DNA of 64,000 nucleotides from Bryum argenteum (Eukaryota; Streptophyta; Bryopsida; Bryales; Bryaceae): positions 8,724,727 to 8,788,726 of the forward strand of contig CM073327.1 of the NCBI GenBank assembly GCA_037043015.1, given 5' to 3'. A model generated the notes under the pieces. It had not been told where the DNA came from and searched no databases. It saw only the letters and a list, made by a program, of their open reading frames with translations. Shown piece after piece: positions 1 through 64,000 of the stretch. The position numbers were made by a program, and so were the translations under genes. Position 1 is the stretch's first letter; the number at the start of each line of letters is the position of its first letter.

Positions 1-231
1 ATACAACGCTTGATGGTAATTGTTTGATACTTTTTCTTCGTTGATTTTGTTATGTTAGTGCTATGTACCATTTTGGAACAATTTTTTTTTAATACAATGA
101 GTACTTGTTTGTGAATAATGCAGGATTCTCAAGCGGTATCCCATAGCGTATACACCCTTTTGTTTCCGAACACGTTTCGCTTAGATGGTCCATGCCAACA
201 TTGCCATGCCAAGGAGCAGAACAATCCATAG
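1..231 (+). CDS. RWP-RK gene copy 0, 3' end only (runs off the left edge)
   Basis: Only the last bases of exon 3 (1-15) and the whole last exon (124-231, stop TAG 229-231) lie in the window. A GT donor at 16 and a TGCAG acceptor before 124 match the other family members. The last exon is 108 bp, as in every copy, and encodes the conserved tail ending LDGPCQHCHAKEQNNP. Exon 3 of the complete copies ends VQ(R/C)LM; here the preceding bases differ slightly. Whether the gene is intact cannot be judged because the DNA-binding exon lies outside the window. Assignment rests on clear sequence match to copy A at 6541-7673. Confidence 0.8.
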
Positions 232-3230
232 AACTTGAAGACTTTCAAACCACATTGTGATGAATTTCTTAGGCACTTGAAGTGGGTTTGAGGGGATAGT
301 TGAAACACTCTTGCTAGCGTTGTTGAAAGGATACGATAGGTCTCTTTGCACACATACACCAAACATGTTAGTGTGGTAATAGGAGCGGTGTAACAATGAG
401 ACTTTTGGAATTTGAACAAGTGCCATGGATTTGAATTTTATAATGTTTTTCGATCAAACTTTGAGTCCTATAAATCCTAATAATAATACATAGAATTTCA
501 ACAATTTAACTTGTAGAAATAGACGCATGACGACAATTATCACTTTAGGTGGTTCTACCGTAGAAGTAATATAATATGGATCACCTTTATGTTTAAATAT
601 GTGCGCTCATGCCGTACTACTAGAATTCAATTCAAATCAATAAGTCTTTTACAAGGACTTGAAACCAGGATTTGAAAGTACTTTAAATGGTGTGTGAGGA
701 AAAAAACACTAGTTGTCACTTTGAATAGTGATAGATTAAAAGCGTACTGGTTTGTCTTAATTTTAGCAATTTCTCGAATTCAATTATGTTGATGTTGAAG
801 AATTAGAGGTAAGAATTTTTTTTGACTTCCTTTCTAAACATGCACCTCATATTCTAAAGATATAATAATTGTTGTAAGTCATATGACAATTGCAAAGCAC
901 CCTTTGCTTGTGTCCAAGCATTTTCAAGTATGTGTGTTTCCAACATTTTCCAAGTTATTTATTGTTGGGGTTGGTGCATTGTTTGTGTGGAAACAATCAT
1001 TTCATCAACATCTCTAAATACATACTAATGAAGTTGATGTAATTATGTCTTGGAAAAACCCTTAAATGAAAAGTCTTGCCAATTACGATAGCCATCTTCA
1101 ATCTAGTGTACTTAACACTTTAGTGTGAAAATTGGACAATTAGGATGACGAATCAAAATTTTAAAGTGACTAAAATGATTTGGTAAAATTTAGGATGATT
1201 GCTCCCTTCCACAATCCACCTCCAACTCACATATGATGAATTATAACAACATGATTGTTATAATTAAGAACTATTCTACATCACAACTAGTTACTCATGT
1301 AAAGGAGCAACTAATGACATGATGCCTCTAAAGTTGGGATTATCTATAACCTCATATTACATCAACCTTCATGGAACATATAAAAAATGTCATGTAATTT
1401 CAATTCACTTAAAATGGCATCATGCCGTGTTCCATTTTTTCATACCAAAACTTGCATTTGCATGCGTAGGCAATCGTAAACTCAGTGATATCACACTTTT
1501 TTGTAAAATCACTCGTATTTGTACGATGTCAATCATATCATGTACAATCCCTTCCAAAATATGTAATGTCACGTGATATCTGGAGTGCCGTTTAGAAAAT
1601 TAAGGAGTACCGTTTAGAATATTAAAGAGTGTCGTTTAGAAAATTAAGGAGTACCGTTTAGAATATCAAAGAGTGTCGTTTAGAAAATAAGGGAGTACCG
1701 TCTAACCATACTAACGTGATATTTACGAAAGTGGGGTTTTTATTCAAAAATGTGAATCAATACATACAATTGAGTGCAATCATGAAGCTTGGTGACAGCT
1801 TTCATTATATAACAATCATGAGGTTAGGAGAATATTGCCATAAGGCCAATAATCTTGAGGAGGCTGGAAAAAACAATAGAAGTTACAAGACAATTCCTAT
1901 TCATGATATAAACTATCCTTTAGATATCGTATAGCAAACTTTTGCAATTGTCAAAATAACCTCCCGATAGTTTCACACCTTATAACCTCTATTTGAGAAT
2001 TTTACTCTAATTTCAATCATAAAGTAATGTGCCAAATTGATCTTTTAAGTCATGTTATTATATTTAAATTTTATTAATGCTGATATATTATTAATTATGG
2101 TATCTTAATATACAAAGTGGGAGAACATAGACTTTGAAAAACCCCCGATGAAAAATTCCAAATTTATTGAATTTTAGTAATTAAGGCAACAACTAAGATA
2201 GATGTGTGAAAAACTGATTGAAGATAGGAAACAATCATATTAGCTGCTCCTATTCAAATTTCCTTCCTAAACAATGCCTCAAAGCTATACAAAATAATTG
2301 GTTGCCTTACATTAATATCTTCAAATCACAAGAAGTTTTTGCTTCATATGACTACCACAACAAGAGAAGTAGAACAACATCAATCCCAGCACCAAATAGC
2401 ACCATGTACAATGGGGTACCAATCAAAACGTCGTTTTTGACTCTGCAGCCAGAAAAATTTCAGCACTGCCAACTTTGAAAGCCTCCTAAGAGCTCAAAAA
2501 CTGGTATTCTACCACAAAATTTTTAAAAAAGGTTTATCTTTAAGTTAATTACATGTATGCCAAATTTCAAGGCCAAAAGTTTCATTGAAAAAAAGTAATT
2601 CAAAATCTACCAACATTGGTAACTGCGGAATTGTTTTCACTGCTGCCAACTTTGACACCGTCCCAAAGATTGAATAAATTTTTTATGACCATGAAATTCT
2701 TGGACCAATAACCTCTTTAGGTTAAGAAGATATGAAAAAATATCCAAGGCCAAAAGATTAATACAAAAAAAGAAATCCACAATCTATCAACATGTGTAGT
2801 TGTGGGAAACAAATGGGGGAAAACATTTTGTTGCTACCAAATTTGACACCCTCCCCACGGTTGAGAGATTACTAAATAGCATCATTGTCAAGAATTGAGT
2901 ATGGCTAAGTCCATCTCCATCTAAGGGCCTAGAAATAACCAACTCTTTTACGTAAGAGTTAATCATGAACATACCGGTTCTTAAGATACAAACAAATTTA
3001 AAATTGAGAATCCTCATTGTCATTGTGCATTACTATTTAGAATTGGTATACAATATTTGTTAGGATAATTAAACAAATACACAAACTTCCTTGAATTCCA
3101 CCACAAAATAAACTCATAATACTTGCATGCAAAATACCCTATATATATTTTTTGATTGCACAGGCTAAATTCATATAATTTTGAAATGTCTATAGGTTCG
3201 TCATCCTACACTTTCAATATTCTATAAGCA
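232..3230 (+). repeat. Duplicated downstream flank of RWP-RK copy 0
   Basis: This gene-free AT-rich stretch aligns by eye with the regions following copies A (7674-9880), B (24580-26535, minus), C (30370-32378, minus), D (36240-38484, minus) and partly E (47832-48990). Shared landmarks include a stretch about 430 bases after the stop resembling the text around 7990. Short repeated phrases (AGTACCGTTTAGAA and variants) occur near 1580-1700. No coding exon or RNA gene is recognised. Homology runs continuously from the gene, so it was duplicated with it. Confidence 0.75.
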
Positions 3231-3331
3231 AAGTCATCATTGTTGGTGGTAGGATGCATTTGTAACAGCCTTAGGCTCCACCCGGGAACATTCCAAGCCC
3301 CCTCACCTCGAACTTGGTTTCAACCGTCCAC

Positions 3332-3499
3332 TCCAAGTGTATCAATGTCCCTTGGGAGGGTATCAATGTCACTGGGGAGGGTACCAGTGTCACTGGAGAG
3401 GGTATCAATGTCACTGGGGAGGGTATCAGTGTCACTGGGGAGGGTATCAGTGTCACTGGGGAGGGTATCAGTGTCACTGGGGAGGGTATCAATGTCACT
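3332..3499 (+). repeat. 21-bp minisatellite, 8 units
   Basis: Eight head-to-tail 21-bp units built on TATCAGTGTCACTGGGGAGG plus one base, with scattered substitutions and a more divergent first unit. The length is a multiple of three, so all frames stay open and create false ORFs such as repeats of VSLGRVS; there is no sign of real coding. It lies about 50 bp before the acceptor of a dead lipid phosphate phosphatase exon, at a duplication junction. The same satellite recurs at 24384-24488 and 36018-36164 on the other strand. Confidence 0.95.
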
Positions 3500-3550
3500 G
3501 TAGTGTGAACACCAGATTACAGTACCCTTCACCTCTGTTGTTTTCTGCAG

Positions 3551-3988
3551 GGCTGTTCATTGCTTACCTTTCCTACACGCAGTTCTACCCCAAGTATCTA
3601 CGCCAGAGAATGGGGTAAGCTCTTTATCTCTTTGAATTTTACATTCACAGAAGACCAAATCATTATGTTGTCTGAGCACAATAGAAGCTCTCTAGCTCTT
3701 GACATGTGAAGTTCTGTGGGCAGCGTTGTAGTAGTGGTTATATCATCATGCTTCAGTTTTCTTTGTTGTTTTTTTTCTTCCTCACTGAATTGAGTGTGCA
3801 ATTTTGTGTGCAGCTGGATATCCATATGAGTATCAGCCACAAGGAATCTCCAGGCACGGACAACACGGTCCTCACGCTCTACCGATGATGAACTCCCAAT
3901 TCAACAGCACGGTTGCTCCCTTGGGTCTCGGAAGAATGCATACGACCCGAGATATGTACCAAACGATATCGAGACAGGACGAGGCTAA
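3551..3988 (+). pseudogene. Lipid phosphate phosphatase pseudogene fragment (last two exons)
   Basis: Two segments match exons 6 and 7 of the complete gene at 41971-43942. Exon 6-like 3551-3614 is preceded by TTTTCTGCAG and followed by GTAAGC. Exon 7-like 3814-3988 encodes [10 protein letters not shown]. Exon 6 carries one extra C (a CCC run became CCCC), shifting the frame after QFYP. Exon 7 lost one A within the GLGGN segment, so the end is misread. The first five exons, with all three phosphatase motifs, are missing, and the minisatellite takes their place. A non-functional duplicate. Confidence 0.92.
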
Positions 3989-6420
3989 CAAGGGACTGTA
4001 GCTTTGAGTTTCTTTCCTTTGCTTTTGTGTATCATAGTTTCGGTTATGGAATTCAGGTGAATGATGTTTAATAATAACATAGTTTTTGGGATCACTTGGA
4101 ATGGATTTTGTTGCAGTGCCAATCAAGGTGAATAGGTTATTATGGTAATGTAAGGAGAATGGTTCCTGGACTTATCAACAAAAGATGAAGCTTCTTCAAT
4201 GAGATGTGTTGTGATTGCTTTCTGGGTGTTTCATTTTCTTTCTCTTTTTGTCATTTTTGTCAACAAAGAAACACATAAAGGGGGAAAGTGTTTTCACAAT
4301 TTGACAATTACTGTGGTGATGAAGGTTTCGGTCATCGTATTAAGGAGTCTTTAGTTCTCAGCAATGGCACTTACAGAATTCCATGTTAATTGTTATTTTC
4401 CTGAATGAAATTCATAATTTTGAAGAACACCGAAACTGTTGCCTTGGTTTACTCGAAGACGATTCCTTTGTATGCTGGATGTTGCCAACGAAAACCTTAA
4501 CAGTTCACTACATAGGAAAGGAATGAACACCTTTTTATGTGTATTAAAGCGATTGAATGTACTTGAAGTAGTGGCTCATAATATTTCAGTAGTAGATAGA
4601 AAAGACAAAGTTTTTTTTCGTGTTTTCACGTTGGTTATAAGGACTTTACTATAATAATTACAACTTTCACATGTGGCCAATATAGGTTAACCTATAACTG
4701 AACACCCTACATGGGCTATATTAGGATACCTGTAGGGTGATCAAATCTTTATTGAAACAATATAGTGACATGGACGCTTATGGGAGTGCCTTCCTGCATT
4801 TGCTCGTACCCTGGAGGAATTTTTTTCTTGGCAAAAAATCGCTCAAATCTTAGCTTTTTAAAATTTTCACAGTTCTAGGGTTTAGAATCGCTGGAAGAAT
4901 CGTTGTGACCGCTGGCTTTTGCCCCCACTCGATCTTCCATGATTGCCATCGGTGCCCACCATGCGAGTGGCCTTCACTCGCCATCTCATTAGACCAGTAG
5001 CGATTGAATAGCCTTTATCGTCCTGAGAACGTGCTAGCATCGCGAGAGTTCCCGATTAGTTTTTGCGTATGTCTCAATATTGGAAGTGTGAATGCATCTA
5101 GGTGTTTGACATTTGCTCCTATAACTGCTTTTGCCCAATGTTTGCTCTTTGAAGTATGACTACTTTTGCCTTTTTAAGTGAAACTTCCGTCATTTTGTAT
5201 GAAGCAGGTTTGAAACTCAGATGTTCATGTTTTCGAATGTGTTTGTGGAATGTGTTTGTGGAATGTTCATGATGAAACCCTAGTTTCACATGCTTGAATT
5301 TTAAAGTGGATTTGTCCATGAAATCAATGTAGTTAAATATGGGTACAATTTTCATAAAACTCGCCACATAAGCAATATTGAGTGTGGGAAGGTGCCACAC
5401 GAGTTACCATGCTTGCGTGGAAGGTGTCACAAAATTTCATCGTTCAACTTAGACGTGCAATAAATTAGTTGCCACCACGGTACAAAATAATTTGGGGTGG
5501 AAGCCACTATACATTAGGACCATTCAAACTGTTTCGCCAAAGTTACCTACACCGGCTCTTACTGTGTCGCGGCTCATGTCCCACAACAAATAGTAAAAAA
5601 AATTGTTGCTCGTAAAATAACTTAGTTTTAAATGAAGATTAGTGTTCAATGCACTTTTTACCTATTTAAATGGCTTCTAGGACTTTGAAGTAGCACTTTA
5701 CCAACAACCCATCCATAAAAGCATATAACCTTGACAACTGGTTGCAATTTACTACTACAAAATATCACTTCGAGAACAACCCATTCCTCAAAGTAATTCT
5801 GACAACTGGTTACAATCCACTTTTTTAAAATTACCCTCCTTTAATTAGTGGCTAAAAGTTGAAGGAGCCATCAAAGATTATCCTCATTAATTTATTTGTA
5901 AATTGTAACTGCTACCACATGACATGTTACAAGATTTGGTCCAGGAGAACAGAACGGTATGAAAGAGATTGTAAATCAGCAAGATATAAATCCTAAGAGC
6001 TCAATCAACCAACTTGTAGTCGATCCCAAATTTCGAGGAGTTGAAGAATACTAAAAGAATTTCTTTCTCTTTTTCTTTCTTTTTTTTTCTTCTACTTTTG
6101 GAAAGTTTGGTGAGTTAAGAACCACATTCAATTTATGGTACCTCGTTTGGATTTATAGATTGTTCACGAGAAGCTTTCAAACACGAACATTTCTTACAGT
6201 TGGTACCTAAAATTCATCTGTCGTTATGTGACACGTGGAAATCAAATAATTTCTACTTCAATAGCTGCTTGCTATCATCTTGCCCTCTTTATTACATGGG
6301 TACATTTTACCCTCCTTATTTAGAGTAGAGGCGTCCAAATTGAGCTCTTAGGAGTAAATTGTACTCGAGTACAAATTGTACTAGTGGTGTGTTCACACTA
6401 GGAGGTTGAAACTTGAGGGG
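3989..6420 (+). repeat. Duplicated flank between LPP fragment and RWP-RK copy A
   Basis: This matches, in opposite orientation, 27578-29693, 33645-35539 and 39601-41970. It contains the former 3' flank of the lipid phosphatase, a GC-richer patch near 4860-5060, then the region upstream of the RWP-RK gene with a pyrimidine tract at 6060-6095. No gene or RNA is recognised in the roughly 2.4 kb. Its boundaries follow those of the neighbouring duplicated genes. Confidence 0.7.
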
Positions 6421-6421
6421 G

Positions 6422-6430
6422 TTATATACC
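6422..6430 (+). promoter_or_regulatory. Probable TATA box of RWP-RK copy A
   Basis: TTATATACC lies about 115 bp before the ATG at 6541 within a block conserved in all copies (followed by GCTCTGT). The same TATATA is kept in copy D, but is altered in copies C and E. Assignment as the TATA box is inferred from position and conservation. Confidence 0.5.
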
Positions 6431-6540
6431 GCTCTGTTTGTGCGACATTGCGTATAGTTCCTTTCGTACTAGTTGTACTTGGTGGAGGAATGTTTGGTAC
6501 AGAATAGGTTTCGTTTTGTTTTGTAGTGTCGACAGTAGCT

Positions 6541-7673
6541 ATGGAGGATTTATACGATTACGTTAACATAGGTGAGCTTTTCTTCAATGCTCCAACTCTT
6601 GGCAGTTTATGGACCATCGCTCCAGAGGGCGCAACGATCTACGACGAAGACATCGGCGTCTATATCCAAGGTGATGATACGAAGGAGGATTGTGAAGAGC
6701 TTACGGTTGACAATGTTGTTGCAGTCGCTCGTCCGCACAAGGAGATTGTTAACACAAGCATCACGAAGGTGGATAAGCAGAATGTAGAACCGCCTGCAAA
6801 GGAAGTTCCTTCCCCTGTAGCGGCTCTTGAAGGTGTAGCGGCGCTCGAATTTGCTCCGAAGATGGCTCAACCGTATGCACCAATCATAGCACCGAAGATG
6901 GCTCCTACGCATGCGCAAGCGATGGCTCCTGTCAAAAGACTTGGCAGAAAAGTGAGTTTTTTTTCTTTTTCATTTTCGTACGCTCACGCTTTTCTAATTC
7001 GTTCCTTTTTCTTATGCTTCTAAATTATTGGTTTTACTGTATGTATACTAGCAACGTGGGAGGCGCACGCGATTGGTTCCTTTAACAATGTCGGACATAT
7101 GTCGATATTTTACGCTTAACCTATCTATCGCGGCTAGGAAGTTGGGCGTGTCGGCCTCGCACCTGAAGACAAGGATGAGAAAACTTGGCATTTGCCGTTG
7201 GCCTGGGCGTAAGGTTCTCTTCGCACCACAATCTTTTACTCGCAAAAGAAATTGCAAGTTTGTTCCTGTTGATATTTTATTTTTATTTTTTTCATACAGA
7301 TGCGAAGTCTGGAGAATGCAATGCATGCATTAGCGCACATGATTGCAGAAGGAGGAAGAGGATGTAAACTAGAGTACCTCACCAAACTCTGTGATGCACT
7401 CAAGAAAGACAAACAAGAGTACCTTGATGGTTCTCTTGCGGCTGTTCAATGCTTAATGGTAATTGTGTGAGACTTTCTCTTGGTTGATTTTGTTATGTTA
7501 GTGCTATGTACCATTTTGGAACAATTTTTTTTAATACTATGAGTGCTTGTTTGTGAATTATGCAGGTTTCTCAAGCGGTATCTCATAGCGTTTACACCCT
7601 TTTGTTTTCGAATAGGTTTCGCTTAGATGGTCCATGCCAACATTGCCATGCCAAAGAGCGGAACAATCCATAG
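6541..7673 (+). CDS. RWP-RK domain transcription factor, copy A (279 aa, intact)
   Basis: Four exons, all joined in phase 0: 6541-6951, 7052-7213, 7300-7458, 7566-7673. RWP-RK proteins are plant nuclear DNA-binding regulators; short ones with a lone domain are called RKD and act in germ cells and embryos. The domain fills exon 2 (about residues 145-191), with LTMSDICRYF, AARKLGVSASHLK and the signature RWPGRK. Residues 1-30 (MEDLYDYVNIGELFFN and on) are conserved among copies. Residues about 110-135 form an APKMAP repeat linker. Exon 3 looks helical and acidic/basic (MRSLENAMHALAHMI), and the tail is CQHCHAKE. The ATG is the first of the frame shared by all copies; a TTTGTAG just upstream could be the acceptor of a 5'UTR intron. 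No PB1 or NLP nitrate-response region is present, so RKD-like is the best class; gametophytic function is inference only. Confidence 0.9.
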
Positions 7674-9880
7674 AACTTGAAGACTTTTGAATCACATTGT
7701 GATGGATTTCTTATAGACTTCAAGTGGGTTTGAGGGGATAGTAGAAACAGTCTTACTAGCGTTGTAGAAAGGATATGAAAGGTCTTTTTTCACACATACA
7801 CCAATCATGTTGGTGTGCTAGTAGGAAGAATGTAACAATGAGACTTTTGGTAATGAGCAAGTGCCATGGATTTGGATTTTATAATACTTTCCAATCAAAC
7901 TTTGAGTCTAAATGGCTTCTATATGAAATATTTATATCACATGTTTCTTCATACATTGGAATGCTTTTGTTTTTGTACATGCTCATAGTAATACATAGAA
8001 TTTAAACAATTTAAGCTGTAGAAATTAGACACATCACCAAAGTTATCAGTTGAGGTGGTTCTACTATAGAAGTAACACAATATGGATCACCTTTATGTCT
8101 AAATATGTGTGTTCATGCTACATCATTGGAAATGGATTGAAATGAATACATCTTTTACAAGGATTCGAAACTAGGATTTGAAAGTACTTCTAAATGGTGT
8201 GTGAGGAAAAGAACACTCGTTGTGACTTTGAATAGTGAGAGATTAAGAGCGTACAAGTTTGTCTTAATTTTAGCAATTTCTCGAATTCAATTATGTTGAT
8301 ATTGAAGAATAGTGGTAAGAAATTTTTTTGACTTCCTCTCCAAACATTCACCTCATATCTTAAAGATGTAAGATTTGTTGTAAGTCATATGACAATCGCA
8401 AAGCACCCTTTGCTTGTGTTTAAATATTTTCAAGTATGTACGTTTCCAACATTTTCAAACTTATGTATAGTTAGGTTGGGTGCATTGATTGTGTGGAAAC
8501 AATTATTTCATCAACATCTCTAGATACATACTAATGAAGTTGATGTAATTATGTCTTGGAAAAACCCTTAAATGAAAATTCTTGCCAAGTATAATAGCCA
8601 TCTTCATTCTAGTGTACTTAACACTTTAGTGTGAAAATTGGTCAATTAGGATGACAAATCTAAATTTTAAAGTAACTAAAATAATTTTGATAAAATTTAG
8701 GATGATTGCTCTTTTCCACAATCCACCTCCAATTGACATATGATGAATAATGACAACATGGTTGTTATAATTAAGAACTATTCTACATCACAACTAGTTA
8801 TTCATGAAAATGAGCAACTAATGAGTAATGACATGATGCCTCTAAAGTTGGGATTATCTATAACCTCACATTAAATCAGCCTTCACGGAACATATTAAAT
8901 AATGTCACGAAAATTCAATTCCGTTAAAATGGCAACATGCCATGTTCCATTTTTCACACCAAAACTTGCATTTGCATGCCTAGGCAATCGCAAACTCAGA
9001 GATGTTACACTTTTTTGTAAAATCACTCGTATTTGTACAATGTTAATCATACCATGTACAGTTCCTTCCAAATTATGTAATGTCACGTGGTATCTCGAGT
9101 ACCGTTAGAAAATTAAGGAGTACCATTTAGAAAATCAACGAGTAGAGTACCGTTTTTAAGATTAAGGAGTACCGTTAACCATAGTAACGTGATATTAATG
9201 GAAGTGAGGTTTTATTCAAAAGTGTGAATTAATACATACAATTGAGTGTAATGAAGCTTGGTGACAACTTTCATTATATACCGATCATGAGGTCTTTAGG
9301 AGAAAATCATCATAAGGCCAATAATCTTGAGAAGGCTGGAAAAAACCTGAGAAATTACACAACAATCCCTATTCCTAATATAGATTATTCTTTAGAATAT
9401 TGTACAGCAAACTTTTGCAATTATCAAAATAACCTCCCTATAGTTTCACACCTTATAACCTCTATTTAAGAATTTGTACTCTAAATTCAATCATAAAATA
9501 ATTTAATCAGATTGATTCTTCAAGTCATGTTATTATATTAAAATTTTATTAATGTTGATATATTATCTATTATGGTATCTTGATATTCAAAGTGGGAGAC
9601 AATAGGCTTTCAAAAACCCCTGGTGAAGACTTCCAAATTTATTGAATATTAGTAATTGAGGCAAGAACTAAGATAGATGTGTGAAAAACTGATTGAAAAT
9701 CTTATTAGCTCCTCCTATTCAAATTCATTTCTAAACAATGCCCTCAAAGCTATACAAAAGAATTGGTTGCCTTACATTAATATCTTCAAATCACAAGATT
9801 TTTTTTGATTCTAACTATGACTACCACAACAAGAGAAGTAAAACAACATCAATCCTAACACCACATAGCACCATGTACAT
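7674..9880 (+). repeat. Duplicated downstream flank of RWP-RK copy A
   Basis: AT-rich, gene-free; aligns throughout with 232-2400 in the same orientation and with the minus-strand flanks of copies B, C and D. Similarity includes the ATTAAGGAGTACCGTTTAGAA phrases near 9100-9180. Similarity to the copy 0 flank fades after about 9880; the minisatellite and lipid phosphatase exons that follow copy 0 are absent here. No coding potential recognised. Confidence 0.72.
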
Positions 9881-10129
9881 AATGATAACAATATGACCTA
9901 ATTGATTGCAGATAAACAAACATATCAACAAACAGAATGAGATTCTAATAACTTCAAACCACTAAGAAAATGAGTATGCAACTCTTGTTGAAATTTTAGG
10001 AGCTTGCTATCACCACTCTTACACTATACAACCAGATCTAAGAGAAACTTCAATGCAATTTAAAATGCTCATTTAATCAGCCTATTGAACAAAGATAATA
10101 CCACCTATGATAAAATTTGTCTGGTTAAA

Positions 10130-10350
10130 TGTAACCAGTCCCTTTAGCCAGTCGATTGGGAGTACCTTAACTCCAAAAAGCCCAACCAACCATTTTATAG
10201 TCGATCTCGAATTATAAGGAGCGGTGTAACCGGATAACAAAGGATTTTTTCTTTTACATTCAAGAAGTTTGGTGGGTTGGATATTACATCCAATTTACAG
10301 AACCTCCTTCAGATTCATAGATTGTTCACAATAAGTCTTCAAACACAAAG
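10130..10350 (+). repeat. Remnant of another unit's RWP-RK upstream region
   Basis: The phrases around TAGTCGATCTCGAATTATAA, AAGTTTGGTGGGTTGGATA and ATAGATTGTTCACAATAAG match, in order, the DNA 300-550 bp upstream of copy A (about 6010-6190), but no RWP-RK exons follow. This suggests the plus-strand array once continued and lost its next gene. The DNA from 10350 to the Copia element at 10723 holds nothing recognisable. Confidence 0.6.
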
Positions 10351-10717
10351 AGGGTAAGGTTTTCTTAGTGTAAGAAAACTTACTATTTTAGGAAACTAAT
10401 AAGGTTTCTTATAGGTTACTCCTGGCCTCTCTCCATTTTATAACATAACATGTGATTTTGGCCAATTATATCACTTTTCGATTACTAGCAATAAAAAGCA
10501 CATATAACATTGATTATAAATGTTTTACTCTTTTATATCAATTGTAGAACAAATATTACCTATTTAAGAAATTTGACCACGTAGGACTGATTTAGGGTTT
10601 TGGGTCTTTATACTATCTTTGGAGCGCTACATCATAAGGGTTATGAAGTCCATACTTTGTAACACATCGAAGTTTTTTTTGCGAGCCCCTCGGGCAATTG
10701 GGCTTCTAAAAGTTAAG

Positions 10718-10722
10718 AGATG
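10718..10722. repeat. Target site duplication of Copia element (left)
   Basis: AGATG directly precedes the LTR start at 10723 and is repeated as AGATG at 17061-17065 just after the other LTR. A 5-bp duplication is usual for LTR retrotransposon integrases. Confidence 0.95.
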
Positions 10723-10949
10723 TGTTGAAGATGCAATTGAAAGCAAGGAGATTACAAAGTAAGCACCAAGAAGATAGACACAAAAGAGAGAGTCTTAGAT
10801 TGTGGGAAAGAGTATATGGAGGTACAAGGAGAGAGAAGATGAATAGTACTTCTCTCTCATAGGTCTAAAGTAGTGGAGGTATCTTACACTAGTGACTCAT
10901 CTAGCTAGAATACAAAGGAGAGCGTATGTGAGAATATTAATTCTCAACA
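10723..10949 (-). repeat. Copia 3' LTR (relative to coding strand)
   Basis: On the minus strand it begins TGTTGAGAATT and ends TTCAACA, giving the expected TG...CA ends within a short inverted repeat (TGTTGA/TCAACA). No difference from the LTR at 16834-17060 was found in a line-by-line comparison. 227 bp is short but within the Copia range. Confidence 0.95.
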
Positions 10950-11038
10950 CTCCTCCTCGCTCGACGAGGTATTATAATATAAGGTAACGCAGTGAACTGA
11001 TACAAATACGGCTAAATGCCGATGATAGTCGCCAAGTC

Positions 11039-11110
11039 GTGGACTTGGTCGACTGGATAAAACGTCGGTGGTTAACCGACCGGTCCGAGGTTCGATTCGC
11101 GATGGCCTTG
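11039..11110 (+). other. tRNA-Asn-like sequence inside the Copia element
   Basis: Read on the plus strand, opposite to the element. An A-box-like TGGTCGACTGG (11046-11056) is followed by a perfect 5-bp stem GTCGG/CCGAC enclosing the 7-base loop TGGTTAA (11064-11080), with GTT at the anticodon position. A B-box-like GGTTCGATTCG lies at 11089-11099. The T stem and acceptor stem do not pair, and the base before the anticodon is G instead of U, so it is not a functional tRNA. It may be a tRNA-derived remnant (SINE-like) captured between pol and the 3' LTR, or chance. Confidence 0.35.
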
Positions 11111-11425
11111 TCGACTGGTCGGGGAAACTCGCGGCTTGGCATGCTAGTGAGGCAGGAATAACCAGTCGGCCCAATCACCTACCTAAACCGTGACAAGATG
11201 CAAAGCACCCCAAGATGGCTAACAGACTCCATGCATGGAATCAGAAATTGCGGTTCTCACCACGACCCACCTTTTATTTGTTGCCTCATTAAAACCTTAT
11301 TTGCGAAAAACCTTGATGATGATCAAGGGAAAAAACACAAATGAAGGAAAAAGAGTACAGCTAACTTCATCAACTTTTCTCATGGTAAAACCCATTGGGA
11401 AAAATCCAGAGAAGAGTATCAAAAG

Positions 11426-14400
11426 TTAAAGGGTAAATTCTTGTTCTATTACATTTAACTGACGCATGCCAATACCATGAACAAGTCGACGATGAACAGA
11501 TACCGGAAGTGCCTTCGTGAACAAATCTGCAAGATTGTCTGCTGATATAATCTTTTTGATTTCAAGTACTCCAGTTGTTATCAAATCATGAGTGAAGCTG
11601 AAATACTTCGGATCAATATGTTTAGTTCGATCGCCCTTGATAAAACCAGCTTGCATTTGTGAAACACAAGCACTATTATCCTCATACAAAACTGTAGCAG
11701 CGTTGTCATATGGTAATCCAGAATTTGTTAAAATAAACTTATCAACGGATCTTAGCCATATGCATTCTCTGGAAGCCTCGTGTAAAGCAATAACTTCTGA
11801 ATGATTCGATGATGTCGCAGTTATTGTTTGTTTTACAGATTTCCAAGAGATAGCAGCACCGTGTCTCAAGAAAACATACCCAGTTTGAGATTTGGAGGTT
11901 GCTGGATCGGATCTATAACCAGCATCAGCATATCCAACTAATGTTGAATTAGCCGATCGTGTATAATGTAGACCCAAATGCTCAGTTCCCTTCAAATATC
12001 GGAATAAATGCTTTACGTCATTCCAATGTCGTAAAGTAGGACGGGCACTATGTCGTGCTAGGACACTCACTGCAAAAGAAATATCTGGCCTTGTTGATGT
12101 AGCCAAATATAATAAAGCTCCAACCGCTGCGAGGTATGGATATTGTTCGCCCAATATATCCTCCTCCTCCTCGCAAGGACGATAAGGGTCATCACCTTTG
12201 GTACTACGGCCAACCATCGGCGTAGATAAAGGATGGACATCAATCATGTTGAAACGTTTTAAGATTCGATTGATATATGTCGATTGAGAAAGAAAAACGC
12301 TACCATCTTTCAAATGAAGTACTTGTAAACCAATACAGAAAGTGGTTTGACCAAGTAATTTCATTTCAAATTCCCGAGTTAATAGCTGAGTAGCTGCATT
12401 GCATGCAGATGGTGTTCCAACAAGATTTAGATCATCAACATATACTGCTATGATAACAAACTCTTGTTTATCTCGTTTGATAAATAAACATGGGAGTAAT
12501 TGGTCATTCTTAAAATGATGACTGATGAGAAAATCTCTTAAACGTTGGTACCAGATACGGCCCGATTGTTTAAGGCCATATAAAGCACGTTGCAATTTAA
12601 CTCCACGGTGTTTACCAGCAATAGGTGCTGAAGAACCCGTGCGATCAAGTCCGGGAGGAACCTTCATGTAAAGGTTAGTTTCGAGTGATCCGTAGAGATA
12701 GGCAGTGACAACATCCATGAGACGCATTTCCAAAGTGAAATGCACAGCCATACCGATTAAATATCGGAAAGTAATAGAATCCATAACAGGTGAATATGTT
12801 GAATCATAATGAATTCCAAACTTCTGAGAAAAACCTTGAGCAACCAAACGGACTTTATAACGAGTGATCGTACCTTTGTCATCACGTTTGCGCACAAATA
12901 CAAGTTTGTAGCCAAGAGGTTTGTTTGTGAGATTATTCACAATAGGACCAAAAACTTGACGTTTTCTCAAAGATGTATACTCCTCCTCAATAGCAGCTTT
13001 CCATTTCGGCCAATCAGAGCGACGCATCGCTTCGTCAATAGATGTTGGTTCGGGATCATCTTTCTCACAAGAGATGCTCTCAGCAATCATACACAAGAAA
13101 TGATCATCGAATTCGAAATCTGGCCTATTCAATATCTCACCAGTGTTACAATACAAAATTGATAATTCTGTATTAGATGAAGATATTTCTCCAATTTGTG
13201 AAGTTTGAAGAAAAACAGTTCGATTTTCTGTAGGAGATGCTACGGGTGGAGTAGAAGGAAGTTGATCAGAGCTTATCCTTCTTTTACGTGGTTGCTTATC
13301 TGGACCACGAGTACGCTTCATTGTCGGCTGAGCATGTATAGTTGCTGGAGAATCCACTATAGAAACTCGAGAAGGAAGGTTCTGGGCTTCATTGAGTGGA
13401 TTCTTAGTAATCCTCGATGCGTTGTTGAAACCGTCAGGTGTTTGATTAGCAATCTTTTGCAAATATAGAATTTTAGCAACTTCACTTTCAGCCAAAGAAG
13501 ATCTTGGATCAGGATTTGATATAAATGTTTCAGAGGCTTTGAAAACAAGAGGTTTAGACTCTTGAAAAGATGTTGCGTAAGTTAAAGACGGAAATTTATC
13601 CTCTTCAAACCGGCAGTTAGCAAAACGGGCTCGTAGCAACGTACCGGTAGTTGGACTGATGTAGCGAATGATACTTGGAGAATCGAATCCAACATAAATC
13701 CTTTCTTGTCGATGAGCATTAGTCTTCTGACGATAGGGTTCAGAGACAGGAACCCAAACACGGCATCCAAATGTGCGCAGGTGAGAAACATCTGGAACTC
13801 GTCCGGAAAGAAGTTCTTCTGAAGAGGCAATTTCCATAGATGAAGGTCGAAGACGGATTAGTGTCGCAGCGTGTAAAACAGCATGTCCCCACATTGTTGA
13901 AGGTAAATGAGCGTGAAGAAGTAGTGGTCGTGTAATCCACTGAATCCTTTTAATAAAAGATTCAGCTAGACCGTTTTGAGCGTGTTCATACGGGACTGAA
14001 TAAGTGAGGTCAATCCCCGTTGCGCTGCAATAATCCTCAAATGCCTTCGAACGAAACTCTTGAGCATTATCCATACGTAGCGTTCGAATTGGATAATCAG
14101 GAAAATGAGCCTTGAAACGTATAAGCATCGAAAGTAAATTGGCGAACGCCAAATTTCTTGATGATAATAAAGAAACATGGGATTGCCGACCCGATGCATC
14201 AACAAGAACCAAAAAGTATCGAAATGGTCCACTCATAGGAGAAATTGGACCGCAAATATCTCCATGTAGTCTGGAGAGCATTGGTGGCAATTCATTAGGT
14301 AGTTTGTATAGCGAAGGCTTCGCAATTAATTTGCCTTGTACGCAAGCCTCACACAAAGCCATCGATTTAACACTTGCTGGTTGTAGGTTATGTCCTACAA

Positions 14401-14722
14401 CGCATGGAAGAATTTTGCGTAAAAGTGTAGAGCCAGGATGACCCAATCTTCCGTGCCAAAGTGCAACTTTATTATCTTTAGAAGACAAAGCAAAACTACA
14501 TATAATAGGTGGTCGGATTGGAATCCGGTACAAGCCAGTTGCCGCAGCAAAGGCTGTTTCTACCACTTTGTTATTCTGTACAAAAACCAAAGCCTCTCGC
14601 TTATCTAGAATACTAGTCGAGAGGTGCAAACCGTTGGTGCGAACATCTCGATAGCTGATCAGGCTCCGAGGTGCAGAGGGAGAGTACATAGCACGCATGC
14701 ATGTAATGGTGGTGCCTCGCAA
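11426..14722 (-). CDS. Copia pol: integrase, reverse transcriptase, RNase H (1098 codons open)
   Basis: One long uninterrupted frame. Order: GAG-pre-integrase segment with LWHGRLGHPG (about residues 87-97); integrase core with LHGDICGP, LRMDNAQEF and a downstream NGLAES segment supplying the D,D,E residues (about 150-260); reverse transcriptase from about 590, with LVAQGFSQ, MDVVTAYLYG and the catalytic AVYVDDLNLVG; RNase H from about 950, with YADAGYRSDPATSKSQTGY and EVIALHEASRECIWL. These enzymes copy the element RNA and insert the cDNA. The first Met is only the first within this frame; translation must come from gag upstream, from which it is now separated by a one-base shift near 14722-14740. 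Confidence 0.95.
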   Translation of the reverse strand: MRGTTITCMRAMYSPSAPRSLISYRDVRTNGLHLSTSILDKREALVFVQNNKVVETAFAAATGLYRIPIRPPIICSFALSSKDNKVALWHGRLGHPGSTLLRKILPCVVGHNLQPASVKSMALCEACVQGKLIAKPSLYKLPNELPPMLSRLHGDICGPISPMSGPFRYFLVLVDASGRQSHVSLLSSRNLAFANLLSMLIRFKAHFPDYPIRTLRMDNAQEFRSKAFEDYCSATGIDLTYSVPYEHAQNGLAESFIKRIQWITRPLLLHAHLPSTMWGHAVLHAATLIRLRPSSMEIASSEELLSGRVPDVSHLRTFGCRVWVPVSEPYRQKTNAHRQERIYVGFDSPSIIRYISPTTGTLLRARFANCRFEEDKFPSLTYATSFQESKPLVFKASETFISNPDPRSSLAESEVAKILYLQKIANQTPDGFNNASRITKNPLNEAQNLPSRVSIVDSPATIHAQPTMKRTRGPDKQPRKRRISSDQLPSTPPVASPTENRTVFLQTSQIGEISSSNTELSILYCNTGEILNRPDFEFDDHFLCMIAESISCEKDDPEPTSIDEAMRRSDWPKWKAAIEEEYTSLRKRQVFGPIVNNLTNKPLGYKLVFVRKRDDKGTITRYKVRLVAQGFSQKFGIHYDSTYSPVMDSITFRYLIGMAVHFTLEMRLMDVVTAYLYGSLETNLYMKVPPGLDRTGSSAPIAGKHRGVKLQRALYGLKQSGRIWYQRLRDFLISHHFKNDQLLPCLFIKRDKQEFVIIAVYVDDLNLVGTPSACNAATQLLTREFEMKLLGQTTFCIGLQVLHLKDGSVFLSQSTYINRILKRFNMIDVHPLSTPMVGRSTKGDDPYRPCEEEEDILGEQYPYLAAVGALLYLATSTRPDISFAVSVLARHSARPTLRHWNDVKHLFRYLKGTEHLGLHYTRSANSTLVGYADAGYRSDPATSKSQTGYVFLRHGAAISWKSVKQTITATSSNHSEVIALHEASRECIWLRSVDKFILTNSGLPYDNAATVLYEDNSACVSQMQAGFIKGDRTKHIDPKYFSFTHDLITTGVLEIKKIISADNLADLFTKALPVSVHRRLVHGIGMRQLNVIEQEFTL

Positions 14723-15008
14723 AAATCACCTTCTTTGGCCTCCTCCCGAAACGAAATACATTCGATCCAGCCATAATCATTAAATTTCTGGTTTGCCAGG
14801 TTGATAGATTATCTATGTCAAAAAATGCCTTATCCCGCAGGATTGTATGAGTAGTTGCAGAATCAAGGAGAGCATCGTGTGACTCACCAGGAGAGATGTC
14901 CTCTGCAACGTACGTTCCCATTTCGTCGGTTTGAAATGGATCCATGGAAGCATCCATGGTGTGGGCCTCTCGTTTCTGAGATTTATATCGCTTGTTCTCT
15001 TGGAACAT
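14613..15008 (-). pseudogene. Copia protease segment, out of frame with gag and pol
   Basis: Encodes HDALLDSATTHTILRDKAFF, where DSA corresponds to the aspartic protease D(S/T)G/A active site of Copia elements. The frame enters about 15008, after the zinc-knuckle region, and leaves the integrase frame near 14735, where a run of five T appears to be one base too long. The protease matures gag and pol. As sequenced it cannot be translated as part of one polyprotein. Confidence 0.8.
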
Positions 15009-15010
15009 CT

Positions 15011-15861
15011 TTACGAAATACTCTCAGGTGTTCGCAAAACATTAGCCGATGACCCACTCGCCACATTTGTGCAAGAACGCGTCTCCGATGGACGCTTACC
15101 ACTACTAGTGGTAACGGAAGAAGTATTCTTCCGTTGAGTCTGCGGTTTTCCCTGGTTAGACTGACCATGCTGTTTGTTACGGTATTTCTTAAACTTTTGG
15201 TTCTTAGGTTTAACACTAGGAATGACAAAGATGAGACTGGTGCGGAGGTACCAATGGGGCGAGCTCGCATTTTGCAAAAGAAGCTCATTCTGCTTCTCAG
15301 CAAGAAGTAGAAGAGACATGAGATCAGAATGGTTAGTAAATCTCATATTTACATCTTTGTTGGGCGATCTGGCGTGAACAGTGGAAAAGTTGAGAGAGTT
15401 TTCTCAATCAATTCCTCTTCAGTTATGTTTTGACCACAGAGCCTTAGTTGTGAAATTATCCTATAAAGCTCGTTGTTAAAAGCAACAAGTGTTGGAAAAT
15501 CCAACACTCGGAGATGGGTCCAGTCAGAGAGAGCTCGAGGATGAAAAATAGTTTTCTGGTGATGAAAACGAGACTTGAGCTTTTGCCAAAGTTCATTAGG
15601 ATCTTCAATCTCCAGATATTGATACTGGAGAGATGGGACTAAATGGTGACGGAGGAGAAATAAAGTTTTCCAAGAAATGGAAGGCTGGAGAGTAGGACTT
15701 ACAACCATTCCCGGGTCGAAAGCAATAGAACCCGATAACTGGTCCACGAAGATGTGAGCTTTAGCAGTCCTCGCCCATAATAGATAGTTGTTGCCATCGG
15801 TGATAATCGGAATTGTAGAGGTTGAAGTCTCATCGGAGGTCAAGGTTAATGTGACCACCAC
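15011..15861 (-). pseudogene. Copia gag, frameshifted
   Basis: The first part (15861-15349, 170 codons) starts MVVTLTLTSDE and carries the UBN2-type gag core with NYLLWARTAKAHI and ELWQKLKSRFHHQ. It stops at 15349, and the reading continues one base over (15346-15011, with MRFTNHSDLMSLLLLAEKQNEL). A CCHC zinc knuckle is visible near 15010-15065 only if read across frames (pieces of C..CG...GH....C), implying two more one-base losses. All shifts sit in short homopolymer runs. Gag would form the particle shell. Confidence 0.85.
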
Positions 15862-16833
15862 CTAGATGGTGAAGATGTAGCCACTAAGAAGTAGAAGAAG
15901 ACATAATATTATTGAAAATATATAGTGAGAGATTGAGGAAAATATAATCAAGTTAGTTCGAGTTTTATGTATAGTGAGGAAAGAGAAATATTAGATAGTT
16001 AGTGAGAAGGTAAATGTACAAAGTACAAATTAGAAACTTAAAGAAATGTACGGTAAAAGTTAATAAGAAAGTAAAGAAGTTTAGAAAGTAAAATATGTAT
16101 CGCTAAAAGAAAACAGTAAAAACGGTAAAAGTAAAAAAATACAATAAAGTAAAAATTTTAAAAAAAGTAAGAAGTAAAAACAGTAAAAGTAAAAAACAGT
16201 AAAAGTAAAAAACAGTAAAAGTAAAAAGTAAAAGTAATACAGTAAAAGTAAAAAGTAAAAAGTAAACGTAAAAAGTAAAACAGTAAATAGTAAAGGTAAA
16301 AAACGGCAAGTGGGAAGTAAAGGAATAAAGGAAAAAGGAGAAAATATTATTATATTATGGAAATGAGAGAGATGGAGAAGAGTCCAGGGAGTTTTGGAGT
16401 AGTGATATTAGGTGTGATAATATAGAATGAGGGTTTGGAGAAGAAGCTTAGAGAGGAAATTGAGGTTTGTAGAGGAAGATTTGTTAAGAGAAAGCTTCTA
16501 AATGACAATTAAAACAAGTAAGATCAATAAAATGAAACCAAATATGAACAAAACGAGAAGAAGTGGCCAAAAACGAAGTTTGAAAAACAACAAAACTAAG
16601 TTGTGAATTTTGTCAATAGAAGTTAAGAAAGAGATGTAAGGAAGTTTAGAGTGTGAAAAGGGAAGTTTTAAGTCAAAAGGGAAGATTAGAAGAGAAAGAA
16701 CTTGTTCTAAGATTTTGTTCTAAAAACAAAACTCCTACTAAAAACTACAATAAAATCAAAGAGAAGTAGAGATAGCTAAGATAGAGTATCAAGAAATTAG
16801 TACTAAGAACTATGAAAGAGCGTGCTGATAACG
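15862..16833 (-). other. Copia 5' leader with simple repeats
   Basis: About 970 bp between the 5' LTR and the gag start, with no coding capacity. Between about 16080 and 16310 the plus strand is an irregular run of AGTAAAA and ACAGTAAAAGTAAAA units, so the transcript strand is rich in TTTTACT. The probable primer binding site lies next to the LTR at 16820-16833. Confidence 0.7.
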
Positions 16834-17060
16834 TGTTGAAGATGCAATTGAAAGCAAGGAGATTACAAAGTAAGCACCAAGAAGATAGACACAAAAGAGA
16901 GAGTCTTAGATTGTGGGAAAGAGTATATGGAGGTACAAGGAGAGAGAAGATGAATAGTACTTCTCTCTCATAGGTCTAAAGTAGTGGAGGTATCTTACAC
17001 TAGTGACTCATCTAGCTAGAATACAAAGGAGAGCGTATGTGAGAATATTAATTCTCAACA
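16834..17060 (-). repeat. Copia 5' LTR (relative to coding strand)
   Basis: 227 bp, matching 10723-10949 base for base in the comparison made; expected to contain the promoter and polyadenylation signals. Followed at 17061-17065 by the target duplication AGATG. Confidence 0.95.
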
Positions 17061-17109
17061 AGATGCATTTGAGTACAAAGGGTCTCATTTTAAACATCTT
17101 TACCTCTTC

Positions 17110-17370
17110 AAATTTCTTGGCAAATTTCTCCATTGCAATACTTCTTTCAAGACCTTTTTTGATGAATCTTTTTTGGTGAAAGAATTATTGAGATGAAGGT
17201 GAACAACTTACTGGAGAAGATTTCTTTTCATTGTAATAGCTTTGCTAGTAAAAATTTCATTTTAAAGTGAAGATAATTAAATTCTATAATTTATTTTTAT
17301 TCCAGTCATGTTATGATATTGCAATCTTTAAGGGCCTCATGATTCAAGATTTGCTTCACCTCTTCTACAT
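17110..17370 (+). repeat. Divergent relative of the 51.5-53.5 kb inverted-repeat arm
   Basis: Contains GAGATGAAGGTGAACAAC, then TTTTCATTGTAATAG, TTTCATTTTAAAGTGAA and GCCTCATGATTCAAGATTTG, in the same order and spacing as the right arm at about 53170-53390. It is clearly diverged and present here as a single arm, with no inverted partner seen nearby. The rest of 17370-17950 shows nothing recognisable apart from short local repeats near 17535-17640. Confidence 0.65.
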
Positions 17371-17950
17371 CAAGTCTAATGCATGATTCTATTATCTTAA
17401 TAAGTTACCTTTGCCTTCATGTATGTTCCATTTTTTTTTTAAGAATGTTTATTTTGGCTCAAATAGGCTCAATCATTTAGGAATCAAGACACTCATTCTA
17501 TGATCAATTAGGTACTAACCTCTATCTCATTGAATTCGTCTGGTAAGTTCTCTCACATCTATCAAAGGAGTATTTGTTATCAACTTAGGTTCTCTCAAAT
17601 CTATCAAAGGAATAAATCTATCAAAGAAGTAATTGTTATCAACTTTTAGAGAGAAAAGAACTCATAAAAATCCAATAAACTTCTTCTGGGAGATGAGCTT
17701 TATAACGGTCTTGTAATAAAGCAAACAACCGAATCGAAAAATCTCATGGCCACAACTAGAATGATTGCAAGTAATTTGTCACACAACAATCCATCACATA
17801 AACAAGCCGATTCATGAAAACCAAAAGCATCTCAATTATCACAACGCTAAATGAATTACCTGGTGTTTTTTTGACATCTGGTTTAGAATACATCGACAAC
17901 TGACCACAGCTCTCAGTAAAGAAGTACAAAACTAGAAAGGGGGAAAGGAA

Positions 17951-20900
17951 TCACCTGTCGCTGGGATCCAGACCCTGCGAAGGGGGCAACATGCTCACCC
18001 GAGAATTTATGGTTCTAACGCTACTTGGGGCTCCTGGAGTTGTTCCAAACCTCAAGGGAGCTCTATTCATGCCCACAGTGGGTTGGTTATTACTCGGCGG
18101 AGCAGGCGGTGGTCTCCTAGTGGTTGCCTCCCCAATGGGCATGAGAGGACTACTGAAAAAGATGGAGGGCTCATGAACCTGCACATTTCCTAAACTACGT
18201 CTACCTGGAAATCCTTGAGAGGAAGTGATAACGTTACCTAAACTACCTGTGTCAGGATCCGAGTCTGAGGAAAATGACGAGGAAGGAGGCCTTCTGATCG
18301 GCCGGCTTTGGTACGCAGACAAGACGGAAGTGCTGATTCCTCGACCCTTGAACTGGATAGTCCTGGAGGCTGTACTTGCTCCTCTCAACTGGCTAAAACT
18401 GGGTCCGCTTGTAGAACCCGCAGGTGAGTGCTTGCTCTCTCGGATGAACATCATCCTCCCCTTCCCAGAGCGTCGCATATCATCTGTAGTTTCTCCGGCA
18501 GAGGCTTCGTACCCATCACTTAAAGTAGATCCCACAGCTCGAGCAACTTTGGGGTTGACGTTCACCTTGCTGGAAGGTTTCGCGGACTCGCTTGGTTGCT
18601 GCACAGAAGAGAACGACGATCCTGAGAATTTGGAGGCCGCATCGACTAGTTGACGGCCGAAAAAGGATGATTTCGAAGATGAACTGCTAGAACTTTTTAA
18701 GTCCATTCCCAAGGTCTTGGTCCACTCCCCGATTACATCTGGCTCCCTGCCCGTGCGTATCCGTGGAAGCTCCGACTTGAATGGCGACAAGGACATGGAG
18801 CTTCTGCTGTCATTTTCGTTCTTTACTTTCTGCAACGGGAATTGCGGTGTGCCGAATTCAGTGCTCACGATACTATGTCGACTGCTGTTACTTGTGTAGC
18901 TTTCCTCGGACTCATTCAACACATCCAAATTCGGAGGTGGCACTGGTCGTAGAATAGACGAAGCTTTCCGAGCGCTCGCTGCTGCTCGTGTAGCTTCCGC
19001 TTTGTTCAGCTTTGCAAGTCTCCAAGCACTAATTCTTACGTTCCCCTGAGGCTTGTTCTTCGATGGAGGATTGTTTTGTTGGCCAGGGCGCATCGTAGTT
19101 GCCGCTGTTGGCGCGGACGTTGGGTGTGGGATTGCTTCATCCTGCGAATTTGCATAATTTAGTGACACATCAAATTAAGAAGATCCTTGACGTCTCGTGC
19201 TGGGCGTAGTTCCTATATGCAAGACTTTTCCTGTATGTAAGACTTCCTAGACATTGAAAGATAAGACTCTATGTGAGCACAAAGAACGGTAAGTGAACTT
19301 GTGAAAAGTCCATGCTAAATCTGCGATGGCCAGTTGTGGCCTAGTAATTCATGCTACACATAAGCACATGAACCACCGTAGAAACGATACCATTTCATCC
19401 CACCAGCTTGTGATGTACAGCGAGCCGTGAACCGAGTGATAATTGATATCAGAGCCTAAGCATTATTTTGATATGATTAGGGAAATGTCACAGGTTTCAT
19501 GGGCAAGAACTAAACATAGAAGATACTCACCTGATGCTCTACAAATATGCGAGGTGGCGTACACCAACCACTGGGTTGTTGAAGTCCTAGGGAGCTCGTT
19601 CTGCTCATACCATGAGCTATTGACTCGCTCGTAGATGTGGTTAATTCGTCCTCTGCAGGTGACTCTCCTGGTTGCGCTCGTACGGCCACTACATATTCGT
19701 ACGTGGTGATACCCTGACAGAGCACCAAATTAAACTCTTCAAAATGCTTAGCCCCCGAATTATTAACTAAATTAATTTCAAGAAAAAAGGTGCATCGTGG
19801 AAATACATTCGCTTAAAGCTCTCTCTCTCTCCCTAATCGAGAACTCAGATTTGTACGTAGAAGAGTAGCGGTTCAACACACCTTCTTGATAAGGATAAGA
19901 TGGAAAAAGAAAAGCTCTGCCAATGGAATACACGTCAATATTGTCACCACCGTGCATACGGCCTGCATAAAACAACTTCGTCATGTCAAATATAACAAAG
20001 AATTGCAGATTTAAGCTCTAATAAGTACTCATATTTCAGTGCTCCCTGAGCATGCTAAGTTCAGCGGTTCTCGAGAAAACCATGCCATGAGCTTCGCTCA
20101 ACAGAACTGCGATTAATACTCTGTACGAGGTAAGATACTAGTTGCGATGCCTCATCGATCATCGGGGCCTTAAAAGATACTCCCTCTGTCCCATTATGAT
20201 TTTCCGGTAGGTTCTCTCAAATCTACCTCCAAAGGTAGATTTGAGAGAACCTACCAGAAAATCATAATGGGACAGAGGGAGTACAAAACTACAGGATCCT
20301 ACGTTCTCAACAAGAACCTTGTCATTCAACGAACTTCGTATCCTAGACAATTTCCTCTCCTTACTCACAAGTGTGCCGGAATCTGGTTGTTAATGCCTTA
20401 AGTAAGAAGAGCTACGAAATGCGCCATATACCCAGGAAACCCAGAACCATCGACTTACTTTCCTGGTGCGATACAATGTAGAGCCAGAAAGACCCAGATC
20501 GGAGGAAGATCATACCACTACAGATGCAAATGGGGCTCTTGTAAAACCATTCCCAAGTTTATCCATGACTTGCTCTGGCAAACGCTTCTTGTCTACAAAG
20601 CAGCGCACAAATACTGCTATTCCAACGATCCCTTCCACAATAAGCTGCAGAACAAAATGTCAGCTAGAAGAACTCGTGTTTGAAACAACGTCGAACTCGG
20701 GTTCTGAATGGAATAGTATCCCTCCTATATCAAGCTGTAATCCAATGGAAAAGTAGAACTATACAACAGGATAAGACTTCCTCAGTTCCGGGCATGCTGT
20801 AAAGAATTTGACCCCATTGGTAACGCCCTCAAAGTGTAGTGATACTCAAATCATAAGACTTAGGTCCAGGCGGACATACTAAGAATTACACAGCTCATCG

Positions 20901-22839
20901 GGACCTACATGAAAGTACGATAATTACCAACATCAAACTCGTAGACATTAGCGCCACAAACGTCTTGTAGTTTTTCTTCCCAATGCAGTTGTTTAACCAC
21001 TGCATGCTCAAACAGAATACAACATGAATGTCCTATCTATGTCAAGTTCTGCAATCCACCAAAAGCTGGACCAAGCAGGGTCTCCTAAGCAATCAAATAA
21101 TAACTTGCATGATGGGATGCTAGCCGAAAAGCAACAGATGCTGTGAAATTAAAACAAACCATCAACACGGCAAAACTTCTCTAATGACTGAAATATACTC
21201 CCACTCCAACTACTTGCATGAGGGCTAGAACTTACTCGACAGTGATGGTCAAATCCATCCACGCACTTGTCACAGCTCCGACAATGCTTGCTGAATCGTC
21301 GAACCTGCCGAATCCAGTCTCCCAATGATATAAACATCAGCCAGATACAGAAAGACTACGATTGAGTATCGATGGAATTCCTAAACGAGGAATTGGAGCC
21401 TTACCCCTCTGCACGATATAAGCCATTTGGCAGAGCAGCAGCATCCCCAGGCAAAAGGCTAATACTAAGCGTAGCGTCCATTCCACTAGTGCCTATCAAC
21501 AGATTGTAGCATATGAGGCTGAACACCTCTGAATGAAACCCATACTTCTAGGTTACAATAGAGTACCCGAATCTGTGGCGTTGGACAGCACTTCAGAATC
21601 CGATAGAGACAATCAGTTCTGCGCGTACAACTCAACTTATACCTCCATGTGATACATTCGGTGAACCGTTCAACTAATACAGAGGTTCGAGACAAAACCT
21701 CACCTCGGCGTTGCAAAGCGTGCAAAACAAAATTTCGTCCTCCTCTACAGGCTGCGGCCGATCGGAGAAGCTGCAACAGTTGTCTGGGGCAACCATCCAA
21801 CCACACAGCAAACCGCATAGGCCGGCACAGCTGTAATTCCTAGGCGGTCTCTGTAGGTGCTGCTGCCCTTCCTCCATTGAAACCTCCTTGTTTTCAGCTT
21901 CTTTAACGGATGGTGCCAGGGATGAAGGGTCAGATGGACCAAGACCCGAAGGGCCTGGAACAATCCCTAACGATGACTCTGAGGGATCCTTTACATTACG
22001 TTTCCGGGAACGCTCGTAATCGATTACACCAGGATCGGCAGGATCGATTGCCGTGCATCGAACATACAGTATAAACACCGCAGCAGCCTGCAATCAAAAG
22101 TGGAGTTAAAGCATTTAGCAAAATCAGCAGAAGAGTTTCGTAGAATTTCAACATAGGATTCAGAAAATCAGAAATTAAAACAATCTCTCGTATCAAACCT
22201 TAACCAGTCATCTTTTGTAAGAATTACAAACCAGCAGTGTAATAAAAAAACAAACAATTCCATCTTGTCTTACCACAGGAGAATAAACCGCATACGCCGC
22301 GATTACTAAGCCATTGAACCACAGGAACGGCGCCATAAATATATAGTAGGCGATTGCAAGTAGAAAGAAGACGGTAATTGCCGCCACCTGAATCAAGAAA
22401 CCTAGAATTTAGAAATGAAGAAAGCAATAGGGATGTTCCTTGCGTACAAATTCGCAATAATGCAAACTGGATCATTCGCGCAAGGACTTCAATTGCTATA
22501 CTCTTTCGCTCAGTAAATCTCGTGAACAGTGATCGCAACTAAGACCGTAATCTGATTCATCTGCGAGAAGCTAAATTAAAACCTTATGCACTATGCAAAT
22601 AATCTGTCATCTAAGAACTCGGCTTCAAAAAACGATTCAGCTTCGCTAGAACTACACCAGAAACAGGAGCGCTTGAATATTGAAAAACGAAAACAGCATT
22701 GAGAACTCCAACACTTGTACGACTCTCGAGAAAGGAGTCAACTCAAAAGTACACAATCACGGTGAAGTACTATGCTGGAGGAATGCGACGCCACCTGAAG
22801 AGTGTGAGCAGGAAGCTGCCAGCCATGGCGCCGCACCAT
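17951..22839 (-). CDS. DHHC-type protein S-acyltransferase, plant PAT19/20-like (755 aa)
   Basis: Transfers palmitate or similar acyl groups to cysteines of membrane proteins; an integral membrane enzyme. Nine exons in phase 0: 22839-22795, 22387-22274, 22087-21704, 21304-21236, 20999-20928, 20644-20516, 19962-19882, 19713-19531, 19141-17951. The start [15 protein letters not shown] and [12 protein letters not shown] are hallmarks of the Arabidopsis PAT18-22 group. Two membrane segments lie at about 16-70; the cysteine-rich domain has FCTLCN (174-179), KHCRSCDKC and DHHC at 200-203; two more membrane segments follow (about 217-255, 272-297); and the TTxE motif is at 301-304 (GITTYEYVV). The long C-terminal exon is Ser/Pro-rich and low complexity (polyserine, PPPAPP). 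Length is close to the 700-plus residues of PAT19/PAT20. Intron 6 holds a Stowaway-like MITE. An in-frame TGA ends the last exon; the preceding CAG|GT could alternatively be a donor. Confidence 0.95.
20180..20281. mobile_element. Stowaway-like MITE in intron 6 of the acyltransferase gene
   Basis: 102 bp, ends CTCCCTCTGTCCCATTAT / ATAATGGGACAGAGGGAG, flanked by TA on both sides (20178-20179, 20282-20283). The two 49-base halves are almost perfectly complementary around a 4-base centre, so the transcript would fold into one long hairpin. Ends and TA duplication are typical of Tc1/mariner-derived Stowaway MITEs. Confidence 0.92.
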
Positions 22840-24383
22840 AACTACAAGTGAAGTAAGCGCGTGCTGTGCATGCACGCGAGCTCAATGCCACAATCATTCA
22901 GAACGAAACCGCGAAGATTTCGAGCAATTCACACTACTCCGAGAGCGTTCCATTCTCACTACATTCGGGATCCTGCTCTTCAAACCAAAGATCGCCAGTT
23001 TCTACAATCTTAACCATCGCAAACTTGAATATGAACATTCGCCTGTTTAGGTGTATCCACGTCGTTGTCTAAATTTCACCTCATCTCCGAATACCGCGCT
23101 CTTCCATCGCACTTGCTCCTCCTCAAAAAATTCTCACACACCGACTAAGGCGCCATTCCAAACCTGCTTCTCCAATACAATAGGCACCTTCGCCGAAGGT
23201 ATCCAAACACTGATTAAGAACGCCGTCAAATTCAATTCACGACCTCCAAGCCCCGCACAATGTTAATGTCAGCTGATTCAGAATTCAGCCTCGTCTTCAA
23301 AGCTCACTTCTACGTGCTCATCTCCTTGTCAAAAAACACTCAAGCTACGTTTCTGTCGCTACAACACTACTACACTACTACAGTCCACACGGCACCATGA
23401 CAAAGCCGCTTAACTACCACGTCTGACAACCTCCGTCGCTACTACTTTTGTCAATACAACACGGGGAATCCAAAGAGCTCTTTACTACAGAAGTCAAATT
23501 CACGACCTCCAAAACCTCGCCTAACGTTTATGAAGCAGAATTAATGAGGCTCGCCTTCTAACGTAGCGCCCTAGCCAGCAGTCTCTGCCAGAAATGACCT
23601 GTTCTCTCCTTTTTCATTCACTGGTAGGGCCCGTCTTCAGTGAATGCGCCTCCCATCCATCCGGCCACTCCCTCAAGTCGTGCTTGCATTATTTGCTTCC
23701 GCTGTTTCGATACAAGCGCACAAGCTTCGTCCGTCAGTCATCAAAATTCCAATACTAACTTCCTCTTCTAGTCTGTTTTCCAATCAATGCTAACAATTCC
23801 TCTCTTCTCTTCGCCATCCCTCCTGCTCCGACTAAAGCTCTGAAATCAACGCCAGGCGCACATTTTAACGTCCCTCCGACCAAGCTCCAAAATCACCACC
23901 TCCCGTACATTCCCGAATCTACCTGAGCAATGTACGCCAGGAACAGATTTGGCGGCGGTGTACGTAGATTCTCTGGCATGTGCAGAGGTCGTAGAGGTGC
24001 TGGTCGTGCGAACATGGAGGCACCTGCATTAATATGATTGACGTTACCGTTCTTAGACATAATCAGGGTTAAGTATAGACCCATGATTTTCGGGTTAAGG
24101 TTAAATGCTGTGCTAAATATAAGTAAAAAGGATGGAAGTTAGGTCTATTTTGGGAGGTGAGACTTGGTCATGTGGGGTTTTGAAATGATGGTAGTACCGT
24201 GCATTCATGCTTTTGTCAACGACATCTCGCATTGTTACCATGGTTACTTTGATGATTGATGTCGTACCGTGGTTAGAATAAAGTCCCCCCCTGGCAATGA
24301 TTAAAAGGGTCATGTATGAAAGTTACTTTTTTGCAACTATGCGGAAAATATTTTTTGTACGAGGTGAGGGGACTGTAATCTGG
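22840..24383. other. 5' flank of the acyltransferase gene; no gene recognised
   Basis: Promoter and 5'UTR of the minus-strand gene must lie here. A segment of about 70 bp with CAATTCACGACCTCCAAG near 23232 is repeated about 265 bp later near 23490, so part of this is a degenerate tandem duplication. A minus-strand open stretch near 24057-23930 (start MSKNGNVNHINAG) has no recognised match and may be chance. From about 24080 the sequence is AT-rich and leads into the minisatellite. Confidence 0.55.
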
Positions 24384-24488
24384 AGTGACATTAATACCCT
24401 CCCCAGTGACATTGATACCCTCCCCAGTGACATTGATGCCCTCTCCAGTGACGTTGATACCCTCCCCAATGACCTTGATACACTTGGA
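24384..24488 (-). repeat. 21-bp minisatellite, 5 units
   Basis: Five units related to AGTGACATTGATACCCTCCCC (plus strand), reverse complements of the units at 3332-3499. It sits at the far end of the copy B downstream flank, the same relative place as in copies 0 and D, but here no lipid phosphatase exons follow. Confidence 0.95.
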
Positions 24489-24579
24489 GTGGACGGTTGA
24501 AAACAAGTTCGAGGTGAGGGGGCTTGGAATGTTCCCCGCAAGGGCCTTAGACTGCTACAAATATATCCTACCAAAATGA

Positions 24580-26535
24580 TGTCTTAGCTTATAAAATTTT
24601 GAAAGTGTAGGATGAAGAACCTATGGACATTTCAAAAGTATATGATTTTATTCTATGCAATTAAAACAAAAAAATAGGGTATTTTGCATACAAATACTAT
24701 GAGTTTATTCTAAGGAGGAATCCAAGAAAGTTTGTATATATGTTTACATGTCCTGACAAATTTTGTATACCAACTCTAAATAATAAAGCACAAAAACCAT
24801 GAGGATTTTCGATCTTGTATCTTAAGAACTTGTATATTCTGAATCAGCTCTTACAAAAAAGAGTTGGTTGATTTGTGGCCCTCAAAAATGTTGGAGGGCT
24901 TAGCCAACCTTAATTCTTGTCCATGATGATATGAACTTTGAACTCAAAACCTGGAACATCAATCATTTTAAAGGATTTATAACATGTTGAGAAAGAATTG
25001 AAGAATATTGGCTAGTGATTTTAAATGTTCATAGGATTTAACCTACAAGGATTTTGATGTTGTAGAATGCAGCATGTGCTCTTAAAAAATAGTCTATGCC
25101 CCTTGCTAGAAGCAAGACACTAACTTTAGGAGGATTCTTTTTTAATTGCATGTTGGCTCCGCATACGAGAGGCAAACTGAAGCATCTCCATTGGAACACT
25201 TTAAAAGCGCCCTTGGAGCCCCACCAACTCTCCTATTCAGATAGTGCAATTTGACCAAATTATTCTAGAGATGTTATTAACTTAGGCGTGTTCAATATTT
25301 AGCGTATTTATATTCTACTTGGTTTATAAGTTTTGGTTGATGTCGCTATGGCTTCTTACCATAAATTGTTACATAGTGAACTTTGGTAGTCCTCACATCA
25401 CTCCTAAAGAATCCAAGACTTCTGCCATATCTTACTCTTGTCCCATAAAGTATAAGATTGCATGACATAAATTCTTATCATATTGGAATGAAATGTAATT
25501 TTTGTCACACACTAAATTTCTTTGATATCCCATTTCACAAGACTTTGGTAAAAGGAAGAATCCGTGATAAAGAAATGACTTTAAAGTTTTGATTTGTCAT
25601 TTATATTGACCAATTTTCACACTAAAGGGTTAAGTACGCTAAAATGAAGATGGCTATTATACATGGTAAGAATTTTCATGTAAGAGTTCTGCAAAGACAT
25701 AATTACATCAACTTCATCACTATGTATCTAGAGATGTTGATGAAATAATTGTTTCCACATAAACAATGCACCAACTCCAACAATAAGAAACTTGAAAAAT
25801 GTTGGAAACATACATACTTGGAAATGCTTGGACACACGCAAAGGGTGCTTCGCAATTATCATATGACTTACAACAATTCTTATATATTTAGAATATGAGG
25901 TGCATGTTTGGAAAGGAAGTCAAAAAAAGATTCTTACCTCTTGATTCTTAAAGATTGACATAATTGCTTTTAATCTATCACTATTCAATGTGACAACCAC
26001 TGTTCTTTTCTGCACACACTATTTAGAAGTACTTTCAATTCCTAGTTTTAAATCCTTGTAAAAGATATAATCATTTCAATCGATTTCCAATGATGTAGCA
26101 TGAAGACACATATTTAGACATAAAGGTGATCCATATTCTGTTACTTCTATGGTAGAACCACCTCTATGTGGTGATGTGAATATTTTCTACAACTTAACTT
26201 GTTGAGTATTCTATGTACTACTATGACGATGTACAAAAATAAAAGCATTCCAATGTATTAAGAAACATGTGATGTAAATATTTTATATAGAAGCCATTCA
26301 GAACTAAAAGTTTGATGGAAAACATTGTAAAATCCAAATCCATGGCACTTGTTCATATTCCAAAAGTCTCATTCTAACACCCTTCCTAATACCACACCAA
26401 CATGATTGGTATATATGTCCAAAGAGACCTTTCTTATCCTTTCTACAACGCTAGTAGAGTGTTTCCACTATCCCCTCAAACCCACTTCAAGTGCCTAAGA
26501 AATCCATCATAATGTGGTTCAAAAGTCTTCAAGTT
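24580..26535 (-). repeat. Duplicated downstream flank of RWP-RK copy B
   Basis: Gene-free AT-rich DNA matching, on the opposite strand, the flanks after copies 0 and A. The 24490-24600 segment also recurs beyond the minisatellites at 3235-3330 and 36165-36270. No coding or RNA gene seen. Confidence 0.72.
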
Positions 26536-27577
26536 TTATGGATTGTTCTGCTCCTTGGCATGGCAATGTTGGCATGGACCATCTAAGAGAAACCCGTTTG
26601 AATACAAAAGAGTGTATACGCTATGAGATACTGCTTGAGAATTCTGCATTATTCACAAACAAGCACTCATTGTATTAAATATTTTCTGTTCCAAAATGAT
26701 ACATAGCACTAACATAACAAAATCAATCAAGAGAGAAAGTATCACACACTTACCATCAAGCATTGAACAGCCGCAAGAGAACCATCAAGGTACTCCTGTT
26801 TGTCTTCCTTGAGTGCGTCCGAGAGTTTGGTGAGGTACTCTAGTTTACATCCTCTTCCTCCTTCTGCAATCATGTGCGCTAAGGCATGCATTGCATTCTC
26901 CAGACTTCGCATCTGTGTGAAAAAAATAAAAATAAAATATCAACAGGAACAAACTCTGCAATTTCTTTTGCGAGTAACAAGATTGTGGTGCGAAGAGAAC
27001 CTTACGCCCGGGCCAACGCTGAATGCCAAGTTTTCTCATCCTTGTCTTGAGGTGCGAGACCGACACGCCCAACTTCCTAGCGGCGATAGATAGGTTTAGC
27101 GTAAAATATCGACATATGTCCGACATGGTTAAAGGAACCAATCGCGTGCGCCTCCCACGTTGCTAGTATACATACAGTAACACCAAAAATTTAGAAGGCA
27201 TAAGAAAAAGGAACGAATTAGAAAAGCGTGAGCGTTCTTTAATGAAAAAGAAAAAAAACTCACTTTTCTGCCAAGTCTTTTGACAGGAGCCATCGCTTGC
27301 GCATGCGTAGAAGCCATCTTCGGTGCTATGATTGGTGCATACGGTTGAGCCATCTTCGGAGCGAATTCGAGCGTCGCTACACCTTCAAGAGCCGCTACAG
27401 GGGAAGGAACTTCGTTTGCAAGCGGTTCTACATTCTGCTTATCCACCTTCGTGATGCTTGTGTTAACAATCTCCTCGTGCGGTAGAGCGAGTGCAACAAC
27501 ATTGTCAACCGTAAGCTCTTCATAATCCTCCTTCGTATCATCACCTTGGATATAGACGCTGATGTCTTCGTCGTAGA
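26536..27577 (-). pseudogene. RWP-RK gene copy B, 5'-truncated
   Basis: Exons 2-4 are intact and in phase: 27162-27001, 26912-26754, 26643-26536 (stop TAA). Exon 2 encodes a full RWP-RK domain with LTMSDICRYF and RWPGRK. Exon 1 survives only from about codon 34 of the copy A numbering (27577-27264); upstream of YDEDISVYIQ the sequence jumps straight to DNA that in copy A lies about 550 bp further 5'. The start codon, the conserved N-terminal block and the core promoter are gone. The junction falls on TCTAC, present at both ends in copy A (6091-6095 and 6638-6642), so a microhomology deletion is likely. A new start could still produce a shorter protein with the DNA-binding domain. Confidence 0.88.
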
Positions 27578-29693
27578 AGAAAATAAAAAGGAAAATAAAA
27601 AAGAGAAAAAACTTCTTTTAGTGTTCTACAACTCCTCGAAATTTGGGATTGACCATAAGTTGATTGATTGAGCTCTTAGGATTTATATCTTGCTGATTTA
27701 CAATCTCTTTCATACCGTTCTGTTCTCCAGGAGCAAATCTTGTAAAATGTAATGTGGTAGCAGTTACAATTTACAAATAAATTAATGAGGATGATCTTTG
27801 ATGTCTCCTTCAACTTTTGGCCACTAAAGGAGGGTAATTTTAAAAGAATGGATTGTAACCAGTTGTCAGAATTACTTTGAGCAATGGGTTGTTCGTGAAG
27901 TGGTATTTTGTAGTAGTTGTAAATTCCAACCAGTTGTCAAGATACATACTTTGATTGATGGGTTGTTGTAAAGTGATATTTCAAAGTCCTAAAAGGCATT
28001 TAAATTTGTACAAAGTGTATTGAACACTAATCTTCATTTAAAACTAAGTTATTGTACTAGCAAGCAATTTTTTACTATTTGTTGTGGGCGGTGAGCGGCG
28101 ACATAGTAAGAGCCGGTGTAGGTAACTTAGGCGAAACGGTTTGAATGGTCCTAATGTATAGCGGCTTCCATCCCAAATTATTTTGTACCATGGTAGCAAC
28201 TAATTAATTGCATGTCTAAGTTGAACGATGAAATTTTGTGGAACCTTCCATGCAAACACGGTAGCTCGTGTGGCACCTTCCCAGACTAAATACTGCTCAT
28301 GTGACAACTTTTATGAAAATTGTACTCATATTCAACTACATTCATGGACAAATCCACTCTAAAATTCAAACACATGAAACTAGGATTTCATCATGAACAT
28401 TCCACAAACACATTCGAAAACATGAACATCTGAGTTTCAATCCTGCTTCACACAAAATGACAAAAGTTTCACACAAAATGGCAAAAGTAGTCATACTTCA
28501 AAGAACAAACATTGGGCAGAAGTAGCCATAGGAGAAAATGTCAAACACCGGGAAGCATTCACACTTCTAATATTGAGACGGACACAAAAACTAAATCGGG
28601 GACTCTTGTGATGCCAGCATGTTCTCAGGATGATAAAGGCTACTCAATCGTTGCTCGTCTAATGAGATGGCGAGTGAAGGCCAGTGTAGGGTCGGCGCCG
28701 ATGGCGATGGAGGAAGATCGAGTGGAGGCGAAAGCCAACGGGCATCGGTTCTTTCAGCAATTCTAAACCCTAAAACCTTGAAAATTTTAAAGAGGCAGGT
28801 TGCCTTGCCCGAAACAAGGTAAGATTTAAGCGATTTTTTGCCAAGAAAAAAATTCTTGGGTAAGAGTACATGAAGGCAGGCACTCCTATAAGCATCCATG
28901 TCACAATATTGTTTAAATGAAGATATGATCACTCTACAACTATCCTAATATATCCCATGTAGGGTGTTCAATAATTGGTTAACCTATATTGGCCACTTGT
29001 GAAAGTTGTAATTATTACAGTAAAGTCCTTATAACTATCGTTAAAATATTTTTAAAAAACTTCGTCTTTTCTATCTGCTACTAAAATGAAATGAGCCACT
29101 ACTTCAAGTACATTCAATCGCTTTCATACACATAAATAGGTGTCCATTCCTTAACCTATGTAGTGTACTGTTAAGGTTTTCGTTGGCAACATTCAGCATA
29201 CAAAGGAATCTTCTTCGAGTAAACCAAGGCAACAGTTTCGGTGTTCTTCAAAAGTGTGAATTTCATTCAGGAAAATAACAATTAACATGGAATTCTGTAA
29301 GTGCCATTGCTGAGAACTAAAGACTCCTTAATACGATGACCGAAACCTTCATCACCACAGCAGTTTTCAACTTGTGAAAACAGTGTTCCCATTAAGTAAT
29401 TCCTTTGTTGACAAAAAGTGACAAAAAGAGAAAGAAAATGAAGTACCCAGAAAGCAATCACAACACATCTCATTACAGAAACGCCATCTTCTGTTGATTA
29501 GTCCACGAACCATTCTCCTTACATCATTACCATAATAACCTATTCACCTTAATTGGCACTGCATCAAAATCCATGCCAAGTGATCCCAAAAACTATGTTA
29601 TTAAACATTATTCACGTTAATTCTATAACCGAAACTATGATACACAGAAGCAAAGGAAAGAAACTTAAAGCTACAATTTCTTGTTAGCCTCGT
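27578..29693 (-). repeat. Duplicated flank upstream of RWP-RK copy B
   Basis: Matches 3989-6090 in reverse orientation, including the patch with GGCGATGGAGGAAGATCGAG near 28700 and the former 3' flank of the lipid phosphatase. The promoter-proximal portion present in other copies is deleted. No gene recognised. Confidence 0.7.
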
Positions 29694-29780
29694 CCTGTCT
29701 CGACATCGTTCGGTACATATCTCGGGTCGTATGCATTTCCTCCGAGACCCAAGGGAGCAACCGTGTTGTTGAATTGGGCT
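29694..29780 (-). pseudogene. Lipid phosphate phosphatase remnant (end of last exon)
   Basis: About 87 bp corresponding to the C-terminal end of exon 7 of the gene at 41971-43942, from the NNTVAPLG codons to the stop position at 29694-29696. Similarity ends abruptly at 29780, where unrelated DNA begins. Exon 6 is absent. It occupies the same place in the unit as the larger fragments at 3551-3988 and 35540-35966. Confidence 0.8.
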
Positions 29781-30369
29781 CTGAGTTGTTGTTTTCTTCC
29801 AAGCTAGTGATTTTCAAGACCTTCCGTTGTGAATTTTTACCTGAAGTGTCTGATGTGAGCAATGTTACATACCTTCCCTGTAAGCACTGTTACCTTCCGC
29901 CGTGAAGTGTTTTGTTATCATAATGTCACTAGAAAGTGTGCAATACGCTTTCATGTTGAAGATGCGGCATTATTTGATCAATGATATCCTCCCTGTGTCA
30001 CCACTTGAAAGTCACCCTGGAAATCTCATTAGAAACTGCTATCATGTTTTTTCATTTATATAGCTACAAATGCACAGTTAAGTTTCAAAACGTTCAAAGC
30101 ATAAAGCAGTAGAGAATTGTTTAAATCCTATCTATAGAGAATGAAACTCACAAGTGAGACTCATGCCCAGTCTTGGTAATCGATAGTAACGAGAAGCCTC
30201 GGGGTGAGCAAAACATCCATCAATCTGTTGATTAGTTAGATGAATATATGCATAGCAAAGCCTAAGTAATAAGAGGATTCTAGCAATTAGTATTGACTTT
30301 CCACACCAGTCTTCTTCATCTCATGAAATGAGAACTCACTCTCTCTAAGCGAGAAGATGTCAAGTGAAG
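29781..30369. other. Unit-specific DNA of unknown origin
   Basis: About 590 bp between the lipid phosphatase remnant and the copy C downstream flank. It replaces the minisatellite and lipid phosphatase exons found here in other units. No ORF, terminal repeat, satellite or RNA gene is recognised. Confidence 0.5.
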
Positions 30370-32378
30370 TGTCCCGCTTCGCTTTCTTTCTTAAAATATG
30401 CCTAGTTAAGTATACGAGTTTAGCCTATGCAATTAAAAAAAAAAGAAAAGGGGGGAATTTTGCATGCAAGTGTTATGAGTTTATTTTGTGGAGGAATTCA
30501 AGGAAGTTTGTATATTTGTGTACATATCCTAACAAATATTGTATACCAATTCTAAATAGTAATGCACAATGACTATGAGGATTTTCAATCTTAAAGTCGT
30601 TCATATCTTAAGAACGCGTATATTCATAATCAACTCTTACAAAAAAAAAAAAAATCGGTTGATTTGTGACCCTCAAAAATGTTGAAGGGCTTATCTATAC
30701 TTAATTCTTGTCCATGATGCTATTTAGTAATGATTTTTGAATCCAAAACCTAGAACATCAATAATTTCAAAGGATTTATAACATACAAAGAAAGAATTGA
30801 AGAATATTGGCTAGTGATTTTAGATGTTCATAGGATTTAACCTACAAGGATTTTGATGTTGTAGTATGCAACCTATGCTCTTGAATGAATAGTATGTGCA
30901 CCTTGCTAGAAGCAGGAAACTAACTTTAATATTCTTTTTTTGTCAATGGAAGCTTGTTCCTCATAAAGGAGGCAATTAGAAGCATCTCCACTCGAACATT
31001 TTAAAAACGCCCTTGGAGCTCCACCAATTGTCATCTGCAAATAGTGTAATTCGACCAAATTATCCTCTAGAGATGTTATAAACTTAGGCGTGTTCATTAT
31101 TTAAGGTATTAATATTCCGCTTGGTTCATAAGTTTTCGATGATGTCGCTATGGCTTCTGACAACAAATTCTAACATAGTGAAATTTAGTAGTCCTTGACT
31201 TCACTTTTGAAGGTTCCAAGACTTGCGCCATATATTCCTCATGTCCCATAAACTACAAAATTGCATGACATAAATTTCCATCCTAATGGATTGAAACGTA
31301 AATTTTATGACAAACTAAATTTGTTTAAGATCCCATTTCAAGAGACTTTGGTAAAAAGAAGAATCCGTAAAGAAGATGATTCCAAAGTTTTGATTTATCA
31401 TTCAAATTGACCAATTTTCACAGTATAGGGTTAAGTACACTAAAATGAAGATGGCTATTATACTTGGCAAGAATTTTCATCTAGGAGTTTTGTCAAGACA
31501 TAATTATATCAGCTTTATCAGTGCGTAACTAGAGATGTAGATGAAGTAATTTTTTCCACATAAACAATGCACCAAGCCCAATAATAATTAACTTTGAAAA
31601 TGTCGGCTACACACATACTTAGAGATGTTAGGACACAACCAATGGGTGCAATACAATTGTCATATGAATTACAAAAATTCTTATGTATAGAATCAAAGGT
31701 CCATGTTTGGAAAGGAAGTCAACAAAATTTCTTACCTCCAAGTCTTCAATATCAACATAATTGTATTAGAGAAATTGCTAAAATCAAGACATACTTGTAC
31801 GCTCTTAATCTCTCACTATTTGATGTGACAGGGAGTGTTCTTTTCCTCACACACCATTAAGAAGTACTTTCAAATTCTAGTTTCAAATCCTTGTAAAAGA
31901 TACATTCATTTCAATCAATTTCCAATAGTGTAGCATGAACACAAACATCTAGACATCAAAATGATCCATATTATACTACTTCTATGGTAGATCAAACCTA
32001 TAGTGATAACTCTGGTGATGCGTCAATTATCTATAAGTTCAATTGTCAAAATTCTATGTATTACTATGAGGATGTACTAAAACAAAAACATGCCAATGTA
32101 TCAAGAACACATGATATAAACATTTCATATAAAAGCCATTAAGACTCAAAGTTTGATCGAAAAACACTATAAATTCTAAAACCATGGCACTTGTTCATAT
32201 TCCAAAAGTCTCATTCTTACACCCTTCCTATGACCACACCAACATGATTGGTATACATGTGCAAGGAGACCTTTCGTAACCTTTCTACAAAGCTAGCAAG
32301 AGTGTTTCAACTAGCCCTTCAAACCCACTTGAAGTGCCTAAGAGATCCATCACAATGTGCCTTAAAAGTCTTCAAGTT
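30370..32378 (-). repeat. Duplicated downstream flank of RWP-RK copy C
   Basis: AT-rich, gene-free; aligns with the flanks after the other copies. Near 30520-30535 it preserves the uninterrupted sequence GTGTACATATCCTAAC, the empty site of the Helitron-like insertion seen at 36440-36632 in the copy D flank. Confidence 0.72.
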
Positions 32379-33644
32379 CTATAGATTGTTCTTCTCCTTG
32401 GCATGACACTGTTGGCATGGACCATCTAAGCGAAACCCGTTCGAAAACAAAAGAGTGTATATGCTATGAGATACCGCTTGAGAAACCTGCATTATTCACA
32501 AACAAGCACTCATAGTATTAAAAAAGTATTGTTCCAAAATGATACATAGAACTAACATAACAAAATCAACCAAGAGAAAGTTTCACACGATTACCATCAA
32601 GCGTTGAACAGCCGCAATAGAACCATCAAGGTACTCCTGTTTGTCTTTCTTGAGTGCGTCAGAGAGTTTGGTGAGGTACTCTAGTTTACATCCTCTTCCT
32701 CCTTCTGCAATCATGTGCGCTAGGGCATGCATTGCATTCTCCAGACTTCGCATCTGTGTGAAAAAAAATAAAATAAAATATCAATAGGAACAAACTATGC
32801 AATTTCTTTTGCGAGTAACAAGATCGTGGTGCGAGGAGAACCTTACGCCCAGGCCAACGGCAAATGCCAAGTTCCCTCATCCTTGTCTTGAGGTGGGAAG
32901 CGGACACACCCAACTTCCTAGCTGCTATAGATAGGTTAAGTATAAAATATCGAGATATGTCCGACATTGTTAAAGGAACCAATCGCGTGCGCCTCCCACG
33001 TTGCTAGTATACATACAATAACACCAAAAAATTTAGAAGGCATAACAAAAAATTACAAATTAGAAAAGCGTGAGCGTACGAAAATGAAAAAGAAAAAATC
33101 TCACGTTTCTGCCAAGTCTTTTGACAGGAGCCACCTCTTGCGCAAGAGCCATCTTTGGTGCTTTGTCTTGTGCGTACATGGGAGCCATCTTCGGTGCTGC
33201 ATTTGGTACATACAAGGGAGCCATCTCCGGAGCCAATTCGAGCGAGTAATTTGAAAGACCTTCAAGAGCCGCTACAAGGGAAGGAACTTTCTTCGCAAAG
33301 GGTTCGCCATTCTTCTTATGCACCTGAGCAATACGAGACGCACTTGCAAAGTCGACCCCATGTGTAAGGACACTTTCAACATTTGCATCTCGAGGCAAAC
33401 GTGCTAGCGCAATGTCCTTCGTGATGCATGTGTTAGCAACCTGCTTGTGCGGAAGAGCGAGTACAACAAGATTGTCAATCGTAAGCTCTTTAGAATCTCC
33501 CTTCGTAACATCGCCTTGGATGCAGACGGTGTTGTCTTCGGGGAAGATCGGCGCGCCCTCCATACTCATCGTCCATAAACTCCCAAGAGTTGGAGCATTG
33601 AAAAAGAGCTCACCTAAGTTAACGTAATCGTCTAAATCCTCCAT
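32379..33644 (-). CDS. RWP-RK domain transcription factor, copy C (322 aa, intact)
   Basis: Four exons in phase 0: 33644-33105, 33003-32842, 32753-32595, 32486-32379, with GT-AG borders. Exon 1 is the longest of the family (180 codons) because of an extra segment (ITKDIALARLPRDANVES and on) also found in copy E, and a longer linker with several (A)PKMA(P) repeats. The RWP-RK domain lies at about residues 188-234, with LTMSDISRYF, AARKLGVSASHLK, MRELGIC and RWPGRK. The tail ends CQQCHAKEKNNL. The TATA-like position upstream reads GTATGTAC instead of TTATATAC, which may weaken expression. Nuclear DNA-binding regulator by family; targets unknown. Confidence 0.9.
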
Positions 33645-35539
33645 AGCTACCGTCGACACTACAAAACAAAACAAAACCTACTCTGTGCTGAACATTCCTT
33701 CACCAAGTACAACTAGTACGAAAGCAACTAAATACAACTTTGCACAGACAGAGCAGTACATACCCCCCTCCCAACTTACAACCTCCAAGTGTAAACACAC
33801 CTCTGGTACAATTTGTATTCGAGTACAATGAACTCCTAAGAGCTTAATTTGGACATTTCTACTTTAACTAAGGAGGGTAAAATGTTCCCATGTGTAAAAG
33901 GGGGCAACATGATAGCAAGCAACTTTTGAAGTAGAGATAAATTGTTTTCCACGTGTCACACGATGACATATGAATTTTAGGTATCCGGTGTAAGAAATGT
34001 TCCTTTTGTTATTGTGAACAATCTATGAATCCAAAAGAGGTTATGTAAATTAGATGTGGTTCTTAACTCACCAAACTTCCGAAAAGTAGAAAAACAATTA
34101 AAATAGTAAAATAATAAAATAATAAAATATTTTAGCATTCTACAACTTCTCAAAATTTGGGATTGACCATAAATTGGTTGATTGGGCTCTTAGGAGTTAT
34201 ATATATTATTGATGTACAATCTCTTTCATACCATTGAGTTCTCCTGGACCAAATCTTGTACTCTCTCCGTTCCATTATAAATGTCCAGTAGGTTCTCTCA
34301 AATCTACCTTGAGAGGTAGATCTGAGAGAACCTATTGGACAATTATAATGGGACAGAGGGAGTAACATGTAGTGTGGTACGAGTTACAATTTACAGATAA
34401 ATTATTGGGGGTGATTTTTCATGTCTCCAACTTTTAGCCACTAAAGGAGGGTAATCTTAGAAAAGTGAATTGTAACCAGTTGTCAGAATTGCTTTTAGCA
34501 ATGGGTTGTTCGTAAAGTGATAGTTTGTAGTAGTTTTAAATTCCAACTACTTGTCAGGATTATATGCTTTGAACGATGGGTTGTTGGTAAAGTGATATTT
34601 CAAAGTCCTGGAAGGCACTTACAGCTAGTAAAAAGTGCATTTAACACTAATCTTCATCTAAAACTATTCTAAGATATGTGCAGCTTAAGGCAGGTACTTT
34701 TTGAAAGCTTGCTTCGATGAAGATTTGATCACCTTACGTTTATCCTAATGTATCCCATGTGTACATACAATAGGGTGTTTGATTGTAGATTAACCTCTAT
34801 TGGCCACTTGTGGAATTTGTAATTAGTATTTAAAGTACTTATAAATATCATAAAAATGGAAAACTTCGCCTTTCTATCTGCTAGTCACTAAAAAAATATT
34901 AAGCCAGTCCTATCAGCTAGTCACTAAAAAAAAGTATTAAGCCACTCCTTCCAAATACATTGAATCCCTTTAATACACACAAATAGGTGTCCATTCCTTA
35001 CCTATGTATTGTATTGTTGAGATTTTCATTGGCAAGATCCAACAGACAAAAGATCTTCGAGTAAACCAAGGCAACGCTTTCGGTGTTCTTCAAAAATGTG
35101 AATTGAATTCAGGAGAATAACAATTAACATGGAATTCTGTAAGTGCCATTGCTGAGAACGATGACTCCTAAATAAGATGACCGAAACCTTCATCACCACA
35201 GTAATTGTCAAATTCTGAAAACACTGTCCCCCATTATGTGTTTCCTTGTAAATAAAATGACAAAAAGAGAAAGAAAATGAAACACCCAGAAAGCAATCAC
35301 AACACATCTCATTGAAGAAGCTTCATCTTTTGTTTATTAGTCCAGGAACTATCATAAGCGTTCTCCGTACATCATCACCATAATAACCTATTCACCTTAA
35401 CTGGCACTGCAACAAAATCCATGCCAAGTGATCCATCCCCAAAACTATGTTATTTAACATCATTCACCTGAATTCTATAACCGAAACTATGATACACAAA
35501 TTAAAGCAAAGGGAAAAAACTCAGAGCGGCAGTCCCTTG
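33645..35539 (-). repeat. Duplicated flank upstream of RWP-RK copy C
   Basis: Matches 3989-6540 and 39601-41970. It holds a Stowaway-like MITE at 34261-34362 and a local repeat of CAGTCACTAAAA-like text near 34880-34935. No gene recognised. Confidence 0.7.
34261..34362. mobile_element. Stowaway-like MITE with a known empty site
   Basis: 102 bp, ends CTCTCTCCGTTCCATTATAA / TTATAATGGGACAGAGGGAG, TA duplicated on both sides (34259-34260, 34363-34364). It shares length and the centre GGTTCTCTCAAATCTACCT with the element at 20180-20281. The paralogous flanks at about 40220 and 5935 read through CAAATCTTGTAACATG without it, proving a recent insertion at TA. Confidence 0.95.
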
Positions 35540-35966
35540 TTAGCCTCGTCCTGTCTCGACATCGTTTGGTACGTATCTCGGGTCGTATGCATTTCCTCCG
35601 AGACCCAAGGGAGCAACCGTGCTGTTGATCGCGAGTGCATCATCGGTAGAGCCTGAGGACCGTGTTGTCCTTGGCTGAAGATTCCCTGTGGCTGATACTC
35701 ATATGGATACCCAGCTGCACACAAAATCCAGATTGAGGAAGAAAAAAAAAAACAAAGAAAACTGAAGCATGATGATATAACCACTACTACAACGCTGCCC
35801 ACAGAACTTCACATGTCAAGAGCTAGAGAGCTTCTATTGTGCTCAGACAACATAATGATCTGGTCTAACGTAAATGTAAAATTCAAAGAGATAAAGAGCT
35901 TAGCCCATTCTCTGGCGTAGATACTTGGGTAGAACTGCCTGTAGGAAAGGTAAGCAATGAACAGTC
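35540..35966 (-). pseudogene. Lipid phosphate phosphatase pseudogene fragment (last two exons)
   Basis: Exon 6-like 35966-35904 encodes [20 protein letters not shown] and exon 7-like 35714-35540 starts [12 protein letters not shown]. The donor after exon 6 changed from GGTAAGC to GCTAAGC, so it cannot splice normally. Exon 7 is frameshifted after MMHS, so the end is misread. The upstream exons are absent, and the minisatellite at 36018-36164 lies just before the acceptor, as in the copy at 3551. Confidence 0.92.
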
Positions 35967-36017
35967 CTGCAGAAAACAACAGAGGTGAAGGGTACTGTAA
36001 TCTGGTGTTCATACTAC

Positions 36018-36164
36018 AGTGACATTGATACCCTCCCCATTGACAGTAATACCCTCCCCAGTGACACTGTTACCCTCCCCAATGACAGTGATACCCTCTC
36101 CAGTGACACTGATACCCTCCCCAGTGACAATGATACCCTCTCAAGGGACGTTGATACACTTGGA
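36018..36164 (-). repeat. 21-bp minisatellite, 7 units
   Basis: Seven 21-bp units of the AGTGACACTGATACCCTCCCC type (plus strand), more variable than those at 3332-3499. Located at the junction between the copy D downstream flank and the lipid phosphatase fragment. Confidence 0.95.
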
Positions 36165-36239
36165 GTGGACGGTTGAAACCAAGTTCGAAGTGATGGGGCT
36201 TGGAATGTTCCCGGCAAGTGCCTGAGGCTGCTACAAATG

Positions 36240-38484
36240 CATGCTACGTACAAAAATGATGACATAGCTTATTGAATTTTGAAAGTGTAGGATGACAAAC
36301 CTTTGGACATTTCAAAAGTATACGATTTAAGCCTATGCAATTTTTAAAAAAATTAAAAAAAATTAAAAAAAATTGCATGCAAGTATTATGAGTTTATTTT
36401 GTGGAGGAATTCAAGAAAGTTTGTATATTTGTATACATACTAGTGGGACCCGTGCCGTTGAGCACGTTCAACTTGGATTGCCTAAAGCTATAAAAATAAG
36501 CCTTGACCGTGCTTGCATGAGCGGTTGGTTGAGCGGTTGAGCGGGAAGTGTGGATAGAGGAGGCAAGTCTCCACGACGGATTCGAGAGTGGAACCGTCGT
36601 GTGAAACAAAGCCTCCTCTATTGTAAGAGAGATTCTAATAAATATTGTATACCAATTCTAAATAATAGAGCACAATGACTATGAGGAATTTCAGTCTTAA
36701 AATCATTTGTATCTTAAGACCTCGTATATTCATGATGAACTCTTACGTAAAAGAGTTAGTTGATCCTTGGCCCTCAAAAGTGGTGAACGGCTTAACCATA
36801 CTCCATTCTTGCGGATGATGCTATTTAGTAATTAAATTTGGATCCAAAACCTAGAACATTAGAATAAATTTAAAGGCTTTATGACATACTGAGAAAGAAT
36901 TAAAGAAAATTGGCAAGTGATTTTAAATGTAAAGAGGATTTAACCTGCATGATTTTGATACTGTAGGATACTGTAGGATAGTGTAGGATAGTGCAGCCTA
37001 TGCTTTTGAAGAAATAGTCTTTGCCCCTTGCTAGAAGCAGGAAACTAACTCAAAGAAATAAAAATTTAAATGGATGTTGGTTCCGCATACAAGAGGCAAT
37101 TTGAAGCATCTCTATTGGAACACTTTAAAAGCGCCCTTGGAGCCCCACCAACTCTACTCCACAGGTAATGCAATTTGACCAAATTATTCTCTATACATGT
37201 AATTGACTTAGGTGTGTTCAATATTTAGCGTATTTATGATTTGCTTGGTTTATAAGATTTGGATGATGTCGCTAGGGCTTCTTACCACAAATTGTTACAT
37301 AGTAACTGTGGTAGTCCTCACATCACTCCTAAAGCTTCCAAGACTTGCGCCATATATTACTCTTGTTCCATAAAGTACGAGATTGCATGACATAAATTCT
37401 TATCATATTGGAATGAAATGAAAATTTTATCACAAACTAAATTTTTTTAATATCCCATTTCACAAGACTTTGGTAAAAACAAGAATCTGTGAAAGAAATG
37501 ACTTTAAAGTTTTGATTTGTCATCCAAATTGACCAATTTTCACAAAGTAAAGGATTAAGTACGCTAAAATGAAGATGGCTATTATACTTGGCAAGATTTT
37601 TCATTAAAAGTTTTACAAAGACATAATTACATCACCTTCATCAGTATGTATCTAGAGATGTTGATGAAATGATTGTTTCCACATAAACAATGCACCAACT
37701 CTAACGATAAATAACTTGGAATCTGCTGGAAACATATATACCTAAAGATGTTTGGACACAAGCAAAGGGTGCTTTGCAATTGTCATATGACTTACAACAA
37801 TTCTTATATATTTACAATATGAGCTGCATCTTTGGTAAGAAAGTCAAAACAAATTCTGCACTCTCATTCTTCAATATCAACATAATTGTATTCAAGAAAT
37901 TGCTAAAAATAGGACATACTAGTACGCTCTTAACTTCTCACTATTCGATGTGACAACGAGTGCACTTTTCCTCACACACCATTTACAAGTTCTTTCAAAT
38001 CTTGGTTTCAACTCCTTGTAAAAGATTTATTGATTTTAATTGATTTCCAATAGTGTAGCATGAACACACATATTTAGACATAAAGGTGGTACATATTATA
38101 CTACTTCTATGGTAGAACAACCTAAAGTGATAAACGTGGTAAAGCGTCTCTTTCTACAACATGAATTGTTGAAATTCCATGTATTACTATGACGATGTAC
38201 AAAAGCATTCCAATGTATCAAGAAACATGTGATATAAATATTTCACATAAAAGCCATTAAGACTCAAAGTTCGATCGGAAAACATTGTAAAATCCAAAAT
38301 CCATGGCAGTTGTTCATATTCCGAAAGTCTCATTCTTACATCCTTCCTATTACCACACCAACATCTGCAAAGAGTCCTTAATTATCCTTTCTACAACACT
38401 AGCAAGAGCGTTTCAACTATCCCCTCAAACCCACTAGAAGTGCCTAAGAGATCCATCACAATGTGGCTCAAAAGTCTTCAAGTT
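36240..38484 (-). repeat. Duplicated downstream flank of RWP-RK copy D
   Basis: Gene-free AT-rich DNA homologous to the other downstream flanks; interrupted by a Helitron-like insertion at 36440-36632. A short tandem of ACTGTAGGAT lies at about 36960-36990. Confidence 0.72.
36440..36632 (-). mobile_element. Small Helitron-like non-autonomous element, 193 bp
   Basis: On the minus strand it starts TCTCTCTTACAATAG and ends with a hairpin (CGTGC-TCAACG-GCACG), a short spacer and CTAG, immediately followed by T. These are the TC start, the subterminal hairpin and the CTRR end of Helitrons, which insert between A and T without a target duplication. Removing it restores, base for base in length, the paralogous site at 30520-30545. 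It has no coding capacity. Confidence 0.85.
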
Positions 38485-39600
38485 CTATGGATTGTTCTTC
38501 TCCTTGGCATGGCACTGTTGGCATGGACCATCTAAGCGAAACCCGTTTGAAAACAAAAGGGTGTATACGCTATGAGATACCGCTTGAGAAACCTGCATTA
38601 TTCACAAACAAGCACTCATAGTATTAAAAAAAATTGTTCCAAAATGGTCCATAGAACTAACATAACAAAATCAACCAAGAGTAAGTTTCACACGATTACC
38701 ATCAAGCGTTGAACAGCCGCAAGAGAACCATCAAGGTACTCCTGTTTGTCTTTCTTGAGTGCGTCAGAGAGTTTGGTGAGGTACTCTAGTTTACATCCTC
38801 TTCCTCCTTCTGCAATCATGTGCGCTAAGGCATGCACAGCATTCTCCAGACTTCGCATCTGTGTGAAAAAAAATAAAATAAAATATCAACAAGAACAAAC
38901 TATGCAATTTCTTTTGCAATTTAAAATGTTTAACGAGATTGTGGTGCAAAGAGAACCTTACGCCCAGGCCAACGTTGAATGGCAAGTTCCCTCATCCTTG
39001 TCTTGAGGTGGGAAGCGGACACACCCAACTTCCTAGCTGCTATAGATAGGTTAAGTGTAAAATATCGAGATATGTCCGACATGGTTAAAGGAACCAATCG
39101 CGTGCGCCTCCCACGTTGCTAGTATACATACAATAACACCAAAAAATTTAGAAGGCATAACAAAAAATTACAAATTAGAAAAGCGTGAGCGTACGAAAAT
39201 GAAAAAGAAAAAAACTCACGTTTCTGCCAAGTCTTTTCATAGGACCCATCGCTTGCGCATGCGTAGAAGCCAGTTCCGGAGCCAATTCAAGCGCATCAGT
39301 TAAATGACCTTCAAGAGCCGCTATAGCAAAAGGAACTTTCTTCGCAGGCGGTTCTCCATTCTTCTTATCCACCTTCGCGATGCTTGTGTCAGCAATCTCC
39401 TCGTGCGGAAGCGCTAGTGCAACATCATTGTCAACCGTAAGCTCTTCACAATCCTCCTTCGTATCATCACCTTGGATATAGATGCCGATGTCTTCGTCGT
39501 AGATCGGTGCGCCCTCTCGAGCGATGGTCCATAAACTGCCAAGAGTTGGAGCATTGAAGAAAAGCTCACCTATGTTAACGTAATCATCTAAATCCTCCAT
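38485..39600 (-). CDS. RWP-RK domain transcription factor, copy D (269 aa, intact)
   Basis: Four exons in phase 0: 39600-39220, 39118-38957, 38858-38700, 38592-38485. Exon 1 begins MEDLDDYVNIGELFFN and has the shortest linker of the intact copies (most APKMAP repeats missing). The RWP-RK domain spans about residues 135-181, with LTMSDISRYF, MRELAIQ and RWPGRK; the usual GI before RWP is AI here. The tail ends CQQCHAKEKNNP. The TATA at 39713-39718 is intact. It is the copy nearest the complete lipid phosphatase gene and transcribed in the same direction, probably the ancestral arrangement. Confidence 0.9.
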
Positions 39601-39711
39601 AGCTACCGTCGACACTACAAAACAAAACAAAACCTATTCTGCACCGAACATTCCTTCACCAAGTACAACTAGTAAGAAAGGAACTATACACAACGTCGCA
39701 CAGACAGAGCG

Positions 39712-39720
39712 GTATATAAC
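39712..39720 (-). promoter_or_regulatory. Probable TATA box of RWP-RK copy D
   Basis: Minus-strand GTTATATACC about 113 bp before the ATG, the same sequence and spacing as in copy A. Confidence 0.5.
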
Positions 39721-40045
39721 CCCCTCAAGTTACAACCTCCACGTGTCAACACACCACCGGTTCAATTTGTACTCGAGTACAATCTACTCCGAAGAGCTCA
39801 ATTTGGACGCCTCTACTCTAAATAAGGAGGGTAAAATGTACACATGTAATAAAGGGGGCAAGATGATAGCAAGCAGCTTTTGAAGTAGAAATTATTTGTT
39901 TTCCACGAGTCACATAATGTCAAATTAATTTTAGGTACCAACTCTAAGAAATTTTCATGTTTGGAAGCTTATCGTGAACAATCTATAGATCCAAACGAGG
40001 TTCTGTAAATTGGATGTGGTTCTTAACTCACCAAACTTTCGGGAG

Positions 40046-40091
<46 letters not shown>
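40046..40091 (+). repeat. Homopolymer A run (46 bp)
   Basis: Uninterrupted A run in the copy D upstream region, where copy A has a mixed pyrimidine tract on the corresponding strand. Length may be unreliable in sequencing. Confidence 0.9.
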
Positions 40092-40092
<1 letters not shown>

Positions 40093-41970
40093 AAACTTCT
40101 TTTAGTATCCTTCAACTCCTCGAAATTTGGGATCGACTATAAGTTGGTTGATTGAGCTCTTAGGATTTATATCTTGCTGATTTACAATCTCTTTCATACC
40201 GTTCTGTTCTCCTGGACCAAATCTTGTAACATGTCATGTGGTAGCAGTTACAATTTACAAATAAATTAATGAGGATGATCTTTGATGTCTCCTTACAATT
40301 TACTACTACAAAATATCACTTCACGAACATCCCATTGCTCAAAGTAATCGTGACAACTGGTTACAATCCACTCTTCTAAGATTACCCTCCTTTAGTGGCT
40401 AAAAGTTGAACCAGTTGTCAAGATTGTATGCTTTTATGGATGGGATATTGGTAAAGTGATATTTCAGAGTCCTAGAAGGCATTTAAATAGGTAAAAAGTG
40501 CATTGAACACTAATCTTCATTTAAAACTAAGTTATTGTACGAGTACTGATTTTTTTACGATTTGTTGTGGGGCGTGAGCCGCGACACTGTAAGAGCCAGT
40601 GTAGGTAACTTTGGCGAAACGGTTTGAGTGGTCCTAATGTATAGTGGCTTCCATCCCAAATTATATTGTACCGTGGTGGCAACTAATGATGAAATTTTGT
40701 GGCACCTTCCACGCAAACATGGTAGCTCGTGTGGCACCTTCCCACACTCAATACTGCTCTTGTGGCAACTTTTATGAAAATTGTACTCATATTCAACTAC
40801 ATTCATGGACAAATCCACTCTAAAATTCAAACACATGAAACTAGGATTTCATCATGAACAGTCCACAAAAACATTTGAAAACACGAACATCTGCATAATT
40901 CAAACCTGCTTCACACAAAATGACAAAAGTTTCACACAAAATGGCAAAAGTAGTCATACTTCAAAGAACAAACATTGGGCAGAAGCAGCCATAAGAGCAA
41001 ACGTCAAACCCCCGGAAGCGTTCACACTTCCAATATTGAGATTGACACAAAAACTAATCGGGGACTCTTGCGATGCCAACGGGTTCTCGGGATGATAAAG
41101 GCTACTCAATCGTTGCTAGTCTAATGAGATGGAGAGCGAAGGCCAGTGCAGGGTGTGCGCCGATGGCGATGGAGGAAGATGGAGTGGAGGCGAAAGCCAG
41201 CAGCCACCAGTTCTTTCGGCCATTCTAAACCCTATAACCGTGAAATTTTAAAAGGGGCAGGTCGTCTTGTCCCAGGCATGGTAAGATTTGAGCGATTTTT
41301 TGCCAAGAGAAAAATTCTTGGGTACGAGTACATGAAGGCAGGCACTCGTTGGCAAGATCCAGCATACAAAAGGAACTTCTTCGAGTAAACCAAGGCAACA
41401 ATTTTGGTGTACTTCAAAAGTGTGAATTGAATTCAGGAAAATAACAATTAACATGGAATTTTGTAAGGCGCAAAACTTCAATTGAAAATCAAGACCCCTA
41501 AATAAGATGACCGAAACCTTCATCACCACAGCAGTTGTCAAATTGTGACAACAGTGTTTCCCATTATGTATTTCCTTGTTGAAAGAGAAAAAGTCATGAA
41601 CAGTACCCTATTCAAATGTCATGAACTCCTCCATACGAATGGAATGGATAACATGTGTAGCATTAAATTACACCTCCACCAGCACACAAAAATGACAAAA
41701 AGAGAATGAAAATGAAATACCCAGAAAGCAGTCACAACACATCGCGTTACAGAAACGTCATCTTCTGTTAATTAGTCCAGGAACCATTCTCCTTACATAA
41801 CCATAATAACCTATTCACCTTAATTGGCACTGCATCAAAATCTATGCCAAGTGATCCATCCCCAAAACTATGTTATTGAACATCATTCACCTGAATTCTA
41901 TAACCGAAACTATGATACACAAAAGGAAAGGAAAAAACTCAAAAAACTCAAAAAAAGCGGCAGTCCCTCG

Positions 41971-43942
41971 TTAGCCTCGTCCTGTCTCGACATCGTTCGG
42001 TACGTATCTCGGGTCGTATGCATTTCCTCCGAGACCCAAGGGAGCAACCGTGTTGTTGAATTGGGAGTGCATCATCGGTAGGGCGTGAGGACCGTGTTGT
42101 CCGTGGGCGAAGATTCCTTGTGGCTGGTACTCATATGGATATCCAGCTACACACAAAATTGCACACAAAACTCAGTGGGGAGAAAGAAAAAAACAAAGGA
42201 AACTGAAGCATGATGATTGTGCTCAGACTACATAATGAAGTGGTCTACTGTAAATGTAAAATTCAGAGAGATAGAAAGCTTACCCCATTCTCTGGCGTAG
42301 ATACTTGGGTAGAACTGCCTGTAGGAAAGGTAAGCAATGAACAGCCCTGCAGAACACACAAGAGTATATTACAAACCTGACGTATTTACAAAATGTCATG
42401 ATCAGGAACAGTTCAAACTTGAGCTCAAGTTACTGACGAATCTCTCTTCATCAACCACGAATCTGAGAGTCATGGTGGTTGAAGGCCGTAAACCATTACA
42501 TGAATCATTCTGTGGACTTACTCATTAGAAAGAAAAGAATAGCAATTTTTTATGGTTGATAATGCTTGTCTTCTGTGGAGGATGAGGGTGAGGAGAAGGG
42601 CTTACCAAGAAGGGCTGCGGCAATGATATCCACCCAACGGTGCTGGTAGTCGTTCACACGAGAGATGCCGATGAGAGTGGCCACGAATGTCGGGAACAGG
42701 ACGAAGAACACTCGTGAAGCGTACGCCCTTCGGTCGAACATGGACGTCTTCCCGGCTAAGTAGAGTGACAGGTATCCCAGACCAGCAAATGCCCCTGTCA
42801 TCAATCCATTTCAGCCAAGTCAGTCTCACTTCTAGTTGGTAGAAGGAAAAAAGCCAAGAAGACGAACTCCAGACCTGTTTCTTTTGAAGGCTAACATGAA
42901 TCGAAGGTTCCTATGCTCATTTGACAGGACATTCTATTATTCCAGTAATACCAACCCCTCTACGATACGGAAGCAACCATCTACTCCAAGGAATCATTTC
43001 ATATCTATTCTAGCTGTTTGTGCTCAAGGAACAGTATGACAACAGAGGACACTGCACTATTTTCAGTAAGATTAAGGATGGACACTATACTAATCAGGTA
43101 ATCACTTACATGCTACATGTCCACTGGGGAAGCTCTTGAACGCATCACGAAACTGCCTCTTCGACACATTCGGATGGCAGATCACTTGCCTGTCGGAGTC
43201 GTTCGTGTAGGTCTATCAAATAAAAAACACTCATTAGATTCACAAGATGATTGTCAAATCACGGACAACAACAGAGGGTTTCTTGGGGAGTTTCAATACC
43301 GCGACGCCATCAGGAAAGCATCGATGGAAAAAATCAGGTCGAGGCATCCCGACCAGATTCTTGATACCGTCTGTGAAAAGTGCTGTGACCACAATCGCCA
43401 TTGCAAGCCCTGAAACACGATCCCCAAGAATCATCAAACCATTCATCAAACGACCGTAAAAAAGAAATTCGGAGTAATGTTGGATACTGGTCCCTTTGCG
43501 GACAGTATATATATGCGGATGTGAGCTTACCAAGGAAGGCGCTGTGGAAGTCACGGATGCTTCGCTTCTTGAAGTACATGGCGAGGAAGATGAGGAATGG
43601 AATGAGTACAGCAATGACTCCGACGCTCCATGTGGGCACAGTCTCGCCTTTGTGGGGGAACCGGTAGTTGGCCATCATCGGCTCATTCACGAAGCGTTTG
43701 AACGGGGGGATCAAGAAGTAGTCCACGAGCTCCAGGATGATCATCACGCCGACCCATAGCCAGTCGCGCAAGTGGTGCTTGACTAGTGAGATTAGCGTCA
43801 CTTTGTGTGCGCTTGTGTCGTAGCCTCCGTTCGCGTGGTGCCTCCCAGCTGCAAGCATTCACCGGATCCCCGTTAAGATCGAGCAAAGAGTGATTGATTG
43901 ATTATTTGGTGTCGCAGGATTCGAGTGCTTACCGTGATCCAT
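41971..43942 (-). CDS. Lipid phosphate phosphatase (PAP2 family), 322 aa
   Basis: Removes phosphate from phosphatidic acid and related lipid phosphates in membranes. Seven exons: 43942-43933, 43848-43531, 43409-43300, 43212-43110, 42794-42606, 42346-42284, 42146-41971, all with GT-AG borders and consistent phases. The three phosphatase motifs are complete: KNLVGMPRP (126-134), PSGH (175-178) and [12 protein letters not shown] (225-236). Six membrane segments are expected (for example about 28-48, 74-94, 111-122, 182-195, 208-224, 237-255). The tail is [10 protein letters not shown], ending VETGRG. The first exon has only ten coding bases (ATG GAT CAC G). Close in plan to Arabidopsis LPP2/LPP3. 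It is the source of the truncated copies at 3551, 29694 and 35540. Confidence 0.95.
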
Positions 43943-46344
43943 TTTGATCGCCGCAAACTGCTAGAGCTTCAAACCCTGACTTCGCGGCTGCACCCAATCT
44001 GCAAGAAAGAAGACCACTCACGAGGTTAACAATCCATCCATAGCCAATGAGCATATTAGACTCTATGTTACTAGCACGAAAGACCTGAAACCCCAGCCAC
44101 CGACTGCCACTCCTCTCAGGAAGAAAACAACGGCTTTCAAGCTCTAATAACTACAACGACAACCTTCATGGTTTCAAAAGCCAGCCGTTTCTATTTCGTA
44201 CAATACCAGCAACGAGAACGGATCCTATGAAGCTTATAAGGAGTCTTGGTAACCTTGTGTTTCTGATCCCGAAATGTGTCTCAGTTTTAACTCAATCGTG
44301 CTTCTAGTCGCAAAAAGCCAGAGTCACCCCCAGTCCTATCAATCCAGAGTGTGGAGTTCCCGATCTACGGCTAGGCGCCATGGCCATGGTGATCAGACTG
44401 TATGTTCCGAGCACCGAAAAAAACTGCGAACTCCAGCCACCTCTCATAAACCCAAATCTCGTGGATTCCAAGAGAGAGCCGTTTTGATACCGTACCTCAA
44501 AAATACTATCAAACTCATACAGTTTCCGAAATAATTCTCGTATTCACCCAATCATCACGCTTTCAGAAACAAAAAGCCATCGATCGGCCAGTCCTTTGTA
44601 GTCGTAGATAGAGCTCACGATCTAGGGCCAGGCACCATAGCCATCGATCGAAACGAGCCATCTCAGTGTATGTTCCGACTGAGCACAAAAAAAATCTGAA
44701 ACTCTAGCCACCTCACAGGAAGAAAAACTACGACCCCACCTTCCAACAAGTGTGCCATACTCTTCGCCACTCAACAACAAGAACGTATACTAACACTCTC
44801 ATGTAAAAGGCGAGATTACCAGCCCATTGAACCGTTTCCATGTAAAGAGCTCATGATCTACCATATCCATCCCCACCCAACAACAAGAAAAATATCCTAC
44901 CAAGCCCATGAAGCATCAAACAGTAGTCTTGGTTACCAGCAACGACCAGCCCAGTAAACGAGCGCTCGTATTTTCATGGAACGACCTTTTATCATACAGT
45001 CGATTCTCCATGAAAAACCAAAGCCTTCATCACTCACGAACGAAAAAAAATGCTTGTGCGACATCAATCAGACCTGAAGGCGACCGAGGTTACCAGTAGC
45101 CCGTGGTTTCATGGAAAGGGCTCTATCTGTTCGGGGAGGCGGTGGATTTTCATGCTCAGTGTCGCAAAATGAGCCAGAAACAGGCCTGCTCAAAGAACAA
45201 AAGCACAAAAGAGAGTTGCATGAGCTTACCCGGGAGCTGCGAGAGAGCTTGCGAGACAACTACAGGCTCATGAAGCGGGAGACGATCATAAGCAAGGGCG
45301 ACTGCAAAAGGTGCCGTAATGACAATGGCATTCAGGCAGCATGATAAAGGATGCCAAGTGTCCGAGTCCTTCGGCCGCCGTTCCCCGTCCCTTGTTCCCA
45401 TGCCGCGAGCCCGCGTCCAACGGTCGGTCGATGCCAGGTGTCAGGTGTAAGACACGTGGACTTCGCCACTTGGCCAGCGCGTTCCCTGGGGAGGCCTTTT
45501 CTAAATGGCAGCGGGGAGGTTCGATCCGAGAACCTGCGCGGCCTGTCGGCGGAATCATCTCCCATTTGGATGAAAATCATCCTCGTTGCTGCTATGGTCT
45601 CTGAATTATTTTCGATCACCGCCAAGCTTAGGTTCATTTTGTGATAATTTAATAAATAAATAAATAAACGTTACAAACACCAATCCTCTTAATGGGGTTA
45701 GTGTTGATGAATTACATGTTCAAGTTACCTTTGATGATATGCCCACACGACATGTAAAAAAAAAAAAAAAAAATGAAACAAAATTCTACCTCTGTCTAAA
45801 TTTTTGATATCTGAATAAAGGACTAGTTTTAAATACAAAAAAAATAATTTAATTTGGATCTTTCTTGTTACACCAAATGTTGCATTTTTTATAACATCTT
45901 CCAATGTAGAAAAAAGTGGAAACTACAATTCATGTACAAGTTGGTGTATCGTTACAAAAACAACATTGTGATTAAATACTTCGGAATTTTCAAGAACTTG
46001 GCCTCCCTACACAAAACAGTAATTTACACCCATTGATACTGGCCCCTCATAGGAGTATAAGAGTATATTTATTTATTTAAAACTTGTTGATGTCAAAAGG
46101 CATAAGTATGATTATCCAAATTATCATCCATGTACTTTTCTGTTCATCCATCCCTGCCTAAATTCGAACAACCGCTACATAAGACTCGGTTTAAACTTAA
46201 GTGCCTGTATAGCTGCTTTCAGAATCCCAGTTGTTACAGCACCCAATGAATTCATGTGGCTGAAACTGACAGCTGGAATGTAGGAGAAAATGATAAGTTA
46301 CTTAAGAGGCTCTTATAATTTGTATAATAGATTTGGGTGACTGT
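43943..46344. other. 5' flank of the LPP gene; degenerate tandem repeats, no gene recognised
   Basis: The promoter and 5'UTR of the lipid phosphatase must lie here. Segments near 44085, 44345-44440 and 44600-44712 share ordered phrases (GATCT..GG..AGGC.CCAT, TGTATGTTCCGA, AGCCACCTC), suggesting a degenerate repeat of about 270 bp. A GC-rich block at 45360-45600 includes AGGTTCGATCCGAGAACCT, a small hairpin with a B-box-like loop. From 45640 the DNA is AT-rich. Open stretches such as 45111-45344 have no recognised homology. Confidence 0.5.
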
Positions 46345-46626
46345 TTCTAACAGTTGGTACCTAAAATCCATTTGTAATTGTGACACGTGGAAAACAAAAA
46401 AAATTCTACTTCAAAAGCTGCTTGCTATCATATTACATGGGAGCATTTTTACCCTCCTTAGTTAGAGTAGAGAAAAATTGTACCGTAGTAAAGGTGTGTT
46501 CACACTTGAGCGCGTTATGTACCGCTCTGTCTGTGCGTTAGAGTTCCTTTCGTACTATTTGTACCTGGTGAAGGAATGTTCGGTACAGAATAGGTTTTGT
46601 TTTGTTTTGTAGTGTCGACGGTAGCT

Positions 46627-47831
46627 ATGGAGGTTTTAGACGATTACGTTAACATAGGTGAGCTTTTTTTCAATGCTCCAACTCTTGGGAGTTTGTGGAC
46701 GATGACTACGGAGGGCGCGTCGATCTTTCCCGAAGACATTGGCGTGTGTGCCCAAGGTGGTGATGCTGTGAACCGGGTTTGTGAAGAGCTTGACAATGTT
46801 GCACTCGCTCTTCCGCTCGCGGAGATTATCAACACGAAGGACGTTTCGATAGCATGTTTGTCTCGAAATGCGAGTGTCGTTTCACATGGCGTCGCCTTTG
46901 TAAGTGCGTCTCCGATTGCTAAGGTGGATAAGAAGAATGTAGAACTACCCGCAAAGAAAGTTCCTTCCCCTCTGGCAGGTCTTGAACGTCCCGCAAGTTA
47001 CTCGCTCGAATTGGCTCCGGAGACGGCTCCCCTCTATGCACCAAACATAGCACCGAAGATGGCTCCTACACATACGCAAGCGATGGATCCTGTCAAACGA
47101 CTTCGCAAAAACGTGAGTTTTTTTCTTTTTCATTTTTGTAAGCTCATGCTTTTTTAATTTGTTATTTTTTGTTCCGCCTACTAACTTTTTTGTGTTATTG
47201 CATGTATACTAGGGACGTGGGAGGCGAAGGCGATTGGTTCCTTTAACAGTGTCGGACATATCTCGTTATTTTACGCTAAACCTATTTATAGCGACTAGGA
47301 AGTTGGGTGTGTCCGCTTCCCACCTCAAGACAACGATGAGGGAACTTGGCATCCCGCGTTGGCCTGGGCGTAAGGTTCTCCTCGCACCACAATCTCGTTA
47401 AAGATTTTAATTGCAGGGTTTGTTCGTATTCATATTTTTTATTTGTTTTTCATACAAATGCGAAGTCTAGAGAATGCAGTGCATGCCTTAGCGCACATGA
47501 TTGCAGAAGGAGGAAGAGGACATAAACTAGAGTACCTCACCAAACTCTCTGACGCACTCAAGAAAGACAAACAAGATTACCTTGATGGTTCTCTTGCGGC
47601 TGTTCAACGCTTGATGGTAAGTGTGTGATACTTCCACTTGGTTGATTTTGTTATGTTAGTGCTCTGTACCATTTTGGAACAAAAACATTTAATACTACGA
47701 GTGTTTGTTTGTGAATAATGCAGGTTTCTCAAGCGGTATCTCATAGCGTATACACCCTTTTGTTTTCGAACGGGTTTCACTTAGATGGTCCATGCCGACA
47801 TTGCCATGCCAAGGAGCGGAACAATCCATAG
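46627..47831 (+). CDS. RWP-RK domain gene, copy E (exon 3 acceptor mutated)
   Basis: Exons by homology: 46627-47112, 47213-47374, 47458-47616, 47724-47831 (stop TAG), all in phase 0 (about 304 aa if spliced as in the other copies). The start is MEVLDDYVNIGELFFN; the linker has APNIAPKMAP repeats; the domain at about 170-216 reads LTVSDISRYF, ATRKLGVSASHLK, GIPRWPGRK. It is the most divergent copy. The acceptor before exon 3, CATACAG in copy A, is CATACAA here (47457), so canonical splicing is lost. The next AG upstream (47415-47416) would put a stop in frame. A protein ending after the RWP-RK domain, or a retained intron, is likely. The TATA position reads TTATGTACC. Duplicated DNA begins near 46345. 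Confidence 0.8.
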
Positions 47832-50800
47832 AACTTGTGAGCCACATTGTGATGGATTTCTTAGGCACTTCAAGTGGGGTTGAGGGGATAGTTGAAACAC
47901 TCTTGCTAGCGTTGTAAAGAAGATACGAAAGGTTTCTTTGCACATATATATACCAATGATGTTGGTGTGGTAATAGGAAGGGTGTAATAGTGAGACTTTT
48001 GGAATGTGAACAAGTGCCATGGATTTGGATTTTACAATGTTTTCCCATCAAACTTTCGGTCTAAATGGCTTCTATTTAAAATATTTATATCACATGTTTT
48101 TTGGAATGCTTTTGTTTTTGTACATCCGTCATAGTAATACATAGAATTTCAACAATTTAAGTCGTAGAAAATAGACACATAACCACAGTTATCACTTTAG
48201 GTGGTTCTACCAAAGAAGTAATATATAATATGGATCACCTTGATGTCTAGATGTGTGTGTTCATGCTACAACATTGGAAACTGATTAGAATTGATGAATG
48301 TTTTAGGACTTGAACTTAGATTTGAAAGTACCTCTAAAATGTTTGTGAGGAAAAGAACACTCCTTGTCACGTCGAATAGTGAGAGATGAAGACTGTACTT
48401 GTATGTCCTAATTTTAGCAATTTCTTGAATTCAATTATTTTGATATTGAAGAATTAGAGGTAAAAAAAATTTGACTTCGATTCCAAACATGAACCTCATA
48501 TTCTAAAGATATAAGAATTGTTGTAAGTCTTTGCTTGTGTCACTAACACCCTTTGCTTGTGTCCAAACATCTTTAGGTATGTATGTTTCCAACATTTTAA
48601 AAGTTAATTATTGTTAGAGTTGGTGCATTGTTTATGTGGAAACAATTATTTCATCAACATCTCTATATAAAGTTGATGTAATTATGTCTTGGCAAAACAC
48701 TTAGGTGAAAATTCTTGCCAAATATGATAGCCATCTTGGTTTTAGAATACTCAACCCTTTGACGTTTTACTGTGAAAATTGGTCAATTTGGATGATAAAT
48801 AAAATATTTAAAAGTCATGTCTTCTTTACGGATTCTTCTTTTTACCAAAGTCTTGTGAAATGGGATATTAAACAAGTTTACTTTGTGATAAAAAGTACGC
48901 TTCAATCCACTAGGATATAAATTTATGTCATGCATTCATGCACTTTATGGGACATGAGGAATATATCTCAATCCTATATTGCAAATCAAGGAAATGTTAT
49001 TTTCATGAATTTAATTTTTAATATATTCTACATATGTGTAATATATAAATGTCGTTCAACAACTTTCGTGTTGAAATCCTTTTGAAATCCATTTGGTTTT
49101 AGATTTCCAACAACTCCTGTGTGATGACTAAACAACTTTAACACATACATGAAAAATGTGCGTTCGACACTGCAATTTACACTTGCAAAGAGAGCTAAAA
49201 GACTTGTTATAGAGGAACATGCGAGCGTTTGTGATTTATAGCTTTTGTGTTTTTTTTCTTTTCTGTATCATTATTTGAAAATTTTGCATATTGGCGATGT
49301 AGTAGGTGTTCTATTATTTACTGTTTATACCTTTTGCACTATTTTAAAATTGTTATTTGAATGTTATGCATACTAGCCACATATAAAAGACCAAACAAAT
49401 GGCCAATGTACACACTTTTGTAGATTTGTAATTCTAAGTAATAAGAACCTTATAACCCTAAATTTATTCAATTATATCATTTGCAAATACTTTGTTATGG
49501 TATTGAATAATTGAGAATTAAGTGACTCACTTTTGTTTATACTTATGACACTTTAAAGTAAAAATTTAAGCCAACAAGTCCCACAACTTGTAGGGGGTTC
49601 AAGGTAATAGGCAACCATAACCAACTACCATAAACCTTTGCCTAATTTGAAGTTTTGAAAGTAAAGATACATGTTCTTCAAAAATTTGAGCTTATGATGA
49701 GCATTAGGTCCCAATAACACTCCTGCTTTGCAAGATAAATTTGTTCCATATATGATTCATATAGTAATTTCATGTATATTTAGATAAGAGAGTTAAACTC
49801 ATCAATATTTATATAGAAGACCTTACCTCAACTTATTATTCCCAGAATTTTCAAGAAAACAAAGTATATAAGTTGTCCCTAAAGATTAATAGTGCAAAAT
49901 ATTATATAAGGTTAATAACATCAACTACTCTATTCTTAAAATTTTCATATGATATAGTACTTGATGATTTTACTATTTAAATCTAAATTTTATAAATTTA
50001 AGAAAATATATTAGAAATATCACTTTACTTCTAGAAAATTATACTTTTAGAAATATCTAATGCTATAAATATCTTAAATACAACGTGTGTCATTCTGATT
50101 ATGAAAATTGAAGATATGACAAGGTTGTACTTCACATTGTATTTTGCTATATACAAAAGCGTTATACAAAACGTACCAATCGTCTCTTGTAACCATTGCT
50201 CAATCGTAAGAGTCATTGGTTATGGGTGCTTCTATCTTTGGAGGCACACCAATTTTCATGGAATTAAAATTATTATAATTAGTTTTAGATTTATGTGGAC
50301 TTTCTTATCATATACAAAAGTAATAATTTTTAATACTAACCAATGTTAGGAGAATGTAATGAGGGTAATGGTAAGAGGAATAAATTTAAACGTTCGCTTA
50401 TGTATATACTTCTTTATACTTGCAATACAAATTATTCATAGAATACAACATGTTATGAACCTTATATAACCTCTATTGATCATAATGGGTAGGGTAGTTC
50501 CAAATTTTATTTGTTAAAAGTATAAAAGATAAATCTTAAGAAGGGTTTCAAGTCTAGTATGACAATAATACTCAAAATATAATAACATTTGTCATGTTGT
50601 GTACGAAGTATTTTACAAGATTATTTTTAACTCGTTAAATGGTCGATTAGAAACTTTGAAGGAATGCCACGTTTATACTATAAAAAGATCTTAAAATAAT
50701 ATCACATTGAACAAATCTTTGGTCAATTGGCTATCAAGTGCAATTTTAAATCTTCATTTGAGTGTGTTGCTTACTTCTAATAGCATTCGAACAGATAAGA

Positions 50801-51530
50801 GGCAAGATTCTTTTCATGAGCAATTTATTAGGTTATTCTATAGATAAATAAGCTTCAATATTGTTGTTCTAGGAGCAACCCCTCGTAGTTTCAAACATTT
50901 AATTTCAAAACAAAGGCAGAAAGGGTGAGAGGGTCACTTGTAACTCACTTTGTGAAGCGTGATTTTTCCTAGTGAAAAAAGTACTCTTATTTATACTTAA
51001 TATATTTGCTTTAATTCAATTTTAGTCTACTATACGTTAGAGTGCAAGTGGAATGAAGGAGCTTTTAGAGCAACCGTTTATTTCAAACTCATTCAAATAA
51101 TTATCATATTATTCATTGTTTTTATGAAGTCTTTAAGTATTTTTGTACTTTAGCCAATTCCAAGCCTACTCTATGATTTTGTAATCGTCTAATAATTTTC
51201 AAGAGAATGGATGTATGGTTGGTAGCTCTATCCTATACTTTGCCACATGTTTTGTGCGGGGGCCTCGTTTTTGTCTCAATACTAAATTAATTTGTAGTTC
51301 TTGGTTAAAGTCAACTATCCAAATTTTTTGAAGTGCCCAAATACCTACATTTATTGGATACTTCAATCTATACAATTTGAAAATATGTAAAAATTGTGGA
51401 GCTTTATAATAGTAGTATTTTACAGGATTCTATAGTTACAATCATCTTCTTGAAACTTAAAAAAAAAAGAATGCTTGAACTTTACTGAGTTTGAGAAAAA
51501 GTTGAAGGTTGTGCTTTGTCTCCTTGGACC
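47832..51530. repeat. Copy E downstream flank, then featureless AT-rich DNA
   Basis: 47832-48990 is homologous to the downstream flanks of the other RWP-RK copies. From about 48990 to 51530 the DNA is very AT-rich, without recognisable genes, repeats or RNA; similarity to the unit stops. Confidence 0.65.
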
Positions 51531-53519
51531 TTTAACCCCTAAATGGTTTGACTCATTTGTAGTAAAATGAACACATCCTCAAAAGCATTGTCATAGGTGG
51601 AGGTAAAAGTGTGTTATCCAAATCTCAACCGTACAATCTTGTCGTAGACATATTGAACATCATGTGGGTCAAATTTTGAGTCATGAGGCTTCATAGATTG
51701 CGAGATCGTAATGTATTAATACTCAAAAATGATCACATAATTTCATCATTTTCACTTTAAAGTGAAAATGCTACCATTAGACTTATTGCAATGAAAAAGT
51801 CACCAATTAGAATGTTGTTCACCTTCATCTCAGTAGCATCCTTGAACAAAAAAAAACCATGAGAAAAATTTCTTTGTGCAAATTATGGCCCTGCAATGGT
51901 GAAAACTGCCCTAAATTTTACAAAGGAAAAAATGTCTAAAACTAGGCTGCTGTCACTGAAATGCATGCCATTAATTCATACTTCATTGTATGGGTCTGAG
52001 ATTTTTATGACATGAACTAGACTTGATTTGGGACCCAACCCAAGTGATTTCGTCCAAAACGGAGTCCGGATGAAGAAGTTATGGCTCTCCAAAGTTGGTG
52101 TCATCCAAAATGTCGATTTTCGACATTCGGCCCGCTTAAGGGTTAAGGGTCCATTGAAGTTTTGTATTATTCATAGGGCATTAGATAAAAGTATGAGAGT
52201 ATTAACATTAGAGACAACACTTAGGAACATCATTTAATAAGGCTGAGACACCAAAATTAAAAAAGTCTTTAGGCCAAGGAGAAGTTAACGTGTGGCAATG
52301 TTTGCCAACAAATTATGTTTTTGGATAGTAGGCAAGAATTTATTTTGAGCGCACCAAAGTTCTTTTTGAAAGTGCTTTGAACATGATATAATGTAGAAAT
52401 AGGAGAATTCTTATATTGGGGAATGCATGGGTAAAATGTTTTAAAATGGGGGAATAATTACAAATTATTAATAAAAAGTCAAAGGAAAAACACCCTACTA
52501 TTACTTCAAAAGCAAGAAAAAGAAAAAGGTCCATGTTGGTTTTGATTTACTAAAATATCAATTTTCTCAATTAAAGCTTCAATTTGTTCACAAGTGATGC
52601 TAAACTAAGAGCTCAAACTTTTGTACTTCCATTCCCCTCTCTGCGAATATTTTGTGGTTGTCTCCCTATTTGGATTTATTTTACCCATTTGTTCCTCTAC
52701 TTGAAAATTCCCCATAAAAATATATAATCATGTCATTCGAAATATCTATAGTACAAAGTTGAAAATGGTCACGTCAAGAGACGATATAAGTTGGCGTAAA
52801 CATTTTCAGCATCCACTTATGACAAATCTCATGCCAAATTTGTGATTTTAAGAATGTGCACACACACATGGAGAACAAAAATACTTACATGAGATGATGT
52901 CCCTTAACCCTTAAGCGGGCCGAATGTCGAAAAACGACATTTTGGATGACACCAACTTTGGAGAGCCATAACTTCTTCATCCGGACTCCGTTTTGGACGA
53001 AATCACTTGGGTTGGGTCCCAAATCAAGTCTAGTTCATGTCATAAAAATCTCAGACCCATACAATGAAGTATGAATTAATGGCATGCATTTCAGTGACAG
53101 CAGCCTAGTTTTAGACATTTTTTCCTTTGTAAAATTTAGGGCAGTTTTCACCATTGCAGGGCCATAATTTGCACAAAGAAATTTTTCTCATGGTTTTTTT
53201 TTGTTCAAGGATGCTACTGAGATGAAGGTGAACAACATTCTAATTGGTGACTTTTTCATTGCAATAAGTCTAATGGTAGCATTTTCACTTTAAAGTGAAA
53301 ATGATGAAATTATGTGATCATTTTTGAGTATTAATACATTATGATCTCGCAATCTATGAAGCCTCATGACTCAAAATTTGACCCACATGATGTTCAATAT
53401 GTTTACGACAAGATTGTACGGTTGAGATTTGGATAACACACTTTTACCTCCACCTATGACAATGCTTTTGAGGATGTGTTCATTTTACTACAAATGAGTC
53501 AAACCATTTAGGGGTTAAA
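51531..53519. repeat. Large inverted repeat, 619-bp arms, 751-bp spacer
   Basis: The left arm 51531-52149 and right arm 52901-53519 are reverse complements of equal length with only rare substitutions (for example GTAGACATATTG versus GTAAACATATTG). Ends are TTTAACCCCTAAATGG outside and CTTAAGGGTTAAGGG inside. Each arm holds a 24-bp perfect palindrome centred on CACTTTAAAGTG (51747-51770 and 53280-53303). No clear target duplication flanks it, and the spacer 52150-52900 has no coding frame. A transcript would form a long double-stranded hairpin. It may be a foldback element or a recent inverted duplication. Confidence 0.95.
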
Positions 53520-54589
53520 CATCTAAGAGTAATAAATATTGATATACCAAACTTTGATTTAACAAAAAATCATCATATACATGAATTTTGATACTATGAG
53601 TATAATAATCAATTTTGATCTCATATGACAAGAGTCATAACATTTATGCATAAAAAGGGACGCTCTACAACAAATGAACCAATAACATGAGAGTGATTTG
53701 TGATCTTCTTTGGCCACATGAACAACTTGATTTCTGATGGAAAGCGTCCCTAAATAGCAACCATATTTCAATAAATACGTTTTATATGAACATTAAAAGT
53801 AATATTCTAGTATCATACTTACAAAAATATTATCATACACAAGAACAATACCAAAATGACTAACATAGATATTGGCATTACATATTCTTAACCCCCAAAA
53901 ACCCAAAAAAGCCAAAATGGCTTATTTACAGGAAAAAAATCAACTAGTTTTTACTATTGTAATCTAACAAATGAAAAAGAAACAACGGTTTAAATTTTCC
54001 ATGGAAGTAAGAAGGCAAGTTATCATTAAGATCCTGCGATTGAATCTTCTAATTCATACTTAGATCAAACGTTTTTTTCCAACCTAACATAGACAAAGAT
54101 TAGTTTCTGCAATTTAGGCAATTTTGCATCAAGGATGATTTTGGGGTAAAAAGGTTGTACCCAATTGTTTTTGTCTTCATTGGAATGTACATGTACACGG
54201 CCCTTTGGCGAAGAAAGCAATGTCACCCTTTTTCTCGTCTGGTCACCGCACAGTCGCGAATCTTCTCTCTGGACGTGATTGCTTTTTGCAACAAAAATAT
54301 CTTCACGGAAGCAATCTTTCAGTCTTGGAGCCCTTTTCGTTTTCGTCTCATCGTTGCCTTGTTGGAGGAATTTGGACATTGGTGTTGTAGTAGCAGCAGC
54401 TATGGCGATCTCCACTGCGGCCATGCTCAACTCGAGCGCTACGCATCTGCATACAAATGGCCAGCTTTCTTCCAGGCAAATCACGACCTTCTCCATTTCC
54501 CTTTCTGTGAAAGTAGAGACTAATTGAACACAATCTAGCACTTGTTTTACTCGAGGAGTGAATGCTTGCTTATTGGGTTTACCAGCAGA
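53520..54589 (+). other. 5' flank of the phosphoglucan phosphatase gene
   Basis: AT-rich to about 54050, then more balanced. An upstream open frame starts at 54402 (MAISTAAMLNSSATHL) and is open to 54536; it resembles a transit peptide but cannot splice in frame into the gene with visible donors, so it may be a 5'UTR uORF or an alternative first exon. Confidence 0.45.
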
Positions 54590-57234
54590 ATGGGCTCGTC
54601 TTCCGGTGCTGGAATGGAGATTCTTCGAGTCAATGGAGCTTTTTCCATTCAGTGCGCGAGCCGGTCAGTCCATCACCCGCAACGACATTCTCTCCAGGTA
54701 ATTCTGCACTAACCTAACAAGAAGCATTGTGTGTTTGTAGGCTCAATGCCGACTTGGTATAATAGCACCTGAAGTGATGTGTTGATGCACAGATTCAAGC
54801 CGCCTCTGGAGAACGGACAGTTGCTGAGACGGAAGAGAAGAAGGAAGAGACGGAGCTTAAGACGGAGGAGTACAGTGCCTCCATGCAGCAAGCCATGGGC
54901 ACAAGTAAGTTCGCCTCCACCAGTATTAGTAGTTCAACAGTGGGCGGAAACATCAATAAACATTTCAGTCAAATAGGATTGAAGTTCCTTTCTATAGAAA
55001 AAACAGCCATGGAGTTCTTCTTATCTGCACCGTTAGCTTCCATTGTGACGCTCAAAACCCTAAATCTCATAGTTGTAATTGTCCCACTAGGCAAAGTTCA
55101 CTATTTTCTGGACTAACATCAGCACTGGGCACGCAGCACTGGAGTACAGGCATGAGCTAGGGATGAATTTCGCGTATGTGCTACCGGACCTCATCGTGGG
55201 CTCATGCTTGCAGGTCAGTTCCTTACATGTACAATCTTCTTCCCATTGATTAGACTCTTTCATCTTTTGGGTTGACGGTGGCGGGTTACTTAGACTCCTG
55301 CAGATGCAGAGAAGCTGAAGGATGAAGGAGTGGGAGTCATCTTCTGTTTGCAGCAAGATCCTGACCTTGCGTATCCTTTGATTCACCTTTTTTCGCATAG
55401 CTCGTAGAGTACCATGAGTTGTTCTGTCTGCCTTGAATGAAAGTGGACAGATACTTCGGAGTGGATCTGTCGGCTATTCAAGAACGCGTGACGGAACTCG
55501 ATGGAATCACGCACTACCGATGCGAAATACGGTACTCCTTCCTTCAAGCCGTGATGTTCCTTCCTTAAGTAGATGCACATTTTTTGTCAAGAAATGTCAA
55601 ATGTGGCTTTGGATGCTGAGCAGGGACTTCGATCCATTCGATCTTCGCATGAGGTTACCAGTAGCAGTAGCGCAATTGCACAAGGCAGTGGAAGCGAATC
55701 AAGGAACTACTGCTTATATTCATTGCACTGCCGGTCTTGGACGAGCTCCTGGTGTTGCAGTAAGAAAATCATCTCTTCTTTCTCCCTTTGCTGAGTCTGT
55801 TCCTTTTTTTTGTGTCCTCAATTCTGTTTAATGAACGTGCAGCTCGCTTACATGTATTGGCTACGAGGAATTTCACTGAAAGAAGCAAACGTCCTCCTTC
55901 AGGTAACCACTAAAACGAACCATTATTTGTTACTGCACTTCATGCTTTTTGAGCGGAATCGGTAATAAGATGGTATCTCCTTCTTACTCGTTGAATGCCT
56001 GCAGAAAGTGAGGCGCTGCCATCCCAAGCTTGAGTCAATACGAGCCGCTACAGCTGATCTGGTTAGCTTTCTACCTTTCCTGTATTACCGTACTACTGAT
56101 CTCTATCAACACTGACATGGTATTGTCTTTTTTTAGTTGACCGAGGGATCAAGGCAAGAGATAGAGCTGAAGTGGTCCGGTGAAGCTGAAAGTGTGGAAA
56201 TCGCAGGTCTTGATGTAGGCTGGGGCGCTGAGGTATGTTTTCACCCGCTCTGATGTTCAAACGTTTTTCATAGCCATGGCTTAGGGTTCAAATCACCGAG
56301 AGGAAAGAGAAACACCGAGTTTCTGTAGAAATTGATGATTTGGTTCCCACTGTGCAGAGGCTTCCAATGGAATATGATGAGAGCGAGAAGCAGTGGATAC
56401 TCAAGCGTAAAGTGCCGGTAAGGTTTCCTGATTTTTTACTTATGTGTTTGGTTTTATGATTCTGATCATTGTTCTTGTGAAGAGTAATTAGATCATAGAT
56501 TTTTAGTAGAGTGCTCTAAAATGGAGCAGATTTCACAATGGAGCTTTAGTAATCTTCACTCATACATAATAGCTTCTCATACAACAATACCATACTCACT
56601 GCGAACATCAGAGGGGTATCATTTTAGGAACACTTATATTTCTAATTTTAAAGATTCATAACTCACTGTAGAAGAGTCCAAGAATGATGATTCCACTTGC
56701 TCTAGCTTTCTACTGATTTTCCCCGTGCTCAAAAATTGCTTGCACTGGTGACATCCATGTACACTTCTTGTGGTGAAAATTGCACATCATTGGCCGCCTT
56801 ACTATATGTTGCTTGGATTGAACTTAAATTTTTTTCGTGCATAATTTGATTCCTAACACAATAATGTAAGTGTTTTTAATGTGTCTTTGAGTATGTGATG
56901 AAATGTAGGTTGGACGATACGAGTACAAGTATGTGGTGGACGGAGAATGGTTGATTGATTCAGAGTTACCAATGTCTGAACCAAATAGAGAAGGGCAAGT
57001 GAACAACGTCGTCGAGGTACCAGATCTCCTTTTCACAATTGTGCATGCAATTAAGGGATGTGTACCTGATTAAGCTCATTTTGTTCGAAAATGCAGGTGA
57101 CAGATAGTGCACAGAACGGGGCATCGCAGGAACTGCGTGAGCGGCTGATGCAAGAGGATGCTGACCTTACTTCGCAGGAGCGCTCTCAAATTCGAGCTAA
57201 ACTGGAAGAGATCGCCAACAGTGGCCAATGGTGA
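54590..57234 (+). CDS. SEX4: Phosphoglucan phosphatase SEX4-type (DSP + CBM48), 369 aa
   Basis: Removes phosphate from starch during degradation in plastids. Twelve exons: 54590-54697, 54793-54904, 55137-55213, 55294-55370, 55451-55531, 55624-55759, 55843-55902, 56005-56061, 56137-56232, 56358-56417, 56909-57016, 57097-57234. Residues 1 to about 50 look like a chloroplast transit peptide. YRHELGMNF and [11 protein letters not shown] start the dual-specificity phosphatase domain; the catalytic loop is HCTAGLGR, with Cys186 and Arg192; [11 protein letters not shown] supplies the general acid region. The CBM48 glycogen-binding domain (about 240-330) has [19 protein letters not shown] and [11 protein letters not shown]. 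The C-terminal helix ends NSGQW. Length is close to Arabidopsis SEX4 (379 aa). The start was chosen because only this frame splices cleanly into exon 2. Confidence 0.95.
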
Positions 57235-57840
57235 ATGATCACTTTAAGATCAACAACACTTAAAGTATCAGGAGTTGCTCATCAATCCAATAATGTAATA
57301 GTAGTAGTACACGGTACATCGCATACGTATTCAGCGTTCTATGTTTATCTGCAGAATGTTTGAGCTAGTTGGATCTATGCCATGCAAGGTCATTCTCCAT
57401 TTCAGTAAAACTTGAAAATTACTTTCAAGGCACTATTTCCTACTATGCATCTTAAGGGAAAACAGAAGTCTAGAACGCTTTAGAATCGAAAAAACTCATA
57501 GATGAGAAAACAGAGATAAGTGTAGACAAAGTGATCTTCCTCAATCACTACCCATAGAAATGAAATATCTCAAAAATTCACGTGATCATGTCATCATGAA
57601 TCTCAAACTCTTCGTAAAGCTCTATATGATTTGCGGTATCAAGACAACTAAAATAATCCCTAGTCTCATGTAATCTAAAGTAGCACTTTCAAATAGATTA
57701 AAGCCGCATGCTAAGAGACTTGTATTCAGATACTCTTATGATCTGAATACAAGGATTGCCCAGATTAGGGATATGTAAAATCATAGGGGACTTCACAACC
57801 TCATGTTGATGCATACGCCGGTGAAAAATGCTACCTACTT
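57235..57840. other. Convergent 3' region between SEX4-type and NOP16 genes
   Basis: About 600 bp shared by the 3'UTRs of the two convergent genes. A local hairpin, AGACTTGTATTCAGATACTC followed by TATGATCTGAATACAAGGA, lies at 57716-57756: GTATTCAGAT and ATCTGAATAC are perfect complements around a short loop. No gene seen. Confidence 0.6.
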
Positions 57841-59422
57841 CTATACTTTGCTATCTTCTTGTGATTCTACGTAATCAGCCAGTTTCTCATACTTGTGGAA
57901 CCGCTGACACAAAAGTGAAAGCGCGCCAGGTGCATGCTGCATCCGATTCAACTTCATGTCCTTCGACATAGCCTGCAACAAAACAAATCATCTCCCCAAC
58001 TTCAGAACTGAATCTAATCAGCTAATTGTTTTAAAAAGCTCAATTGCTCAATACATTAATTGTTTCAAACAATAAAATGGGTGGAGAAAGAGATTACGAC
58101 CGGGGAAGAGAGAGCTTACCACATAATCATCTCCATGTTTCAATATCAGTCGACTAACATAAACTTTCTGCATCGTTGTGAGCTTCTGAAGTGGTGCCTT
58201 TTTCCCGTCCGACCTCTTCTTGTGCAGAGCAGATTTCACATCTGAGATAGAACAAATTGACATTGTAAAACGATATGCACTCACTTACAACTCAAGAGGT
58301 ATCAATTGCAAAAGAAACCATAAGCTGTGTACTGCTTATAAGCATTTTATGTATCACTATAAGCAGAATTTGTTTGATTCCGCGAATGATAAGTACTGCA
58401 AGCTTAGGAGGCGGTTAGCTTACCGTCAGGCTCGTCGTCGCTACCATAAACTTCACTTGTGTCAGCTGACAATGGTTTCTGCAAGTTCACTAGTTGTACA
58501 AGATGCCGAGTGCCAGAGCGCGCTCCTAATACATTAGGATTCGCCACAATCCCCATCGACTTGTAATTGTTAATTAAGGAGGCTTTGCCATCCCACTCCA
58601 ACCTGCGACACGAATAAGATTTAGAACATCAACAGTCTCATCATGATCTTGCAATAATCGAATGATGGCCTTGTAGCAGACTACTTGCAGCGTGCTCACA
58701 ATCGAATCTAAGAGATAGCGCACTTGAATTGGTAAAAGCTCCGCTCTGCTTTGACAAAAGTACACAGAAAAAGGGCATGTCCAGAAGCCAGAACTGTAGA
58801 AGCAGCGATTGTAGTCAAAAACCAAACCTAAAGAACTCGATTCTAGCCAACAGGAATATAATCTGAACATAAACCGTCTCTTTATGATTCTACAGTAATC
58901 AAATGATGTCCTTACAGCATTCTCTGAGAATAATACTTTCATTGTCTCAAAAGCAGCGCACTTAAACTCGGAAAGGCTCCGTTCAGCTTACAAAGAGCAA
59001 GGGCGCCCTCTCGCGAGCATGACCAGACCTCTAAAAAGTAGTGATTCCTAATTAATAGGCCACTCCCATCAGCAATCGAAAAACTAAAGAAAGCTTTTAT
59101 CCTAGTTAAAAAACTTAGGAAGCAGCGCAACCCCAATCCGGAGAAAATCTGTTCTACTTCGCCGAAAGTGGAAAGCTCTCGCAAAGATGTCCAAAAGCGA
59201 GTAGTAGCGAAAGCGCGCTACTCTCATCACCGAAGAGAGTTCCGAATTTTCGAAGAGATTAAAGGATTGCGCAAGGGTGGTGAGGAGAGAGATTGATTAC
59301 TTGGTGTCTGTTCCTGGTAAAATTACGGTCTTCGGAACCACCGGTTTGGAGCTCTTGCGCTTTGGTAAGCCGACGCGAACTGTCGGATTACTTTTCCGAA
59401 ACGCTCTTCGTGATCTCCCCAT
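57841..59422 (-). CDS. NOP16: NOP16-like ribosome biogenesis protein (184 aa)
   Basis: A nucleolar factor for maturation of the large ribosomal subunit. Four exons: 59422-59301, 58602-58424, 58241-58120, 57972-57841, with consistent phases. It begins MGRSRRAFRKSNPTVRVGLPKRK, short and very basic as in the family. The middle has LEWDGKASLINNYKSMGI and NPNVLGAR. The C-terminal half has DVKSALHKKRSDGKKAPLQK, MQKVYVSRLILKHGDDY and AMSKDMKLNRMQHAPGAL, the conserved Nop16 signature. It lies convergent to the SEX4-type gene, with about 600 bp between stops. Intron 1 (58603-59300) is the largest and carries degenerate tandem repeats. Confidence 0.93.
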
Positions 59423-59607
59423 TGCAACTCCGGTTCAAACTCCGTCTTCCTCACACTCTCTTTTTCTGCAGTATTACTAGGGTTTCGAATGGGGCTCTCT
59501 CAGGGTTTAAGGGCGGTTGATCGAGGATTCATCCGCATTTTTACATCCATCGTTCATCCGTGGAGATTTCGTATGTTTCGAGCAGAATCAGATTTGAACT
59601 AAACTAA

Positions 59608-60036
59608 AGGTACGTTCCCACTTGGCCTTAGAGGTGGTGTTAGAAGGTGGTCTTATCTCCTTAAAAGAGTGTGTGTCCACACCTACATTTTTTAGTAATT
59701 ACCAATCCTACATGGATGCCTACATGGCACACTCTAAAACTTGGAGGACATAAAAAATATTAGCTAGTATTTGGGAGGACAAAAGATAGTTGAGCATTAG
59801 TAGGCAAGTGTTAAGGAAGCACCACAATTAGAAATATTCTCAAGTTTTGAAGACTTAAGAGTGGTCTTAGTTAATGGGCCCTTTGAGGAGCCATTATGTA
59901 ATTGAGGCTACTTTTCAAGACACTTTTCCAAGCCTCATTGATGAGGCCTTCCCTAAGAATAAGGAATTTCCCCAAAATTGTGGAGGTCTTAAGTTTTAAT
60001 GTATGCTCTTATCAAAGGCCACGTGGGAAGGGGCCT
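59608..60036. mobile_element. Tourist/Harbinger-like MITE, 429 bp
   Basis: Ends AGGTACGTTCCCACTTGGCC and, reversed, AGGCCCCTTCCCACGTGGCC form an imperfect terminal inverted repeat of about 22 bp. TAA is present on both sides (59605-59607 and 60037-60039), matching the TWA duplication of PIF/Harbinger-type MITEs. No coding frame. It lies just upstream of the NOP16 gene. Mismatches in the ends make this a moderate call. Confidence 0.55.
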
Positions 60037-60039
60037 TAA

Positions 60040-62577
60040 GATAGTACGCCTGAGCGGCGTTATCACGCCCACATAAATACTTTGACAGTGCTTGCGCTTA
60101 TTTTCGTAAAAATAAAAAAATCAAATATTTTACGCTAGTAGGGTCCATATTTTGGGTAATTTTTTTGAGTTACAAATGACGTGATACTTGAGCAATTGGA
60201 GAATACATAAAAAGAGATGGAATTATTGAAATTTACAGTACCTTGACCCCTAATGTCGAGAAGAGTCCCAAACGGGACGTTTGAGGTCTCGTCAGCCTAG
60301 TACATACTATACTCAACTTGCATGAAGTTGGAACCTTTTGCGAGTTGTAGATTTCTTTTATACCTTTGCGAATTCTCTTTTCAGGCTTCAAAATTCTTCC
60401 TACTTTAGAGGATATTCATGGTCAAAGTTTGAAAACACTATCAGAAATCTGCCCAAAATAGTCTAAACTGCCGTATATGCTCATTAATTCTCTAGATATG
60501 ACCACAATCACTTAAAAATTCACCAAAACTTGAGATATTAGTTTTTTTCAAGTTTTGTTTTTTGTACATGTACGTATGATTTTAAGGCATGATCTTACCG
60601 TTCTGATCTTCCATCCATTTATTTGTTCACATGTCATTTTTATCGTCAAAGACCACCAATTGTATTTGAATTTCAGCATACCGCCATGTGAAATTTCAAG
60701 CAAGTTGTGCAATTCCACCTCTTCATCAACGGTATGTTCTTGAAAATTTGTGCTAAAAATTGCCATGTGTGCTCACCATGATGGGTGAGTATGATCTTAG
60801 ATGCAAGTGCTCCATTTTATTATGGCTTTAGAATTGTAATCTTTTTATTTTCATCATAATCACTAAATTAAAACAAAAAACTCTTTAGCTTGATATTTGT
60901 TGTGGAGATTTGGGACAAAAGCTATCGGGGTTTACAAAAATAGTGGGAACAATCTAGTGAATGGCAGCTATTCTATGTCATCTTTTCCATAATTGCACTC
61001 GGAATGACATTATGTGATTTTACTTGCTTTGAATATAAATATTTTTTTGGGTTAATTATTTTCTTAAGTGTTGCAAAGTTCATGAGTACAAATGTAACTC
61101 AATATCTCAAAAGACCTATCTCGAGTCACTTATGTCACTAAGTTAGATATTCACTACAAAATTTGTACACCTCATAAAGATATCTTTTATCTAACAAAAA
61201 GTAGATATTGTTATTGTACATAAATTCTATATGTTTTAAAAACGGTATTTACTTATGAAACAAAGATATTGTTGAGTTTACACAGATTTTGTTCATTATA
61301 AAAAGACATACAAAGACTATGTTTATTTGTTACAGTTTAATTTCATATATTTTGAATTATTGAACTATATAGATTTCATAACAAAAAAATAAAATCTTTG
61401 ATTCATCTTGCTAATAATATTATATTTTTTGAATTTTTTTTAATTAAAAAAATAAATCGAAAGCATTATAAACTGAGAATTAAAGAATTGACTAATATAT
61501 AGGTATAGCATGTGGATGAAATAATAAATTAAAGTCATGCTTCTTGATATATCTTATCTACATACATGCTTAGAATAAATATGGAATATTTATGATGCAA
61601 GAACATTGTATGGTTCCAAATTTATTATTGCTATATTTTAATTTGGATAGTCAAATTGCTATACACGTCATTGGTTTTATACGGACCTCATTGGAAAAAA
61701 ATTGTATGTTTTTTTTGGAGATTTTACAACAAACATAACTTGAAGCACCAAGTAATGAGTCCACTTACTATTTTAGAAGATTTTGATATGGATATTTCAC
61801 AAGGTACAAATCAAAACCATGAAGCTGAACAATTTTAAATTTTACAAACGAACAAAATTCACATAAAAAATCTATAATCACTTCAACAAAGAGAATTCTT
61901 TAATGGAACATATGTGGACAAATATTATTGGCCAAGACGCCAAATATGGGTATATTGAGATTTGTTTTTAAAAACTGAATCACAAAAAGTATTATGCTAA
62001 TACTTTACTATTTAAAATAGAAAATGGTTCCTATATAATTTGAGAAAAAACATGTTTCACATATTATCAATTTCACACAATTTTGTAGTTGGATTATTTG
62101 ATGATATATAAATAACTTTCATACAAGTTATTGATGAGGAGGATATAGCCCTTACAGTACCATGGTTTTCTTGTTTTGGTTTGTTTTGGACATGACATCA
62201 TGATCTTGGGCATTGCCTCTCGGATCAGGGCGCATGAGGTGTCGTTGGAAGTGGGTGTTTGTGTAGAGTTGTGGAAACAAATCGATCACGTATTTAGTCA
62301 GCGAATTCCAAGATGTTGAATTTCGAAGTATTTATGGCCCCAAAAATACTGGAAATTATTTGTATGAGCAGGGATTATTTGTATGAGCAGGGATTATTTG
62401 TACTCACATGACATGAAACAACCCTGCTATGCATGCATGGGTGGAGATGCTTTTAAATTCAGTTAGGTGAAAAGGAATCTCATTCAGAGAGAGCACGTCC
62501 AAAGGTCGTCGACCGAGGGTCCGTGACGAACTTAAACCCTTGTGTGTGTGGAAACCTAGGGGTTTTGCAAATCCACG
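60040..62577. other. AT-rich intergenic region, nothing recognised
   Basis: From 60850 to 62100 the composition is strongly AT, with many short runs. A short direct repeat, GTATGAGCAGGGATTATTT, occurs twice in tandem at about 62361-62400. The last 100-150 bp before 62578 are GC-richer and presumably the promoter/5'UTR of the next gene. No convincing ORF or RNA gene. Confidence 0.55.
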
Positions 62578-62930
62578 ATGGCGATGGCGCTCTCGTTCTC
62601 GCTTGCCACTGCCCAACCCAGACTTGCGGCATCTTCGCCTCATCTAGCTCCCCACTCGGACAGAGTCCAATCGCTTGCTGCTTCCACTTCCGGCTCCTTC
62701 ACCCGCTTGCCCCTTCGCAAGTAAGATCCCGCTCCTTATCTCAATTTTAATCACGGTTGCCAACACACAGAAAGAAATCTCCCTTTGATAGCTCGAAAAT
62801 TTCGGGCATTGCATTGTTCGCCTTCTCGCGAACGAACGAGTGATAAGAATGTGTTACTTGTGTAGCAGTTTGCAATGTCAAGGCAGTAGAAGGGCTAGAA
62901 GCAAGGGAATTCAAGCATCCGCTGCTACAG
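62578..62930 (+). CDS. 5' exons of an unidentified plastid-targeted protein (continues off the window)
   Basis: Exon 1 62578-62720 and exon 2 62869-62930, joined in phase 2 (split Asn codon). The protein starts MAMALSFSLATAQPRLAASS and continues through a Ser/Ala/Arg-rich, acid-poor stretch to KGIQASAAT, a typical chloroplast transit peptide with a likely cleavage site near the end of exon 2. Exon 2 ends ACAG|GTTCG. The mature part lies beyond 64000, after an intron of more than 1 kb, so the product cannot be named. Two ATGs occur (62578 and 62584); the first is taken. Confidence 0.75.
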
Positions 62931-62999
62931 GTTCGTTTCCTCCTACGAAATTCAAGTAGAACTGGATCAATTTTAGAATGTAGAGTATCTTAGGGTCGA

Positions 63000-64000
63000 C
63001 TTTCTGTTTTTTAAAGTTACGAAGTACTCGAATGTTCATTCTTAGAGTCGAAGTAGCAAGAGTGAAGGTTTTAAGATGAAATTTTCATCGCATTAGCAAG
63101 TGTAATGGCGTGGAACAGAAAGTTTGGCAGTCTTTCAATATTCAGGCAGATCGAGAGGGCAGCTAGACAAGAGGCATGATTAGGAAGTTTCGAAGTACTT
63201 GTCTGCTCGTTTTCAGAGTCGAATGGTGAAGAGTTAAGTTTTTCAGGTTTTCAGTAGTTATTTGCATCGCAGTAGCAACCCAGCATTGAGTCGCCCCATT
63301 GACAGCCTCGTGGCAATTTGCGTGATTCCCTTAGAATCATTTGGTCTTGAATCACTTCAACAATCAACAACCAAAAGAGTGATCGAGAGGGCAGCTATAA
63401 TCTGCAGAGAGGCACAATCAGGAAGTTTCGAAGTACGTGAATGCTCATTTTCAGAGTCGTATTGTCGAGAGCTAAAAGTTTTAGGTTTTTGCTACTCATT
63501 GTCATCTCGTTAAGAAATCGGAAGCGAGTGGCTCCAAAGATGGCTTGATGGCTGCCGAACATACAGTTTGTTAAACTTGTCAACAATGAATGAGCTCGGA
63601 TCACATGAAGAATCAACAACCATTAGACTGATTGAGAGAGCAGCTGGAATATGCCGAGAGGCATGATCAGGAATTTTTGAAGTACTTGAATGCTCATTTT
63701 GAGAGTCAAATTTTCAAGAGCCAAACTCTGTAGTATTTATTATTTTCGCATTTCCATATCAGGATCGAGTGGCTCCATTCAACGAACAATTTGTAAGATC
63801 CCCTAATAATATGAATTGATCCTAATCACATGAATAATTAACAATTCGAAGACAAACCGAGAGGGCAGCTGAAATTTGCCGAGAGGCATGAAAGCTTGAA
63901 TGCTCATTTTTAGAGTCTAACTGTCAAGAGCTAAGTCCTTAGGGTTTCCAGTAGTCATTTTCATCGCATTAGCAGCACTGAATCCAGTGGCTCTATGAAT
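63000..64000 (+). repeat. Degenerate tandem repeats in the following intron
   Basis: The phrase GAAGTACTTGAATGCTCATT with AGAGTC following recurs in variant form near 63019, 63190, 63429, 63678 and 63893, each with a shared context (GAGAGGGCAGCT, CGAGAGGCA, TTTTCATCGCATTAGCA). The period is about 170-245 bp. Short ORFs here are by-products. Confidence 0.8.

Follow-up and report, generated by a model that had tools for sequence, protein, structure and literature searches.

In green plants the identity of egg cells and of mating types is determined by RWP-RK factors, which are usually few, MYB and AP2 usually being far bigger transcription-factor families. Arabidopsis RKD1–5 and Marchantia MpRKD exemplify the RKD subfamily, and in Closterium an RWP-RK protein reportedly serves as a mating-type factor. 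The U chromosome of Ceratodon purpureus is described as carrying RWP-RK (PMC8000587), and Chrysanthemum lavandulifolium is reported to have 101 RWP-RK genes, with tandem duplication and 32 lineage-specific members (PMC10105424). Here we analyse a 64-kb window (the whole stretch of DNA under study) that is probably one of the clusters formed as RKD-type RWP-RK transcription factors expanded by birth and death throughout a moss genome.

The host is a moss by its karyotype and its plastid and mitochondrial gene features. Plastid psaB has as its best PDB hits 8htu, 6l35 and 7ksq, which we take to be Physcomitrium photosystem I, with 12 differences in 734. For ccsA, whose absence from plastids is presumably a moss trait, there is no ORF of at least 90 aa between ndhD and rpl21/ndhF (gene names by eye; contig partly N), and mitochondrial cox1 occurs in five open pieces. 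The ten of eleven large contigs whose lengths are known, 44.1 to 16.8 Mb plus 6.99 Mb, indicate a karyotype close to that given for Ulota crispa, with chromosomes of 41.4 to 15.8 Mb plus 6.3 Mb and a GC content of 37–37.5% (PMC11803377).

As a sequence-only reading had proposed, the window holds six RWP-RK gene copies (A–F), and a six-copy alignment bears out its claim of constant exons 2, 3 and 4: these measure 162, 159 and 108 nt in B, C, D, E and F and also in A, for which they were recovered from 1,827 bp left of the window. The same reading held that intact, truncated and splice-damaged copies coexist, and they do. Copies B (6541–7673, forward strand; exons 6541–6951, 7052–7213, 7300–7458 and 7566–7673), D (32379–33644, reverse strand; exons 33644–33105, 33003–32842, 32753–32595 and 32486–32379) and E (38485–39600, reverse strand; exons 39600–39220, 39118–38957, 38858–38700 and 38592–38485) can be modelled in full, with open frames and with GT and AG bounding each intron, predicting proteins of 279, 322 and 269 aa, respectively; by gene model, only these three of the six are intact. 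Copy C (26536–27577, reverse strand; exons 2–4 at 27162–27001, 26912–26754 and 26643–26536) is without its promoter side and the 5′ part of exon 1. In copy F (46627–47831, forward strand; exons 46627–47112, 47213–47374, 47458–47616 and 47724–47831), the frame is open and ATACAA stands in place of the AG acceptor before exon 3. Copy A enters the window with its 3′ end (1–231, forward strand; the final 15 nt of exon 3 at 1–15, exon 4 at 124–231), the remainder lying to the left (L144), and its exon 1, of 536 nt, carries stops. In B, D, E and F, every exon 1 has a length divisible by 3; introns have 1-nt indels.

Self-BLAST of the window resolved duplicated units of about 6 kb, 74–89% identical, which include promoter-side and 3′ flanks, so that the co-duplication of flanks claimed earlier holds. 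The unit of copy B, with its promoter side and 3′ flank, spans 2868–8673 (forward strand); those of C, D and E, about 6 kb each, follow one another head-to-tail at 24384–42364 (reverse strand), a stretch in which copies of a 21-bp tandem repeat occupy 24384–24481 and 36017–36157; and that of F spans 46344–48966 (forward strand), in the orientation of A and B. Between the E and F units lies an unrelated gene, lipid phosphate phosphatase-like as judged by eye. Tandem and segmental duplication at the DNA level is shown by the kept introns, the unit length and the mixed orientation. Retroposition of the window copies is ruled out because introns are kept, and chance is excluded as the source of the six-locus pattern. 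That the cluster is an artefact of assembly, with haplotypes collapsed or duplicated, is scarcely credible, nothing having turned up in its favour, and is rejected on copy identity and lesions: the copies differ by 11–26%, different copies carry different lesions, and the haploidy of moss gametophytes counts against a haplotype artefact. Because of the identity between units and these different lesions, the copies are not one collapsed locus either. Rfam at gathering scores gave 0 hits, and an odd ARAGORN ‘tRNA-Stop’ call at 25161–25243 was taken as spurious.

The RKD-like RWP-RK identity given to the genes earlier is supported by Pfam RWP-RK (PF02042), which reaches 56.1 bits in B, 57.3 bits in D (cut-off 29.3) and 48.0–58.1 bits over the cluster's six domains. 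In whole-protein scans of B and D, it was the only Pfam domain above its own cut-off. Similar to RKDs, these are short proteins with one RWP-RK domain, and the label ‘RKD-like’ fits their predicted architecture. NLPs (NIN-like) share the RWP-RK domain, but B and D have no GAF-like or PB1 domain over the Pfam cut-off, and the genome's own NLP-type domains are without the window genes' intron site; NLP identity was rejected, as B and D have no other Pfam domain over cut-off. The stretch right after RWPxRK, MRSLENAM in the window copies, resembles MKSLDSLI in the genome's canonical RKD. Exon 2, folded as a single sequence, gave two helices (mean pLDDT 69.6), which weakly points to a helix-turn-helix. 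Foldseek with this model returned 0 PDB matches at E≤0.001, its weak top rows being among DNA-binding domains of bacteria with E values of 1.5 or more, and a search of solved structures by sequence gave three matches at E 0.29–0.32, none meaningful. The proteins would begin with an N-terminal exon under loose constraint, followed by an RWP-RK domain resembling a helix-turn-helix and by a helical exon at the C terminus.

Few RWP-RK members are conserved in this genome: three NLPs (NLP-type domains at C2:7.09, C3:4.87 and C9:13.35 Mb, named by eye), one canonical RKD on another chromosome (L001), and an RKD pair, L002/L003. Scanning with the presumed miR159/319 site letters found a miR159/319-like site with 2 mismatches in L001, none within 5 mismatches near the window copies and none within 6 mismatches in 3.1 kb of L002 and L003. 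In this the window copies differ from L001 and from liverwort RKDs. The site near the 3′ end, a regulatory trait that does not strictly define RKDs, has been shown in liverwort RKDs, and predictions place one in a fern RKD and in an RWP-RK mRNA of P. patens (PMC5426797). Unlike the canonical RKD, the window genes also have an intron directly after RWPxRK. Its donor GT is present there in 105 of the 126 W-bearing domains, L002/L003 included, and absent from the canonical RKD and the three NLPs. We infer that the expanded genes may have arisen from this second RKD class (L002/L003), an origin that rests mainly on the shared intron site because the domain tree (own genome, 120 of the 133 domains, 46 columns) is poorly resolved, with 63 of 114 inner branches open. 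In that tree the window copies fall into one eight-domain group with two relatives from elsewhere (support 93), and so are not old unrelated genes; this group lies among 49 weakly resolved rows, of which three are RKD rows and one is an NLP row.

What the sequence-only reading called a local expansion stands as segmental tandem duplication, but its extent was understated. The genome-wide search for further members that it advised was run in six frames over 259 Mb. With 150 of 182 candidates scored, it gave at least 133 matches to the RWP-RK domain (129 of the 133 over cut-off) in about 15 subfamilies spread over ten contigs. The same search gave at least 91 matches for Myb (150 of 184 candidates scored) and 74 for AP2 (104 of 104). 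Contig C6 has 0 RWP-RK and 0 Myb matches; the idea that it is gene-poor was dropped because it carries 5 AP2 matches. Counting paired domains, 89 of the 133 have another domain within 50 kb; 200 shuffles gave 10 on average and 24 at most. A two-domain arrangement, S4 followed by S3 within 1 kb, recurs at 8 of 13 S4 places, one such pair lying at C9:8.266 Mb. Of the 10 weak matches to exon 3 that fall outside the window subfamily, 8 follow a listed domain from a different subfamily at a distance of 86–224 bp. Such a copy number sets the expanded genes apart from known RKDs. Tandem duplication is common to this genome and C. lavandulifolium, which differs as a seed plant with fewer copies; like the sex- and mating-type factors of Ceratodon and Closterium, these are divergent RWP-RK genes, presumably of the haploid phase, but the matches here sit on ten contigs. 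Among the matches listed in open-access literature on RWP-RK or RKD and on moss genomes, none concerned a moss expansion of this kind or any moss copy number, and an earlier study, according to TAPscan v4, found neither gain nor expansion of RWP-RK.

Divergence among the copies is mosaic, which suggests that they exchange sequence as by gene conversion. From the end of exon 1 to exon 4, in three 250-bp windows, D and E differ by 3–7%; the figures are 10–34% upstream and in exon 1, and 9–19% downstream. Within the gene, exon 1 changes fastest (20.7% between D and E, for instance). Exons 2–4 are under purifying selection and exon 1 hardly: omega for exons 2–4 is 0.22 in B, D and E (2ΔlnL 18.8), 0.36 in B–F (2ΔlnL 17.7) and 0.37 with L030 added (2ΔlnL 21.8), and for exon 1 it is 0.82–0.87, not significantly below 1. 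In exons 3–4, dN/dS is at least 0.85 in 6 of 10 B–F pairs, on few changes. The constraint on exons 2–4 is shown to be real, and weaker than that on the conserved RKD pair in the same genome; the window proteins evolve faster than L002/L003, which differ by 22 silent nucleotide changes and 0 amino acids. Across subfamilies, omega = 1 was rejected at p<0.01 in 7 of the 11 tested (stop-bearing rows left out), the other four being S4, S6, S7 and S9.

These values bear on whether the duplicates are mostly dead or drifting, many tandem copies decaying neutrally while a few RKDs and NLPs work, which we think unlikely. Damage to A, C and F, stops in 10 of the 133 domains, and omega not below 1 in exon 1 and in four subfamilies are consistent with decay. 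Against it stand the purifying selection on exons 2–4 of B, D and E, the seven subfamilies that reject omega = 1, the in-frame exon 1 lengths of B, D, E and F, and the 108 of 133 domains that run for at least 40 aa without a stop, although Pfam scoring favours such matches.

The subfamilies are dispersed across many chromosomes, as they would be if RWP-RK genes were carried by a mobile element, or had been domesticated from one, that spread them genome-wide; we give this a slim chance. A 530-bp interspersed repeat lies inside the unit (about 5072–5602 in the window), and two dispersed copies, L004 and L008, have about 1.4 kb in common, up to a point about 50 bp behind the domain. In the one subfamily covered by the unit test (40 of 163 candidates scored), however, recurrence of the upstream 2.2 kb was confined to the window cluster, except for the 530-bp piece, a weaker repeat and a stretch of about 200 bp next to a ninth relative. 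Besides the RWP-RK exons and frames opposite them, the units contain no ORF over 121 aa, and introns are kept. A transposon spreading the whole unit is unsupported, only the 530-bp piece and the weaker one being interspersed.

KRAB zinc-finger families of vertebrates are clustered, fast-growing DNA-binding regulators, an analogy of working only, as the domain is unrelated and no omega exceeds 1 here. By that analogy, the copies might track fast-changing targets active in the gametophyte (transposons, selfish elements or sex-linked elements, for example); such an arms race looks distinctly unlikely. It would fit the large copy number, the fast exon 1 with its omega near 1, the contrast with the protein-frozen L002/L003 control, and the domain's variability, which is among the highest at helix-2 positions 25–27, 30, 33 and 34 and at position 38, core positions being kept. 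Exposed positions, however, vary in most domains anyway, and omega was above 1 in none of the 11 subfamilies nor in exon 1, so that positive selection was rejected.

We therefore favour, as the probable reading, birth-and-death expansion of RKD-type genes, whose products would be short nuclear DNA-binding regulators, probably acting in gametophyte or reproductive cells, by likeness to other RKDs, with diverged targets. A wider proposition, rather doubtful at present, is that RWP-RK is the largest or among the largest transcription-factor families in this moss lineage, through a second RKD class diversified into the many subfamilies, including the recurrent two-domain form, and that these may be arms-race-like haploid-phase regulators with changing DNA-binding faces. 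If true, a genome in which RWP-RK has outgrown MYB and AP2 would offer a natural test of the reasons for which, and the way in which, a developmental regulator family explodes in the haploid phase, and of whether selection follows DNA-binding specificity or dosage, with internal controls in the same genome: the RKD with a miR159/319-like site, the protein-frozen RKD pair and the three NLPs.

The window cluster is one corner of a genome-wide expansion of RWP-RK domains. In the Bryum argenteum assembly around it (258.8 Mb, 25 contigs), a Pfam profile search in which 150 of 182 candidates were scored returned at least 133 RWP-RK matches, 129 of them over the cut-off, located on contigs C1–C5 and C7–C11. 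Most (108 of 133) have no stop and reach 40 aa or more; 10 are interrupted by stops. With paired domains of the same gene counted, 89 of the 133 lie less than 50 kb from another match; 200 within-contig shuffles averaged 10 and never exceeded 24. The same method, scoring 150 of 184 candidates, gave at least 91 matches for Myb_DNA-binding, where a gene often has two; for AP2 it gave 74 (70 over the cut-off, 104 of 104 candidates scored). What is counted in all three families is domain pieces rather than genes, and introns interrupting a domain, as in many MYB genes, affect the families unequally. Eight of the AP2 matches form a tandem cluster of about 140 kb at C7:9624139-9764715, less than 1 Mb from the window. 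Ordinary land plants carry at least 100 MYB and AP2 genes and about 10–40 RWP-RK genes. One survey gives 14 RWP-RK genes for Arabidopsis, 37 for wheat and 101 for Chrysanthemum lavandulifolium (PMC10105424). Among the open-access papers listed for RWP-RK or RKD, we found no moss RWP-RK expansion of such size.

Within the window, the sequence-only reading had described six RWP-RK copies (A–F) with constant exons 2–4, and the six-copy alignment and gene models agree: these exons measure 162, 159 and 108 nt in B (6541-7673), C (26536-27577), D (32379-33644), E (38485-39600) and F (46627-47831). Copy A (1-231) has exon 4 and 15 nt of exon 3 inside the window, and its exons 2–4 have the same lengths once left-flank DNA is added. 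C, D and E run head to tail on the minus strand, the other three copies on the plus strand. Intron 2 starts with GTTCTC in all six copies, and the introns differ by numerous 1-nt indels. Intact, truncated and splice-damaged copies do stand side by side, as had been proposed. B (279 aa), D (322 aa) and E (269 aa) give open models with GT and AG at every intron. C lacks the promoter side and start, as its alignments to B end at B 6095 and restart at 6638. F keeps an open frame, with ATACAA as its exon 3 acceptor, and exon 1 of A is 536 nt long and contains stops.

The DNA-binding part of these copies is retained as coding sequence. In a codon model, with the omega 1 null taken at whichever of a few kappa values fitted best, exons 2–4 (142 codons) gave omega 0.22 for B, D and E (2ΔlnL 18.8 against omega 1), 0.36 for B–F (2ΔlnL 17.7) and 0.37 for B–F with the outside relative L030, minus its exon 4 (2ΔlnL 21.8). 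Across B–F, exon 2 alone gave 0.27 (p 1e-4) and exons 3–4 alone 0.50 (p 0.04). Constraint is not visible in every pair: with few changes to count, dN/dS is at least 0.85 for exon 2 of D–E and for exons 3–4 in 6 of the 10 pairs among B–F. Omega for exon 1 was not below 1 by test (0.87 for B, D, E and F; 0.82 with L030); its sequence therefore drifts, though its length stays in frame (411, 540, 381 and 486 nt in B, D, E and F). Divergence is also mosaic. For D and E it is 2.8–6.7% in the three 250-bp windows spanning the end of exon 1 through exon 4, against 10.4–33.6% upstream and in exon 1 and 8.9–19.0% downstream. For B and C it is about 4% over the stretch that runs from exon 1 to where exon 3 begins, and 9–15% outside it. 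Such patchiness suggests gene conversion among copies.

The duplicated units proposed around the genes are recovered in the window self-comparison as repeats of about 6 kb with 74–89% identity, and their outer part carries a 21-bp tandem repeat (window 3339-3500, 24384-24481, 36017-36157), on minus-strand units like CAGTGACACTGATACCCTCCC. A mobile element could in principle have spread such units. A search with the 2.2 kb upstream of B, in which 40 of 163 candidates were scored, matched the other cluster copies over the greatest length; about 200 bp recurred beside a ninth relative at C4:7.09 Mb, and a 530-bp piece (window ~5072-5602) and weaker pieces were interspersed repeats; in 12 pairs compared, members of other subfamilies shared blocks of up to 3 kb. 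The upstream and block comparisons favour ordinary tandem and segmental duplication, probably followed by divergence and loss. A Copia-type LTR retrotransposon (10722-17060) is a young insertion between B and C; its 228-bp repeats are 100% identical, and it has a pol-like frame of 1099 aa and a gag match that is weak and below the cut-off. An inverted repeat (51523-52149 / 52901-53527) has arms of 627 bp that are 99% identical and stand about 750 bp apart; in parts it is distant kin (68%) of 17088-17353. Unrelated genes occur between and beyond the copies (21.5–22.4, 42.5–43.9 and 55.4–57.2 kb); by eye they include DHHC-type palmitoyltransferase-like and lipid phosphate phosphatase-like genes, neither with a Pfam match from single frames, and an LSF/SEX4-like dual-specificity phosphatase has a DSPc match below the cut-off.

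Named by eye, three domains of the genome are NLP-type, L001 (C1:43.4 Mb, RWPHRK) is the one canonical RKD, and L002 and L003 form a second RKD pair. A domain tree of 120 of the 133 domains (at least 35 aa) gave about 15 subfamilies by eye at low resolution: it has 46 columns, and 63 of its 114 inner branches are open. C2:19.63 and C9:11.95 group with the window cluster in it. The ninth relative, which contains a stop, was located at C4:7.09 Mb by searching with exon 3. Eight of the ten weaker matches of that search sit 86–224 bp downstream of a domain from another subfamily (E 1.5e-4 to 0.008), so an exon behind the domain is common to subfamilies. A donor GT immediately follows RWPxRK in 105 of the 126 domains having a W (seven W-less rows dropped; a few of the remaining 21 were read at a W outside RWPxRK). 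This donor is present in L002 and L003 and absent from the canonical RKD and the three NLPs. The common intron site is the best evidence that the expansion may derive from the L002/L003 class.

Rates of evolution differ sharply between this pair and the expanded subfamilies. The L002 and L003 domains have 22 nucleotide and 0 amino-acid differences over 45 codons. In eleven expanded subfamilies, with stop-bearing and identical rows left out, domain omega ranges from 0.11 to 0.86 and never exceeds 1; omega 1 is rejected at p<0.01 in seven and not rejected in four (S4 0.76, S6 0.69, S7 0.71, S9 0.86). Summed over 43 close pairs sharing no row, changes avoid core positions F10, L35, W40 and P41 and are frequent at positions 13, 15, 25–27, 30, 33, 34 and 38. 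Several of these positions lie in the second helix, as placed by a model with mean pLDDT 69.6. This pattern allows, and does not show, altered DNA-binding specificity.

At 8 of 13 S4 places, an S4 domain is followed on the same strand, 156–933 bp on, by an S3 domain. These probable two-domain pairs, constant in order and strand, lie at C9 (8.247, 8.261, 8.266, 8.302 and 8.599 Mb), C4:15.713, C7:9.221 and C10:5.099. Because the space between leaves scant room for a first exon (L010, L015), a predicted single gene with two RWP-RK domains is likely, and the arrangement looks new. Pairs within one subfamily occur as well: two S4 domains separated by 572 bp at C9:8.314, and two S9 domains separated by 612 bp at C4:21.263.

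The canonical RKD carries a site with 2 mismatches to what we take to be the miR159/319 target letters. Such a site is shown in liverwort RKDs and predicted for one fern RKD and for an RWP-RK mRNA of P. patens (PMC5426797). We found none at up to 5 mismatches near the window copies, nor at up to 6 in 3.1 kb of L002 and L003; the missing site therefore does not separate the expansion from the L002/L003 class.

The host is a moss. Its plastid psaB protein has as best PDB chains 8htu, 6l35 and 7ksq, which we take to be Physcomitrium photosystem I, and between ndhD and rpl21/ndhF of the plastid contig (genes by eye; parts read N) there is no ccsA-sized frame, ccsA absence being a moss trait. That contig, C12, is 114.6 kb long with short repeated pieces near its end, shorter than the 123–125 kb published for four mosses. 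Mitochondrial cox1, in five open pieces, lies in a chromosome-sized contig (C4:5371557-5379459), as either a mitochondrial insertion or a scaffolding join. Of the eleven large contigs, ten have known lengths: one measures 6.99 Mb and the others 44.1 to 16.8 Mb, near the karyotype published for Ulota crispa (11 chromosomes, 41.4 to 15.8 plus 6.3 Mb; PMC11803377).

Of the 133 RWP-RK matches, 80 fall on the four contigs C7–C10; for Myb the share is 28 of 91 (Fisher p 2e-5) and for AP2 18 of 74. C1, the largest contig (44.1 Mb), has one of the 133, with 22.7 expected by length; it also lacks AP2 matches (0 of 74) and has few for Myb (5 of 91), so the scarcity is a property of C1. The canonical RKD sits near one end of it, at 43.4 Mb. 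C1 is a sex chromosome candidate worth testing.

The RWP-RK family itself is already known; what appears to be new is the size of this expansion, together with its degenerate RWPxRK signatures, the shifted intron and the pairing of two domains. By analogy with the family, a reproductive function of the expanded genes is plausible.
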